Translations under genes and position numbers: made by a program | Notes under the pieces: model-generated | The model's database searches: none | Told to the model about the DNA's origin: nothing | What the model saw: only the letters and a program-made list of their open reading frames with translations | Origin: Tetradesmus obliquus | Taxonomy: Eukaryota; Chlorophyta; Chlorophyceae; Sphaeropleales; Scenedesmaceae | DNA: 64,000 nt | Direction of reading: 5' to 3' | NCBI GenBank assembly: GCA_030272155.1 | Contig: CP126198.1 | Span: 682,001 to 746,000, forward strand | Shown: one piece after another, positions 1-64,000 of the stretch | How the letters are laid out: each line of letters begins with the position of its first letter | Position numbering within the stretch: the stretch's first letter is position 1

Positions 1-68
1 TGGCTTAGGATCAACAGGCAAACGACAGCGCCATTCATCATGCCTGCCATGCATTGTGCCTGCAACAG

Positions 69-620
69 GGCAAGGATGCCGCCAAGGAAGGCAGCAGCGC
101 CCTCACACTGTTGGACTACCAGCAGCATCCGCAGAACCCACTGCCTGTTGCTGCCATCCACCTTGCATGCTGCACCAAAAGCTGCCATCAAGCATCTGCA
201 CCACCACAGGGCAAAGATGCAGCTGCCGCAGGCAGCAGCGTTCACTCCTCAAGCACACATATCACTACATGTCTGCCACCATCTACGCTGTGATGGTTGC
301 GCGCAGGGCGCAAGGATGCAGCCAAGGAAGGCAGCAGCGCCCTTACGCTGTACCATTGAAACCCCTCTGCCTGTTGCTGCCATCTAGCTTGCATGCTGCA
401 CTGATTTCTGCCATCAACCATCTCTGCAACATTACAGGGCAAGGATGCGGCCAAGGAAGGCAGCAGCGCGCTGACGCTGTATCCATAAACCCTCTGCCTG
501 TTGCTGCCATCTAGCCTGCATGCTGCACTGATTTCTGCCACCAACCATCTCTGCAACATGGCAGGGCAAGGATGCAGCCAAGGAAGGCAGCAGCGCACTG
601 ACGCTGTATGACTACCAGCA
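69..620 (+). repeat. Acceptor-side array, 5 copies, RTEL1 exon 565
   Basis: The intron end plus the first ~45 bases of the exon ([14 protein letters not shown]) recur with copy starts near 69, 210, 307, 438 and the real exon at 565, each after a CAG. Spacing is 141, 97, 131 and 127 bp. Only the last copy continues into the motif Ia coding sequence. The copy at 307 carries an insertion and the copy at 210 is diverged. Bases 1-55 hold nothing I recognise. Confidence 0.85.
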
Positions 621-3600
621 GCAGCAGGCGGGCATTGGGGCACCTGCAGACCCAGCAGCAGCGCAGCACAAGGGCCCCTCCATCATCTACAGCAGCAGGA
701 CGCACAGCCAGCTGGCGCAAGTGATCAAGGAGCTGCGCAACACCAGCTACAGGTGCGGCCAGCTAGCGCTGCATATGCTAATGGCGTGTTATGCTGACAC
801 CAGCAGTGTTTGGTGGGAGGACCGGCCTGTCAATAGGCAACATCAAGGAGCTGCGCAACACCAGCTACAGCTGCGGCCTGCGTGGCATGCAACCATCCGC
901 TTGCACAGGATCTGTGTGAGTACTAAGCGTGAACGCAGCATGTGCACTGCTGTGTTATGGTCATGCCGACGTTGCTCCTTGTCGCACTAGGCAGGGTTGG
1001 AAACCGTCACTGCCCACTGCAGGGTGTTGTGCAGGCAGCAGCCTGCTGTCACATTAGTGAAGGGTGTGTCACCCGAGCATTACAACAACAATGTGTCCAC
1101 ACGAACCTCGTACTATGCACTACTCGCCTGCTTGCATGCAGCTGGCTGTAACCTCGGTGTCAACAGCAGCAGCCAGCTACCGTTTGTCAACAACTGCCAG
1201 TGCATGCACTGCAGTCTACACCTGCAATGGTAAGAGCACAGGCAATCTTGCTTGGCGCTGGTCTGCCACAGGCATTGCGTAGCCATTTTCACAGCACTGT
1301 GCGAGCTTGCTGTTTTTTTGCATCTCACACCCACGACAGTATCGGCAACTCAATACGAAGGAACCTATGTGCTGCGTCTGCAGCTGCCTGCAGGGTGCTC
1401 ACCAGTGTGCTGGGCTCCCGCAAGCAGCTGCATCTGCACCAAACCAAACTTAACACCGTCTGACCGTTGAACTTCCCCATACTGTGTGTTTTGGCTGCAG
1501 GGTGCGCACCACGGTGCTTGGCAGCCGCACACAGCTGTGCCTGCACTAAACCTAACACTGTCTAACTGATTTAACTCTGTTGCATCGTGCTGCGTCTGCA
1601 GGGTGCGCACCACGGTGCTGGGCAGCCGTACCCAGCTGTGCCTGCACGACAAGGTGTCTAAGCTTGCGGGGCAGGCCGCCAACTTCACCTGCAGGGCGCT
1701 GGTGGCGCACAAGCAGTGCAGGTGGTGAGTGCGGCTGGTTGTCTGGCTGGCTGCTTGGATGTGTGGTGACGTGCCTTTGAAAATCACGATGCGAGGTCCT
1801 GGCGGCGCACACGCAGTGCAGGTGGTGAGTGCGGCTGGCTGGCTGATGTGGTTTGCCTCACAAATGTGATGCGGGCTCTTGGCGGCGCACAAGCAGTGCA
1901 GGTGGTGAGTGCAGGGGCATTGGCTGGGCTGCTGCTGTTGTGGTGCGTTGGTGGCGCGCAAGCAGTGCCGGTGGTGAGTTTTGTTCTCCGTGCCTGAACG
2001 CCTGCTGCTGCTGGCGGCGGAACCAATTGTGGACCTGCAAGTTGTCGAGCAAGCTGGCTGCACTGCTGCGTCTTCCAAGCACACCCCTGGCGCCCGCTGT
2101 GGTCAGTTCGATGCATGTTCGTCGCCTTCATTGCTTGCAGGCACACCAAGCACTGCCAGGAGCGTGTGATGAACGATGTGATGAAGGCGCTGTCTGCTGC
2201 TTTTGCAGTGTGGTGTGGTGTGCTGCATGCTGGACGCCTGCTGCTGTGTTTGTTTGGCCTGCTGCAGGCACACCAAGCACCGTCAGCAGCGCGCGATGAA
2301 GGAGCTGGCTGCTGCTTTTGCGGTGTGGTGTGCTGCATGCTTGACGCCTGCTGATGTGTGTGTTTGGCCTGCTGCAGGCACACCAAGCACCGTCAGCAGC
2401 GCTCGATGAAAGAGCTGGCTCTGCTGCTGTTGCGGTGTGGTGTGGTGTGGTGTGCTGCATGCTTGACGCCTGCTGTTGTGTTGCTTTGGCCCGCTGCCGG
2501 CGCACCCAGCACCGCCAGGTGAATGCGCGATAGAGCTGTCTGCTGTTGCAGCTGCTGAGCACGACGCTGGCATATGTTGTGGGTTATGTCATGCGCTTCT
2601 CACGCCTGCTGTTGTGTTGCTTTGGCCTGCTGCAGGCACACCAAGCACCGGCAGGAGCGCGTGATGAAGGAGCTGTCTGCAGCTGCTTTTGCGGTGTGGT
2701 GTGCTGCATGCTTGACGCCTGTTGTTGTGTTGCTTTGGCCGGCTGCAGGCACACCAAGCACCGCCAGGAGCGCGTGATGAAGGAGCTGTCGTCAGCTGTG
2801 CCTGCACCGGTTGATATTGAGGAGCTGGTCAAGATCGGGCGGCATGCAGAGGTGGGATGGGCCGGATCTTATTCAGATCTTTAAATCACCACTGGAGATC
2901 TGTTGAATGTATATTGAAAACCGTGTGGTGATTGAGAAGCTGGTCAAGATCGGGCGGCATGCAGAGGTGGGGTGGGGCTGGTGGGGGCATCTGCTGCTGC
3001 TGCAGCAGCAGCACGCTGCAGTCACATCTTACTCTGCATGCGCTGGCACACGCCCCTGCAGCTGCTGTGCTGTTCATCGGCTCTGCAGCTGAGGGATTGC
3101 AAGCAGCAGTGTAGGCAGCGCCCTCCCCCTGATCTCCTGTTGATGAGTTATGAGCCTACACGATGCAGTGTTCTCTTGCCGCTCTGTGTGCATGTGGAGA
3201 CCACCTTGCAATTGCTGCTGTTTGTCGCTGGCCTCCCCCAGGTGTGCCCCTATTTCCTGTCGCGTGACATGGCCAACACTGCTGAGGTCATCTTCATGCC
3301 TTACAACTACCTGGTGGATAGCCAGGTGTGTTTGGGGGGAATGTTTGCAGCTTGCACCATAATGCCTTGAAATGGACTTGGTGGTGTAGCAATTGAGTGT
3401 GCAACACTGCTGAGGTCATCTTCATGCCATACAACTACCTGGTGGACAGCCAGGTGAGGCGGGGCTTTTTGCAGCTTGCACCATAATTGCCTTGAAATGG
3501 AAGTTGGTGGTGTAGTGATTGAGTGTGCAACACTGCTGAGGTCATCTTCATGCCACACTATACAACTAATTGGTGGACAGCCAGGTGAGGGTGCTGTTGT

Positions 3601-4032
3601 TTGCATTACCATCCGGCACTTTAGGGTTGTGCAGAGGAAGGCTTAGTACTGCTGAGGTCAACTTCATGCCCCCTACAACCACCTGCTCGACAGCCAGGTG
3701 TGTTCCCTCTTGCTCTTCGTTGTTCAGTTGGTGTTACTTGGACTTGCATAGGCATGAGAGCGGCTCTGGGGTTGTGCGTCGAGGTTTAGCACTGCTTAAC
3801 GTTACCTGTGGAGTCTGACATGCAACGTTGCATGGTGCCTGACTAGTGTGCAAACCGCTATATGATTATGCTCTGCACTGTCATGGTGTACTTGTTGTCA
3901 GGCAGCTGCTAGTATGCTGCACATGGCGCGCTCTCTGCAGCGGCTTTGTGTGCAGCTGCTAGTATGCTGCACAGCAGACTGGCGTGGTGTTGCAGCCGGC
4001 TCACTGCTGCTGCTGTCTGCCGCTGCCGCCGC

Positions 4033-4069
<37 letters not shown>

Positions 4070-7000
4070 GCAGTCTCGCAGCCAGCTGTCGGGCATCAAC
4101 TGGACCAATGCAGTCATCATCATCGACGAGGCACACAACATTCAGGCGAGACAGCATTGGTAGTTGCGGCACCTTGCGTCCTTTTGCGCATCAATGCCAG
4201 CAGACCTGATAAGCCAATGTGCAGAGGCCGATGCTGCCTGCCTGTCGCCACCTGCACCCCCGGGATACCTATCAGTCTTTTGAAAGTCAAATGCCGTTTT
4301 GCTTCTGCCGCCGAACATCTTGCGCATGGCCTGCAGGATGCGTGCAACAGCAACGCCAGCTTCGACTTGAGCGGGGATCAGCTGCTCGCAGCCATACAGG
4401 AGATGGAGTCAGCAGCAGGCGTGGTCAAGGTGCGGGGTAACCCGCGGGTTAATCCTAGACGTTAAGGGTTGGCTATCCATGGCTATCCATGGTTGACCAG
4501 TCGCATCTGTCACCATTTTGCTGGCCATTATCCAAAAGATTGCCCCCAGCAAGAGGGCGTCATCAGCGGGCGGGCACCCTGGTGGTAAGGAAGCCTGCTG
4601 AGCACTGCGATGCGCCTGCCTGCAATGCTGCTGCTGCTGCACGCAAACCTGCAGGAAAAAGTCAGCAGCGAGCCAACTTATGGCGGCAACAGCGGCTTGC
4701 CAAGCAAAGCAATCCGTCTGCCTGCTATGTGTCGTCCTGCCGCTGCACACAGTTCGCAAACGTGCTGATTGCTGCGCTGCGCACTTGCTGTGTTGCTGCG
4801 CTGTTGCTGCTGCAGGAGAACATCAGCAGCGGCCGCGCACAGGAGGGCCTCACTGTGTATCATGAGGGTGGTCAGCTGATGCCCAGCAGTGACGCCTGCC
4901 TGCAGTACTTCTGCCATTGCACTCAAAGTTTCAGGAGAACAGTAGCAGCGGGCAAGCGTACGGCGGTCACAGCAGCCTGCTAAGCAACTAAATGCGCGTG
5001 CCTGTATTGCCGCTGCATGACCACTCTTGCAGGAGAACATCAGCAGCGGCCGCGTGCAGGAGGGGCTGACGGTGTACCACGAGGGTGGACAGCTGATGCC
5101 ACCCAGTGACGTGCTTGACATCAGCCTGCCAAGCACCTCAACGCGCTTGGCTGCACTTCCGCTGCCGCTGCACACACCTGCAGGAACACTGAGGCAGCGG
5201 GCGCACACATGGCGGTCACAGTGGCCTGCTAAGCAATGCGACTCACTTGCCTGCTATGCTTCTTCCTGCCGCTACACCCACACTTGCAGGAGAACATCAG
5301 CAGCGGCCGTGCGCAAGAGGGGCTGACTGTGTACCATGAGGGTGGTCAGCTGATGCCCAGCAGTGACGCGGGGCAGCAGGCGGAGCTGCTGGACAGGCTT
5401 GGCCTGGGAGTGAAGCTGCTGAGCGGTGAGCTGTGTTTGGGGTTTAGGGCTTGGGTTTACGTCTTTCAGGGTTTATGGTTTAGGGTTGAGGCTTAGGGTG
5501 TACTGGGGCTGCTGGACAGGCTGGGCCTGGGAGTGAAGCTGCTGAGCGGTGAGCTGTGGTGTGGGGTCTGGGGTTTATTGTGTGGTTTACTCGTAATTAA
5601 TTGATTGTGTGGTTTACGGTTTGGGTGAGGCTTTGGTTTTGGGACTTTGGTTCATTGGGGCTGCTGGACAGGCTGGGCCTGGGGGTGAAGCTGCTCAGCG
5701 GTGAGCCGTGGATTGTGGTTCAGGGTTTGTGGGTGAGGTTTCTGTTCAGGGACTTTGGTGCAGTGGGGCTTTTGGGGAGGCTGGGTCTGGGAATGAAGCT
5801 GCTGAGCGGTGAGCTGTCTCTCCAGGGTTGATGTTTGGGGTTGAAGGTACAGCTCCAAGTGCAGTGTTGGGGTGTAGAGGAGCTGCTGGTCAGGCTGGGC
5901 CTGGGCGCCTGGCTTGAAGCTGCTCAGTGTGAGGCGCAGAGACGTGTGTGTGCCAAGGTATGCCCAGACACTGGCCCCGCCGAAATACCTACAGACACTG
6001 GCCCCGCCTAAATGCATACAGACACTGGCCCCGCCCGAATGCATACACAGTGGTGCTGATGTGCCCCGCCAACAGCCAGACAGTCTCCCGGAGTGAGTGA
6101 GTGAGTGACTACCCAGGCAGCTCTGCAGCTCCTGGGTAAGTTAAGGCTAAGAGGGTGTGTGTGGCCAGGGGCGGCGGCCCTGGGCTCCACACCCTCTACC
6201 CGCATCTATTGCAGTCTCCCGGCCCCGCGCACACACGCGCTGTGGTGCACACGGTGCTGTCGATCTGCCCCAGGCAGCATTGGGACGCTGCAAGCCGCCA
6301 TGCAACTCTTTGCAAGCTGACTACACACAGTCGCATAAATGCAGCAGCCCAACTGTGATGATTTGACACAGCTCTGTGCGCATGACCGTTCTACTTATCG
6401 ACTACTCAATTGCTGCAACTGCACTGCTGCAATGCACTGCCCGCAGCTCTCTACCAGCGCGTCTGTGAGCTGGACCCAGCAGCAGGGCCAGCAGCAGCAG
6501 CAGCAGCAGCAGGCGGCAGCAGCAGCGGCAGTGCATTAGGTGATGGCGTTGCTCACAAGGGTGAGGCGCTGCTGGCAATGCTTGGGGAGCTGCAGATCAC
6601 CCCTGAGTCGTACAGCGGGCACCTGCAGCCGCTGCTGATGGACGTGAGTGGACGGATAGTTCTGCATTTTTGGTTTATTGAATTGGCTGTTTGTGGATAG
6701 TTTTTGTACCGATGATTGCAGCAGAGTGGACTGTGCGTGGCTGATGGAGCTATGCGTTGCAGCTGAGCCTCACTAGCCGGTAGTTTTGGTTAGATTGTGC
6801 ATCAGCAGCAGCAGTACGGCCGTCCTCCTGGCGCTGCTGGCGATGCTTGAGGAGCTGCAGATCACTCCTGAGTCGTACAGCGGGCACCTGCAGCCGCTGC
6901 TATGTACGTGAGAGGACAGACAATGCTGTTTTGTGGTTTATTGAATTGGCTGTTTGCGGATGATATTTGTATTGATGATTGGAGCAGAGTCATCTGTGCA

Positions 7001-8741
7001 TGGTTGATGATGCTATGTGCAACTGAGGCCAACTAGCTGGCAGGTGACCATTGCAAATGTGCATCAGGATCAGCAGTGCGCACATCATACGTGCTTGCAT
7101 GCGCTGTGCTGTGCAGCTGCTGCAACAGCCGTGGCGGCTGCGTGACCCGCCCAGCATGTTGGTGAACCCCAAATTCATGTGCTGTTGCCACGCAGGCTGC
7201 TGGCGTGCTGTCTGATCATGAGCTGGCCAGCGGCAGGGCCATGGCCACAGGCTGGTTGATTGCCTCAATATGTTTTATGTAGCCATTTGCTGACATGCAT
7301 TACGTCTCTCTTACAATTTTTGCTGCTGCGCAGGCTGCTGGCGTGCTGTCGGACCATGAGCTGGCCAGTGGCAGGGCCATGGCTGCACGATCAGGCGTGG
7401 TGGCGGGCGGGTGAGTGCAGCAGCAGAGGGTGCAGCTATGCTCTGCATCAGCCTTCCCAGCGCGCAGCCAGCTGCATAGTAGGTGTGCATGGCTGCATGT
7501 GGGTGCATGTGGGTGCATGGCTGCATGTGGGTGCATGTGGGTGCATGGCTGCATGTGGGTGCATGGCTGCATGTGGGTGCATGGCTGCATGTGGGTGCAT
7601 GTGGGTGCATGGCTGCATGTGGGTGCATGGCTGCATGTGGGTGCATGGCTGCATGTGGGTGCATGGCTGCATGTGGGTGCATGTGGGTGCATGGCTGCAT
7701 GTGGGTGCATGGCTGCATGTGGGTGCATGGCTGCATGTGGGTGCATGGCTGCATGTGGGTGCATGGCTGCATGTGGGTGCATGGCTGCATGTGGGTGCAT
7801 GGCTGCACGATCAGGCGTGGTGGCGGGCGGGTGCGTGGGTGTTGGGCAGGGAAGAGGCTGGCTGTGCTTGCCTTATCGGATGGGGTTAATTGCGTTGGCC
7901 CACAGGAGCAGGAGCAGGCGTGGTGGCGGGCGGGTGAGCAGGTTGTGAGCTGAACATATAACTGCCTGCCCGATGCACTGGCAGCTGCACACAGTATATG
8001 CGCCATGTGGTGGCGGGCGGGTGAGTGCAGTGGCACAGGGCGGAGCTATGCACTGCGTCAGTCTCCCCAGCGCAGCAGCAGATACACAGTAGGTGTGTGC
8101 GACGCTATGGCGCCCACCCTCACAAGCTGTGGCTGCTGCTGACTGCGTCCTGATGTGGCTGTTGGTCGGGATGGCAGGCATGCTGAATTGCTTCAGCTGC
8201 ACACTGTTGTAGCTATTTATGCGTGCTGACTTGTGTGCACTGCGACCCATCTCTTGTGCAAGCTGTCTCTGCTGCTGGCTCTCTTGTATCAATTGCGCGC
8301 TGAACTGCTTGCGCTGGGCTTCCACATGTTCCGTTGCATCGCAGGCTGTCTGCACTGCTGGCGGCGCTGGACATTGTGTTTTGCAGCTGCACCTGCTGCG
8401 CCGTCGTCTGAATTGCTGTTGTGTTGCTGTGCATTGCAGGCTGTCTGCGCTGCTGGCGGCGCTCGACATCGTGTTTGCCAGCGCCCTGCCGCTTTGGATC
8501 GACCCTGTGAGGCGCGTCAACGGGCCACCGGCACACCGCGGCTACCGCATGTTTGTGCACAAGCCTGAAAACAAGCAGGGGGGCGGCAAGGTGAGCAGGA
8601 GTCACAGAGCTCAGTCGGATTGCTGTTTGCAGTGACAGCGCTTGACGATGTGTGCGTAGGCAGCATGTTGTGCCGCAGCTGCTGCAGCGCCAGGGCACAA
8701 AACACATGCTCTGCTCCTGCTGGTGCCACTGCTGATGATGC

Positions 8742-8785
<44 letters not shown>

Positions 8786-11212
8786 AGAAGGGCCGGGGCA
8801 CACTGGTGATGGGCGGCTCCCCTACGCTGAGCTACTGGTGCTTCATCCCAGGTGGGGTTGAAAGTAAAAAGAATGCAACCTGGATGAAGGAATGCAATGT
8901 GTGGGTCAGCTGCGTGGCGTTACGGCTTACTGACAAACCTATTTACTGTAGGCCTGTCCATGGTCAGCCTGCGGCAACTGCCGCTGCGCAGCGTGCATCC
9001 GACCATCACTGACTTGTGTGTGGCTGTAGATCCCAACTGTTTATCTGTTTTTGGGGGCCGTGCCACTGCAGGCGTGCCCATAGCCATGTGGCGGCAGCTG
9101 TACAGTAACCATCGACTTGGCGATTGTGGCTTCATTGTTTACGTGCTTGCTCACTGCGCTCGTGTGTCTGCCTATTCAAACCTTCAAACCGCAGGCGTGT
9201 CCATGGTCAGCCTGCGGCAGCTGCCGCTGCGCAGTGTGCTGCTCACCAGCGGCACACTTTCACCCCTGGAGTCCTTTGCGCACGAGCTGCAGCTGGGGTT
9301 CAAGTACACACTGGAAAACCCGCACGTCATCAACAACGACCAGGTGGGCTTATATCAAGCAGCCAGTTTTAGCAATGTGTTTGCGCACGAGCTGCAGTTG
9401 GGGTTCAAGACACCCTAGAAAACCCACACGTCATAAACAATGACCAGGTGGGATGCTGGATTTGTATGCAGGTGCTCAATAACCTGAAATCATGTCTACT
9501 TGGAGCTCATGCGGCTGGCAATGCCTGCTATGTCAGATCGTGCTCTCAATGCACCTGTGCTGCTGACAGGCGTGCTTTGCCATGACCATTGACTGCACAG
9601 CCTGCTGTAAGCAAGCAGCGCTTCTGCAGATGTGTGTTGTAGCCTGCCCATGCTGCTGCCGCTCTTGCCAGCTTTGGGTGCGGCAGGGTTAGGCTGGGCG
9701 CCACAGCTGTAAATGCATGCAGCCACGAGCACACAGATCTGCCTGCTTTGGTGATAACGCCACTGCTGCTGCTGCTGCTGTTGCTGGCAGGTGTGGGTCG
9801 GTGTGATTGGCTCGGGGCCGACTGGCGTTACTCTCAACTCCAGTTTTGCCAACAGGAACAGCGACAGGTGCGGGCGGCGTTCCAAACAATATGCAGTATG
9901 TGACGCAGCATGTGCAGTACATGCCAGCTCACGTGCAACCATTATTGCCAAGTTACCACAGTCGGGCCGCAGGCCCACCCACTGAAGAGCCAGATGAGGC
10001 TCATGGGGTGCAAATGGTGACGGCTGGCCATAGTGTTCCTGTTGGCGACAGGAACAGCAACAGGTGCGGCTGGGGTTGATGACGCAGCTTATGGTGTGGC
10101 TGACGGTGGTTGATGCAGCTTGTGCACTATGTGCCAGCCCAATCTGAACGGGGGAAAATCTGGTTGGGCGCTGCGCTTGGGGCTGCGCTAGACACATTGT
10201 GTCATGCGGCAGGGTGAGCGGGGCAACATTCGGATGCATGCAAGCAGGCTAGCCAAACATGTGACTCGCATATGTCTGCTGCACTCTGCTGCACGCTGCA
10301 GGTACAAGGACGAGCTGGGCCACGCCATCGTCAACATTGCACAAATTGAAAACTTGATCAACACCATGTACATTGCGCCTGTGGTGGTATGATGCCTTGC
10401 AGGTACAATGATGAGCTGGGGCACGCCATCGTCAACTTTGGCACGGTGACACAGCATGTGCACCACATGCAAGGCAAACGCATCCCTATCTTTGCGCGCT
10501 GACACAGCATGTGCAGCAGATGCCAGCCATATCACCTAAACCACGACATCTTCTGCACGCTTGCCTATTTGTGCTGCAGGTACAAGGACGAGTTGGGCCG
10601 CGCCATAGGCAACTTTGCACAAATTGAAAACTTGATCAACACCATGTACATTGCGCCTGTGGTGGTATGATGCCTTGCAGGTACAAGGATGAGCTGGGGC
10701 ACGCCATCGTCAACTTTGCACGGGTGGTGCCTGACGGGCTGCTGGTCTTCTTCCCGGCCTACGGCGTCATGCAGAGCTGCCTGGACCACTGGAAGGCCAG
10801 CAGCGGGCCAGGTGCGGCGCTGCTGCTGCTGTGTGTGTTGTATCGTGCTGGTGCTGTTCTGTGATGCAGGCTCTGACCACTGGAAGGCCAGCAGCGGGCC
10901 AGGTGCGCCGCTGCTGCTGCTGCTGCTGCTGCTGTGTATGTGTAGGTGTGTGTGTTGCATTGAGCTTGTGCTGTTGTGTACTGCATGCATGCCTGGACCA
11001 CTGGAAGGCCAGCAGTGGGCCAGGTACGGCGCTGCTGCTGCAGTGTGTGTTGTATTGTGCCGGTGCTGTTCTGTGATGCAGGCTCAGACCACTGGAAGGC
11101 CAGCAGCGGGCCAGGTGCGGCGCTGCTGCTGCTGTGTGCGTATTGTGCTTGTGCTGTTGTGTACTCCGTGCATGCCTTTACCACTGGAAGGCCAGCAGCG
11201 GCCCAGGTGCGG

Positions 11213-11269
<57 letters not shown>

Positions 11270-14200
11270 GTATGTGTTGCGTTGGCTTTGGTGACTGTAT
11301 TGTCGATGGTGAAGGGCGGGAGCGTCTACGCGCTCATGCTTGCGCGCCTGATGCCATATTATTGGTGCAATCACACACAAGTGAGGCGCAGGTAGATGCC
11401 GCAGCTACACAGCCCGCCCACAACAACCCAAGACAGACCCCTGCAAAGCTATGCATGCTGCCGTGTGCTGTCGTGCGCTTCTGCCGTGACGTCTGGGCTG
11501 TCGGTGCCTGCAGCGGCCCCTCCAGATGCTCTGACTTGTAATGCTGCTGTTATGACCTGTATTGTTTGAGGTTTACATTACTCTGCACTGTTTGTTATTT
11601 CAGGCAGCGGCCCCTCCACTGGAGCGCATCCTGCGCCACAAAGCGCCCGTGGTGAAGCCATGCGACAGCCATCACCTCACATTGCCTGTAGTTGTTGCCA
11701 TTTATGTTACTCAGCGCCGCAGGTGGCTGGCTTCCTTGCTGGAGAACCGACTCCTTTCTCTGCCTTGTAATCCGCATTGTCGACGTCTACTTCACTTTGC
11801 GCTGCTTCTGGTTTCAGGTGGCGGCCCCTCCATTTGGGAGTGCATCCTGCGCCACAAGGCGCCAGTGGTGGAGCCATGTGATATCACCTCACATTGCCTT
11901 TAGTTGTTGCCATCTATGTTACTCCGCTTTCTTGCTGCAGGCAGCTGCCCTCTGCCTGGGAGCACAGACTCTTGCGTGCTGCCCCGCCTTCTGCTGCTAC
12001 TGCTGCTGCTGATGCAGCCGTGACATGACATGTACACTCTCTGAAATGCAATGCAGGTGGCGGCCCCTCCATATGGGAGCGCATCCTGCGGCACAAGGCG
12101 CCCATGGTGGAGCCGCGCGACAGCGGGTCCTTTGGGGCAGCCATAGCCGACTACCAGGCCAAGCTGGACGACCCTGCTGGCGGCGGGGCGGTGCTGTTTG
12201 CGGTTTGCAGGGGCAAGGTAGGAGGCTGCTGCTGCTGCTGCTGCTGCTGCAGCTGTGTGCGGGAGCTGGTGGTGCTGCTGCCGTTGTGCTGTGCTGCACC
12301 CCATATTTAGGGGGCACCGGGGCCAGTACCTGCTGCACACTCGCGCCTTCACTACAAGCAACATAATCATCTAACCGCACCACTTTCCTGTCTTTCCTTT
12401 ACATGTGCAGGTCTTGGAGGGTATCGACTTCAGCGACAAGGCCATCTGAGGCGTGGTCATCACTTGGCTGCGCTTCCCTGCTGCTGCTGACGCCATTGAA
12501 CGCCTCACACCTTGCTGCTGCCACCGCGCTGTGGGTTCCTGCACCTTTCGTTTGCGAGGGCATCAACGCCAGTGCTTTCTGCACTTCCCCGCCTTCTTTT
12601 TCATGCAACATCATTATCTCATCACACCACTTCTCATGACAGCACGCCTCTGCATTCACCGTAGGTCTCTGAAGGCATCGACTTCAGTGATAAGGCTGGC
12701 AGGGGCGTGGTCATTACCGGGCTGCCCTTCCCCGCTGCACACGACCCACACGTGAAGCTACAGCAGCAGCTGCTAGATGAGGAGGCCAGGGCGGGTGCAG
12801 CAGGCATCAGCGGCGGGCGGGGGCTGTCGGGGCAGCAGTGGTGAGTGATTGTTTGTTGGTTCTGGCTGGCTATGATTTGGTGCTGCAGCAGCAGCTGCTA
12901 GATGAGGAGGCCAGAGCAGGTGCAGCAGGCATTAGCGGCGGGCTGGGGCTGTCGGGGCAGCAGTGGTGAGTGGTTGGGTTGGTTCTGTGTGGCTGGAATG
13001 TGAAGCTGCAGCAGCAGCTGCTTGACAAGAGGCCAGAGCAGGCGCAGCAGGCATCAGCGGCGGGCGGGGGCTGTTGGAGCAGCAGTGGTGAGTGAATGTT
13101 TGTTCGTTCTGTGTGGGTATGATATGGTGCTGCAGCACCAGCTGCTAGATGAGGAGGCCAGGGCAGGCGCAGCAGGCATCAGTGGCGGACGGGGGCTGTC
13201 GGGGCAGCAGTGGTGAGGGTGGCTTGCGGCTGCGCTGCTGAGCGCGTTGTCGTTCAGCTGCTGATTTGATGCGGGGCCAGCCATGTGTGCTGGGTGATGC
13301 ACGGCGATGCAAGACAATAGCCAAACAAAGACCCTTGTGTCGTTGCGAGCAGGTTTGTGCAGCAGGGTCTGCGTGCTGTCAACTAGGCCATGAGGCGTGT
13401 CATCCGCCACCGCTGGGACGACGGCAACCAGCAACGTGGATGCATAACATGTTACGTCCACCTGGTTGCATGTGGTTTCAATCGTTGTTGCCGCCTCTGG
13501 TCCTCCCACCGCAGGCACACACTGCAGGGCCTGCACGCGTGTATGCTCTTGCTGTGATGGCATAAGGCGACACTTGCAACAGAACCTCATGGTGTGGTTG
13601 CGTGTGCAGGTATGTCCAACAAGGCCTGCGTGCTGTCAACCACGCCACGGGCCGCATCATCCGTCATTGCTGGGACTGCGGCAACCAGCAACCTTGGTGC
13701 TGTTGGTACATCAATGCTGCGGATTCTTGTCTGCGTGCTGCAGGTACATGCTGCAGGACTGCATGCGTCTGCCCTTGCAGCAATCTGACAAGACAACACC
13801 CTTGTTTAATTGTTGCGTGTAGGTATGTTCAACAAGGCCTGCGTGCAGTCAACCAAGCCATGGGGCGCGTCATCCGCCACCGCTGGGACTACGGGGCAGT
13901 GCTGCTGGCTGATGAGCGCTTCGGGTCAGCGCAGAACAAGCGCCACTTGAGCCGCTGGCTGCGCGAGCAAGTGACGTCTCACAGCAGCTTTGGCGGCGCG
14001 ATTGGCTCACTGACAAAGTTCTTCAAGGTGGGAAGCGTGGTGGGAAGTTTTGGAGTTGTGCGGGAAGTGATTTGAGCGGGAGGCTGTTGAACATGAGGTG
14101 GTGAAAGCATGGCAGAGTGGTGCATCAGATGTGTGTTTGCAGTGGAGGCAGCTGTGCTGCTGGCTGATGAGCACTTCGGGTCCGCTCAGAACAAGCGGCA

Positions 14201-17200
14201 CCTGAGCCGCTGGCTGCGAGAGCAAGTTACAGCGCACAGCAGCTTTCGGCGGCGCGATCGGATCGCTGACTAAGGTTTTCAAGGTGGGAAGCGTGGTGTG
14301 AAGCTGCATGGGAGGTTTGCTGTTTTGAGCGGGAGGCTGTTCGAACATGAGGTGGTAAAAGCCTGGCACAGTGATGCACCAGAGGCGTGTTGTTAGAGGA
14401 GGCAACTGTGCTGCTGGCTGATGAGCGCTTCGGGTCAGCGCAGAACAAGCGCCACCTCAGCCGCTGGCTGCGGGAGCAAGTGACAGCACATAGCAGCTTT
14501 GGCGGCGCGATCGGCTCACTCACGAAGTTCTTCAAGGTGGGAAGCGTGGTGGGAAGTTTTGGTTGTGTGGGAAGTGTTATTGAGCGGGCAGCGGTTTAAC
14601 ATGAGGTGGTGAATGCCCGGCAGAGTGATGCACCAGAGGCGTGTTGTTGGTGGAGGCAGCTGTGCTGCTGGCTGATGAGCGCTTTGGGTCCGCTCAGAAC
14701 AAGCGTCACCTCAGCAGGTGGCTGCGGGAGCAGGTCACAGCACACAGCTTCGGGGGAGCCATTGGATCGCTGACTAAGTTCTTCAAGGTGGGAAGCGTGG
14801 TGTGAAGTTTTCGTTGTGTGGGAAGTTTTGAGCGGGAAGCAGGCTAACACATTCAATGTATCGCCTCTTGTGCGGCTAACACATCTGCAGTCAACTCCCT
14901 TACAAAGTTTTGCCACTGCAGTAAATCTCTAGTACATCACTGCCTCTTGCAGGACAAAGGTGACATCGCCGCCTCAGCAGCAGCAGCGCGTGCGGCAGGC
15001 CCTGCAGCAGCTGCAAGCAACGCAGCCTGCCCCTCCGCCTTCCAGCTGATCGGCGGAGCAGAGGGGCAGCCGGGGCAGGGCAGCAGGGCAGCTGCACGCT
15101 CAGCAGCGGCAGAGCAGCAGCAGCGGCGGCAGCAGCTGATGGCGGTGCCGCGTGCTGTTGATGTGCTGGGGCTGATTGGCAGGGAGGAGGGCGGCAGCAG
15201 CGGCGCAGCAGCAGCAGCAGCAGCAGCAGCAGGTGAGCATGGCTATGGGCTTGACCAGTCGTGTGTGCCTGAAGTGTAGCAGCTGCATCGGCCGTCATTT
15301 TGCGAACTGCGGCGTCTGTTATTCGCTGTCTCTTTTGGTATTATGCACTTACCAAACAGGTTGACAGCTGACATCACATGTTGGCGTGTGCAGCAAGGTG
15401 CATCCAAGTACAGCGTGCTGCGTTACCAGCGCACATCATGCACACCAAACACACTGCATCAGACGTTGTCGTGCATGCCTGAATGCAAGGTTTATGCTGC
15501 TGCTGCTGCTGCTGCTGCTGCAGGGCCTGGCTCGCAGCTGGACAGCTTGATTGCCGACATGCGGCCAGCTGAAGAGGCGGCACGCAGCAAGCTGCAGCAG
15601 CAGCAGCAGCAGCAGTTGGTTGCAGGGCGTGCAGCAGGCTCGGGCCGCATCCTGCCCAGCAGCAGCAGCACTGGCGGCAGAATACCTCGCAGCAGCATAG
15701 CTTTGAGCTTTGAGGCTGAAGGAGCAGGGGGCAGGCAATCTGGCAGTGGTTTAGGTCTCAGCAGAGCAGCAGCACCGGCAGCAGCAGCAGCAGTAGCAGC
15801 AGCAGAGAATGAAATCATTGGGCCGGCTCACTTGGTGCAGAAGCACAAGCAGCGGCAGCTGGCAGCAGCTGGTGACGGCACAGCTGATGCAGCTGCAGAT
15901 GCGCAGCAGCAGCAGCAGCAGCAGGGCAAGGGCAAGCCGCCCCTGCGGATGGGTCAGTTCTTGAAGCAGTGGAACAGCACACAGATAGAGCAGCAGAAGC
16001 AGCAGGCACAAGAGCTAGAGCAGCAGCAGCAGCAGCAGCAGCGAGTAGAGAAGCAGCAGCAGCAGAAGCACTCAGCAGAGCACCAGAAACAGCAGGTACC
16101 AGACGCAAAGCAGCAGCAGCAGCAGGATCAGCAGCCCAGAGACCAACAGCAGCAGCAGCAGCAGCAGGAAGTGGCTGCTGCTGCGCCTGCTCCTGCTCTA
16201 GATCCCAAATCTTTCTTCAAGCTGCTGCACGAGCAGCTGCAGCCGCAGCAGATGGCAGCAGTCAAGGCGCTGCTGACAGCATACAAGTGAGTGGCCAAAC
16301 AAACACACAAACAAGCATCAGCAGACAGCCGTGCTGTGGAAGTGTTGCATCATGCTGGCGCAGCTATGCCTGCAGTTGCCGCACCTTCAGCACTTGTGGT
16401 ACGAAATCACCCAACTGACAAGCGGCATGCTCTGTTTGCAAGCTGGCTGATCTGGCATTGTTCCTGCTGATATCTGCCCCTGGCTGCATATTGGCAATGC
16501 TGCACTGGCTGCTGTTGTGCAAAACACCGCTGCACACAATCAGATCTATGCACACACAACAAACAAATTATTTCAGCGCCAGAACCAGCTTCAGTCCTGC
16601 TTACATGTGGTAAAATGAAAACTCTCCCTTTACAAGAAACATCCTTAGCTGTTTCAAATGATTTGTGTGTGTTTTGCTGCCGCAGGGCCAGCCGTGACCT
16701 GTCAGCCTTTGTAGATGGCCTCATTGCAGAGCTGGGCGCCAGCAGCAGCAGCGGCAGCAGCAGCAGCAGCCACCTGCTGGCAGGCTTTGCGGCCTTCATG
16801 CCATCCAAGGACCGGGAGTGGTTCAGCAGGCTCGTGGCAGCACTACCGCAGCAGCAGCCTGCAGCAGCAGCAACAGTACGCCAGCCAGACGGTGCAGCAG
16901 CAGCGGCAGCAGCAGCAGCGCGGCAAGTAAAGCAGAGTAGCAGCAGCGTGCAGCAGCAGGCACAGGCTGGCAAGCCGAGGCAAAACCAAGCTGGCCTGGC
17001 AGGAGAGAAGCGGCGCAGCAGCAGCAGCGGGGCACACCAGCCCGCTGCTGCTGCTGCTGCTGCAGGTGGCAGCAGTGCTGCTCAGGCAGGCAGCAAGCGG
17101 CCGAAGGTGCAGCAGCAGCCAGGAGGTAGTGCTGTTGGGGCTGGCAAGACTGCTGGCAATGCTGCTGCGGGTGCTGGCAGCAAGCAGCAGCAGAAGCTGG

Positions 17201-17640
17201 CGGTGCAAAAGGCACAAGGTGGAGGGGTTCCTGGTGCCAGCAGCAGCAAAGGCAGCGGCCAGGCAGCTTATGGATCTGGGCTAGCAGCGATAGCAGCAGC
17301 AGCGACGGCTGCCGTAGAAGCCAAGGCACCCGCAGCAGCAACAGCAGCAGGGCGCCCTCAGCAGCAGCAGCCGCAGCCAGGCCTAAGGCTAAGCAAGCAG
17401 CAGCAGCAGCAGCCAGGCCCCAGCCTTGTAGGCAAGCAGCCGCTGGGCAAGCTCTCCTGCAAGCCCTGCTGCATGTGCAAGAAAGCACCTATGGCTGCTG
17501 CACATAAGGCGGGCTGCGGGCACCTCGGCTGCTACAGCTGCTGGGTGCAGCTGCTGTCTAAGAACCTGCGGGGCGTGGGCTGCCCAGTGTGCAGCAAGCT
17601 GGTGCGGCGGCAGCAGCTGGCGCAGGTGCCGTTTGCATGA
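565..17640 (+). CDS. RTEL1: RTEL1-type Fe-S DNA helicase (5' partial)
   Basis: Superfamily 2 XPD-like 5'-3' DNA helicase; the family unwinds D-loops, telomeric T-loops and G-quadruplexes in the nucleus. Exons read by frame and splice sites: 565-752, 1602-1721, 2749-2851, 3242-3325, 4074-4145, 4337-4429, 5290-5425, 6447-6643, 7334-7410, 8440-8590, 8788-8851, 9195-9343, 9791-9867, 10681-10811, 12057-12217, 12665-12840, 13823-14027, 14953-15232, 15524-16286, 16686-17640. Motifs in order: Ia [20 protein letters not shown]; Fe-S cysteines in TQLCLHD, FTCRAL, KQCR and VCPYFLSR; motif [60 protein letters not shown]. The Walker A exon lies upstream of the window. The C-terminus carries a harmonin-N-like domain split by the last intron ([10 protein letters not shown] ... 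[13 protein letters not shown]) and a C4C4 RING-like finger before the stop, as in animal RTEL1, separated by long Q/A/S tracts. The exon 1721 boundary could instead be 1724 (GTG|GTGAGT). Confidence 0.93.
843..880 (+). repeat. Donor-side copy of RTEL1 exon 565 end
   Basis: One copy of the sequence encoding IKELRNTSY lies about 120 bp after the real exon end at 752. Its donor has changed from GTGCGG to CTGCGG, so it is probably dead. Confidence 0.8.
1394..1978 (+). repeat. Arrays on both sides of RTEL1 exon 1602-1721
   Basis: Acceptor side: copies of the exon start ([15 protein letters not shown]) begin at 1394, 1501 and 1602 (real), spaced 107 and 101 bp. Donor side: copies of the exon end (VAHKQCR plus GTGGTGAGT) end at 1721 (real), 1821, 1901 and 1970, spaced 100, 80 and 69 bp. 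The full exon is the only piece having both ends. Confidence 0.88.
2141..2851 (+). repeat. Acceptor-side array, 6 copies, RTEL1 exon 2749
   Basis: Copies of the exon start ([13 protein letters not shown]) follow a CTGCAG at 2141, 2268, 2378, about 2500, 2636 and 2749 (real). The copy near 2500 has lost its acceptor AG (GCCGG). Spacing is 110-136 bp. The intron part between copies (CATGCTTGACGCCTGCTG and similar) is also conserved. Confidence 0.9.
2925..2970 (+). repeat. Donor-side copy of RTEL1 exon 2749-2851
   Basis: The exon end encoding [10 protein letters not shown] with its GTGGGG donor is repeated about 117 bp downstream of the real donor at 2852. Confidence 0.85.
3276..3700 (+). repeat. 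Donor-side array, 4 copies, RTEL1 exon 3242-3325
   Basis: The exon end encoding [16 protein letters not shown] recurs with donors after 3325 (real), 3453, 3584 and 3697; spacing is 128, 131 and 113 bp. The later copies are diverged (NYLVD becomes NNHLLD-like) but each keeps CAG|GTG. Confidence 0.9.
4041..4073 (+). repeat. CTG tract forming an intron 3' end
   Basis: An uninterrupted (GCT)n run ends in CCGCAG and directly abuts the DEAH-box exon at 4074, taking the place of a conventional pyrimidine tract. Similar tracts precede exons at 8788, 15524 and 59759. Confidence 0.8.
4146..4147 (+). other. Non-canonical GC donor after the DEAH exon
   Basis: The exon encoding [10 protein letters not shown] ends at 4145 and is followed by GCGAG rather than GT. 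Joining to the exon at 4337 ([12 protein letters not shown]) keeps the frame and matches the RTEL1 family order, so this reads as a GC-AG intron. Confidence 0.7.
4652..5425 (+). repeat. Acceptor-side array, about 6 copies, RTEL1 exon 5290
   Basis: Good copies of the exon start ([19 protein letters not shown]) begin at 4816, 5033 and 5290 (real), 217 and 257 bp apart. Shorter decayed copies (GAGAACA..AGCAGCGGGC type) lie between them near 4652, 4933 and 5183, giving a finer spacing of about 100-165 bp. Confidence 0.85.
5376..5930 (+). repeat. Donor-side array, 5 copies, RTEL1 exon 5290-5425
   Basis: The exon end encoding [13 protein letters not shown] and its GTGAGC donor recur with ends at 5425 (real), 5548, 5700, 5808 and about 5927. 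The intron part is G/T-rich (GGTTTAGGG-like) and also repeats. Confidence 0.9.
5965..6045 (+). repeat. 27-bp minisatellite, 3 units
   Basis: Three direct copies of a unit beginning CAGACACTGGCCCCGCC start at 5965, 5992 and 6019, inside an RTEL1 intron. Confidence 0.85.
6836..6912 (+). repeat. Donor-side copy of RTEL1 exon 6447-6643
   Basis: The exon end encoding [20 protein letters not shown] is repeated once about 260 bp downstream. The copy has a small deletion just before its GTGAG, which would shift the frame. Confidence 0.85.
7196..7410 (+). repeat. Acceptor-side copy plus RTEL1 exon 7334
   Basis: The exon start encoding [17 protein letters not shown] follows a GCAG at 7196 and again at 7334 (real), 138 bp apart. 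The first copy breaks off after GGCCATGGCCACAGG. Confidence 0.85.
7486..7810 (+). repeat. Intronic minisatellite seeded by exon sequence
   Basis: About 325 bp of alternating GTGGGTGCAT (10 bp) and GGCTGCAT (8 bp) modules. It ends by running into CATGGCTGCACGATCAGG, which is the real coding end of exon 7334-7410, so the unit shares CATGGCTGCA with that exon plus a donor-like GTGGGTG. The long open frames through it on both strands are an artefact of a stop-free unit. Confidence 0.92.
7790..8030 (+). repeat. Donor-side copies of RTEL1 exon 7334-7410
   Basis: Copies of the exon end (CAGGCGTGGTGGCGGGCGG plus GTG) lie at about 7812-7832, 7913-7935 and 8005-8024, after the minisatellite. The real one ends at 7410. 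Confidence 0.85.
8345..8500 (+). repeat. Acceptor-side copy of RTEL1 exon 8440
   Basis: The exon start encoding [12 protein letters not shown] follows GCAG at 8345 and again at 8440 (real), 95 bp apart. Confidence 0.85.
8952..9450 (+). repeat. Arrays on both sides of RTEL1 exon 9195-9343
   Basis: Starts of the exon ([14 protein letters not shown]) occur at 8952, 9072 and 9195 (real), 120 and 123 bp apart. The exon end ([14 protein letters not shown] plus GTGGG) recurs with its end at 9447, 104 bp after the real donor; that copy has a deletion and an in-frame TAG. Confidence 0.88.
10026..10070 (+). repeat. Donor-side copy of RTEL1 exon 9791-9867
   Basis: A sequence like the exon end (GACAGGAACAGCAACAG plus GTGCGG) recurs with its end at 10063, 196 bp after the real donor. 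Confidence 0.7.
10302..10811 (+). repeat. Acceptor-side array, 4 copies, RTEL1 exon 10681
   Basis: Copies of the exon start ([13 protein letters not shown]) begin at 10302, 10403, 10580 and 10681 (real), spaced 101, 177 and 101 bp. Segments 10302-10402 and 10580-10680 are near-identical, including a shared intron piece with AACTTGATCAACACCATG, so a pair of units was duplicated together. Confidence 0.9.
10772..11210 (+). repeat. Donor-side array, 5 copies, RTEL1 exon 10681-10811
   Basis: The exon end encoding [10 protein letters not shown] and its GTGCGG donor end at 10811 (real), 10902, 11023, 11114 and 11206; spacing is 91, 121, 91 and 92 bp. A CTG tract follows each donor and expands to about 50 bp after the last. 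Confidence 0.92.
11514..12120 (+). repeat. Acceptor-side array, about 5 copies, RTEL1 exon 12057
   Basis: The exon start encoding [18 protein letters not shown] has copies at 11604, 11818 and 12057 (real), with shorter remnants at 11514 and 11941. Spacing is about 90, 214, 123 and 116 bp. Confidence 0.88.
12411..13215 (+). repeat. Arrays on both sides of RTEL1 exon 12665-12840
   Basis: An acceptor-side copy of motif V (EGIDFSDKA) begins at 12411, 254 bp before the real exon, and contains an in-frame TGA, so it cannot serve as coding exon. The donor side ([21 protein letters not shown]) ends at 12840 (real), 12965, 13087 and 13212, spaced 125, 122 and 125 bp. Confidence 0.92.
13353..14790 (+). 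repeat. Arrays on both sides of the RTEL1 motif VI exon
   Basis: Starts of exon 13823 ([18 protein letters not shown]) recur at 13353 and 13610; the first has in-frame TAG. The exon end ([25 protein letters not shown]) recurs with donors after 14027 (real), 14283, 14536 and 14787, spaced 256, 253 and 251 bp. The second copy carries a one-base insertion; the third and fourth are open. Confidence 0.93.
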
Positions 17641-17775
17641 ATTTGCAGTGCAGCGGCAGCGGTGTGCAGAGCTATGTAGAGCTGGTGTGTAGTGCTGGTG
17701 CTGCGGCAGCAGCTGGCGCAGGTTTGCTTGCGTTATTGCAGTGCAGCATCAGCGGTGTGCAGAGCTATCATAGCT
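17600..17775 (+). repeat. Duplicated RTEL1 stop and 3' UTR
   Basis: The last codons of RTEL1 (CGGCAGCAGCTGGCGCAGGT) and the following UTR (GGTGTGCAGAGCTAT) occur twice, about 97 bp apart. The first copy holds the stop codon used at 17638-17640. Confidence 0.85.
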
Positions 17776-18417
17776 CTTAAAGTATGTAGAGCTAGTGTAC
17801 AGGGTTGTACAGTGGGCATGCAGTTTTGACTACCGATGATCAAACTGGCAGTGACAGCGTTGCTTTGCTTTGAGCGATGGATGCAAAGTCGCCTCCTAGC
17901 GCCTGTAAACCTTTTGATAGTATTTTGGTGTTACGTAAGGTAGGTTCTCACACGTGGGTCCATCTGGATCTGACGCTGGTTAGAAGGAACGGCTTGAGCT
18001 TGGAACTTCCAAGCTTGGAACTTCCAAGCTCAAGCCGTTACACATTATACATTATGTATGACCTGCTTGCACACGTTGTAACCCTTTTACAACGGCAGTT
18101 GCTGGCTTTTGCTGAAGCAATCGAGGGTGCGTGGTGCATGTGTACACATGTGTTCAAGTTGTGGCGTGCTTACAGCTTCCTGCGAGCAAGAAGTGACCGT
18201 TGCCAGTGTGAACCTCGCCTATCAAGACCCTGGCAGTCAGTAGGGTTCCCTTATATATGCATCTCAGCTTCAACGAGGGTTGACATAAGTATTAAAGTTT
18301 CAAGATCGCTGCGCATTTGCCACTCAGAACAAAGCAGGAAGCGGGCACTGCTGGTCCCTCTTTGCTTCTGTCGGGTGCCGATGCAGCACTTTCTGGGTTG
18401 AATCAAAACACGAAAAC
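17641..18417. other. RTEL1 3' UTR and promoter of the next gene
   Basis: About 780 bp without a convincing gene. A TGTAA motif at 17904-17908 could be the RTEL1 polyadenylation signal, since green algae commonly use UGUAA. A long palindrome sits at 17988-18039. Confidence 0.5.
17988..18039. repeat. 52-bp near-perfect palindrome
   Basis: The two 26-bp arms start AACGGCTTGAGCTTGGAA and meet at a central AAGCTT. The only mismatch pair is the C in each GGAACTTCC. It lies about 380 bp before the ATG at 18418. Confidence 0.9.
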
Positions 18418-20221
18418 ATGGCTGGAAACGCCTACAAACGAACCGTATTGGAGCTAGAAGTGGTGCTGGAGGAAAAGCTGGCTCAGCTCAAAATTCTGGA
18501 AGAAGAAAACACTCGACTCAGGCGGCATGAGGCCGCGCTATCTACTGCTGTGGGCAGCGTAGAAGGCAGCGTATCGATGAAAGCGAAGGTGCTGCGCAGC
18601 TCTTCGCTGGGCCCTGCTGACTCAGGCAGCAGCAGGGGGTTGTCACCAGGCGTGGGAGACACGTGCGTGCCAAGCAGTCCGCATGCCATGCTGGAAAAGG
18701 TGGGAGAGAAGGAGAAGGAGATCCGGCGAGAAATGCGGCAGCTTGGAGCCGGTGAGCTACAGAAGCAGGCTGTTATGCTGCTGCTTGGCCCGCTGCTGCT
18801 GCTGTCCTGCTCAGCAGTACTGCCCATGTGTCCTCGGACAGCGGCCATGTGATGCAACGCTGCTGTCACTTTTCCAAGCGGCAGTACCTGCAGAATTTTG
18901 ATTGACCAGTACAGTTGCCTGCAACAGGCGAGTTGCTGTCAACTCTTCAACGTGGCAGCACGCTGGGCTCGAGCCCATTGAGCTGCTTTAGATGGCACAA
19001 CAGCACGCGCCACGTACACGTGCAAGCAGTTTGCTGATGCGCAACCCCCTGCTTTGCGCCCACCATAATTTGAAACCCACCATGCAGGCAACTACAGCCA
19101 GCTGTACAGCACTCAGCTGCTGCACAAAGCAGCCGCCAGTCCAGGCCTTGTGGCAGCATGCCTTGCCTGTGATGCAGACACACGCCGCAGCAACTGGGTA
19201 GAATCAGTACGCCAGCTGGCGCTGCTGCTGCCAAAGTATGACTACGCGTTTCCTTGCAGCACACCTGGCGACAGATCCGTTACTAACACTGTTGGTAACA
19301 GTGTCAGTAACAGCAGCAGCAAGGGCAGTACAGCAAAGCAGAAGGTGGACAGCCTTGTGGATGAGGCCACCACGCGGGTGCTGGTGTGTGGGCTGCTGCA
19401 CCCGCCACCTGTGGTGCTGCATGACTTGATGGTGAACCTGGAGCGGGGCGAGGTGAGCAGCATCAAAATAAGAAGAAGAGATTGATGTGTGTGGGATAGC
19501 TGATGTGTATGGGGCAGCTGCTGCACCCGCCGCCTGTGGTGCTGCACGATCTAATGGTGAACCTGGAGCGGGGCGAGGTGAGCAGCATTTATTGACTGGA
19601 TACATCTGTTTGATAGCATTGGTTCAGGTGCTTCTTTGTGGCATAAGCCTGGACAGCAGCAACCATCGCATCGGCGCAGAGTGACGGCAAGCAATAACGT
19701 GGTTAGAATGGAGAAATATGGAAAGCTTTTGGGCGTCATCTTTTGTTCCGGCAGCCTGTGCTGCAGACAGAAGTGTGTGGGTCAGTGTTACTGACGCACA
19801 AGCAGCAGCTGCTGTATTTTTAAAGAGGACGGAGGGTATTGTTACAACTGGTTACATAGGCAGTGTGAGTTACAACCACTGCTGCTTCTGCTCATGCTGC
19901 TGCTGCTGCTGCTGCTGAACCCTAGGTGGAGATGTATCCAGCCAACTACTGGCGCAATGTGGCAGCCGGCCTGCACCTCACCACAGACCAGAAGCACACA
20001 CTGCAGTTCAGCTGGCAAAAGGTGAAGGCCACAAAAGCAGCACACCAGGCGCTGTCGGCACGCCTGACACAGCTGCAGCAGCAGTTCACTGCAGGTTTTG
20101 CTGCATTTGAAGCGCGTGCACAGCAGGCAATGCAGGACAACAAGTTAGAGGATGTGCAGCAGGTGCAGGCGCAGCTGGCAGCCATATCCCAGCAGCAGCA
20201 GCAGCAGCTGGCAGCCATATC

Positions 20222-20284
<63 letters not shown>

Positions 20285-20818
20285 ACAGTGCAGTCCATCG
20301 TTTGAGCCTGCTCTTGGCCTGCATGTCTCCTCACAGCAGCAGCAGCAGCAGCAGCATGAGCTGTCAGGCTCTGCGCTTGCTGCGATGGTTTCAGCATCGC
20401 TAGCTGGCGATATGCCGCCAGCAGCAGCAGCGTCAGCGCCACTAGCAGCAGGTGAAGGCCCTGGGGCGCTACCTGCGCAACATCAGCAGCATGCTACAGC
20501 AGCAGCAGCAGCAGCAGCACCAGGAGCGGTGGCAGCGGAGCACAGCAACTTTGTAGACCAGCACAGCGAGCATGGGCTAGACCTGCACTTGCAGCTGCCA
20601 GGCGGTGGCATGAGCTTCTGTAGCTCACCTCCTTTGATGGAGGACCTGCTAGCAGACTGGACAAGAGAGGATGTGCTGCTGCAGCACTCCCCACCACACC
20701 AGCAGCAGCAGCAGCAGCAGATCCCTAGCCTGCCACACCAGCAGCAGCAGGAAGCTGCGGCGACACGAGGCGGTCCCGCGACACCTGCAGCTAGTGACAG
20801 CTCAGCAGTTGGCGGCTG

Positions 20819-20854
<36 letters not shown>

Positions 20855-20959
20855 TGTCGGGTTGCCACCGCTGCCACATGCAGCGTCGCCGGCAGTGCAG
20901 CTGCCAACATCAGAGTGGCAGCAGCAGTGGTGGCAGCAGCAGCACCAGATGCAACTGCT

Positions 20960-20991
<32 letters not shown>

Positions 20992-22081
20992 CCTGGCTAC
21001 AGCAGCAGCAGCAACAGGTGCTGCAGCAGCAGGACCCTCCAGGCCCTAGCAACCCCAAAGAAGAGGTGCTGCTGCAGGTGCGTGGCACTGGTACATGAAG
21101 ATACCATGAAATCAAGCGATGGCATGCACCTGCCAGCTGACACAGACAGCAGAAAGCAGGCATGTCAGCGCATCAGCAGCTGTTCTGCCTTCTTGGGACT
21201 CTATGGCAACGGCACAACCTGCCGATGCTCTCTCCAAGTCCTTGCTGCTGCTGCGTCATACTTCTTGCTGCTGCTGTGTGCCCCCTGCAGGTGAGCAGCC
21301 CTGAGCAGCGGCAGCTGGAGGTGCAGCTGGATGCCACACGCCAGCTCATCAAGCTGCAGCACTACTGCCAGGTGCGGCTCAGCAGTGCTTGCTTGCAAAT
21401 GCAGTTCAGTGGCTGAGTTGGTTCAAGTTCGTATGGCTGTCAGTGAAGTGGCGTTGATGCTATGGCTTGATGGGCAACATGATAAAGTGGGACAGCGCTG
21501 CTCAAGCAGAAGCAGGACAGATTGTCACTAGGCGCATGTGCTGGCGACGTGTGTATTCGGCTGCTGGTGTCACTGCCAGCCACACCAGCTGCACTTGCAG
21601 CAGCTGCTGGCAGCAGGGCTTTGAGCGGGTTTTATCAAACCTAGAGCTTTGGCTACTCACAGGCATCACCAGTAACTCAACGGCTGTACATGGTCGCATC
21701 CTGCAAGTGGATGCGACCAATTCGCCTGCAGCTGCTTGCCATTGACACCCCTGGTTGCTGAGATGGTTCATCTGTGATTCGCCTAGCTGCCAGTGCTGCA
21801 GCTGGTCAACAAGCTGAGCAGGCGGTAGCTGCTGTTCATTGAACCATTTGTTTGGCCTACTTGCCCTGCCTGGCTGCAGGTGCTGCAGCTGGTCACCACG
21901 CTCAGCAGGCGGCAGCTGTTGTTCACTGAACCCTCCTGCTGCTGCTTGCTGGCTGCAGGTGCTGCAGCTGGTCAACACGCTGAGCAGGCGGCAGCTGGCC
22001 ACGCTGTACGTTCTGGCCTTTCCTTACATGCCTGATGCCTTCATGCGTGAGTGGCGCCTGGTAGATTTGCTGCCTGTATGA
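18418..22081 (+). CDS. Q-rich bZIP-like coiled-coil protein
   Basis: Exons: 18418-18751, 19088-19452, 19926-21077, 21291-21371, 21959-22081. The start MAGNAYKRTVLELE follows a purine-rich leader. An N-terminal heptad region (LELEVVLEEKLAQLKILEEE) gives a leucine-zipper-like coil, but I see no classic basic DNA-binding region. The middle has WVESVRQLALLLPKYDYAF and EMYPANYWRNVAAGLHLTTD, which resemble conserved segments of algal bZIP-like proteins, followed by long poly-Q runs typical of transcriptional regulators. The end is LVNTLSRRQLATLYVLAFP. A regulatory role is inferred. A good donor at 22047 could instead splice to 22491, ending HERCQ and a TAG at 22505. Confidence 0.75.
19505..19580 (+). 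repeat. Donor-side copy of exon 19088-19452
   Basis: The exon end encoding LLHPPPVVLHDLMVNLERGE with GTGAGC is repeated 125 bp downstream, ending at 19577. Confidence 0.88.
21785..22010 (+). repeat. Acceptor-side array, 3 copies, exon 21959
   Basis: The start of the last exon (VLQLVNTLSRRQL) occurs at about 21793, 21880 and 21959 (real), 87 and 79 bp apart. The first copy has TAG in place of CAG. Confidence 0.88.
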
Positions 22082-23944
22082 CAGCTGCGGCTGCCGGCAT
22101 TGTTTGATATGAGGGCCAGCTGGTGATATGTTGTTGATGATGCTGTTGTTGATGACCCAGCATATTGCTTAGCGTGGAAGGAAGTCAGTAGAGGTGCTGG
22201 ATTCGTGTTATGAAGAACCTGTCAGTAGAGGTGCAGATGACAACTGTGAGCAGCCAGGGTGCAATATTGGCCTTATGAACATTCGGCATGTGGAACAGCA
22301 CACACAAATTGACTTGCCTGGAGCCATGTACATCACATGCTGTGCTGCGTGGCCGCTTTGACTTGAGGTGCCAGCCGTCTGCATGCACCTCAACTTGATT
22401 GCATGTAAAACAGCCGCTACTGCTGCTTTTGTGAGTGCTGTCAGCCACGTCATGCTGCATTACTGTTGATTAACGTTTGTTTTGCTGCAGATGAAAGATG
22501 CCAATAGTGTCTGCAAACATGCCTTGTTCGGTGCCGCACTCAAGAGAGTGAGCATCCTGCAAGCGCTGTCATCCACCAAATTCACCCACCTCAGCTTGGC
22601 TGTTGCTGCCGCTGCTGATTTGCTGCATCACCCTGCTGTTTCTCATTGCTGCAGTCTGTGAAGAGCTGGAGGCTGAGGCAGCAGCAGTAGATGTGGCAGC
22701 AGCAGCGAAGCAATGAAAGATGGCATAGTTCTGTGACCATTGGGACAGCGACCTGCAGTGGTTAGCCCAGCAGGTCAACATGTAATGACTGCAGCGACTT
22801 GCAGTTGATGGCGCTTCGCTTGTGCTGGATGGCAAGCTTGCTGCGGTCATCAACTTGAACATGTGCAGCGTGCCCAGCTGCATGCAGCGCAATGTCCATG
22901 GTCAGGCCATGTCTGCAGCAGTGCTGCATGTGCAGCTCAACGCAGGTTGGTAATCGCAATGCAGGATCGCACCGCTTGTGCTATGCGTACAGTTTTGTTG
23001 TTACGGTTCGCCAGCACGTGCACCTTGAGTGACACAATAATATCATTGGCTAAAACCCCTCGCAAGAGTTATGGTTCGCTTGGCGGTGCTAAACATTGCG
23101 TTGGTTACTTGATGTTTGCCGCCGACGTATCTAGTCCATTGTTGCCGCAAAAACAACGTATTGCAAGGCAACAGTGGTTGCGACACGCAGAGGCGGGAAA
23201 TGCGTCCGTTCAACGGACTCAACGGTTGAGTCGGTTGCAGTGCAGCGCATCCCTGTAAGAGCTGTGACAAGAATTACATATAACGTAGTTCTACCTGGTG
23301 GGTAGCATGCCGAGGCGCCTGGCACATGAGCTGATGCAGCTGTTCACATACGCAGAGCAGCTGCACTGCTTTGCTTGAGCCGACGTGCTTCTGGCTTTGG
23401 AACCGTTGAAACCAGCTGAACCTCATGCACTGCATTTCTGCCGCAATTCCCTAGCAGCCCCACCACCTTCAGCTGCTGCACACGCTGCGTCTTGCGGTAC
23501 TCTATCAGGCCACCAGCACTGCAGCAAACCCAAAGTCTTGCGGCTTTGTAAACAGCGGGGCCTCATCTTCTGCTGACAGGTGTAGCGCTAGCAGCCGCCT
23601 TCTGCCTATTGTGATGCTTCCTGATCCCATCATCACTGCCATGGCCGCGCCACATGAACATGTGGTCCATTTCTGCTGCAAGCTGTGCGCTGCAAACCAA
23701 CAACAGGTTGTGTTTGTTGGCTTGACCGCGCTGTAACTCTGGATGCACAGCATGCAAGTGGCCCGCGACTGGACAGCAGCAGGCAGCTGCCTGCTGTATA
23801 ATGCACACTGCAACATGCCGTCACTGCCAGTCCAATCTGCAGTACAACAAAACAACCACTGCTGCTGCTGCTGAGCTGCCGGTGACGGGGTGGCCCAGCT
23901 GTAGCAGCGCCGCTGTTGCTGCTACACTCGACCTTCAAATCCGC

Positions 23945-24160
23945 ATAATGTTGCAGCCGCGTTCTTCGCAGGCCGCCTGCCCTTGAATTTGGATCCGGAG
24001 CAAGTTACTGCGGATCTGCAGCTGCGTTCAACGCAGGCCGCCTGCCCTTGACTTTGGATCCTGAGTAAGTTACTCCGGATTAAGTCACTTTCAGCACTGA
24101 CATCCAACATATGTCAGTGAATTTCAAACATTGGTCAACGACTCCCTGTTGAAGAAGATT
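23945..24160. repeat. Dispersed repeat, left copy
   Basis: Contains two internal tandem copies of about 65 bp (CGCAGGCCGCCTGCCCTTGA followed by TTTGGATCC), then a stretch running CACTTTCAGCACTGACATCC to ACATTGGTCAACGAC. The second part recurs at 30231-30352 in the same orientation. Confidence 0.75.
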
Positions 24161-24375
24161 GTTGCTACTAGATCATCATGAACCGTTGATGACTTGAAAA
24201 GTGGCCTACATTCCCAAACTAGTGGAAGCAAACAAATCTAGTTGCTGCAGACGTCTGTGCACGGACACACCATTGACAACTAGTGCAACCCCAAGCAAAT
24301 AAAGTGAACTGCTGCATGTGTTGCATGTAGACAGTGCCCTGCAGGTGAGAAAAGCCTGCAGGTCAAAAACGCAGC

Positions 24376-24702
24376 CACCCCGTCTAGACGGCAGAAGCAG
24401 CACATCAACCCGCCACCCCGCCTAGACGGCGGAAGCAGCATACCCACACGCCACCCCGCCTCCACGGGCGAAAGCAGCGCACTCACCTGATGCCCCACCG
24501 CCTATGGGTGAAAGCATGCCTTGTCTTGGCGCTGCCCCGCCGCCTATCGGCGTAAGCAGCGCACTCACCTGATGCCCCACCGCCTATGGGTGTGAGCATG
24601 CGGCCGCCCCGCCGCCTATGGGCGTAAGCAGCATTCATCTGATGCCCCGCCGCCTATGGCCGTAAGCATGTGGCCGCCCCGCCGCCTGTGGGCGTAAGCA
24701 GA
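24376..24702. repeat. Hairpin minisatellite, 9 units
   Basis: Units begin with CCCCGCCGCCTATGGGCG-like sequence, a self-complementary GCC..GGC core, followed by AAGCA. Starts fall near 24376, 24414, 24452, 24493, 24534, 24574, 24607, 24644 and 24677, spaced 33-41 bp. The first units have CTAGACGG instead of CTATGGGC. The linkers alternate between GCACTCACCTGATG and TGCGGCCG types. Confidence 0.88.
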
Positions 24703-26067
24703 TGGATGTCCTGGCTGTGTTTAATGTTGAATGACGGTTGAAAACTCTATCTTGTTCTTGTACCTGGTGTAGACTTCTGCTGGACGTCCTGATATACCCC
24801 CTCCCCAGGCCCATTGCCAACTACGACGAGGCTGAGGGTGCCACATCAGCATATGTGGCAGCAAGAATGCCTGTGTGCGCAGCTGTGCATGCTTGTAAAC
24901 AACGCATTGAGTCTATTATAGTAAAATTTGAGGCTGGAACCAGTGGGGAGGGCAGCACTAGGGAATGCCCTGGAGTAATTACTATATAAAGCAGTGCTGC
25001 TGCTTTGCTCAAGGCCCTTCCCCGGTGCTGCCATACCGAGATTTTACAGCATCAAATTATACATTTCAGGCCTTTATACATTGTGTATCTGCATTCAAAA
25101 CTTTGGGCACAATTTGGCGGCAAGCTCTGCGCAAAGCGCGACGGGTTACCCACGACTTTTGAGACCTCAATAGTGCTATCACACATTTCAGTTTATAATG
25201 CAATATCTTTTTTAGCAATTCTATGAGTATTGTCATGCCCGAATTGGCGAGAATTGGCCTGTCAGCGACATGGTGCTAGTCTCGCAGCAACTCGCCGATA
25301 ATGTATCTGCTGTTTCTCTGCAGCAAGACATCCGCAAGTTGTTCACGCTTTGAACTCTCTAAAATAGGTGGGGAAAACATCTTCCTGTGCCAGCTGCAGG
25401 GCGTGCCACGGTCACGATACACATGCTGCTGTTGTACATTGACAGCTTGCAGGCTGGATGATCCAGTCCAGTTGTAGTCACATCTTCATGTGCGCAGCGA
25501 GGACCAGACAACAGCACGCATCATGCGTCTTCCTGCTGTCAGCTGCACACCCAACTCCAGGCTGCACCATGCTGTCACTGTCAGTCCATCTCGCACCTGC
25601 AGTGCAGCCCATCCAACAGTGCTGCAACCCAGCCAGTAGCCGTGCATTGCATATTGTGCCACACCGGTTTCTTGGTCACCAAGCAAACTGCAACGATATC
25701 TATCTTCTGGCGAGCAGACCAGTGCAGCTCCACGCATGCCTAGGCCTGCTGGTGGCGTTGACATCATGTGTTTGTTGCACAGCACAGTGCTCACTACAAG
25801 CGCAGCACAACAGGCAATGCATGTAGTGCAGCTCATGCAGCCATAAGTACACATCAGCCGCACATGTCTTGAACACAGCCACCGGCAAGGCCCATCATGC
25901 ATGATGTAGCGCATCCAGTCAGCTTCCTGCAAGCTGCAATGCATGCACACACCATGACCATCACGTGCTGCGCTTCACTCGCATTGCATCATGTTTCAGA
26001 CACACATGAGCGGTCTCTTGGGCTGCAGCTGCAGGCGAATCCTGGCCTCGGCGTCAGCAACCTTTGG

Positions 26068-27114
26068 CTACTGCTGGTTTGCTGCTGCGGCTGCTGCTGC
26101 CCCTGCTGCTGCAGGATTGCTCCGCCCCCTGCACAGCTTCTTGTGCCACTTCCAGTGCTCCACCTGGCAAGCCTTGCAGCAGTACCTGGCGGCAGCAGCA
26201 GCAGCAGTGACGACAGCAGCAGGCATAAGCAAAGCACTGCAGTTGGCGGGCCACACAACTCTGTCAACCCGCAAGAAGCAGAAGCGAGACCAGCTGCCCG
26301 ATTGTACGGGTTTTGCATGTTACGCCTGCAGCCATTGATTGGCAATCGTGTTTGGCACGTGAATAGCACTTGAAGGCAGAAAGAGCATGACGCCCCGATG
26401 GAATGCCACCTGCACATGACTCTCACCTGCTACCACAGTACAGAGTGCTGTACAGACTGGCTTTCCAACAAAGCACTCATCAACGTTCATCTCGCAATGA
26501 CTCACCTCGCAGCCTTGCAGCGGCTACACACGGAGCGCTTGCCCCCCACCAGCAGCAGCTCGCTGCGCTGCGCCAGGCTCACGCAGCCGGGGTTGTTGCA
26601 GGCGCTGCTGAGCGGGATTCGGCCTGCCACTGCCTGCGCAAAGGCGCGCAGCTGCTGCGGCAGGCCTGCCTCCTGCATGCCTGCCAGCAGCTGCTGTGCT
26701 GTGCTGCGGTCTGTGGCAGCCGCTGTATTCGTAGGCAGGCTGCGCAGCAGCGCTGCTGCTGCTGCCTGCTGGTCCAACAGCTGCAGCACAACGTTGAAGG
26801 GTGCACCAGTCACAGTTATGAAGCCTGTAAACCCATCTACAGACCGCTTGCACCAGTCTAGCGCATCACAGATTGTGGATGTCGCGACTTGCCGAGTGCC
26901 GGCGTCTCCACCACCTGCTGCACAGCTGCCAAGTGCTGGGGGCTGCTGAGCCCCGCACGCAGCCTCCAGTGCACTGGCCACAACAAACAAGCAGCGGCTC
27001 AGCAGCGCCACCCACTGCACTGCAGCCCCACCACATGCTGCTGCGGCGGCGGCGCCCAGCTCAGCACGAGGGACTGCCAGTGTGGGCTCCTGGCTGCCTG
27101 TCGCTGCTTTGGCA

Positions 27115-27192
<78 letters not shown>

Positions 27193-28828
27193 ATGCTGCT
27201 GCTGCTAGTGTTGAAGGCGCCTGTGCTGCTGCTGCTTGTGGTGCAAGCTTGCCGGTGCTGCGCCATTACTGCCTGAATCACTGTGCCGCAGGTGCCGCTT
27301 ATGGCGGCCGCGACACCGTGCACCAATGCAAGCGCCCGTGGCATGTGTGCGGCAATTAAAACATACTTCAGGCAGCTCACTTCCAGAGCAAAAAGCTGAT
27401 TCAGCAGCTGCGGCGCGTTGCGTTGGATGTGACATGAGCTGCTGACCAGCTGCTGCAGGCATGCCTGTTGTCTAGATATCACGCAGGCTATGTGCAGCGC
27501 CCAGGGGGCCCGCGGGAAACGCTTCAGCGGCTCTGCAGCTGTGGCTGGCTTGCTGCCGAGCCTCAGCGCTGCCTCGAGAATGACAGCAGTATGCCTGGCT
27601 TGCTGCTGCTGCTGCTGCCGCTGCTGCTGCTGCTGCTACTGCTGCCGCTGTTGCAGATCATGGCAAAGTGGGCCGCCATGTAATCATCATCTGCAGGGCA
27701 GAAGGTGAGCACCACAGTGATCAATGATGTGATAGGTAGTTGCTGCAGCATGACTGCAGCATGGCAACCTGTGGCACCTGCGTGTGATGACTGAGTGCAA
27801 TCGTTAATGGCACACTGACAACACAGACGAGCCAGCAAACTGTGCATGCGCTGCTGCCGCTGATAGGCCGCACCTCCCTCTGCCAGCAGCTGCAGCAGGC
27901 TGCTAAAAAGATCGTCAAGGGCAAAGCTGCTGTTGGCGATGCCAGCATCTCCTGTGCTGTTGGCTGGGTCAGCCAGCACCTGCTGCAGGTGGGGCAGCAG
28001 CTGCAGCAGCAGGCTGTGCTTCACTGGGGTTGGCAGTCCACGCTTCGTGTTTGGTATCCTCACCAGCAGTAGGTGCGCTGTCTGTAGGCCCACAAACATG
28101 CAGGAATTGCTCTCAGCAAGCAGCGCAGACTGCAGCAGGGCCAGAGCCCAAGGGTGCAGCAGGCCTTGCAGGACCTGCTACTGCTGCTGCTGCTGCTGTG
28201 CCAAGGGGCAGCTGCCTGCTGGCTCAGGGCGGTCAGCATGTGCACTGCTATCGCCACTGCAGCAGCTGCTGTCGGCACTGCCTGGCATGGAGAAAAGCTG
28301 GTTATTGCACACGTCCTGCAGCAAATGGCTGGTTCCATTCAGAATGTCTGCGTTGAAGAATGCCCTGGGAATGGCAGCAGCCAGAGCAGCTGAAGATGCC
28401 AACACATGCTGCAGCTGGCCAAATCCAGCTGCCTGCAGCAGCGCTGCTGCTGCGCTGCTGCCAGCATGCCTGCCAGACCAAGCTCCTCCTGCTGCTGCTG
28501 CTGCCGCTGCTGCTGCTGCACCGCCCCTGCTGAAGGTCAGATGCTGTATGTGCAGAGCATGTACAGCAGCAAGCAGATGCAGCAGCTCTGCGGACTGCAG
28601 CAGCTGCTGCCTCGGAAGTGGGCTGCCCACAATACTGGTCGCCGCTGCACTCTGCGCTGCGGATTCATCGTGCTGCGTGATGTGCAGGCCGGTGCAAAGC
28701 TGCAGCACCACGTCCAATGCCGCATGCACGTCTTGTTGACCTGCTGCAGTAGCCAGCACTGCTACTGCCAACTTTGCAGCAGGCAGGGCAGCGTTGCTCA
28801 GCGTGCTGCTGTTGAGCCAGCATTGAAG

Positions 28829-28885
<57 letters not shown>

Positions 28886-28980
28886 GCCGCTGCTTGATGG
28901 CCAATTGCTCACCAAGGTCGTCATCAGCTTGAGCAGCGTCACTGCTAGCTGCATCACAGGGCTGACAGGGTGTGGTGCTG

Positions 28981-29026
<46 letters not shown>

Positions 29027-29492
29027 AAGCATGCCTGCTGCTGAGACGCAGACAGCAGGCAGGACTGCCAGCAGCCCTGCAGACCATGGTTACAACCACA
29101 CAGCTTCGAGTTGATGAACCACGACTGCCGTCTGGGGTTGAAAGGCCCGACCCTCACACTGCCATTGCACATGTTGCCAGCACAGCTCTGCACGCTGCAC
29201 CACATGCAGCGGCAGGCACGGCTGTTTGTAAGCAGTACTGTATTGATCAAGCTGAGCAGCTGCATGTCGTTCATACTAGGTTCAGTCTGCCCAATTTGTC
29301 CCTGACTTTCACAGCTTTCAATCCTGCTGTGACAATCCTTGTTACGCACCTGCTGACTGTACCCCTACAGCAACTTCCACCTTCGCAGGACTGCGGATGG
29401 CAATGGGTGTGCTCTTTATCTGGCAGCGTACAATGACTTCCAATACCTCACAGCTTCGTGCTACAATCCGCAGCTCCGGGATGTCTGTCGTA

Positions 29493-29529
<37 letters not shown>

Positions 29530-29546
29530 TGCTGCTGCTTTGGCTG

Positions 29547-29604
<58 letters not shown>

Positions 29605-29908
29605 GTTGGCTGCTGCTGCCACCCAAAAGAGGTGGGTCACTGCTACTGCTGCTGCTGCTGGTACCCTGTGCAACCAAAGCTAAGCCTCTGCTAGCTGCTA
29701 TAGCATAAAGCTTTAGCAGTGTTAACCTATCGCCTGAGCGTGTGACATCTATGCCTATCGTGGGCGGGTCTCCAGCCTGCTGCCGGACCAGTGGCAAGGC
29801 ATGGAGCAGCCTCGGCATAAGCGTGCAGAAGACATCGAGGTCGCCCTCGGTAATTTGCTGCAGTAAAAAGCGTATCTCTGTCAGAGGAATCAGACTGAGG
29901 TGCTGCAT
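26068..29908 (-). CDS. MYND zinc-finger protein
   Basis: Large algal-type protein with a C-terminal MYND finger. The last two exons are clear: about 27461-26506 and 26185-26068. They contain CDALDWCKRSVDGFTGF, LQLLDQQAAAAALLRSLP, LLAGMQEAGLPQQLRAF, then CNNPGCVSLAQRSELL and CSRCKAAR joined by splicing to YCCKACQVEHWKWHKKLC. That gives the C-x2-C ... C-x2-C ... C-x3-C ... H-x3-C zinc pattern. Upstream coding (28173-27670: HSLLLQLLPHLQQVL, ALDDLFSSLLQLL; 29032-28179; 29908-29360) is helical, Leu-rich and broken by poly-S/Q tracts; its junctions are not resolved. The start MQHLSLIPLTEIRFLL at 29908 is tentative. MYND domains bind proline-rich partners; the target here is unknown. I saw no splice-junction arrays. 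Confidence 0.8.
27118..27204 (-). repeat. Poly-Ser CAG/CTG tract in the MYND gene
   Basis: A nearly pure (CTG)n run on the plus strand of about 80 bp, read in the minus-strand gene as poly-Ser (AGC). Comparable tracts lie at 28830-28880, 28983-29022 and 29494-29605. Confidence 0.85.
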
Positions 29909-30230
29909 GCTGCTGTGCGACTGTCAAGTGCTCGGCTTGTTCGTCTACACTAGTGCACTCGCAGCAAGGTGATTGCGCTTTGAAATGAAGATGCATACGT
30001 GTGACCGCGACCTGGTGTGCTTTTCAGAGCTTCATCCTCTGTTTGAACCATTTTGGATTCAAAACCAGCGCGTCAGCTGACAACCTTGGACGTGTTACTC
30101 CTGGGCGTGACATCATTTGATTAGCGCAAACAGCGTTCAATAGTATTATCAGCTTGGTGTAGGAGCTGACAACCATGCAAGCACAGCCGGCAGGTAGTGC
30201 TTGCCACACACTGCATGCTGCTGGCTTCCT

Positions 30231-30352
30231 AATGCTGCAGCTGCGCTCAACGCGGCATCCCTTGACTTTGAAATTAGGTTACTTTCAGCACTGCCATCCA
30301 CCATATGGCAGGTGAAAATCAGACATTGGTCAACAACGCCCTGCTGAGGTGC
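30231..30352. repeat. Dispersed repeat, right copy
   Basis: Shares CTTTCAGCACTG, CATCCA, ACCATATG and GACATTGGTCAACAACGCCC with 24088-24160, in the same orientation, together with the preceding CTGCAGCTGCG and CCCTTGACTTTG. With the left copy it brackets the MYND gene. Confidence 0.7.
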
Positions 30353-30657
30353 TTATGGCTCGCTAGCATCCAGGAATAGGTCACTGCACAGCCCACCAGC
30401 CAGAAATTTTTGGAATGTCTAGTTGAAGGATGAATACTGTCACTGGCCAACCTGCGGCATGCATGCCACAGGCACAGTGAGCAACAACATGTGCAACCAC
30501 ACTACTGGTAGCAGCATTACATATTCCTGCATGTCTAAACCTTGGCCTAGTTAGCCATAGCCTGGCGGCAGCGCTGGAACACATCTAGCCTTAGCCAGTT
30601 GACTGCCTGCTGCTGGGACGGCATATGCGCTGGCAGTGCATCCGTTAACTTTACGTG

Positions 30658-30763
30658 ATGGCAGAAGCAGCTCGTGTGCAGCTTGCTCGTGCCTCAGCGT
30701 GGACTAGGGGCCGGCTCTGCGTTGATTGCACCATGTGCCAGGCACCAGACACATTGATGGAAG

Positions 30764-30794
<31 letters not shown>

Positions 30795-31206
30795 AGCAAC
30801 AGCATATACCGCATCTGCAGCCAGTGTGCAGCCACAGCTGGCGAGTAGGTTCATGGCATTGGGCAGTGGGCAGCGGGCACCTGCTGTTCCTGCATGCAGC
30901 TGTCATGAGGTACTGTCCTGCCGCATTGCAGAGCACATCATGCCGTACAATAGCGGAGGTGGCAGCTCGCAGGACTATCAGCCTGCTCACAGCTTGCAGA
31001 ATAGACAAGCAGAGCATGCACATGACACATGCACCATAGTTGGGGACAGCGCTGCACTAGGGATGTTCGACGATGCGACCAACACATGCACCTTGCACAG
31101 CAAAAGTTATTTTGACGCCTTAATTCACGCCCATTTCGCTCTTACGCTTCCATGCAAACAGCAAACTCTTTCTTCACAACAGCGCGCTGGCGTCAACGGG
31201 TGGTAA
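30658..31206 (+). CDS. Hypothetical ORF, doubtful
   Basis: 182 codons from ATG, starting MAEAARVQLARASAW and ending RAGVNGW. It has an Ala tract from a GCT repeat and no recognisable domain. Codon content is like the surrounding non-coding DNA, so it may be a chance open frame. Confidence 0.2.
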
Positions 31207-31770
31207 TCTTTCACTGCACCTGACATGGTGCCACCATGCTAGGCTAGCACTGCCAGCGCTGCCATGTGCCTTCTACACCAGCAGCAGTTGCATATATGCC
31301 CCTTACCTCATAGACCATTCAGTAACACCTCAACGATCGAAGCATACCTGGGTCGAAGCTTGAGCAGGCATGGGTCTGCTTGCTGCAGCAAGCCGGTAGT
31401 GCTGCGGTAGACTGTGTTGGTGACGTCACTGAACTTCAGTGAAGGAGTCGCTGTGCGGCAGCTGTGACCAGGTGCAATTGTGCAAGGGAGTGACGCAGGT
31501 TGAGTAGCGGCGTGGTCGAGCAGCTGTTATGTTGGAGCTTCTGCACTTGGGTAGGTGGAGCAGCTGCACTTGGATGAGACTGTCAGTTTGTCACTGGCAG
31601 TGAAGTGCCCTGTACCCAAGCAGTTACCCCAACCCCTTCCATCAGCAATACGACAGCATGAGGTAGCACCATGTGTGCTGTGTTTGTCGTAAATCTATAT
31701 TAAGCCTTTGATCAGTCGTAGTTGCTCTTGAACAGAAGCAAACAAAAGCGAACACGACACAGCATCAACC

Positions 31771-33034
31771 ATGGGCTCGCCGTACGCCAGAACACGAGTG
31801 CGTAGCAATGTATAAATTAGTGCATACCAGCTGTGTTGTTCACCACCGTCCTCAGGCAGCTGGTATAGAAGCCAGGAACTGGATAGCAGCAGTTGTCTCT
31901 GACCAGCTTCTGTTGTGGGTTGCAGGACAACCCGTTCGCAGACTCCACGCTCTATGACGTGAACACAACATACGTGCCACCTGATTTAAGCGAAACAGTA
32001 GATGCTGTGGTGCCAGCAGTGGTGCCTGTGGCTGGTGCTGGCGCAGCTGCACACACTCCTGCAGCAGTACCTTTCCCAGCACCAGCACCACAAGCAGCTG
32101 CAGCCACACCAGCGCCTCCACTGCAGTTCACAGGTATGTGGTTTGACGCAGCTGCAATCACAGGCTGCATCTTGCATGCTGCAGCAAGGTACAGCTGTAA
32201 TGATGGCGCCAGCAGCTGGCGCTGTTTGCGCAGTACAGTCGGCAAAGCTTGCGACGTCAAGCATTGGTGTCCTGCTGGCTGCCATGCCGCTGTTGCTGCC
32301 AAACAACTTCCTATGTGCTGTTCTTCTTCGCAGAGTCAAACCTTAACACCAGTGCAGTAACAGGGCAGATAGGGCGGCCAGGTGGGCGGAATCAGCACAG
32401 CAGCAGGCAGCAACAGCCGCACACGCATGATGCAGCCTGATAAGCACAGCAGCAGGCAGAAACAGACGCACCTGCATGATGCAGCCTATGAAGCTCTGCC
32501 AGCCCTTGGCTCTGCTATAGCAGCAGGTGTTGGAGCAGCTGCAGCTGCGTGGCAGGTCAGTGATGTCATGTGTGGTGCTGCTGTCGTCTCCAACAGTAGT
32601 GTCTGGCAGTCAAGTGCCAGTGCCATGCACCGCAACATCACGCAGCACACGCTGAGTCAAAGACTGCATGCCCTTGTGCCAGCATGCACTCCTGCAAGTT
32701 GACTTGGTATGGCGTTGGCATCGACCCTTCGTCCCGCAGGCACAGCACCTGCAGCAGGTGGCAGCGTGCCAGCAGCAGGCAGCAGGCCAGCCACAGCACC
32801 TCCTGCAAACACATCACTGCCGGGGGACCCAGATGACCCCAGCCAGTACCCCTTCTGGAATGTGCGGCGCTACAGGCCGCTGTTTAACGTGGACACAAAG
32901 GTGCGGTGCAGCAGCAGCAGCAGCAAGTAGCAGCAGACCTAGCCAGAGCAGTACCAGCAGCAGTGCGCGCTAGGTTGTCTTTAGGTGCAGCGACTGCAGC
33001 AGGCCAGTCCACGTCGCAGAGAACTGTTATTGGC

Positions 33035-33068
<34 letters not shown>

Positions 33069-33330
33069 CAGCAGCAGGAACAAAGCAGCACCAGCAGCCG
33101 CAAGGCTACCTGCAGTGGGCAGCTGCAGGTAGTTCACCAGCGGCTGTACAGCTTGCAGGACGAATAAGTTAGGACAGGCTGCAACGGTGCTGGGAGCGGC
33201 AGCGGCTGTGTCAGCAGCAACATGCAGCGCCTATTGCAAGCTGGGATAGCCTGCGTTCAAGATAATGCAGCGCACACCCGGCACCAGCACCAGCAGGTGC
33301 ATTGGTGAGGGCAGGTGCAGGACATGCTAC

Positions 33331-33390
<60 letters not shown>

Positions 33391-36230
33391 GCGGGACGTT
33401 GTGTGGCGCGTGGGCAGCAGCTTCCTGGGCCCGCTCAAGCCTGACTTCATGCAGTTACATGCTCTTATGCTGCTGCTGCTGGCGCTGCTGCTGCTGCTGC
33501 TGCAGGACGTGGTGTGGCGGGTGGGCAGCAGCTTCCTGGGCCCCCCGGACTTCATGCAGTGGTCTGCTCTGAATTATGCTGCTGCCGCCGCCCGTGCTGC
33601 TGCTGCTGCTGCAGGACGTGGTGTGGCGTGTGGGCAGCAGCTTCCTGGGCCCGCTCAAGCCCGATTTCATGGCAGTCACGCTGTCCAGCCCAGACCTGTA
33701 CGGGCCCTTCTGGGTGGCCACCACACTCATCTTCGTGACCGCAGGTGGGTGGGGCTGCGCTGTGCTGTTACACTGTATGTACTTGAGTGTGTGTACTGTG
33801 CCTTTGTGGCCCTTCTGGGTGGCCATCAGACTCATCTTTGTGACTGCAGGTGAGGGGTGCGCTGCTACATGTGACAAGAGGGGCTGGCTGCATTGTTTTG
33901 TACTTGGAAGAGGGGTGCTGTGGGGTTGTGGCCTTTCTGGGTGGCCACCACGCTCATCTTCATGATCGCAGGTGCGTAGCAGTACATAGAAGGGTGCTAT
34001 GATTGTACATGTTGATGATACTGCTGAGGAGGTGGTCCCCCATGGTCATCTCTGTGGCGGCAGGTGTAGCCGCAAGGTGGTGCTGCATGTGTGGCTACTG
34101 TTGCTGCAGCTCAACATGGCCCCTTGAGTGTGTGCTGCGCGCGGCGCCTGCTGGCAGCTTGCAGCAACTGCAGTAGCTGAAGTGTTTGTGCTGAGCTCAT
34201 TTGTGTGGAACCATTTTGCGCTGAGCATGTGCGTGTGTGTGCCTGTTCCTGCCCTGCAGTGGCTGGCAACTACGCGGACTTCATCGCGTTCAGGTCGCAG
34301 CAGAAGGCAGCAGCAGCTGGCGGCGATGCAGGTGGGGAGGCAGCTCAGCTGCAGCTGCAGCAGCAGCAGCAGCTACGCAAGCTAGCCATACACAGGGCCA
34401 GCACCAGCACGCACATGTACTGCCGTCCATCCTTGCGCACAAAGTGCAGTAGGTTTCAGCTGGCGGCTGCTGCTAGCTGTGCGTGCATGCTGCGTAGTAA
34501 GGTGCTGCGCGAACGGCTGCATGTGCAAGGCTGCCAGGCAGTGCATGCATTGCTGCAAGACTTCGACATGTTCGCAAGCGCAGAGTTCATTTGCTTGGCA
34601 AATAGCGCAAGTGTCCTGTGGCGGGCCTGCTGAGCAGGGTGTGCCTTGCTCGCCCGTGCCTTGCTTCCTTGTGCCTCCCCGCCCTCCGCAGGCAACATTG
34701 GCGAGCGGCAGTGCTTCACGTACCCTCTGCTGATGATTGCTGCCTGCTGCCTTGCTGTCTGCTGTGCTGCCTCATGCCTTGCTGCTGTGAAACCCGCAGG
34801 CAGCATCGGTGAGCGGCAGTGGTACACGGACTACGCCAAGATGAGCTTCAGCGCGCTGCTCTTCTACGGCTACGTGTTCGGGCTGGGCCTGGCGCTGTAC
34901 TTCGCGCTGCGCTGGTTCAAGTGAGTTTCATGTTGCGATGTGCCAGTAACCAGGTGTCAGTCCTACAAGTGTAGTGTATGTGTTCGGGCTATGTGTGCGT
35001 GTTCGGGCTGGGCCTGGCGCTGTACTTCGCGCTGCGCTGGTTCAAGTGAGTGCATTCGTATGAACTATAACTTGATTGTGTTGGCGCTGCCTGGTCCAAG
35101 TGAGTAGTTGATCTTGCTTGTGAGGCGTTGCTTGCGGCGCTGTACTTTGTGCTGCGCTGGTTGAAGTGAGCATGATCTGACTTGTGAGGCTTACTTTTGC
35201 GGCTGTGCTTTGCTGCGCTGGCTCAAGTAAGTATGTCCTTGCTTGTGGCCGGCAATCATCCGGCCGTGCTGCAGCTGAGGACATTGATGCTGTTCTTTGC
35301 GCTGCGCTGGTTCAAGTCGTAGGCGGGGCTTATCTGGATTAAACAGGCCCAGGCCATGGGCCTGGAGAGGAGTCGCCGCCTGCTGGACTAGTGCCTGGGC
35401 TGGCAGTTTGGTTCTGAACATGTGTTGAAATGCATGTGCCTGCGCCGCAGGTCTGAGATCAAGCTGTCCAACGTGTGGTGCATCTACGGCTACAGCCTGA
35501 CCATCTTCATCCCCATGGCCTTCGTGTGCATCGTGCCCATAGGATGGGTGCGCTGGCTGGTGGTGGGCCTCGCCACAGGTGCGACATGTGGTGACGGCAG
35601 CAGCAGTGGAAGCAGCAGCAGCAGCAGCTGCTGCAGCAGCAGCAGCTGCTGCAGCAGCAGCAGCAGAAGCATAGGATGGGTGCGCTGGCTGGTGGTGGGA
35701 CTGGCAACAGGTGCGGCTCAGTGTGGTGACAGCAGCAGCGGTGAGGCAGCAGCAGCAGCATAGGATGGGTGCGCTGGCTGGTGGTGGGCCTGGCAACAGG
35801 TGCGACGCCGCCGCTGCTGCTGCTGCTGCTGCTGCTGCTACTTTGCTGCAGCGCATGGAGAACACGACACATTTGCTGTGAAAGCCGTCCTGCAGCAGCC
35901 ACAGAGCACATCACAAAGCGCACATGCACAGCCTGCGCCATGCGCTTGCAGCATGCTGCGCATGGTGCCGCTGCATTTCCTTGCACATAGCTTCCAACGG
36001 CTGCTGCCACATCCTCATCCTGCTGCCTCACTTCTTTCTGTTTGCTGCCTGCAGGCATGTCGGGGCTGTTCATCGTGTCCAACCTCAAGCAGACGATATA
36101 CGACGCAGCGCCGGCGCGCGCGGTGATGCTGCTGGGCATCATTGCTGGGCTGCATGCAGCAGTGGGGCTGCTGCTGCGGCTGTACTTCTTCCACTATCGC
36201 GGCGCGCCGGAGGTCACGGGCTCCGGCTGA
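31771..36230 (+). CDS. YIPF1/2-type Yip1-family Golgi membrane protein
   Basis: Yip1-family five-span membrane protein; relatives bind Rab GTPases and act in ER-Golgi traffic. Exons: 31771-31797, 31926-32133, 32740-32900, 33615-33744, 34260-34331, 34800-34920, 35451-35578, 36055-36230. The tiny first exon encodes MGSPYARTR and joins in frame to DNPFADSTLYDV. Family landmarks are YPFWNVRRYRPLFNVDT, the conserved SSPDLYGPFWVATTLIF entering the first membrane span, VAGNYADF, NVWCIYGYSLTIFIPMA, VRWLVVGLATG and a last span around MLLGIIAGLHAAVGLLLRLY. The N-terminal Pro/Ala-rich cytosolic segment is typical. A TGTAA at 36791 is a possible polyadenylation signal. Assignment to YIPF1/2 rather than YIPF5-type rests on SPDLYGPFW. 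Confidence 0.9.
33388..34066 (+). repeat. Arrays on both sides of YIPF exon 33615-33744
   Basis: The exon start (DVVWRVGSSFLGPLKPDFM) occurs at 33395, 33506 and 33615 (real), each after a CTG tract; the first has CGG in place of the acceptor AG. Spacing is 111 and 109 bp. The exon end (PFWVATTLIFVTA) recurs with donors after 33744 (real), 33849, 33971 and 34063; the last is badly decayed. Confidence 0.92.
34692..35320 (+). repeat. Arrays on both sides of YIPF exon 34800-34920
   Basis: The exon start (GxIGERQ) occurs at 34692 and 34800 (real), 108 bp apart. The exon end (LALYFALRWFK plus GTGAGT) recurs with ends at 34920 (real), 35045, 35099, 35165, 35226 and 35315. Spacing falls to 54-66 bp in the middle. 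The last copy has lost its donor. Confidence 0.92.
35539..35805 (+). repeat. Donor-side array, 3 copies, YIPF exon 35451-35578
   Basis: The exon end encoding GWVRWLVVGLATG with its GTGCG donor ends at 35578 (real), 35710 and 35799. Spacing is 132 and 89 bp, with AGC-triplet filler between. Confidence 0.92.
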
Positions 36231-37395
36231 TTGCTGTGATGAGTAGTGTGTTTGGTGTTATATGAAACGTGTTGCGACAGCTGGCATGGGTGGTGCCTTT
36301 ATGCAGCTGCAGCAGATGGGTGCAGTGAGGGATGAAGACAGCTGCAGGGGTGCGGCTGCTGGTGCGTGTTTGTTGAGTGCTGTGCAGCGTCCTGCCTGGC
36401 GCCGGCTGGTTTGTTGAGCTTCAGCTGCCTTGGGTCTGGCGCATTGCGCCTTGCAGATTGTGCCTACATATCTGGATGTGCAACAGGTTGACGCAAGGAG
36501 CGCGCAGTATGTGGCATCATGCACATTGCGTTTGCATGACGGCAGAAGCAGCTGAGCTTTCCAGGTCGCAGTGTTGACATATCTGCTATACGGCTACCCC
36601 ATAGCATTGGTTGCGCGTGTTGCATTGAGCTGTGCTCACTTCGTGGCCTGCCTCCTGGGACTGTGGCTGCCATTGCTACATCTGGGTATGTGTCTAGACA
36701 GGTCTGTGCACAAATCTGTGCAAGGCACGGCCAGCACAGGCAGCACTGCATGCCGTGCGTCATGCGATTGATTGTATGCGGTGTGTTACATGTAAAATCT
36801 GCTCTTGGAACCTTGACGTGGAATCCAGCGTAGGTGAGGTGATGTCAGACCATTGCTATGTAGGCAAGTGACGCCCAGTGGTCGCACCAATGACAGTTGC
36901 ATGTCGGGACACATTAGTCCTGTTGCTTACACCCTCCTAGTCCTGTTGGTCAGGAGAACGGCTACCGCCCAGCAACAATGGCATCATTATGCCACAGCTG
37001 TGGCACTGCAGTGCAAGCAGCTTGCACAGCCGCGCTAGCAGAAAGCAATAAACGCGCACGCTGACAAAGCAGTCACAGCCCGAGCGCTGCTGCTTGCAGG
37101 TATGCAGCGGCTGCCGCAGCTGCATGCTGTGCAAGTAAAGCTGATGTGGTCCACTAACACCTGTTGTGACAACACACACATATCTTGATGCGTCAAAAGC
37201 TGTGCGTTACAGCACACATCCGTGGCAGTGGGCGCCGCCTGACTGGTGAGGCTGACACAGCTGCCGCCACTGAACACCGGCCGTGCCGCACACCGCCGCG
37301 ACGCATGCTGCGATACAAGGGCACGGACTGGCTGTTGCGACTGCTGCTCACAGGAGCAGCCTTTGCCGCCGCCGCCGCTGCTGCTGCTTTGAAAT
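36231..37395. other. Convergent spacer, YIPF and cyclophilin 3' ends
   Basis: About 1.2 kb between two converging genes. I see no gene. TGTAA at 36791 (+) and TTACA at 37207 (TGTAA on the minus strand) could be the facing polyadenylation signals. Confidence 0.5.
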
Positions 37396-37460
37396 CACAC
37401 CCTAAAGCACGCCGCTGTCGAGGATGATGATCGCCTTCAGCGGCTTGCCGCTGGTATAGC
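37396..37460 (-). repeat. Duplicated terminal exon of the cyclophilin gene
   Basis: The last codons of the minus-strand gene (KPLKAIIILDSGVL) and the stop region recur about 125 bp downstream of the real end at 37523. The copy is truncated upstream. Confidence 0.88.
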
Positions 37461-37522
37461 ACCGCCAAGCTGCTGCTGCTGCTGCTGCTGTAAGCAGCAG
37501 CCGTTGCAGCTGCTGCTGCTAC

Positions 37523-39098
37523 TCAAAGCACGCCGCTGTCCAGGATGATGATCGCCTTCAGCGGCTTCCCGTACTGCCGCCGCACATTGTTTGCGCGGTC
37601 ATCGCCTATGAACGCTGCGAAGCGGTTCAGCTGCTGGGAGCGGATGTCTGGCTGGAAAGACGGCACCTGGCAGCAGCAGCAGCATTGATGAGGCATAGAT
37701 AGAACGCAGCAGATTGTGGGTGATGGTGGCGCAAGCAGCAGCAGTTGCAGCACATGCCTGCATGCATTGAGCTTGTTCCCTGCAACCTGGCGCCGCTACA
37801 TGGCATGGCATGCTGTGCGCATAGCTACACCACTCAAAACACACCAACACGGCACCTAGTGCTGGTCTGCACCCTGCACCCTGCACCAGCAGTTTGACTG
37901 TTGCTACACCTGCCTGCCTCCACATGCCCGATTACCTCACACGCACACCACACAGGCAAGTAGTCACAATGCGGGCGTCTGCTGTGTAAGCCGAATTCGC
38001 CTGCGCCACCGTGTTCATGCCACGCCCCGTGCGGCCCACTAACCCATGCGCACACCACCCAGGCAAGTCGAGGAACAAAGCACAAATGATGCTGGCCTCT
38101 AGTGCTTCCCCAACTGTCGCACCTGCGCCAGCAGCCGCACAGTGTCCATGCCTTCCTCCACGCGCCCGATGACCATCAGCACATTCCACATGCATACCAC
38201 ATAAGCAACCAACTGAACTTGGTCCAAGTGTACACACCTGCGCCAGCAGCCGCACGGTGTCCATGCCCTCCTCCACGTGCCCAATGACCCATTACCATCA
38301 CACCGCAAAGGCACCCAACACAATGAACATATGTGCAATCTGAAACCACGCCCACCTGTGCCAGCAGCCGCACGGTGTCCATGCCCTCCTCCACGCGCCC
38401 GATGACCCATTACCATCACACCGCAAAGGCACCCAACACAATGAACGTATGTGCAATCTGAAACCACGCCCACCTGTGCCAGCAGCCGCACGGTGTCCAT
38501 GCCCTCCTCCACGCGCCCGATGACCGCGTTGAGCCCGTCCAGGCGCGGCACAGGCCCGGGGCCCGTGGTGATGAGGAACTGCAGCGCCCTGCGGAGACAC
38601 CACGCAAGACAGATGTGTGTGAAGCTTGGCCCGTGGTGACAAGGAACTGCAGCGACCTGGTACAAGGACATCAGGTAGAATTGCAGGATGGTAATGCAAG
38701 CCAATGTAAGCGCGAGCACATGGTGGCCACGGACGGCAGCGCCCTGGTTGGGCGGGCGCAGACATGCAGATGGTCGCCTTAAACAAGAACAAATGAGAAA
38801 GAACACGGAGGTGACCGGGAGCTGCAGTGCCGTGGGATCTTCAACAGCCCTTGACTGTGAGGTCTGCGCCGCCCACCATTAATCTGGCCGCTCCTCGACC
38901 CCCTCCTTTCGTGGCTGTACCAGCGCTCGGCGGCACCCTCATGCATATACCTGTTTCTTCTACTTGTCTCACCTGTAGTCTGACCGCTCCTTGATTGCCG
39001 GGTCCTCATCATTCTCGCTCAGGCTCAGGCTGACAGTGCCCGGCCGCGAGTGGCTCAGCTTAAAGGGGCCCGGAGAGGCCAGGTCGGTGTTGACCTGC

Positions 39099-39144
<46 letters not shown>

Positions 39145-39826
39145 GCGGCAGCAGCAGTGTGAGTCAGCCTTGTTGTGTCAAACTCTGCTGAAAGCCATAT
39201 ACGTCAATCTCCCTCCTCAGACCGCCCACACACTCCTGACACCACTTCAACCCAGCATGTTCCGATTGACACGGCTGCAACATGATGGTTCACACTTGTA
39301 CCCTCCCACTCACGTAATCCTGTCGTTGGTTGCACAGTTCAACCACGTTGCTACTGCCAGCCGCACCTCACAGCCGCACTCACCGCCAGCCCTGGCACCT
39401 TCGCAATGTCTCCCAGCCGCCTGCTGCCCCGCCGTCCCGCCGCCCCGCCTGGATGTACTCCCCGGGGCTGATGCGGCCTCATTGCACCACGCTCATAACA
39501 AAAATGCCGCGACATCATACATCCGCTCTCACGCGCTGCAGCTCCACCAAACCACAGTATCGTTGGTAGCGCCACCCGCTCGCACCAATACCGCCAGTCC
39601 CAGTCTTTACTAGCCAGCCCCAGATCCACACTCACCGCCAGGCCTGGCACTTCTGCGATGTCTCCCAGCCGCCTGCTGCCCCGCCGCCCCGCTTGAATGT
39701 ACTCCCCGGGGCTGATGCGGCTGAAGGCCGACTGCGTGAAGGCGCCGGCCTTGACTGCAGCCACCATGTTGGCAGCGCTGACAGGCGCCAGCTTGCCATA
39801 CAGGCCTGCGGGAGTGAAATTGGCGG

Positions 39827-39870
<44 letters not shown>

Positions 39871-41093
39871 TAACAAACAAAAGCAGCCACCATGTTGGCG
39901 GTGCTGACAGGCGCCAGCTTGCCGTACAGGCCTGCAAGAGCAAAATTGGCAGCAGCAGCAGCAGCAGCAGCAAAAAAATCAACCAAGGCAGCCACCATGT
40001 TGGCAGTGCTGACAGGAGCCAGCTTGCCATTTACGGGCTGCCACAAGCAGTAGTGGAAACAGCAGTGTGGTGTGAGTATAGGAGTATGAAGCATTGGCAG
40101 TCGCAGCCAGGCACAGGCAGGAGCGCAACACAGGATGAAACAGTCATTTGGTAGCAGCTTATAAACAAATCTGCTGCTGTGCCTGTGCAGGGATACACAG
40201 GGCAACGCGAATTTGAACAAAGCAGACGTTATGCAGGCTGCTGCAGTTGGGCCCCCTGTAGCTGATGTACTGTGCGGCTCTGGATGACTGGCACAGGCGG
40301 CAAGCTGGTGGCCAGCTGTAGAAGTGATAGCGTCATGCAAGTAAGCATGCTGCAATGTTGATTAACGCTGCTGCAGGCACAGCACCTCGAGTACTGCTTT
40401 GATGCTGCAGTTTGTAAGCGCACCAGCCTACGCTGCTGTGACGCGCTTGTGTGTTCTGGCCAGCTCGTAATGCTGGTGCTGCTGGTGCTGTGCTCACAGT
40501 GCTCACCAATGACGATGCGCCCTGCTGGTTCTGTCTCTGTCGGCAGCACGTTCTTGTCACCCAGCAGGCGGTCATTTGCAGACTTGAATGCAGAGGCGGC
40601 AATGCCGATATCAAAATACACCTGCAAGGAACATCAGCAGTACAAATGCTGGCCTTGCTGACAAGCATTGAGTAGTACTGCCACAGAGTGACTGCTTGGC
40701 GCAGTGACGGACGGTGGTAATGCTTTGCTTCTTGACAGGCTGGCATCGCATGCCAAGACAAGTGCGTGCCTGCTGCTTACAGCACATGTCCAGCACTGCA
40801 CCCCTGATCGAAGGATAAAAACTCAGTGCAGATTGCGATCACACACGCTTCAGCATACCATGCTCACCCTGTCTGTGATCGTCAGGTCCAACTCCTCTGC
40901 TGCTGCTGCAGGGCTGCTGCTGCTGCCAGCTGCTGCCAGGCCCGCCAGCACTGCAGCTGAGGCAAGCATACGTCGTCTGCTAGCACGGCGTGACTCCAGC
41001 TCGACTAATGAGGCTTCCTGCTGCGCTGGCCACAGTGCTGTGCTGTACTGCACCTGCTCTGCCAAGCTGGCATTGTGCTGCTGCTGATCTTTG
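37523..41093 (-). CDS. Thylakoid-lumen-type cyclophilin (peptidyl-prolyl isomerase)
   Basis: Divergent cyclophilin-fold protein resembling plant lumenal cyclophilins. Exons on the minus strand: about 41093-40868, 40621-40507, 39805-39636, 39094-38973, 38588-38474, 37666-37523. Sequence landmarks are LDLTITDRVYFDIGI, GRIVIGLYGKLAP, NMVAAVKAGAFTQSAFSRI, YIQAGRRGSRRLGDIAEV, FLITTGPGPVPRLDGLNAVI and GRVEEGMDTVRLLAQV, matching the cyclophilin order. The first exon encodes RRASRRRMLASAAVLAGLAA ending in an Ala-rich cleavage-like site; this twin-arginine plus hydrophobic stretch suggests Tat import into the thylakoid lumen. The 5' exon with the true ATG is not identified, because the frame meets a stop at 41111-41113. 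The active-site Arg/Phe pattern of canonical cyclophilin A is not clear, so catalysis is uncertain. Confidence 0.85.
38121..38660 (-). repeat. Arrays around cyclophilin exon 38588-38474
   Basis: The exon end (GRVEEGMDTVRLLAQ plus GTGGGC or GTGCG) recurs with ends at 38474 (real), 38356, 38238 and 38123, spaced 118, 118 and 115 bp. Much of the intron part is identical between copies. A shorter acceptor-side copy of the exon start lies near 38620-38660. Confidence 0.92.
39380..40040 (-). repeat. Arrays on both sides of cyclophilin exon 39805-39636
   Basis: The exon end (SPGEYIQAGRR..RRLGDIAxVPGLA) recurs with its end at 39384, 252 bp from the real donor. The exon start (LYGKLAPVSTANMVAA) recurs at 39931 and, decayed, near 40036, with an AGC-triplet tract between copies. 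Confidence 0.9.
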
Positions 41094-41644
41094 CTGCAGA
41101 ACGGCCTGTATCACACAAATTGGGTCATTTTTGGATTGAACTCACGCAGTACGCCCAAACGAGTCCTTACAGGTGCCTACGCACTTGAAGCAGGCCCGCG
41201 CTTGACTTGTCCTGGCGTGCACGACGCGCTTGTTATGTGCTCGACTGCTAAAAGCATTCTGGCGATAGTGTATGCGTGATCCGAGCTGCTGCATGGCGTT
41301 GGTTCTGTCTGGGTCCGACCAAGTGTCGATGTATGCAAGCACACAACACTGCAGGTGCTGAAACCGATGTGTAACGTGCCTATAACAGTATATTGAGGCT
41401 GTGATCAGTTCTTGGGCCTGCTGTCGTGAGCAGGGTTCTTACAACCTGCCAGCAACGTTCAAATGCAGCTGTCATCTACTGCGAGCGAGAAACGCAGCGT
41501 AAAGGATAATCAGTCATTCTGTGTCAAAAATACACCTGCTAAGACAGTCTCCTCTGCAATTGTTGAGCAACCCGCGCACCGAGTCTGTCGATTTCCGTGC
41601 TTGCCGCAACTGGCTTTCACGCCAACTTACATGACAGTGAATAC
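41094..41644. other. Head-to-head spacer, cyclophilin and coiled-coil genes
   Basis: About 550 bp between divergently transcribed genes. It probably holds both promoters and the missing first exon of the cyclophilin gene. No clear TATA box or array was seen. Confidence 0.5.
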
Positions 41645-44600
41645 ATGATGAAACCTTTTGGAGTGTCTAACTCTGTAAACGCGAAGGTGTGCAGCGGCGG
41701 CAGCAGCAGAGCTGCGGAATGCATAAAGACTCGTGCAGCAGCGGCTAAACAGGCGGTGTACTGTGCTGATGCGATGCAGGCTGGAACTTTTGCCGGTATG
41801 GCTGCTAGTTCAGGAGCGGAGGGCGGCCTGGGCTTTGAAGTGTCAAAGTGAGCTTCAGCACAGCAGCAGTGCAGGAGCAGCAGGCTGCAGAGCTCAGGCT
41901 CACTTGCAATTGCAATGTCGTGCTTTTGTGTCCACTTGCCAATCCAGGCTACAAAACCAGATCAAAGTCAAGGACAGGGAGCTTGATGGCGCTCGAAAGG
42001 AGATCACTATGCTCAAGTCTACTGCCAGCAGTCACGAGAGGTACGGCACAATGGTGGCTGCACCTTGCATCCAGCTGATTGTGTGATGCACATGCGTGCA
42101 ATGTTTGTGGCTATTACAACAGAATGCACGCAGCTTAAGTAGCTGCGGCTCTGCAATAGGTATCAACAAAATCGTTGCATCAACCGCAGCATGTGGCTTA
42201 CGTAACATTGAATGTGATTCTGCAGGCTGCTGCAGCAGAGAGCTGCGGAGATGGACAGGCTGAAGGAGCGCTTACTGAAGGCAGAAGGGTAAGGCTTCTT
42301 TTTATTTCAAGTGTGTTGGTTTCAGGTCTCTTTGCTGGCCTGTAGCTGTGGCAGCACCGCTGTTGCCAGCAGTACACAGCAGCGCACACACCAGGCAGCA
42401 GCAGCGACGCAACTGCATGTCTGCACCAGCACCAGTGTTCCACATATCCTTCTTCCAGCAACAAGCCATTCACTCGTTGCAACCTCAAGTAGAAGCTAGA
42501 AGGAGAACCCTGTCAGTTGGGGCGTGCGTGAACCCGGCGGTCAAACCGGCCACATTTGCCTACAGGCGCGCCTGCTGTGCTCTGCATTCTGCTGCAGGAC
42601 TGCTGCTGCACAGTCAAAGGAGCTGTCTGTAGTGAAGATGGACAAGGTGAGCCGCTGCTGCGTGTGACACGATGATCCTGATAATGCGACACAGCTCTGT
42701 ATCAGATTGGCCTCCAGCCTGCTGTAAATGCTTAGCACATCCTCTTCCTGGTGACAGCCTAGGCAGGGCACTGCGCTGGCTGAGAGGTCGATTGTCCTGC
42801 TGACGTTCTTGCTTCTTGCAGCGCAAGCTGGAGTCTGCTGTGTCAGATGTGCAGCGCCAGAATGACAAGCTCAAGGAGAAGGTGGCCCAGCTCAGCAACA
42901 AGGTGCGGCTGCAGCAGCAGCCAGCAGCAGGAGCCCAGCAACAGCAGCGGCAGCAGCAGCAGCCAAACCACTGTGTATGGTGTCCATGCAGCAGCAGCAG
43001 CAGCAGCAAACAGATGTCAGTATAACTGTTGTGGACTGTCCATGTTGCCTGCTGTAAGCAGTCTTGCACCTGCAATGTATTGCCAGTTGCCTGCAGGTGG
43101 TTGACTGAGAAGCTTCTGTAACGGCTTCAAAGGAGGGCCAGGAATTGTCATGTATTCTGAATGTATCATGGTGCCTCCATGCTGCCACACTGCCGCCTGC
43201 TATGCTGTCTGATGTGCTGCTGCAGGGCCCTGCCTTCAACGAGCAGGTGGCCAGCCTGCAGGCTGAGCTGAAGCTGCTCAAGGCAGCAAACAGCCAGCTG
43301 ACAGAGGACCACAAGGTGAGGCAGCAAGCTCATTGCCGCCAAAGCTGGCAGTTGTTGCGACTGTTGTGCCGCTGCTGCTGCCATGCTCCGCTGCTGTTCA
43401 TAAGTTGAAATATGGTTGCCAAACAGCAACAGCTTGAACATCACCTGCAGCACTCCTGTGTGCTGAGGTCTATAGTGTGTGCTCCTGCAGGCTGCATGTT
43501 CCCTGCTGCGTGCCAAGGACAAGCAGCTGGACCTCAACAGCACACGGCTCAAGGCGGCGGCAGCACTGGAGGAGCGCATGCATGTGAGTCATACACTCAT
43601 GGCTCAATCACGTGTGCCTTGTCATTGGCAAGCTCTGCTGGGGATGTGTGCATGTTGAAGAAGCGGCTAGGGCCAGCTGATACACATTTTGGAAGTGCAC
43701 GTCGTGTATGTTTTAGCAAATGAAAAGCAGATGCAGCTGGGCTTCCCACAGATGCTTCGTGCTTCATGCAAGCAGCAAAACGCATCCAGGCAGCGACACC
43801 TGCACAACGTTTTCGGACTGAACCTCAAACTGACACTAAACTTTGCATGTGTTGCTGTGCATCTTGCTGTATGCACAGGTGCTGGAGAACGACCTGTCAG
43901 CTGCCAAGAAGGAGCTGGAGCAGTCCGCAGCAGAGATGCGCACACTGCAGCAGGTGGGGGCCGCATGCATGCTGCTGCTGCGCATCACCTGACTGGCATT
44001 GTTGCATGTTTTGGGGGCACAGCACAGCTGCAAAGCAACACCAGAAAACAAGCACTGCAATGTCTGCCGCCACATGATTCATATCCGTGTGCCTATGTCA
44101 GAATCACCACACCACCCCTGCAACAATTTGTGTTGGCTGCGCTGCTGCGCAGGTGGTGCGTGTAAAGGAGGCTGACATTGCCTCCATGAACAAGCAGCTG
44201 GCATCAGCGAACAATAACCTGGAGGGTGCACGGAGCGACCTGAGCACAGCACGTGCAGCACTCAAGGTACGGCAGCCGCTGCCAGCCCGCCACATCATGT
44301 CTTGCCAACTACAGTAGTAGTAAAAGTAGTAAAAGCTGGCCTCTCATGCACATGTTGGGTTTTATTCAGACAGGTCATGAGCCTGCTGTTGTTTTAGCAG
44401 CTCAGCGTGCAGACCTGATCTTTACCCATGCGGCAATGGAACGCCCTTGAGGTGCAAGGTGCTACCATCTGCTGCTGTTCATGCCACGCTAGAGCCTTGC
44501 GCTGTGTACCTTCCTCCCCCACCCTAGACTGCTCCCATGCACACCTATTACGTGCTCACCTTGCAGGCAACTGAGTCACGTGCTGCTGAGCTGTCCACTG

Positions 44601-46560
44601 AGCTGGGCGTGACGCGTGATGAGCTGGCACGCGCGGCAGCAGTGGCCAGCCGCGCAGCAGCAGCAGAGGCTAAGCTGGTCAAGGGAGAGGGTGTGGTGCC
44701 TGCAGGTGTGTTTGGCTGCTTGTGAGCAACAAACATGTATTCAGCAATCCTTTGGCTATGCTACCTGAGCCGACAGTCAAATGGTCACATACATCAATGC
44801 GCGTGTGCCGTGTTTTACAGCTGTGCACGCCGGACTTCAGCAGATGGCTGGCTATCCGTCCTGCAAACCAGCCGGCCTGTGCTGTTGTAGTGCCGGCTGT
44901 CTGCTGTGCTGTGGGCGTACACAGCTTGGCAGCAGCAGCTCACATGATGTTCGCTGCTGCTGCCTGCAGGCCAGCACTTTGAGGAGGTCAAGTACCTCAC
45001 AGGGCAGATTGGGCGGCTCAAGGACAAGCTGGGCCTGGCTGAGAGGGACCTGGCAGTGGCACACGCAATCAAGGTGTGTGTCACAACAGGGCTTGCATGC
45101 GACAGCAATTTTAATCTACCTCTGTTGCTGTTTGTCCTATGGCCAAGTGGAGGGTAACGCATTGCCCATTGCTAAACATGTGAGGCGCCAAGCCACTTTC
45201 TCACAACAGCACGACAACTGACAACATCAGCAAATCAACATTTTTTACTTTCCTGCTGCAGGAGAAGTACCGCTCGGCGCTGGAGGCCGCCAGCATCAAC
45301 ATCGCAGAGCTCGACGCAGCAGCAGCCACAGCGCACGCCGCCGCAGCCGCCGCCGGCCCCTCCACCGCCGCAGCGCGCACCGCCGTGCGTCGCTCCCTGG
45401 GCGGCAGCAGCGCGCACCAGCTGCTGGGCCTGTCACCGCCAGCCAGCCCAGAGCCTGTGCTGCATGGCGCCAGCCGCCGGCTGTCTGGCCAGCAGCTGCT
45501 CAAGTCCCCAGCGGCTGCTGTGGCTGGCAGGGCCAGCGCTGCGGGGCTGCCGCCTGTGAGCCCCAAGCCGGCGTTCAGGCCTGCCGGCTCTGTCAGCCCT
45601 GGCTTTGGCAGGTGGGTGCAGCGCGCTCATGTGTTGGCAGAGGTGTTTAGGCTGCAAGAGCCAGCGGTGTCCTGCCATGCAGAGATCGTGCGACTTCATG
45701 TGTGCCACGGCCAGCAACCCTGCCATTGTCAGGGTCAACACAGCTGCTTCGGCATGTATGACGTTGACCAGGGTTGCACGAAACGTGCAAATTGGCAAAA
45801 TGGAAACGTCGTTGACTGACCGCCAAGCCACAGGACAAGCAGCAACCCCACCTGCTGCTTCAACTTTCCGCTGACACTGCTCTTCTGCACATGTGCGGAG
45901 TGCAGGTCCATGCCGCCTGTCAGCCCCGGCCTCAACAGGAGCAGCGCTGCCAGCCCAGTGGCCGGCTCCAGCAGCAGGCCAGACAGTGGCCGCCGCCGCA
46001 GCGTGACTGGCGCAGCCGCTGCAGCAGGCGCTGCCGCTGCTGCTGCTGAGGAGGACATCGGCAGCGTCACAGCCAACCTGGAGGCTGCCATGGCTGAGCT
46101 GGCAATTGAGGCGCGGCAGCAGCAGCTGGAGGTCGAGGGAGAGGCCGCCGCTGCTGCTGCTAGCCCGAGCCCCAGCAAGGCGAGCAAGAAGCGCAAGGGC
46201 AAGAAGACTGCAGCGGCCAAGAAGGCAGCTGCTGCTGCAGCAGCTGAGACTGCTGCTGAAACTGAGGCTGAGGCTGCAGCAGAGCCAGAGCCGGAGCCGG
46301 AGCCAGAGCATGATGAGTGCGCTGATGATGGCGCAGATGTGGCAGCGCCAGACGCCAAGCCAGCTGCAGGCAAGGCGGCAGCTGGGCGCGGCAAGCGTGG
46401 TAAGGCAGCAGGCAAGGCAGCTGCCCCTGCAGCTGATGCGGCAGCTGCTGCTGCCGCGGCTGCTGCTGCTGAGGAGAGCAAGGCAGCTGCTGCTGCCACG
46501 CGGCGCAGCACGCGCCGGGCGAAGAGGGACCAGACAGGTGGCGAGGAAGTGGAGGCTTGA
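41645..46560 (+). CDS. Long coiled-coil protein with basic Ala/Lys tail
   Basis: Thirteen exons: 41645-41847, 41948-42040, 42226-42288, 42598-42646, 42832-42902, 43226-43315, 43491-43583, 43879-43953, 44153-44266, 44567-44705, 44970-45073, 45262-45611, 45906-46560. All junctions are in frame. The start MMKPFGVSNSVNAK is preferred because upstream codons lack ATG. The central part is a nearly continuous coil (LQNQIKVKDRELDGARKEI, RKLESAVSDVQRQNDKLKEK, FNEQVASLQAELKLLKAANS, VLENDLSAAKKELEQSAAEM). The C-terminal third is Ser/Pro-rich with SPxP repeats (PPVSPGLNR, LSPPASPEP), then KASKKRKGKK, an acidic EPEPEPEPEH stretch and a final RRSTRRAKRDQ, like a chromatin- or tubulin-binding tail. Function is unknown; a structural, ciliary or nuclear role is a guess. 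A TGTAA at 46940 may end the transcript. No junction arrays, unlike its neighbours. Confidence 0.88.
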
Positions 46561-47743
46561 TGCGTGCTGTTGCATGCTATTTGATGCATTTATAACACTG
46601 CGGTGTCATGATAACGTGGGCTGGCGAAGGTTGCACAAGTGGGCCACTGGTGGTTTAAGGGATGACGTGATGGGCATTGCACTGACTCTCGCCAGAGGTT
46701 GCTAGGGCAATGAGTGCCGGGTGAGGCGCTTGACTTGACATTGCAGTGACTTCTGCTGTTTGCATTCGCGGGCTGCCTCTTCTGCTGTTTGCATTCGCGG
46801 GCTGCCTCTGCAGTACGACATTGATTACTTATACAGATGGGGTGGTGCAGAGGGGAGGTGGCCACTGGTTGCACGGTTCTTGAACCTGCTGACTTCATAC
46901 ACAGCTGCATGGCTTGTTTGTTGGGCACTGGTGCCATTCTGTAACATACGTAAGCATGGCATCCGTCCCCTCCTGTCGTGCCGTGACCGCCTGCTAGCAA
47001 TGTAATAGCTTAGGTCACACCTTGCAAGCAGAATGCAACATGTTGCGTACTCACATGGCTAGCACACAGCGCCGTTCAAGCCTTGAACACGGCGTGATGT
47101 GTGTGCTGCTAGCTTGTAGTGGGAAGCCACACCGGCATGCGCCAGGGCAGTCAGGTATACATACACACATTCTCAAGCGCCATAGAAGACGATTACATGT
47201 TTACCCGGCCGGCCCGTAAGGACCTGGTGAGCTTTGCGCTCAACAATCAGCTGAAGGCCACGAGGCACAAGTCAGCATGACGCCGGCCGGTGATGCAAAC
47301 TGCTGCTTGGCCCACGTTGCGGCGACGTTGCCAACATGTTGACACGTGGTGCACCACTGGCATGGCATGCCAGTGGCTACGGCACACTGACAGCAGCGGC
47401 AAAGCCACTGGGAATTGAATTGCTAGCAGCGCTACCGCTTGGCACATTGGCAACTACTCGTTGCTGATGCCCTGGCCTCATAACATGCCCAGCACTCCCA
47501 GCTCTGAAACGTCATGCCTTGTCTACTAGAAGTGACTTCTTCATGCCTATTGACTCTCGTCCACGCCGCTGCTGCCAGCATCTTGCACCTCCTGCACTTC
47601 CACATCAGCACCAGCGCCAAACACCTGCCGCTGCACCAGCTGGCAGTGGCAGCATGCCTCAACACAAGCCCAGCAACCCCCAGCACTCACAACAGTGTCT
47701 CAGTGTCATACTACGCACCAAGCCATAGCAATTGAGCCGGAGC
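46561..47743. other. Convergent spacer with short tandem repeats
   Basis: No gene seen. A 29-31 bp direct repeat (TTCTGCTGTTTGCATTCGCG) occurs twice at 46751-46809. TGTAA at 46940 and 47001 (+) and TTACA at 47193 (for the minus gene) are candidate polyadenylation signals. The right end is a duplicated ABCB 3' UTR. Confidence 0.5.
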
Positions 47744-47875
47744 TCATTTCTGTCCATGTGCATCTGCGCCGCTGCTGCTGCTGCTGCCGCTGCCAGCATG
47801 CTCCACTTCTTGCACCTCCTGCACCTCCACACCAGCACCAGCCCCAAACACCTGCCGCTGCACCAGCTGGCTGTA
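47440..47875 (-). repeat. Duplicated ABCB terminal exon and 3' UTR
   Basis: The sequence encoding [20 protein letters not shown], through a poly-Ser-like tract into the 3' UTR (about 47760-47872), recurs at about 47560-47655 downstream of the stop at 47744. Part of the UTR (CCCAGCACTC...GTCAT) repeats again near 47470. Confidence 0.85.
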
Positions 47876-48775
47876 CGCCCCTCCTGCTGCCATCAAGGCA
47901 CTATGCGTGCCACTCTCAACAACGCTGCCAGCCTGCACCACTGCCACCATGTCTGCGCCTGTCACTGTGGAGAGCCGGTGTGCGATGACCATGACGCTGC
48001 GGTTGCGCGCAGCCTCCTGCAGCGCCTGCTGCACCTGCACAGTCAAAGAACCATGACAGAGTCATAAACAGCAGAACACATAAGGACGTACAAGGGTTAC
48101 TAAAGCAACGCATTTTGGCAGCTGGGAACAAAGAAGAACACAACAGGTGCGTGCGCTGCATGCTGCAGCCGCAAAAATCCTTGTGGCGCTAAGGCAACAC
48201 ACCCACAGCCTAAAACAAACTGCGCAGCATGCGGTTCACCAGGTGCTCGCTCTCCGCATCCAGTGCGCTGGTAGCCTCGTCCAGCAGCAGCAGCCGCAGC
48301 ACTCCCGGTGTGCACATGCACATGCAGCAACTTGAACCAACACCCCATTTCCCGACAGCCTCACCAGGTGCTCGCTCTCCGCATCCAGTGCGCTGGTAGC
48401 GTCGTCCAGCAGCAGCAGCCGCGGCGCGCACAGCAGTGCACACATTTTCAAGCAACAACACCAGCAACACAATTCCCAAAAGCCTCACCAGGTGCTCACT
48501 CTCCGCATCCAGCGCACTGGTAGCCTCATCCAGCAACAGCAGCAGCAGCAGCAGCAGCAGTGCGTACATTTACCAGCAAAAACAACAATGCAATTTCCAA
48601 AAGCCTCACCAGGTGTTGACTCTCCGCATCCAGCGCGCTTGTTGCCTCATCCAGCAGCAGCAGCCGCAACAGCAGCAGCAGCCAGTGCTCACATGCGCAT
48701 GCAACAAAACCAGCAATGCACTTCTCACATTTCTCACCAGGTGCTCGCTCTCTGCATACAGAGCGCTTGTGGCCT

Positions 48776-48817
<42 letters not shown>

Positions 48818-51800
48818 GCTGTGCGCACATGCACATGCAGCAAAAACCAACACCCCATTTCCCAACAGCCTCACCAGGTGCTCGCTCTCTGCATCCGGCG
48901 CGTTAGCCTCGTCCAGCAGCAGCAGCCGCAACAGCAGCAGCCCCAGTGTGTATACACTCCATATATGGATGCTACAAAACCAGCAATGCACTTCCCAAAA
49001 AACACACCAGATGTTCACTCTCAGCATCCAGCGCGCTGGTAGCCTCATCCAGCAGCAGCAGCCACAGCGCGCACATGCACTTGCAACAAACTCCGCAACC
49101 CACTTCACAGCAGCCAACTTGCTAACAGCTCACCAAGTGTTCACTCTCCGCATCCAGTGCGCTGGTAGCCTCGTCCAGCAGCAGCAGCAGCAGCAGTGCG
49201 TACATTCACAAGCAAAAACACAGCAACGCAATTCCCAAAAGCCTCACCAGATGTTCACTCTCCGCATCCAGCGCGCTTGTAGCCTCGTCCAGCAGCAGCA
49301 GCCGCAACAGCAGCAGCCCCAGTGTACGCACGCTACAAAACCAGCAATGCGCTTCCCAAATAACTCACCAAGTGTTCGCTCTCCGCATCCAGCGCGCTGG
49401 TAGCCTCATCCAGCAGCAGCAGCCGCGGCGCGCACAGCAGCGCACGCGCAATGGCCAGCCGCTGCCGCTGCCCTCCCGAAAGCATCACGCCCGCCTCGCC
49501 CACGCGGCTGGCATAGCCTTGGGGCAGTGCTGCAATGAAGCCATGCGCATGCGCGGCGACTGCTGCTGCCTCAATCTCAGCCTGCAAGGAGGCATCAGTG
49601 CGGCTTTAAATCAATGTGTGACCAATGTGTGGGCGTGCGCAGTGATCGGCGGCTGCCCCAACCTTGTCGTGCAGGGCATAAGGTTCGAAAGTGAGTGAGA
49701 GCTGTTGCCCTCCTGACAGCATCACGCCCGCCTCGCCCACGCGGCTGGCATAGCCTTGGGGGAGTGCAGAGATGAAGCCATGCGCATGCGCGGCGACTGC
49801 TGCTGCCTCAATCTCAGCCTGCAAGGAGGCATCAGTGCGGCTTTAAATCAATGCGGGACCAATGTGTGGGCGTGCGCAGTGATCGGCGGCTGCCCCAACC
49901 TTGTCGTGCAGGGCATAAGGTTTGAAAGTGAGTGAGAGCTGTTGCCCTCCTGACAGCATCACGCCCGCCTCGCCCACGCGGCTGGCGTAGCCTTGGGGCA
50001 GGGCACTGATGAAGCCGTGCGCGTGCGCGGCAATTGCTGCTGCCTCAATCTCAGCCTGCAAGGCATAGGTGCAGCTTTAGAAGTCAGTGATCCCCTCCTC
50101 TTGAGGGATCAAGTTGTGTGAGTGCGCAGTGAATGCGGCTGCCTCAATCTTCCCAGCAGGGCATAAGGTTTGAAAGTGAGTTAGAGCCGCTGCCCTCCCG
50201 ACAGCATCACGCCCGCCTCGCCCACGCGGCTGGCGTAGCCCTGCGGTAAGGCAGAGATGAAGCCGTGCGCATGCGCCGCAATTGCTGCTGCCTCTATCTC
50301 AGCCTGCAAGGAGGCATGAGTGCGGCTTTGAAAGTCAGTGCGGGACTAATGTGTCGGCGTGCGCAGCGACATCGGCTGCCTCATTCTTTTTCATCAGGGC
50401 ATCAGGTTTGAAAGTGAGTGAGAGCCGCTGCATTCCCAACAACATCAAGCCTGCCTCACCAAGTGGCTTGCAAAAGCTTGTGGCGAAGCAGAAATGAAGC
50501 CGTACACATACAGCATGCGCATAACTGCGCTGCGCAGTCCAACCCCAATTTGACCCAGACACAGGACCCTAAAAACTGCACCCTAAACCTGAAACCAGAC
50601 GTACCTGTGTGACTTGGCGATGCACGCCAAAGCAGATGTTGTACTTGATGCTCTCTGAGAACACCAGCGGCTCCTGAGCCACCACCTCGCATGCCAAAAG
50701 TTTGGCATGACCAGCAACCTCGGGTGAGTGGCCACACACAACACCCGCAACAACTCACTGCACAACAAATACCAGGGTGCAAGGCACCAGCTCCAGACCA
50801 AGCAGTAGCACCGGCACTGGCCCTCACACACCTGTGTGACTTGGCGGTGCACGCCGAAGCAGATATTGTACTCAATGCTCTCAGAGAACACCAGCGGCTC
50901 CTGAGCCACTAAGGCCACAGCCTGGTGCAGGAAGGTAGTATCAATGCTGCGGATGTCAATGCCGTCAAGGGTGAGGCTGCCGCGCTGCGGATCATAAAAC
51001 CTGCAGCAAGTTTGACAGCAGCACAATGCAAACAATGAGCAGCGCCACAGCCTGGTGCAGGAAGGTGGTGTCAATCTGGCCCACATCCACGCCGTCAAGT
51101 GTGAGGCTGCCGCGCTGCGGGTCATGAAATCTGCGGGTTCAGCAGGTACGGCACGTTCCACAGTGCAAATCTTCAGCGTGTTGCCCAGTGCGCGACGAGC
51201 TACGCTTCAAGTGATGGCAACAGCTGCAGCAGCAGCAGTGAATGAATCATTCTTGCATCATTCTTGCACGATGGTTTGTGCCGGCCTGGTGCAGGGAGGT
51301 GGCGTCGATGCTGCGCACATCAACACCATCAAGGGTGAGGCTGCCACTTTGGCGGTCGTAGAACCTGCGTGCGCCTTTGGTAGATCGAATGGTTCCGGCC
51401 CAACGCTGGTTTCATATGACATCTTGATGTGCAGCCAAGCGGCTGCTACCTTGCTGCACCGTCCAGCTACAAATTCAACAACTCTCGCACATGAGCAGCT
51501 GCTGTGACCAACCCCTTGCGCTCATCAACAATGCCCGTGACAAGCAGCGCTGCCTTAACCAATGCAGAACCAGCAACTGCTGGCGGCATGCTCACCGCTG
51601 CACTAGCTTCACCACTGTGCTCTTGCCGCCTCCCGATGCCCCTACCAGCGCCACACTCTGCCCAGGGCTTATGGCCAGGCTGAAACCTGACAGCACCCAA
51701 CTGTCGGGCCTCGAGGGGTAGGCAAAATGAACATCTTTGAATTCTAGGGAGGCGCCAGCTGGCGAGCCGGCGGGTTTAAGGGTTCCTGAGGGCGGCAGCT

Positions 51801-51860
51801 GCGGGGTGCGGTCCATGAGCTGGAAAACCCTGCGGCCTGCGCCAACCTGGTGACAGCAGT

Positions 51861-51897
<37 letters not shown>

Positions 51898-54800
51898 GCA
51901 GCAGCGGCGGCAGCGGCAGCGGCAGCAGTGAGGACATGCAGCAGTCGGCACATGCAGCAACAGCAGAAGCCAGCACAGGCACAGGAAGGACAGGTACAGG
52001 AGCCACACAAAACAACAAGGACAAGAGGCAACTGGACTTAGCGGTTGGAGATCACAGCCACATGAATTGCATGTGCAGGCACAGTCAAGCAGAGATGTAC
52101 CTAACCACCGCTGCGATGAGTGAAGCTGCCGTCATACAGCAGCAGCAGCAGCACCCGCACCAGCAGTAGCACCAGCAGCAGAAGCACCGGCGGCGGCAGC
52201 AGCAGCAGCAGAAATGACTTAAGCAGATGTATCTACTCACCGCTGCAATGAGTGAGGCTGCCGTGCCAGCGATGCCTCCCGCGCTGCTGCAGACAGAAAG
52301 CAAGCACAAACGGAGCACAAACAAAACACACGCTACTGTATTGGAGCAGCTGCTTACCGCTGCGATGAGTGAGGCTGCCGTGCCAGCGATGCCTCCCGCG
52401 CTGCCACTGACAAACAAGCAAGCACAAACAGGGCACAAACCAAACACACGCTACTGTATTGGAGCAGCGGTAAGTAGCAGCTACTTACCGCTGCAATGAG
52501 TGAGGCTGCCGTGCCAGCGATGCCTCCCGCGCTGCCGCAGACAGAAAGCAAGCACAATCAGAGCACAAACCAAACACACGCTACTGTATTGGAGCAGCGG
52601 TAAGTAGCAGCTACTCACCGCTGCAATGAGTGAGGCTGCCGTGCCAGCGATGCCTCCCGCGCTGCCGCAGACAGAAAGCAAGCACAATCAGAGCACAAAC
52701 CAAACATACGCTACTGTATTGGAGCAGCGGTAAGTAGCAGCTACTCACCGCTGCAATGAGTGAGGCTGCCGTGCCGGCGATGCCTCCTGCACTGCCACTG
52801 ACAAAGATGGCGTACAGCATGTAGGCGTTGAGGTCGCCTAGGGACATGTCACCCTGCAGCACCAGCACCGCGCCGTACCTGGTGGCAGCAGCAGCGGCAG
52901 CGGCAGCAGCAGCATCTTCCACAACAGCACCTTCCAGCATGGAGATCCAGATGCATTTGATCTACGTTTGTACAACACAACATAAATCGTAACACAATGC
53001 GTCGAAAGCAACCAGTTTGCGTAACAACAGTACAGCGATTATAGCACATTGCATTCTCACCACAGCACCACCATCATGGAGCCGAATGCAAAGGGGGTGG
53101 CTGAGCCAGTAAACACACCACATCGCTTACTTGTGTATAGCACAACATATATACTCTGATCATATTATAGTCTCACCACAGCACCACCATCATGGATCCA
53201 AAGGCAAAGGGGATGGCACTGCCAGTGAAAACTCCACCTGCAGACCGCAGCGCAGCACACCCGTAGAGAGTGGCAGTCAGTTGACGGGGTTGGCAGTGAG
53301 ACACAAGAGCAACAGGCATGGAAACTTGGCTTGACTTGCAAGCACCTTCCAGCTTTCACAGTGCGCATCACATCTGTTGCTTACTGCAGTTGGCGCCGTC
53401 TTTGCATTTTAATATCACTTTTGCAGTCCACTCACTTGCCACTGCGCTCTTCAGGCCCCACGACAGTATGTCATTTGCGGCAGATGTGTACCTGCAGCAC
53501 AATTGGCAGCAGCGGCAGCTCCAGCCGCATCAGCGCATTGCAGATCAAATGCATTGCCTGCTGGCTGGTTTGGTTACAAACGCCTGTTCATGCACGAAAT
53601 ACAAAGAAACAACAGCTGCATGCTCATCAGTATGTTGTATGAAAAGGCGTGTTGCACCACTGCCGCCATTGTGATAGGCTGACCGCTGCTGATGTCCATC
53701 ACTCACTTGCGCACGATGTGTCCCTCCTTGGCGAATGACTTCACGGTGCGTATGCCTGGCAGCACCTCCTGCACGGTGGCTGCCCCAGCCCCCAAATCCA
53801 AACCCCAAAAATACCAACACAGGCCTAGCATTTCATCAATTACAGCTAGTCTGTGCCACTGCTCACTTGCGCACGATGTGTCCCTCTTTTGCAAACAACT
53901 TCACAGTGCGGGTGCCTGGCAGCACCTCCTGCGCAGTTGCTGCCCAGCCCCCTAAACTTTCGACCCTAGATGCTGGCCATCCGATGCATTGGGTGAGTGT
54001 GCTGTGCTGCCCTCCGCATCTAGCACATGTATGCATCAGCAGTAACAGCAACTCTTAAACATTGTTTGCAAAGCCCAAGCAATGTACCCAAGACGGCCTC
54101 TGCGCGTTGCTCACTTGCGCACGATGTGTCCCTCTTTTGCAAAAGACTTCACTGTGCGAATTCCCGCCAGCACCTCCTGCGCGGTGGCTGATGCTGCCGC
54201 TGCTGATGTCAGCTGCGCCGTCACGTAGCGCTTGTTCAGGCCTGCAGCAGTTGAAGAGATAAAACAACAAGTGCAGGAGACTTGGTTGTCAAGCACGTGG
54301 CAAAGAAGTGTGCGGTACGTGCAAGGCGGCTGCTGCTGATGTCAGCTGCGCCGTCACGTAGCGCTTGTTCAGGCCTGGAGTAGTGAAGGAGATAAACAAT
54401 AAGTGCAGGAGATTTAGTTGTCAGGCAGGTGGCAGGAGATGTGTAGGGCAGGAGTGAGGCGGCTGCTGCTGATGTCAGCTGCGCCGTCACGTAGCGTTTG
54501 TTCAGGCCTGAACAAAGCAAAGGATAGGTGAAAACAAGATTATGGTGTGAGGCAGGTGGCAGGATATGTGTGAGGCAGGAGTGGGGCAGGTGTGAGGCTG
54601 CTGCTGCTAACGTTATGTTGCATGTCAGTAGCAGTGGCAGAACGTGTATTGCAATAAAAGCATTTCTTTCAACAGCCTTGCCGTGCCACTCACATGCACA
54701 AGGCCGCAACGCCAGCAGAGTCACCAGCAGGGTGGCGCAGGTGAGGATGCTGGCATTACGCCATTGCTGTAGCTCTACGCTCCAAACATGCTGTTCCCGT

Positions 54801-55333
54801 GCCACTCACGCGCAAAGGTCCGGAACATGAGCAGTGTCACTGGCAGTGTGGCGCAGGTGAGGCTGGCCAGCCGCCAGGAGGTGATAACGATGTGCAAGAT
54901 AAGCGGTTTGCAGTGTGGGAATTCTGTTTCTGCCGTGCATGTGACACACTACAGATGGGGCCTTGTGTGTGCTCTCATATGCTGCTGTAAGCTGCCACTG
55001 CTAAACCCCTGACACCCTAGCCCCGAAAGCATGTTTCGGCTGCGCATGAAAGCCCTAGAAACTGTTGCGTTGGCTGCAAGACTCACGCGCAAAGGTCCGG
55101 AACATCAGCAGTGTCACCGGCAGGTGAGGTTACCAAGAGTATTTGAGTGTAGGTCACAGTAATGTTATGTAACCTTCCTGCCGGGCATGTTGTAACATCC
55201 CTGCTGTGTCACTCACGCGCAAAGGTCCGGAACATCAGCAGCGTCACCGGCAGTGTGGCGCAGGTGAGGCTGGCCAGCCGCCAGGAGGTGATGAACATCA
55301 TGACAGCACCCAGCACACACGTCAGCAACGACC

Positions 55334-55370
<37 letters not shown>

Positions 55371-55870
55371 CACCGCAAAGACAGCCTTCAAAATGCTACG
55401 TACTGCTGCTGGGCCAACTGCTGCAGCAATGCTGCTGCGGGGCTCTGCTGAGTGTGACATGCTGCTGTCACCCAACACAAATGCTGCTGCTGCTGAGCTC
55501 CAGCGCTCCTGCTTCTGCCAGACCTAAATGCTCCGGCTACACCTGCTGCTGCTGGGCCGTAGAACCGCTGCTGCTTAAGCCGCCAGGCCCCAGTGCTCAT
55601 GCTGCTACTGTTGCACTGCCGGCCTCACCTAAGCATCATGCTGATGCTGGTGGTGGCTGCATCCTTCATCGCGTTGCCAGGCCCAAATGCACCTGCTGCT
55701 GCTGCTGCTGCTGCTGCTGCTAAGCTTCCGTGCTGCTGCTGCTGCTACCAACATGCTCACCGGAGCATCATGCTGATGCTGGTGGCGGCTGCATCTTCCA
55801 TGGTGCGCATGATGAAGGTAAGCATGTACACTGTAATACCTCCCGCTGCCGCGGCAGCAGGATGCTATTC

Positions 55871-55908
<38 letters not shown>

Positions 55909-56103
55909 CTCCAGTGCTGCTGCTGCAGCCAGGCCCCGCTGCTGCTGCTGCTACCAGCATGCTCACCTGAGCATCATGCTTATGCTGGTGGTGGCTGCGT
56001 CCTTCAATGCGCGTGTGTCCTCTGACAGCCTGTTGCTGAGCTCGCCCACGGGGGTGACGTCAAAGAAGGCCACCTCCTGCTGCACCAGCTGCATGGTTGG
56101 AAT

Positions 56104-56142
<39 letters not shown>

Positions 56143-56731
56143 ACCCATTCAGCAGCAGCAGCAGCAGCAAACTTATACAGCAGGGCAGCAACAGGCTTCA
56201 ACATGGTGTGGAGGCATGCTGAGAAGTGACGTCAAAGAAGGCCACCGCCTGCTGCACCAGCTGCATGGTCGAAATCAGCAGCAGCAGCAAACCCAGTCAG
56301 CAGCAGTAAGGCAGCAGCAGGCTTCAACATGCTCTGGAGGCATGCTGAGGGTGACGTCAAAGAAGGCCACCTCCTGCTGCGCTAGCTACAGTGAATGAAC
56401 AACGACCAGAAAACGGCAGCAGCAGCAGCAGCAGCAACAGCAGGTCAGAATAATGGCATGCCAGGTGAGCTGTGCTGTGAAGACGTGTCACAGAAGGCCA
56501 CCTCCTGCTGCACCAGCTGCAGCGCACATACCACAACCAGCAGCAGCAGCAGCAGCAGCAGTAGCAGCAGGTCATAAGAAGGCTTGCCAGGAGAGCTGTG
56601 CCATGAAACTCTGCCAGTCAAGGCCGTTTGCTGCTGCACCAGCTGCATGACTGACATCAGCAGCAGCAGGGTAGCCAAGCATAACAAGAGTGTAGCTAGA
56701 TTCTACACAGTGACATTGAACAGGGGCACCT

Positions 56732-56771
<40 letters not shown>

Positions 56772-57274
56772 GGCGCCCCACCCACCTGAGTGAACAGCCG
56801 CACCCGCAGCCTGCACATCACCCTCTCAGCTGCTGAGTTGAACAGGTACGCCCTTAGCCCACTGGCCAGGCCTCCAGCACCCATCACTGCCAGCACTAGA
56901 TACAGATTCTGGTCCAGCAGCGCGCGTGCTGCTGCTGCAGTGATCTGGCCTGCTGCTGCTTGTGTGCATGCATCAATCAGCCGGCCTGCTATCTTTGGGA
57001 TGGCTAGGTTTGCGAGTGCTGCAATGAAGAGGAAGAAGGTTGCGATTGTGATGGTTCCTGCTTCGGGTTTTGCTTCTGCGAGCAGGCGCAGCACGCCCAC
57101 ACGGGGCGCTGCATCTGCATCTGCATCTGCTGCTGTTGGTAGTGCTGCTGCTGGTGCTGCTGCTGGTCCTGGTGCTGTTGGTGGAGCTTCCACATCTGTT
57201 GCATCAGAGCCACTCTGCAGGAGGGGCTGACGTTGCTCGTGCTGCTGCTGGCGGGATTGCTGCTTTCTGCCCAT
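47744..57274 (-). CDS. TAP-like ABCB half-transporter
   Basis: ABC exporter half-molecule (membrane domain then ATPase), close in order to TAP/ABCB8-10 and plant ABCB27-type proteins; it would dimerise in an organelle or vacuole membrane. Minus-strand exons: 57274-56786, 56088-55967, 55332-55217, 54241-54115, one unresolved ending at 53492, 53237-53177, 52878-52749, 51846-51596, 51000-50832, 49581-49369, 48034-47744. Start [19 protein letters not shown]. Membrane part: [66 protein letters not shown]. ATPase: Walker [12 protein letters not shown]-loop VAQEPLVFS, signature [16 protein letters not shown], Walker [20 protein letters not shown]-loop VIAHRLSTV. The exon between 54115 and 53237 has a reading-frame problem I could not settle. 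The substrate is unknown. Confidence 0.93.
48237..49440 (-). repeat. Ten-copy donor-side array at the Walker B exon
   Basis: The end of exon 49581-49369 ([18 protein letters not shown] plus GTGAG) recurs nine more times, with ends near 49249, 49131, 49005, 48869, 48735, 48607, 48486, 48360 and 48237; spacing is 118-136 bp. Each copy has its own GTGAG donor and a diverged intron part. Some copies change residues (for example [13 protein letters not shown] near 48890, [10 protein letters not shown] near 48760). It is the largest array in the window. Confidence 0.95.
49440..50480 (-). repeat. Acceptor-side array, 4-5 copies, 238-bp units
   Basis: The start of exon 49581 ([20 protein letters not shown] through [10 protein letters not shown]) recurs with copy starts at 49818, 50056 and about 50306, plus a decayed copy near 50460. 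The unit is about 238-250 bp. The 49.6 to 49.82 and 49.82 to 50.06 kb units are almost identical, including their intron parts, so they are recent. The copies stop after SGGQ, before the rest of the signature motif. Confidence 0.95.
50600..51372 (-). repeat. Arrays on both sides of ABCB exon 51000-50832
   Basis: Acceptor-side copies of [20 protein letters not shown] lie at about 51130-51040 and 51370-51285. The second reads [20 protein letters not shown], so its changes are conservative. One donor-side copy ([20 protein letters not shown]) lies at about 50690-50605. Confidence 0.92.
52096..52810 (-). repeat. Donor-side array, 6 copies, ABCB exon 52878-52749
   Basis: The exon end ([17 protein letters not shown] plus GTGAGT) ends at 52749 (real) and near 52620, 52490, 52361, 52242 and 52101. 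Spacing is about 119-141 bp. The second and third units are nearly identical across the intron part (CAATACAGTAGCGTGTG). Confidence 0.93.
53055..53240 (-). repeat. Donor-side copy of ABCB exon 53237-53177
   Basis: The sequence encoding [19 protein letters not shown] with GTGAGA recurs at 53110-53060 (SAT in place of SAI), about 120 bp downstream. The copy has no AG at the matching acceptor position. Confidence 0.88.
53700..54510 (-). repeat. Arrays on both sides of ABCB exon 54241-54115
   Basis: Donor side: [20 protein letters not shown] recurs at about 53945-53868 and 53785-53703. Acceptor side: [17 protein letters not shown] recurs at about 54375-54330 and 54508-54460. Spacing is 120-165 bp. 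Confidence 0.92.
54690..55332 (-). repeat. Donor-side array, 4 copies, ABCB exon 55332-55217
   Basis: The exon end ([19 protein letters not shown] plus RTFA and GTGAG) recurs at about 55125-55084 (short), 54890-54805 (long) and 54745-54690 (decayed). Confidence 0.9.
55625..56655 (-). repeat. Arrays on both sides of ABCB exon 56088-55967
   Basis: Acceptor-side copies of [12 protein letters not shown] lie at about 56266-56225, 56390-56350, 56520-56484 and 56645-56610, becoming more diverged with distance. Donor-side copies of [12 protein letters not shown] lie at about 55800-55760 and 55672-55630. CAG/CTG tracts fill the spaces. Confidence 0.9.
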
Positions 57275-58537
57275 TTGGGGTGCCTGGCTACCCTGGGATT
57301 GCTGCTGCAGCAGGCCTGACGTTATGGTTCGTCGGTCGTCGCGTTGCGATTGCTGAGAACGATGTGCTCAAACAGTTTGATTTGGAGACGATGCTGTCTT
57401 GTCAGGGCATTGCGTATAGGGTTTGGTTGCTTCGCGTTTCGTCCTCTGTGGTTGTGGCGGATGTTCTGGTGGAGCAATCCGCTTGTCTATCCGAGCGAGC
57501 AAACAAAACAACAAGTGGGCACATTTGACACACTGAATGATCGTCGGATCGAGAAAGACAGGGTGAGGTCGCATGACTGTGCCAATGTTTTGCATGGCAC
57601 TCTGCTTGAAGATGTGGTGCCAGCTGTCGTTCTCAAAGAAGATGGACGACAGAAGTGCAACATCATATAACGTAATAATTGAAGTGTGTGCTGGGTTTGC
57701 GTGCGATCTGCTGCTGCAGGGCTATGGCAGTGGCTGCACAGGCAGGTTCATAGCTGTCGTATGGCTGTCACAGTGTGGGCCATGCTTTGTTACGCACACT
57801 GGTCAGGCTGTCCTTCGAAAGTGGCAACGCAAAAGCGTCGCAATCTATGTTCTTTCATTGTTTTTTTGTAAAAGCAAGTTCAAGTAGCATGATTTGCTGC
57901 CGCCAGGTGACTCCCAGATGCTGGTACAGTCTTGCCACCCTGCCTGTGGGGCTGGGCACCTGTAGAGCACCGTTATGTGACTGCACCTGCAGCCACTGTT
58001 AGTCCAGAAAAATTTCCTAAACAACACTCTCACCAACAAAGCGTACAGATGCACGCTGCCATGCAAGCTTTTAGTCCTGGTGCCACTTGTCACGGTTCCT
58101 GCAAATGGGGGTTCAGGCACTGTATGGAACTCCCACTACGTGGCATGTAGCCGCCTTCTGCTGCAAGCAGTTGAAGCTCTATCGTCACCAACGCTTAGAA
58201 CAGCTGCAAGCTGCCTTCCGTTGCTAGATCTGTCCGATTGCTGCTCGAGCAGACGCTGCAGAGGCCGCAGGTCGCAGACAGCGGACAGCGATGATACCGT
58301 CGTTTGCTTTGTCTCAAGGTGCAGATTCACTGGAATGATGCTGCAGGCTGTAGCTTGATAGGTGCATCAGTGACTACAGCTGTGGCACGCAAAACAGAGA
58401 GTCACTCGCAGGACTGCTGTTCGTGATGCTTGCAGGGAGCAGAGCGATAGCGCAATCTGGATTAGCTGCAGTGCTGAACAGCGCGAGGTGGGTGCTTGCA
58501 GCGCAGATCCAAGCGGCATAGCAGGAGCAGCACACAC

Positions 58538-58569
<32 letters not shown>

Positions 58570-58601
58570 GCACCAACAGCAGTATCACATGGCATGTCAG
58601 C
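57275..58601. other. Head-to-head spacer, ABCB and uS2 genes
   Basis: About 1.3 kb upstream of both genes, presumed to hold both promoters and leaders. Short open frames here (for example 57344-57670) show no protein-like features. The frame of the uS2 gene is open for some distance upstream of 58602, so the leader end is uncertain. Confidence 0.5.
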
Positions 58602-59324
58602 ATGATGTGCCTGTTTCGTCGAGTGTATGCCACACATGTTTCATCATGCAGCAAGCAAAGTGCATATGTGCTGCCTTGCCCTGTGCTCGCTGACTGCTGC
58701 ACGACTGACTGCAGGGTGCTTGCGTGCACATGTCAGCAGCAGCAATGCTATGGAACTGTCTTTGAGACACTAGCAGGGCAGCAGCAGCAGCAGCCACAAA
58801 GTCAGCAGCAGCAGCAGCAGCAGCCGCACTGGCAGCTGCAGCAGCCCCAGTTACCGCTGCAGCAGGATTTGCGGAATTTGCGCCGCAGCTTCAGCAGCAG
58901 CAGCAGCAGCAGCAGTGCTGCCGCTGCAGACAATGCACCGGCAGCAACCAGCAGCGCAGTGGCACCATCCGGCAGCAGCAGCAGCAGCAGTAGGAGCAGC
59001 AAAGAAGCACTGCCGGATGCTGCTGAAATGGAGCGGCTGCTACAGGTGAGTGTAGGTTTCACTGAGGGGCGTGTAGTTGTGCCTGTGCAGCAGCAGTACA
59101 GCTGTACGCAAGCTGCGGGGAGGTGTGAGCGTCATTATTGCTACCAGTGTCTGTGCATAGACAGCGCCTGAGTGTTCAGCAACAGTGCATGCATTCAGCC
59201 AGATAACACTACAGTGCATAGTGCACTGCGTATTACAGCTGCAGTATATGTGCAGCCTCTGACGTGCATGACCATTGTATGGATGCCATGACGTGTGTCC
59301 TGTGCGCTGCCCTGCTGCTGCTGC

Positions 59325-59363
<39 letters not shown>

Positions 59364-59703
59364 TGCTGCCGCTGCCAGGTGCTACTGCAGCCGATGCCCC
59401 GCAGCCCCTCCTGGAACGCACAGCTGTCGCCATACCTGATGCAGGTGCGTTGGTGTGTTACTTCCGAGCACATAGAGTGTGCAGAGCAACAGCACATGTT
59501 TTTTTATGCGGCCTGTAGGCGTGCATGTTAGCTTTCGTGAGGGCATGTGGTGCTGTCTACCTGTTAACATTCAAAAGTGGCGGGAGGCAGGCAGAAGGAA
59601 GACATCCGCAATAACTGCAGCGCAGTTTGTGCTTGCAAAGTCTGCAGCAGGTGTTGGCCAGGTGCTGAACGGCGTGTCCTCTTTAACCCACGATTACCAT
59701 CAA

Positions 59704-59756
<53 letters not shown>

Positions 59757-61681
59757 AGGTGAACGACCAGCTGCTGGTGCAGCCTCAGGCGGTGCTGCTG
59801 TCGCTGGTGCGCGCGCTGCACGTCATACGCGGCGTGCTGCAGGAGGTGCGTGGCATGTGGCCTGCGTGCTGCTGTCAGGCTGTGTGTTGCGCGTGGGTGA
59901 TGTAAGCAGGCGTAATGTGTTATTGCATGGCAGCTACAAGGGGACGCGCTGTTATCAACATCTGCAGCAGCAGCTAGACTGGCGCACTGGACATAAGGGT
60001 GCCTGCAGGACGGTCCCGTGTACGTGGTGGAAACCAGCGCACACTTGATGTCAAATGTGCCATGTATGCCGTTTGCTGCTGCAGTTCACTTGTTACCCTT
60101 GCAGGACGGCTACGTGTACGTGGTGGGCACCCACCGCCTGCTGTCCCCGCTGGTCACAATTTTGTTTCTCGTACTCTTCCTCTCACTCTTTTGCTTTGTT
60201 TCACGCTTGCAGGACGGCCATGTGTATGTAGTGGGCACCAACCGGCTGCTGTCCCCGCTGGTCACACTTCTGTTCCTTGTACTCTGCTGCTCACACTTGT
60301 TGTTCCTGTCACACTTGCAGGATGGCCACGTGTATGTGGTGGGCACCAGCCGGCTGCTGTCCTCGGCTAGTCACACCTTGTTGCTGGCACTCTTTGTCTC
60401 ACTTTTGCTTTGTTTCACGCTTGCAGGACGGCCATGTGTATGTGGTGGGCACCAACCGGCTGCTGTCCCCACTTGGCCACACTTCTTTCTGCATAATCTG
60501 CTGCTCACACTTTTTTTGCTTGTGCTACATTTGCAGGACGGCCACGTGTATGTGGTGGGCACCAACCGTCTGCTGTCCCCACTGGTGAAGGCCGCTGCCG
60601 CCAGCTGCCTCAACCCCAACATGTGGTTCACTTCATCAGCATGGTCGCCCGGCACGCTCACCAACTACGCCAGCAGCAGGCGGCTCTTCAAAGAAGGCCA
60701 CCAGCCCAACAGGAGGTAAGTCAAAGAGGCTGTCTGCAAGATACGTTGTGCAGCGATGCACGTAATATCTTGTTGCAAGGCAGCAGAGAAAGCAGAGGAA
60801 GCGGCTCTTCAAGGAGGGCCACCAGGAGGTGAGGCAAAGAGGTGAGGCAAAGAGGCTGCTGAGGTGAGGCAAAGAGGCTGCTGACTGCTACACCTCTTGA
60901 TACATGCATGATAATGTTAAGTCAAAGTGGCTCTTGATGTCGCAGCTGCTTGCCGCCACCCTTGTCCTTCAACCTTACTTTCACTCTTCTTGTACCATTT
61001 TCACGTAGGCTGCTTGCCGCCAAGGGCCTGCGCATGGTCACTGCGCTGTGTCCCTCCCCACCCACCAACTATGATCAGTCCTTGTGTCGTTTGCTGTTGC
61101 TTGCCGCGCAGGCTGCTGGCTGCAAAAGGGCTGCGCATGGTCAACTCACTGTGCCCCGAGCCCCCGCTGTCCTCCTCCCCAGTGCCGCGGCTGTCCTGGG
61201 ACGACAAGTGGCTGCTGTACAAGCGCAGCAGGCGGCCCGGCTACAGGCAGCTGCTGGAGCAGCTGCTGCAGCAGGAGGACGCGCTGCACAGGTGGGGCGC
61301 ATGTGTTTGTTATCTGGTTTGTATAATTCTGTTCCTGCTGACGGCCCGGCTACAGGCAGCTGCTGGAGCAGCTGCTGCAGCAGGAGGATGCGCTGCACAG
61401 GTGAGGGGCTGGGCTGTACAGCCGTGCGGCATGTGTTTTGTTGTGTTTTCCTGTAGCCTGGCTGGCGGGCTAGCAGGCTGTTGGCTGCTGCTGGAGCAGC
61501 TGCTGCAGCAGGAGGACGCGCTGCATAGGTGAGGCGCATTCAGTTAGTGTTTTGTAGGTGTTCCTGCAGGCTGGCTGGTTGGCTGCTGGCTGCAGCAGGA
61601 GAAAGCGCTGCACAGGCGCATGTGGTTTGTTTGTTGGTGTTTTGTTCGTGCTGGCTGGCTGGCAGGCTGGCTGGCTGGCTG

Positions 61682-61717
<36 letters not shown>

Positions 61718-61736
61718 GCTGGCTGGCTGGCTGGCA

Positions 61737-61781
<45 letters not shown>

Positions 61782-61792
61782 GCTGGCTGGCA

Positions 61793-61825
<33 letters not shown>

Positions 61826-63402
61826 CTGCTGCTGGAGCAGCTGCTGCTGCAGCAGGAGGACGCGCTGCACAGAGGCGGCCTGCTGCAGCTGCAATGAGGC
61901 TGGCTGGTGGCCGGCTTCTTCCACTGAGCCACACATAGGGTCTGCGCATTGCAGTGATGCTGCATCTGTAGTACCTTCATGACTCAACACAACACAAGCA
62001 CTGCTACACCTGCCTGCGTGCTGTGCAGGTTCAAGCCGGCGGGCTCGCTGCGCGGCATGCCGCGCCACCTGCGGCTGATGGTGTTCCTGGACACCACGCG
62101 CAACACGGTTGCAATTAAGGAGGCGTTCAACCGCAACATCCCTACCATATCGCTGGTGAACACCACCAAGGACTTGTCACTCATCACGTACCCGGTGCTC
62201 GCCCGGGACTTCAGGTGTGTGGGGCGATGCGCATTCAGGTGCTTGTTGCTGCTCTGTTGGATGTAGATGGTGTGGGGGTCCTGGTGTGGCATGTGTGACT
62301 TTGTGGTCGACAGAACGGTTTAGGACCTCGTCTTGGCTTGCATTTTGGTCATGTTGGCCATCAAGGAGGCCTTCAACCGCAACATCCCCACCATCTCACT
62401 GGTCAACACCACCAAGGACTTGTCATTGATCACATACCCGGTGCTGGCGCGCGACTTCAGGTGCGGCTTTATGTGTGACAGCGTTGCCTACTAGCAGCAG
62501 CAGATGATTCCTGCAAATTCGTCCTGCAAGCTTGTTGCTGAGCGATGAATAGCATGTCGCTACACGCCTAGCTTGACCCTTGCTGTGCTGGCGCTGGATT
62601 TTGACTGTGCATCTGCTGCGCTTCGGCTGCGACGGTATGCCTGCAAATGCATGTGCCGGTGTTTTGCTGCTCCTACGTGTATGCATTGTGTCTGCCTGAC
62701 CTCTGCCATCGCGCGTGCCTGAAGCACAGATGCGGAGCTGCACTGTTGAGCTGTCCCTCTCCTCCTGCGCAGCTGTGCTGGATGCTAACCCAGCGTCGCA
62801 TGCATCCTGCTGCTGCATCCTGCTGTTTCTTGCTGGATCTGCTGCTGCTTGCAGCCCCGCCTTTGTGCACTTCTTCCTGGACTGGATCGTCAAGGTGCAT
62901 GCAATTGTGTCTGCCCTGCCCTCTGCCATTGCGCGTGCCTGTAGCACAGACTCAGGGCTGCACTGTTGAGCTGTCCGTCTCCTCCTGCGCAGCTGCTTTT
63001 GTTGCTAATCTTCGCATGCTTCCTGCTGCTTGCTGCCTGTGTTCTTGTGCCGCAACGCAGCCCTGCCTTTGTGCACTTCGTCCTGGACTGGATCGTCAAG
63101 GTGGCAAATGCACTTGTGCTTGCCCGACCTCTGCCATTGTGCGTGCCTCAAGGACAGGCTCGGAGCTACGGTATCGAGCTGTCCCTCTCCTCCTGCGCAG
63201 CTGCTAGTGTTGCTAACCCAGCTTCAAACGTGTTCTGCTGTGGCCGACTGCTGTTTGCTGCATGTCATTGTTTTCTGTGCTGCTGCGCAGCCCTGCCTTT
63301 GTGCACTTCTTCCTGGACTGGATCGTCAAGGTGGCCAACGCAGCTCCTGGGGAGGCAGGCAGGCAGCGGCAGCAGCTGCTGGAGGAGGCGCGGAGCGGCT
63401 AG
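58602..63402 (+). CDS. Mitochondrial-type ribosomal protein uS2
   Basis: Small-subunit ribosomal protein uS2, probably organellar. Exons: 58602-59045, 59379-59444, 59759-59845, 60537-60715, 61112-61291, 62029-62214, 63291-63402; all phases join. The start MMCLFRRVYATHVSSCSK has Arg and Ser but no acid, like a mitochondrial presequence, followed by a Q/S-rich extension. The conserved core is SPSWNAQLSPYLMQVNDQLL, ALHVIRGVLQE, GHVYVVGTNRLLSPLVKAAA, WSPGTLTNYASSRRLF, LRLMVFLDTTRNTVAIKEAF, NIPTISLVNTTKDLSLITYP and FVHFFLDWIVKVANA, following the bacterial RpsB order (GTLTN, then D-T-N/T-x-D region). A long insertion (LSWDDKWLLYKRSRR, LLEQLLQQEDALHR) separates the two halves. Stop TAG at 63400. Confidence 0.9.
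60009..60590 (+). repeat. Acceptor-side array, 6 copies, uS2 exon 60537
   Basis: The exon start (DGHVYVVGTNRLLSPLV) follows TTGCAG at 60009 (decayed), 60105, 60213, 60321, 60427 and 60537 (real). Spacing is 96, 108, 108, 106 and 110 bp, the most regular array in the window. Every copy from 60105 on has an acceptor and an open frame over the exon part. Confidence 0.95.
60790..60895 (+). repeat. Donor-side copy of uS2 exon 60537-60715
   Basis: The exon end encoding RLFKEGHQ recurs with its end at 60828 and GTGAGG, 113 bp after the real donor. It is followed by three short repeats of GAGGTGAGGCAAAGAGG. Confidence 0.8.
61009..61880 (+). repeat. Arrays on both sides of uS2 exon 61112-61291
   Basis: The exon start (LLAAKGLRMV) occurs at 61009 and 61112 (real). 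The exon end (LLEQLLQQEDALHR) ends at 61291 (real), 61400 and 61528, with decayed ends near 61614 and 61871. Confidence 0.9.
61648..61828 (+). repeat. GGCT/GGCA tetranucleotide microsatellite
   Basis: About 180 bp of (GGCT)n with GGCA interruptions, between two decayed exon-end copies in a uS2 intron. GGCTGGCT is present in small numbers next to earlier copies, so it grew locally. Confidence 0.9.
62355..62465 (+). repeat. Donor-side copy of uS2 exon 62029-62214
   Basis: The exon end encoding AIKEAFNRNIPTISLVNTTK through VLARDF is repeated once, ending at 62460, 246 bp after the real donor. The copy is open and nearly synonymous in its changes (GGCG/GGAG class third-position differences). Confidence 0.92.
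62855..63350 (+). repeat. Acceptor-side array, 3 copies, uS2 last exon
   Basis: The exon start (PAFVHFFLDWIVKV) follows GCAG at 62855, 63061 and 63291 (real), 206 and 230 bp apart. The intron parts share CTGTCCCTCTCCTCCTGCGC. Confidence 0.92.
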
Positions 63403-64000
63403 AAGCGGAGTAGCGGCACCGCTGCTGCGCACATAATCAGACTAGTCTCAGCACTGTTGCATGGCCATGGAGTGCAGCGGCAGCAGCTGCTGGAGGAGGC
63501 GCAGAGCGGCTGGAGGGCGAGGTGCAGCAGCCAGCAGCGGCACTGCTGCTGCGTACATCATCAGACTGTTGCATGGCCATGGAGTGCAGCGGCAGCAGCT
63601 GCTGGAGGAGGCGCAGAGCGGCTAGAGGCGTGCACCAGTTAGAGACGCAGAGCAATGAGATGAGCGGCTGCAAGCAGCGCGTCGCTGCCGCGCAGGGCCA
63701 GCGCTGCATGTTTAAGAGGTGGAGGCTGCCAGCAGCGGCAGCTGCTGCTGGAGGAGGCGCAGAGCGGCTAGAGGCGGAGGTGCAGCAGCCAGCAGCGGCA
63801 CTGCTGCTGCGCACAGCATCAGACTGTTGCATGGCCATGGAGTGCAGCGGCAGCAGCTATTGCAGGAGGCGCAGCGCGGCTGGAGGCGTGAGCCAGCTAG
63901 AGACGCAGAGCAGGGAGATGAGCGGCTGCAAGCAGCGCGACGCTGCCGCACAGTACCAGCGCTGCACGGTTTGGTTTAGAGGCGGAGGCTGCCAGCAGGG
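63361..64000 (+). repeat. Array of uS2 terminal codons and 3' UTR
   Basis: The last codons (RQQLLEEARSG and TAG) and the following UTR recur with starts near 63478, 63590, 63737 and 63848, and the array runs to the window edge. Shared pieces include GTTGCATGGCCATGGAGTGC and AGAGACGCAGAGCA. No further gene is visible here. Confidence 0.9.

What the first reader, a model, noticed from the sequence alone, without database searches (positions are those of the whole stretch)
69..63402. Splice junctions carried in tandem arrays across five unrelated genes
Seen directly: in the RTEL1, YIPF, cyclophilin, ABCB and uS2 genes most introns contain extra partial copies of the adjacent exon with its splice site, from one to nine per junction. 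I count roughly 40 arrays in 64 kb. The units span the exon-intron boundary. I know of no described gene architecture where this is a gene-wide habit. It could be a mutational process that targets splice junctions, a splice-site redundancy system, or tolerated slippage.
Basis: seen in the sequence. Interest (0 to 1): 0.9.

Follow-up and report, generated by a model that had tools for sequence, protein, structure and literature searches.

The report
Exon-end copies fill algal introns
In the green alga Tetradesmus obliquus many introns are stretched by tandem copies of the neighbouring exon's end together with its splice site, and those copies look as if they keep being refreshed from the working exon, a gene architecture I could not find described.

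Summary
Confirmed, and wider than claimed. I modelled ten genes by spliced protein alignment, four in the window and six at arbitrarily placed loci (98 introns kept of 103). Copies of an adjacent exon end with its splice site occur in 57: 34 of 44 introns of window genes, 23 of 54 elsewhere. Non-adjacent exons: 0 hits in 10,388 pairs. There are 165 copies, 89 donor-type and 76 acceptor-type, median period 130 bp. Intron length = 292 + 140 x copies, r 0.91. Repeats not tied to an exon end: 1 of 98 introns. Similarity covers an exon piece plus about five intron bases, then drops; GT kept 83/89, AG 68/76. Changes shared by copies are mostly synonymous; private ones are nearer neutral; indels mostly break the frame. 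Best reading: junction-spanning tandem duplications whose exon parts are re-homogenised by recombination with the working exon while spacers decay. Homogenisation is inferred; no splicing function is shown; no relative's DNA and no RNA were available.

The parts
65..482 (+). RTEL1 intron 3, acceptor array, 4 copies (its 3 donor copies lie upstream of the window)
842..881 (+). RTEL1 intron 4, donor copy x1 (GT lost)
1383..1546 (+). RTEL1 intron 4, acceptor x2
1799..2685 (+). RTEL1 intron 5: donor x3 (1799-1979), acceptor x5 (2136-2685)
2931..2976 (+). RTEL1 intron 6, donor x1
3402..3704 (+). RTEL1 intron 7, donor x3
4811..5111 (+). RTEL1 intron 9, acceptor x2
5505..5927 (+). RTEL1 intron 10, donor x3
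6830..7245 (+). RTEL1 intron 11: donor x1 (6830-7043), acceptor x1 (7183-7245)
7798..8399 (+). RTEL1 intron 12: donor x3 (7798-8097), acceptor x1 (8327-8399)
8934..8996 (+). RTEL1 intron 14, acceptor x1
9380..9452 (+). RTEL1 intron 15, donor x1
10295..10620 (+). RTEL1 intron 16, acceptor x3
10875..11875 (+). RTEL1 intron 17: donor x4 (10875-11211), acceptor x2 (11601-11875)
12322..12484 (+). RTEL1 intron 18, acceptor x1
12882..13681 (+). RTEL1 intron 19: donor x3 (12882-13217), acceptor x2 (13328-13681)
14151..14840 (+). RTEL1 intron 20, donor x3, about 130 exon bp each
33395..33543 (+). YIPF intron 4, acceptor x2
33808..33977 (+). YIPF intron 5, donor x2
34686..34723 (+). YIPF intron 6, acceptor x1 (found only with the junction-including query)
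34998..35317 (+). YIPF intron 7, donor x3
35670..35806 (+). YIPF intron 8, donor x2
38120..38407 (-). cyclophilin intron 6, donor x3, 118-bp period
38628..38659 (-). cyclophilin intron 5, acceptor x1
39366..39424 (-). cyclophilin intron 4, donor x1
39883..40030 (-). cyclophilin intron 3, acceptor x2
48236..49286 (-). ABCB intron 10, donor x9, about 125-bp period
49706..50682 (-). ABCB intron 9: acceptor x4 (49706-50509), donor x1 (50603-50682)
51044..51368 (-). ABCB intron 8, acceptor x2
52233..52673 (-). ABCB intron 7, donor x4, 130-bp period
53055..53121 (-). ABCB intron 6, donor x1, covering the whole 61-bp exon
53702..53942 (-). ABCB intron 4, donor x2 (exon part 76 bp, intron part 5-7 bp)
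54326..55123 (-). ABCB intron 3: acceptor x2 (54326-54510), donor x3 (54671-55123)
55624..55802 (-). ABCB intron 2, donor x2
56226..56521 (-). ABCB intron 1, acceptor x3
60098..60586 (+). uS2 gene, acceptor-type array of about 108-bp units (DGHVYVVGTNRLLSPL repeated); gene not modelled
62129..62480 (+). uS2 exon end (IKEAFNRNIPTISLVNTTKDLSLITYPVLARDF) present twice, 246 bp apart; gene not modelled
62862..63340 (+). uS2 region, exon piece reading LDWIVKV repeated, motif found three times; gene not modelled

Best explanation
These are junction-spanning tandem duplications that lengthen introns, with the exon as anchor. Shown: a unit of about 130 bp (an exon end with its splice site plus about 80 bp of intron-side spacer) occurs once or several times inside the intron beside that exon, and each copy goes with about 140 bp of intron. 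Inferred: the first duplication is ordinary and unselective; one that spans a single donor or acceptor is tolerated because the original outer site can still be spliced. Spacers and intron-only duplicates decay and lose homology. The exon end cannot decay, because selection keeps the working exon, so the exon is a permanent island of homology; recombination (gene conversion or unequal exchange) between working exon and copies keeps overwriting the copies' exon piece and the few conserved splice-site bases beside it. That would give the sharp edges at about +5 and -4, retained GT/AG, older differences of coding type, younger differences nearer neutral, and the near absence of intron-only arrays.
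For: Strictly local: 56 of 98 introns hit by their own exon, 0 of 10,388 non-adjacent pairs; 0 hits between different introns. Length = 292 + 140 x copies, r 0.91; length minus copied exon pieces still grows by 81 bp per copy, so whole units were added, not exon pieces alone. All 32 introns over 600 bp have copies; the 41 introns without copies have median 263 bp, the 57 with copies minus array span 278 bp. Identity falls from 0.91 at intron base +5 to 0.55 at +6, and just upstream of the acceptor. Counted without alignment: 0-fold sites 2253/2467 same, 4-fold 526/686, adjacent intron 615/1155, chance 0.27; 54 of 74 arrays have 4-fold above intron identity, 17 below, 3 ties. Exon ends stay 78-86% alike between members whose spacers show no similarity. 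Changes shared by several copies are 57/69 synonymous and those private to the working exon 44/57, against 28% expected without selection; changes private to one copy 210/419, falling to 14/36 in arrays of five or more (a second way of sorting gave 115/140, 44/57 and 152/348). 33 of 37 indels in exon parts are not multiples of three. Four of four copies in ABCB intron 9 keep Ser524, as in two other T. obliquus proteins, where this exon has Ala.
Against: Recombination is inferred, never observed; no second strain's DNA or reads could be fetched. The 4-fold/0-fold divergence ratio is 4.4 (bootstrap 3.6-5.4), above the about 2 that a simple clock gives for neutral copies reset from one exon; it needs higher mutability of 4-fold sites, two-way exchange, or diverged templates. 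In the 53 full-length copies 4-fold divergence (0.226) exceeds intron divergence (0.148), which simple duplication does not predict. The nearest copy is the most similar in only 14 of 26 arrays, so there is no clean age order. Exon ends are somewhat less alike where spacers are unlike (for example 0.78 against a mean of 0.82 for neighbours), so exon and spacer history are not fully separate. Transversions at 2-fold third positions are rare among private changes (13 of 49, against 51 of 94 at 4-fold), so some coding constraint shows even there. Of 228 amino-acid differences in copies only 18 equal a relative's residue. The narrow period (104 of 165 between 80 and 149 bp) is unexplained. Selection alone on copies, with 4-fold sites of the working exon nearly frozen, comes close to the identities.
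Confidence: 0.5

Rival explanations
1. Tolerated tandem duplication only: units arise by slippage or unequal exchange, survive when they span a single splice site, and then decay; no homogenisation and no function.
For: No inverted copies and only 1 of 165 copies holding a whole exon, no repeats inside exons after masking: the pattern left by selection against harmful duplications. Donor and acceptor ends about equal (39 vs 35 arrays). Private changes nearer neutral. In about a third of copies the intron part is still alignable.
Against: 0-fold sites 91% and 4-fold sites 77% identical while the seven intron bases beside the splice consensus are 53%. Intron-only repeats in 1 of 98 introns against 74 junction arrays, where random placement of 130-bp units in 270-290-bp introns would give roughly half as many (my estimate, not a run simulation; unselected duplicates also fade faster).
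Confidence: 0.17
2. Diverged alleles as templates: in a diploid, hybrid or very diverse lineage, breaks near a junction are repaired or crossed over unequally with the other haplotype, so copies arrive already synonymously different and with a different intron behind them.
For: Older differences are coding-like and exceed a simple clock; spacer similarity is clear (z>3) in only 26-36% of pairs. The paper on Scenedesmus sp. NREL 46B-D3 predicts some scaffolds to be an alternate or secondary haplotype (PMC7955037, passage). Two other T. obliquus ABCB proteins are 98.8% and 97.8% identical to this gene's translation.
Against: Allelic divergence of about 20% at 4-fold sites would usually leave introns alignable (general knowledge). 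Full-length and short copies have similar exon divergence. Ploidy of this strain is unknown here.
Confidence: 0.15
3. Functional use: the copies serve as spare or regulated splice sites or alternative exon ends.
For: GT kept 83/89, AG 68/76; the +1 to +5 pattern of a real 5' splice site; synonymous signature of older changes. The deposited model OEZ86_014084 of this locus contains copies as extra exons.
Against: Use of a copy would be in frame and stop-free in only 16 of 165 cases; 33 of 37 indels break the frame; private changes nearer neutral; two other T. obliquus proteins and one Scenedesmus protein lack the extra exons. A gene model is not expression evidence.
Confidence: 0.1
4. A process directed at splice junctions, such as RNA-templated repair from pre-mRNA, that inserts exon-end pieces.
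For: Near exclusive junction anchoring and sharp edges beside the splice consensus.
Against: Each copy goes with about 80 bp besides the exon piece; no AG/GT signal at inner breakpoints; about a third of copies carry the aligned intron part too.
Confidence: 0.06
5. Assembly artefact.
For: Tandem arrays are a classic assembly hazard.
Against: Exon parts of copies differ from the exon by about 10%, mostly at third codon positions, and copies occur in genes on five contigs (C8, C2, C10, C14, C15).
Confidence: 0.02

Closest known systems
Intron gain by tandem genomic duplication (review PMC3443670, passages seen; Drosophila cases PMC2891723, passages seen)
   Same: A short tandem duplication in a gene is tolerated because splicing hides it, and duplicated exon sequence ends up inside an intron.
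   Different: There an exonic AGGT is duplicated and a new intron results. Here introns are lengthened, each copy carries only one splice site (1 of 165 holds a whole exon), and arrays reach nine copies in many genes.
Polyubiquitin arrays of dual-specific splice sites (PMC10809524, abstract and outline seen)
   Same: Tandem array of splice-site-bearing coding units within a gene.
   Different: There complete coding monomers are delimited by AGGT sites that act both ways; here partial exon ends.
Intronic minisatellites or tandem repeats with concerted evolution (recalled)
   Same: Local tandem units, copy-number growth, homogenisation.
   Different: Here almost every array is anchored on an exon end, and it is the exon part rather than the whole unit that stays alike.
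Introners (PMC9860276, seen in a search listing only)
   Same: Many introns of one genome share an origin type.
   Different: Introners share sequence between introns; here 0 hits between different introns.
Mutually exclusive exon clusters such as Dscam (recalled)
   Same: Several versions of an exon side by side.
   Different: Those have both splice sites; here 1 of 165 copies covers a whole exon.

Membership tests
Intron gain by tandem genomic duplication | duplicated segment holds AGGT, and the intron runs from the first copy's GT to the second copy's AG | tested here: not met
   Copies carry one site type each: 39 donor and 35 acceptor arrays; 1 of 165 copies holds a whole exon
Intron gain by tandem genomic duplication | intron absent at that position in relatives | not testable with these tools
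   Only proteins, not genomic DNA, of relatives could be fetched
Introner | homologous sequence shared by many introns | tested here: not met
   0 intron-intron hits at E<1e-4 among 98 introns
Mutually exclusive or cassette exon array | each copy has acceptor and donor | tested here: not met
   1 of 165 copies holds a whole exon; no AG/GT enrichment at inner breakpoints
Mutually exclusive or cassette exon array | copies appear in mRNA | not testable with these tools
   No transcript reads available
Minisatellite / tandem array | head-to-tail units of similar length | tested here: met
   Median period 130 bp, 104 of 165 between 80 and 149 bp; Tandem Repeats Finder rows
Minisatellite / tandem array | whole unit homologous between copies | tested here: inconclusive
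   Intron part aligned over >=90 bp in 53 of 165 copies, 15-89 bp in 18, under 15 bp in 94
Concerted evolution | copies more alike than the age of their flanks allows | tested here: met
   4-fold 77% against adjacent intron 53% identical, P 3e-24; 54 of 74 arrays in this direction, 17 opposite, 3 ties. Frozen 4-fold sites in the working exon would weaken this
Concerted evolution | species- or strain-specific changes shared by exon and its copies | not testable with these tools
   No second strain DNA

The most novel reading that the evidence does not exclude
Introns of this alga hold reservoirs of former exon ends that exchange sequence with the working exon in both directions: the exon is the master that keeps the copies spliceable, and the copies feed synonymous variants back. 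Intron length in Scenedesmaceae, and perhaps the long introns of other green algae, would then be set by this exon-anchored recombination cycle rather than by transposons or regulation.
Probability: 0.25. Interest if true: 0.92.

Novelty: new variant of a known kind. Interest (0 to 1): 0.8.

Why it matters
A published table gives predicted mean intron length 462 bp for T. obliquus against 230, 302 and 284 bp in three other Sphaeropleales and 270 bp in C. reinhardtii (PMC5966456, passage). Here each copy goes with about 140 bp and introns without copies have median 263 bp, so junction arrays could account for that excess. Why introns of core-Reinhardtinia algae stay longer than the minimum is called unknown in PMC8226300 (passage). 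The arrays also hold past exon states inside the same gene, offer a test bed for intron growth, and warn gene predictors: the deposited model of this ABCB locus lists copies as exons.

Tried and rejected
Mini-exon idea (copies bounded by AG and GT): rejected, no AG/GT enrichment at inner breakpoints. Insertion of exon pieces alone: rejected, the residual grows 81 bp per copy. Pure ladder of ages by distance: weak (mean rho -0.29; nearest most similar in 14 of 26). In-situ coding selection as sole cause: not favoured but close to the edge. Introner-like dispersal and inverted copies: none. A ranking of ORFs by amino-acid composition was not decisive; spliced alignment replaced it.

Limits of the counts. 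Dropped before counting: U2AF introns 4-7 and DGAT intron 1 (unsure models), 5 of 103. RTEL1's main model is the locus's own deposited protein (P0121); both ends of 10 of its 20 introns were found by all three homologues, while ends found by at most one of three are both ends of introns 3, 9 and 13, the acceptors of 10 and 20, and the donor of 12. YIPF, CRY, cyclophilin and DGAT models rest on one protein each. Of the 11 exon pieces, eight gave a usable protein among the 120 listed; uS2, an exostosin-like gene (L020) and a gene of L013 did not, so those genes are not in the census. The six other genes are conserved genes at loci I placed at round coordinates, not a random draw of genes. Triplet repeats were masked, so copies made of CAG runs are missed. 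In one search internal repeats within 130 bp of an array were assigned to it; in the 41 introns without copies alone, 1 has an internal repeat. An earlier count gave 29 of 33 frame-breaking indels; the count is 33 of 37.
Full report
What and where. The window is C8:682001-746000 of a genome of 104,662,953 bases in 17 contigs. The lengths of C8, C2, C10 and C15 equal the contigs of NCBI proteins OEZ86_014084, OEZ86_000105, OEZ86_005216 and OEZ86_009697 of Tetradesmus obliquus, so the organism is that green alga.

Gene models. I wrote a spliced protein-to-DNA aligner. The ABCB gene (minus strand, 57274-47747) has 11 exons and 10 GT-AG introns; another T. obliquus protein (OEZ85) and one from Scenedesmus sp. 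NREL 46B-D3 give the same ten introns (the last added one near the C-terminus). RTEL1 was modelled on its own deposited protein and compared with six homologues, three of them in the final run: both ends of 10 of 20 introns were found by all three. YIPF and cyclophilin were modelled on one protein each. To get genes not chosen for their repeats, I took 20 stretches of 10 kb at round coordinates, picked exon pieces by codon score and fetched proteins with a chimeric query. That gave DDX41, a UBA-domain protein, cryptochrome/photolyase (residues 1-410 of 511), U2AF35 (first three introns kept), DGAT (residues 85-351) and FTHFS; three other pieces gave no usable protein. Of 103 introns 98 were kept. 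Eight of the ten proteins and the uS2 pieces were scanned and confirmed by Pfam; U2AF35 and DGAT carry their precomputed Pfam accessions.

The census. With triplet repeats masked, exons were compared with all introns. The adjacent exon hit 56 of 98 introns; there were 0 hits in 9,306 pairs from different genes and 0 in 1,082 non-adjacent pairs of the same gene. With queries that include the junction, 165 copies in 57 introns were found: 89 donor-type and 76 acceptor-type, in 39 donor and 35 acceptor arrays, 17 introns having both. Window genes: 34 of 44 introns and 103 copies; genes at the other loci: 23 of 54 introns and 62 copies, by gene DDX41 2/13, UBA 4/10, CRY 6/9, U2AF 0/3, DGAT 0/5, FTHFS 11/14. 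The distance between successive copies has median 130 bp, 104 of 165 values lying between 80 and 149 bp. By a cruder measure, local 14-base repeats cover 0.175 of the window and on average 0.158 of the 20 stretches, two of which are satellites; without those two the mean is about 0.10 and single stretches range from 0 to 0.28. The habit is therefore genome-wide but patchy, and the window is richer than average.

Intron length. Introns without copies have median 263 bp (n 41, maximum 557), with copies 670 bp (n 57); all 32 introns above 600 bp have copies; after subtraction of the array span the latter have median 278 bp. Length regresses as 292 + 140 per copy, r 0.91, and after removal of the copied exon pieces (mean 62 bp) still grows by 81 bp per copy. 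So each event adds an exon piece and a spacer. In print, T. obliquus has a predicted mean intron length of 462 bp against 230, 302, 284 and 270 bp in R. subcapitata, M. neglectum, C. zofingiensis and C. reinhardtii (PMC5966456, passage).

Junction anchoring. One intron of 98 had an internal repeat outside any junction array (repeats within 130 bp of an array were assigned to it); no exon had an internal repeat after masking; no two different introns matched. Donor and acceptor ends are about equal. Exon-side ends of the alignments lie 14-132 bp from the junction without a splice-type motif. One copy of 165 spans a whole exon.

Where similarity stops. Around the donor, ungapped identity between working junction and copy is 0.96 and 0.97 at GT, 0.91 at +5, then 0.55 at +6; around the acceptor it is 0.96 at -1 and 0.64 at -5. 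Alignments run through the junction in 153 of 165 copies; GT is kept in 83 of 89 and AG in 68 of 76. The intron part aligns over 90 bp or more in 53 copies, 15-89 bp in 18, under 15 bp in 94, with similar exon divergence in the first and last class. In the 109 copies with under 50 bp of aligned intron, similarity of the next 60 bp is low (median z 0.8; 56% below 1, 21% above 2).

Codon signature. Differences between exon and copies fall 188, 151 and 575 at codon positions 1, 2, 3. Divided by history: changes carried by two or more copies are 57 of 69 synonymous, changes private to the working exon 44 of 57, changes private to one copy 210 of 419 (arrays of two or more), 49 of 114 (four or more) and 14 of 36 (five or more), with 28% expected without selection. 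A slightly different sorting gave 115 of 140, 44 of 57 and 152 of 348. 31 of 165 copies have an indel in the exon part, and 33 of 37 such indels break the frame. So older changes look as if they happened while the sequence was a working exon, and younger ones in sequence that mostly is not. Eighteen of 228 amino-acid differences in copies equal the residue of a relative and 210 do not; all four copies in ABCB intron 9 have Ser524 as in two other T. obliquus proteins, where the exon has Ala. Some copies thus keep former states of the exon.

Why duplication and decay alone do not suffice. Counted from the junction without alignment, 0-fold sites are 91.3% identical, 4-fold sites 76.7% and the seven intron bases beyond the splice consensus 53.2%, chance being 26.9%. 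If copies decayed freely since the unit was duplicated, 0-fold sites should be about half as far apart as intron sites; they are much closer. Coding selection on the copies could protect 0-fold sites but not 4-fold sites, unless the 4-fold sites of the working exon were nearly frozen, and frame-breaking indels speak against it. Overwriting of the exon piece from the working exon explains both. Between members whose spacers show no similarity, exon ends remain 78-86% identical, slightly below the average of all pairs.

What does not fit. The 4-fold/0-fold ratio of 4.4 (3.6-5.4) is above a simple clock, and 4-fold divergence exceeds intron divergence in full-length copies. Two-way exchange, higher mutability at 4-fold sites or diverged templates (another haplotype) are the candidates; an alternate haplotype was predicted in Scenedesmus sp. 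NREL 46B-D3 (PMC7955037, passage). Weak hits are few in the remaining introns (2 of 82 cognate pairs at E<=1, other genes 11 of 3,991), which fits upkeep better than a spectrum of ages. The period is not explained.

Function. Nothing here shows that copies are used. The deposited model of this ABCB gene (P0003, P0004) lists copies as extra exons, but two other T. obliquus models and the Scenedesmus one do not. Use of a copy would be in frame and stop-free in 16 of 165 cases.

Literature. Nine searches of the held library: two for the T. obliquus genome and seven for the architecture. In the listings of the latter I saw no description of junction-anchored exon-end arrays; listings were capped and most subscription papers are not in that library. 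Passages were read in PMC5966456, PMC3443670, PMC2891723, PMC8226300, PMC7617258 and PMC7955037, and the abstract and outline of PMC10809524. Closest are intron gain by tandem duplication and polyubiquitin's dual-specific sites, where the units are delimited by AGGT and spliced.

Verdict. I file it as a new variant of tandem-duplication-driven intron change, with the exon as selection-kept anchor. The homogenisation step is inferred and testable with a second strain.

Noticed in passing
window 47747-57274 (ABCB): The deposited protein models OEZ86_014084 of this locus (P0003, P0004) contain array copies as extra exons and start at an internal methionine; two other T. obliquus models do not.
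   Followed up: partly
window 7471-7807: Array of 18-bp units (GCTGCATGTGGGTGCATG, about 19 copies) inside RTEL1 intron 12, of a different kind from the junction arrays.
   Followed up: no
window 61650-61825: GCTG tetranucleotide run of 44 copies within the uS2 region.
   Followed up: no
window 4146: RTEL1 intron 8 begins with GC (GCGAGA), supported by three of three homologues.
   Followed up: no
window 40001-46000: Stretch almost free of local repeats (0 to 0.03 per kb bin), with a coiled-coil-like coding region on the plus strand at about 41.6-46.4 kb. Why some genes lack arrays is open.
   Followed up: no
L010 and L012 (10 kb each): Two of 20 stretches are dominated by long-period repeats (bins near 310, 330, 360, 400 bp) with lower GC, 0.49 and 0.48; possibly centromeric.
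   Followed up: no
window, whole: CAG/CTG-type triplet runs are very frequent.
   Followed up: no
window 53055-53121 (ABCB intron 6): The only copy of 165 that covers a whole exon (61 bp).
   Followed up: no
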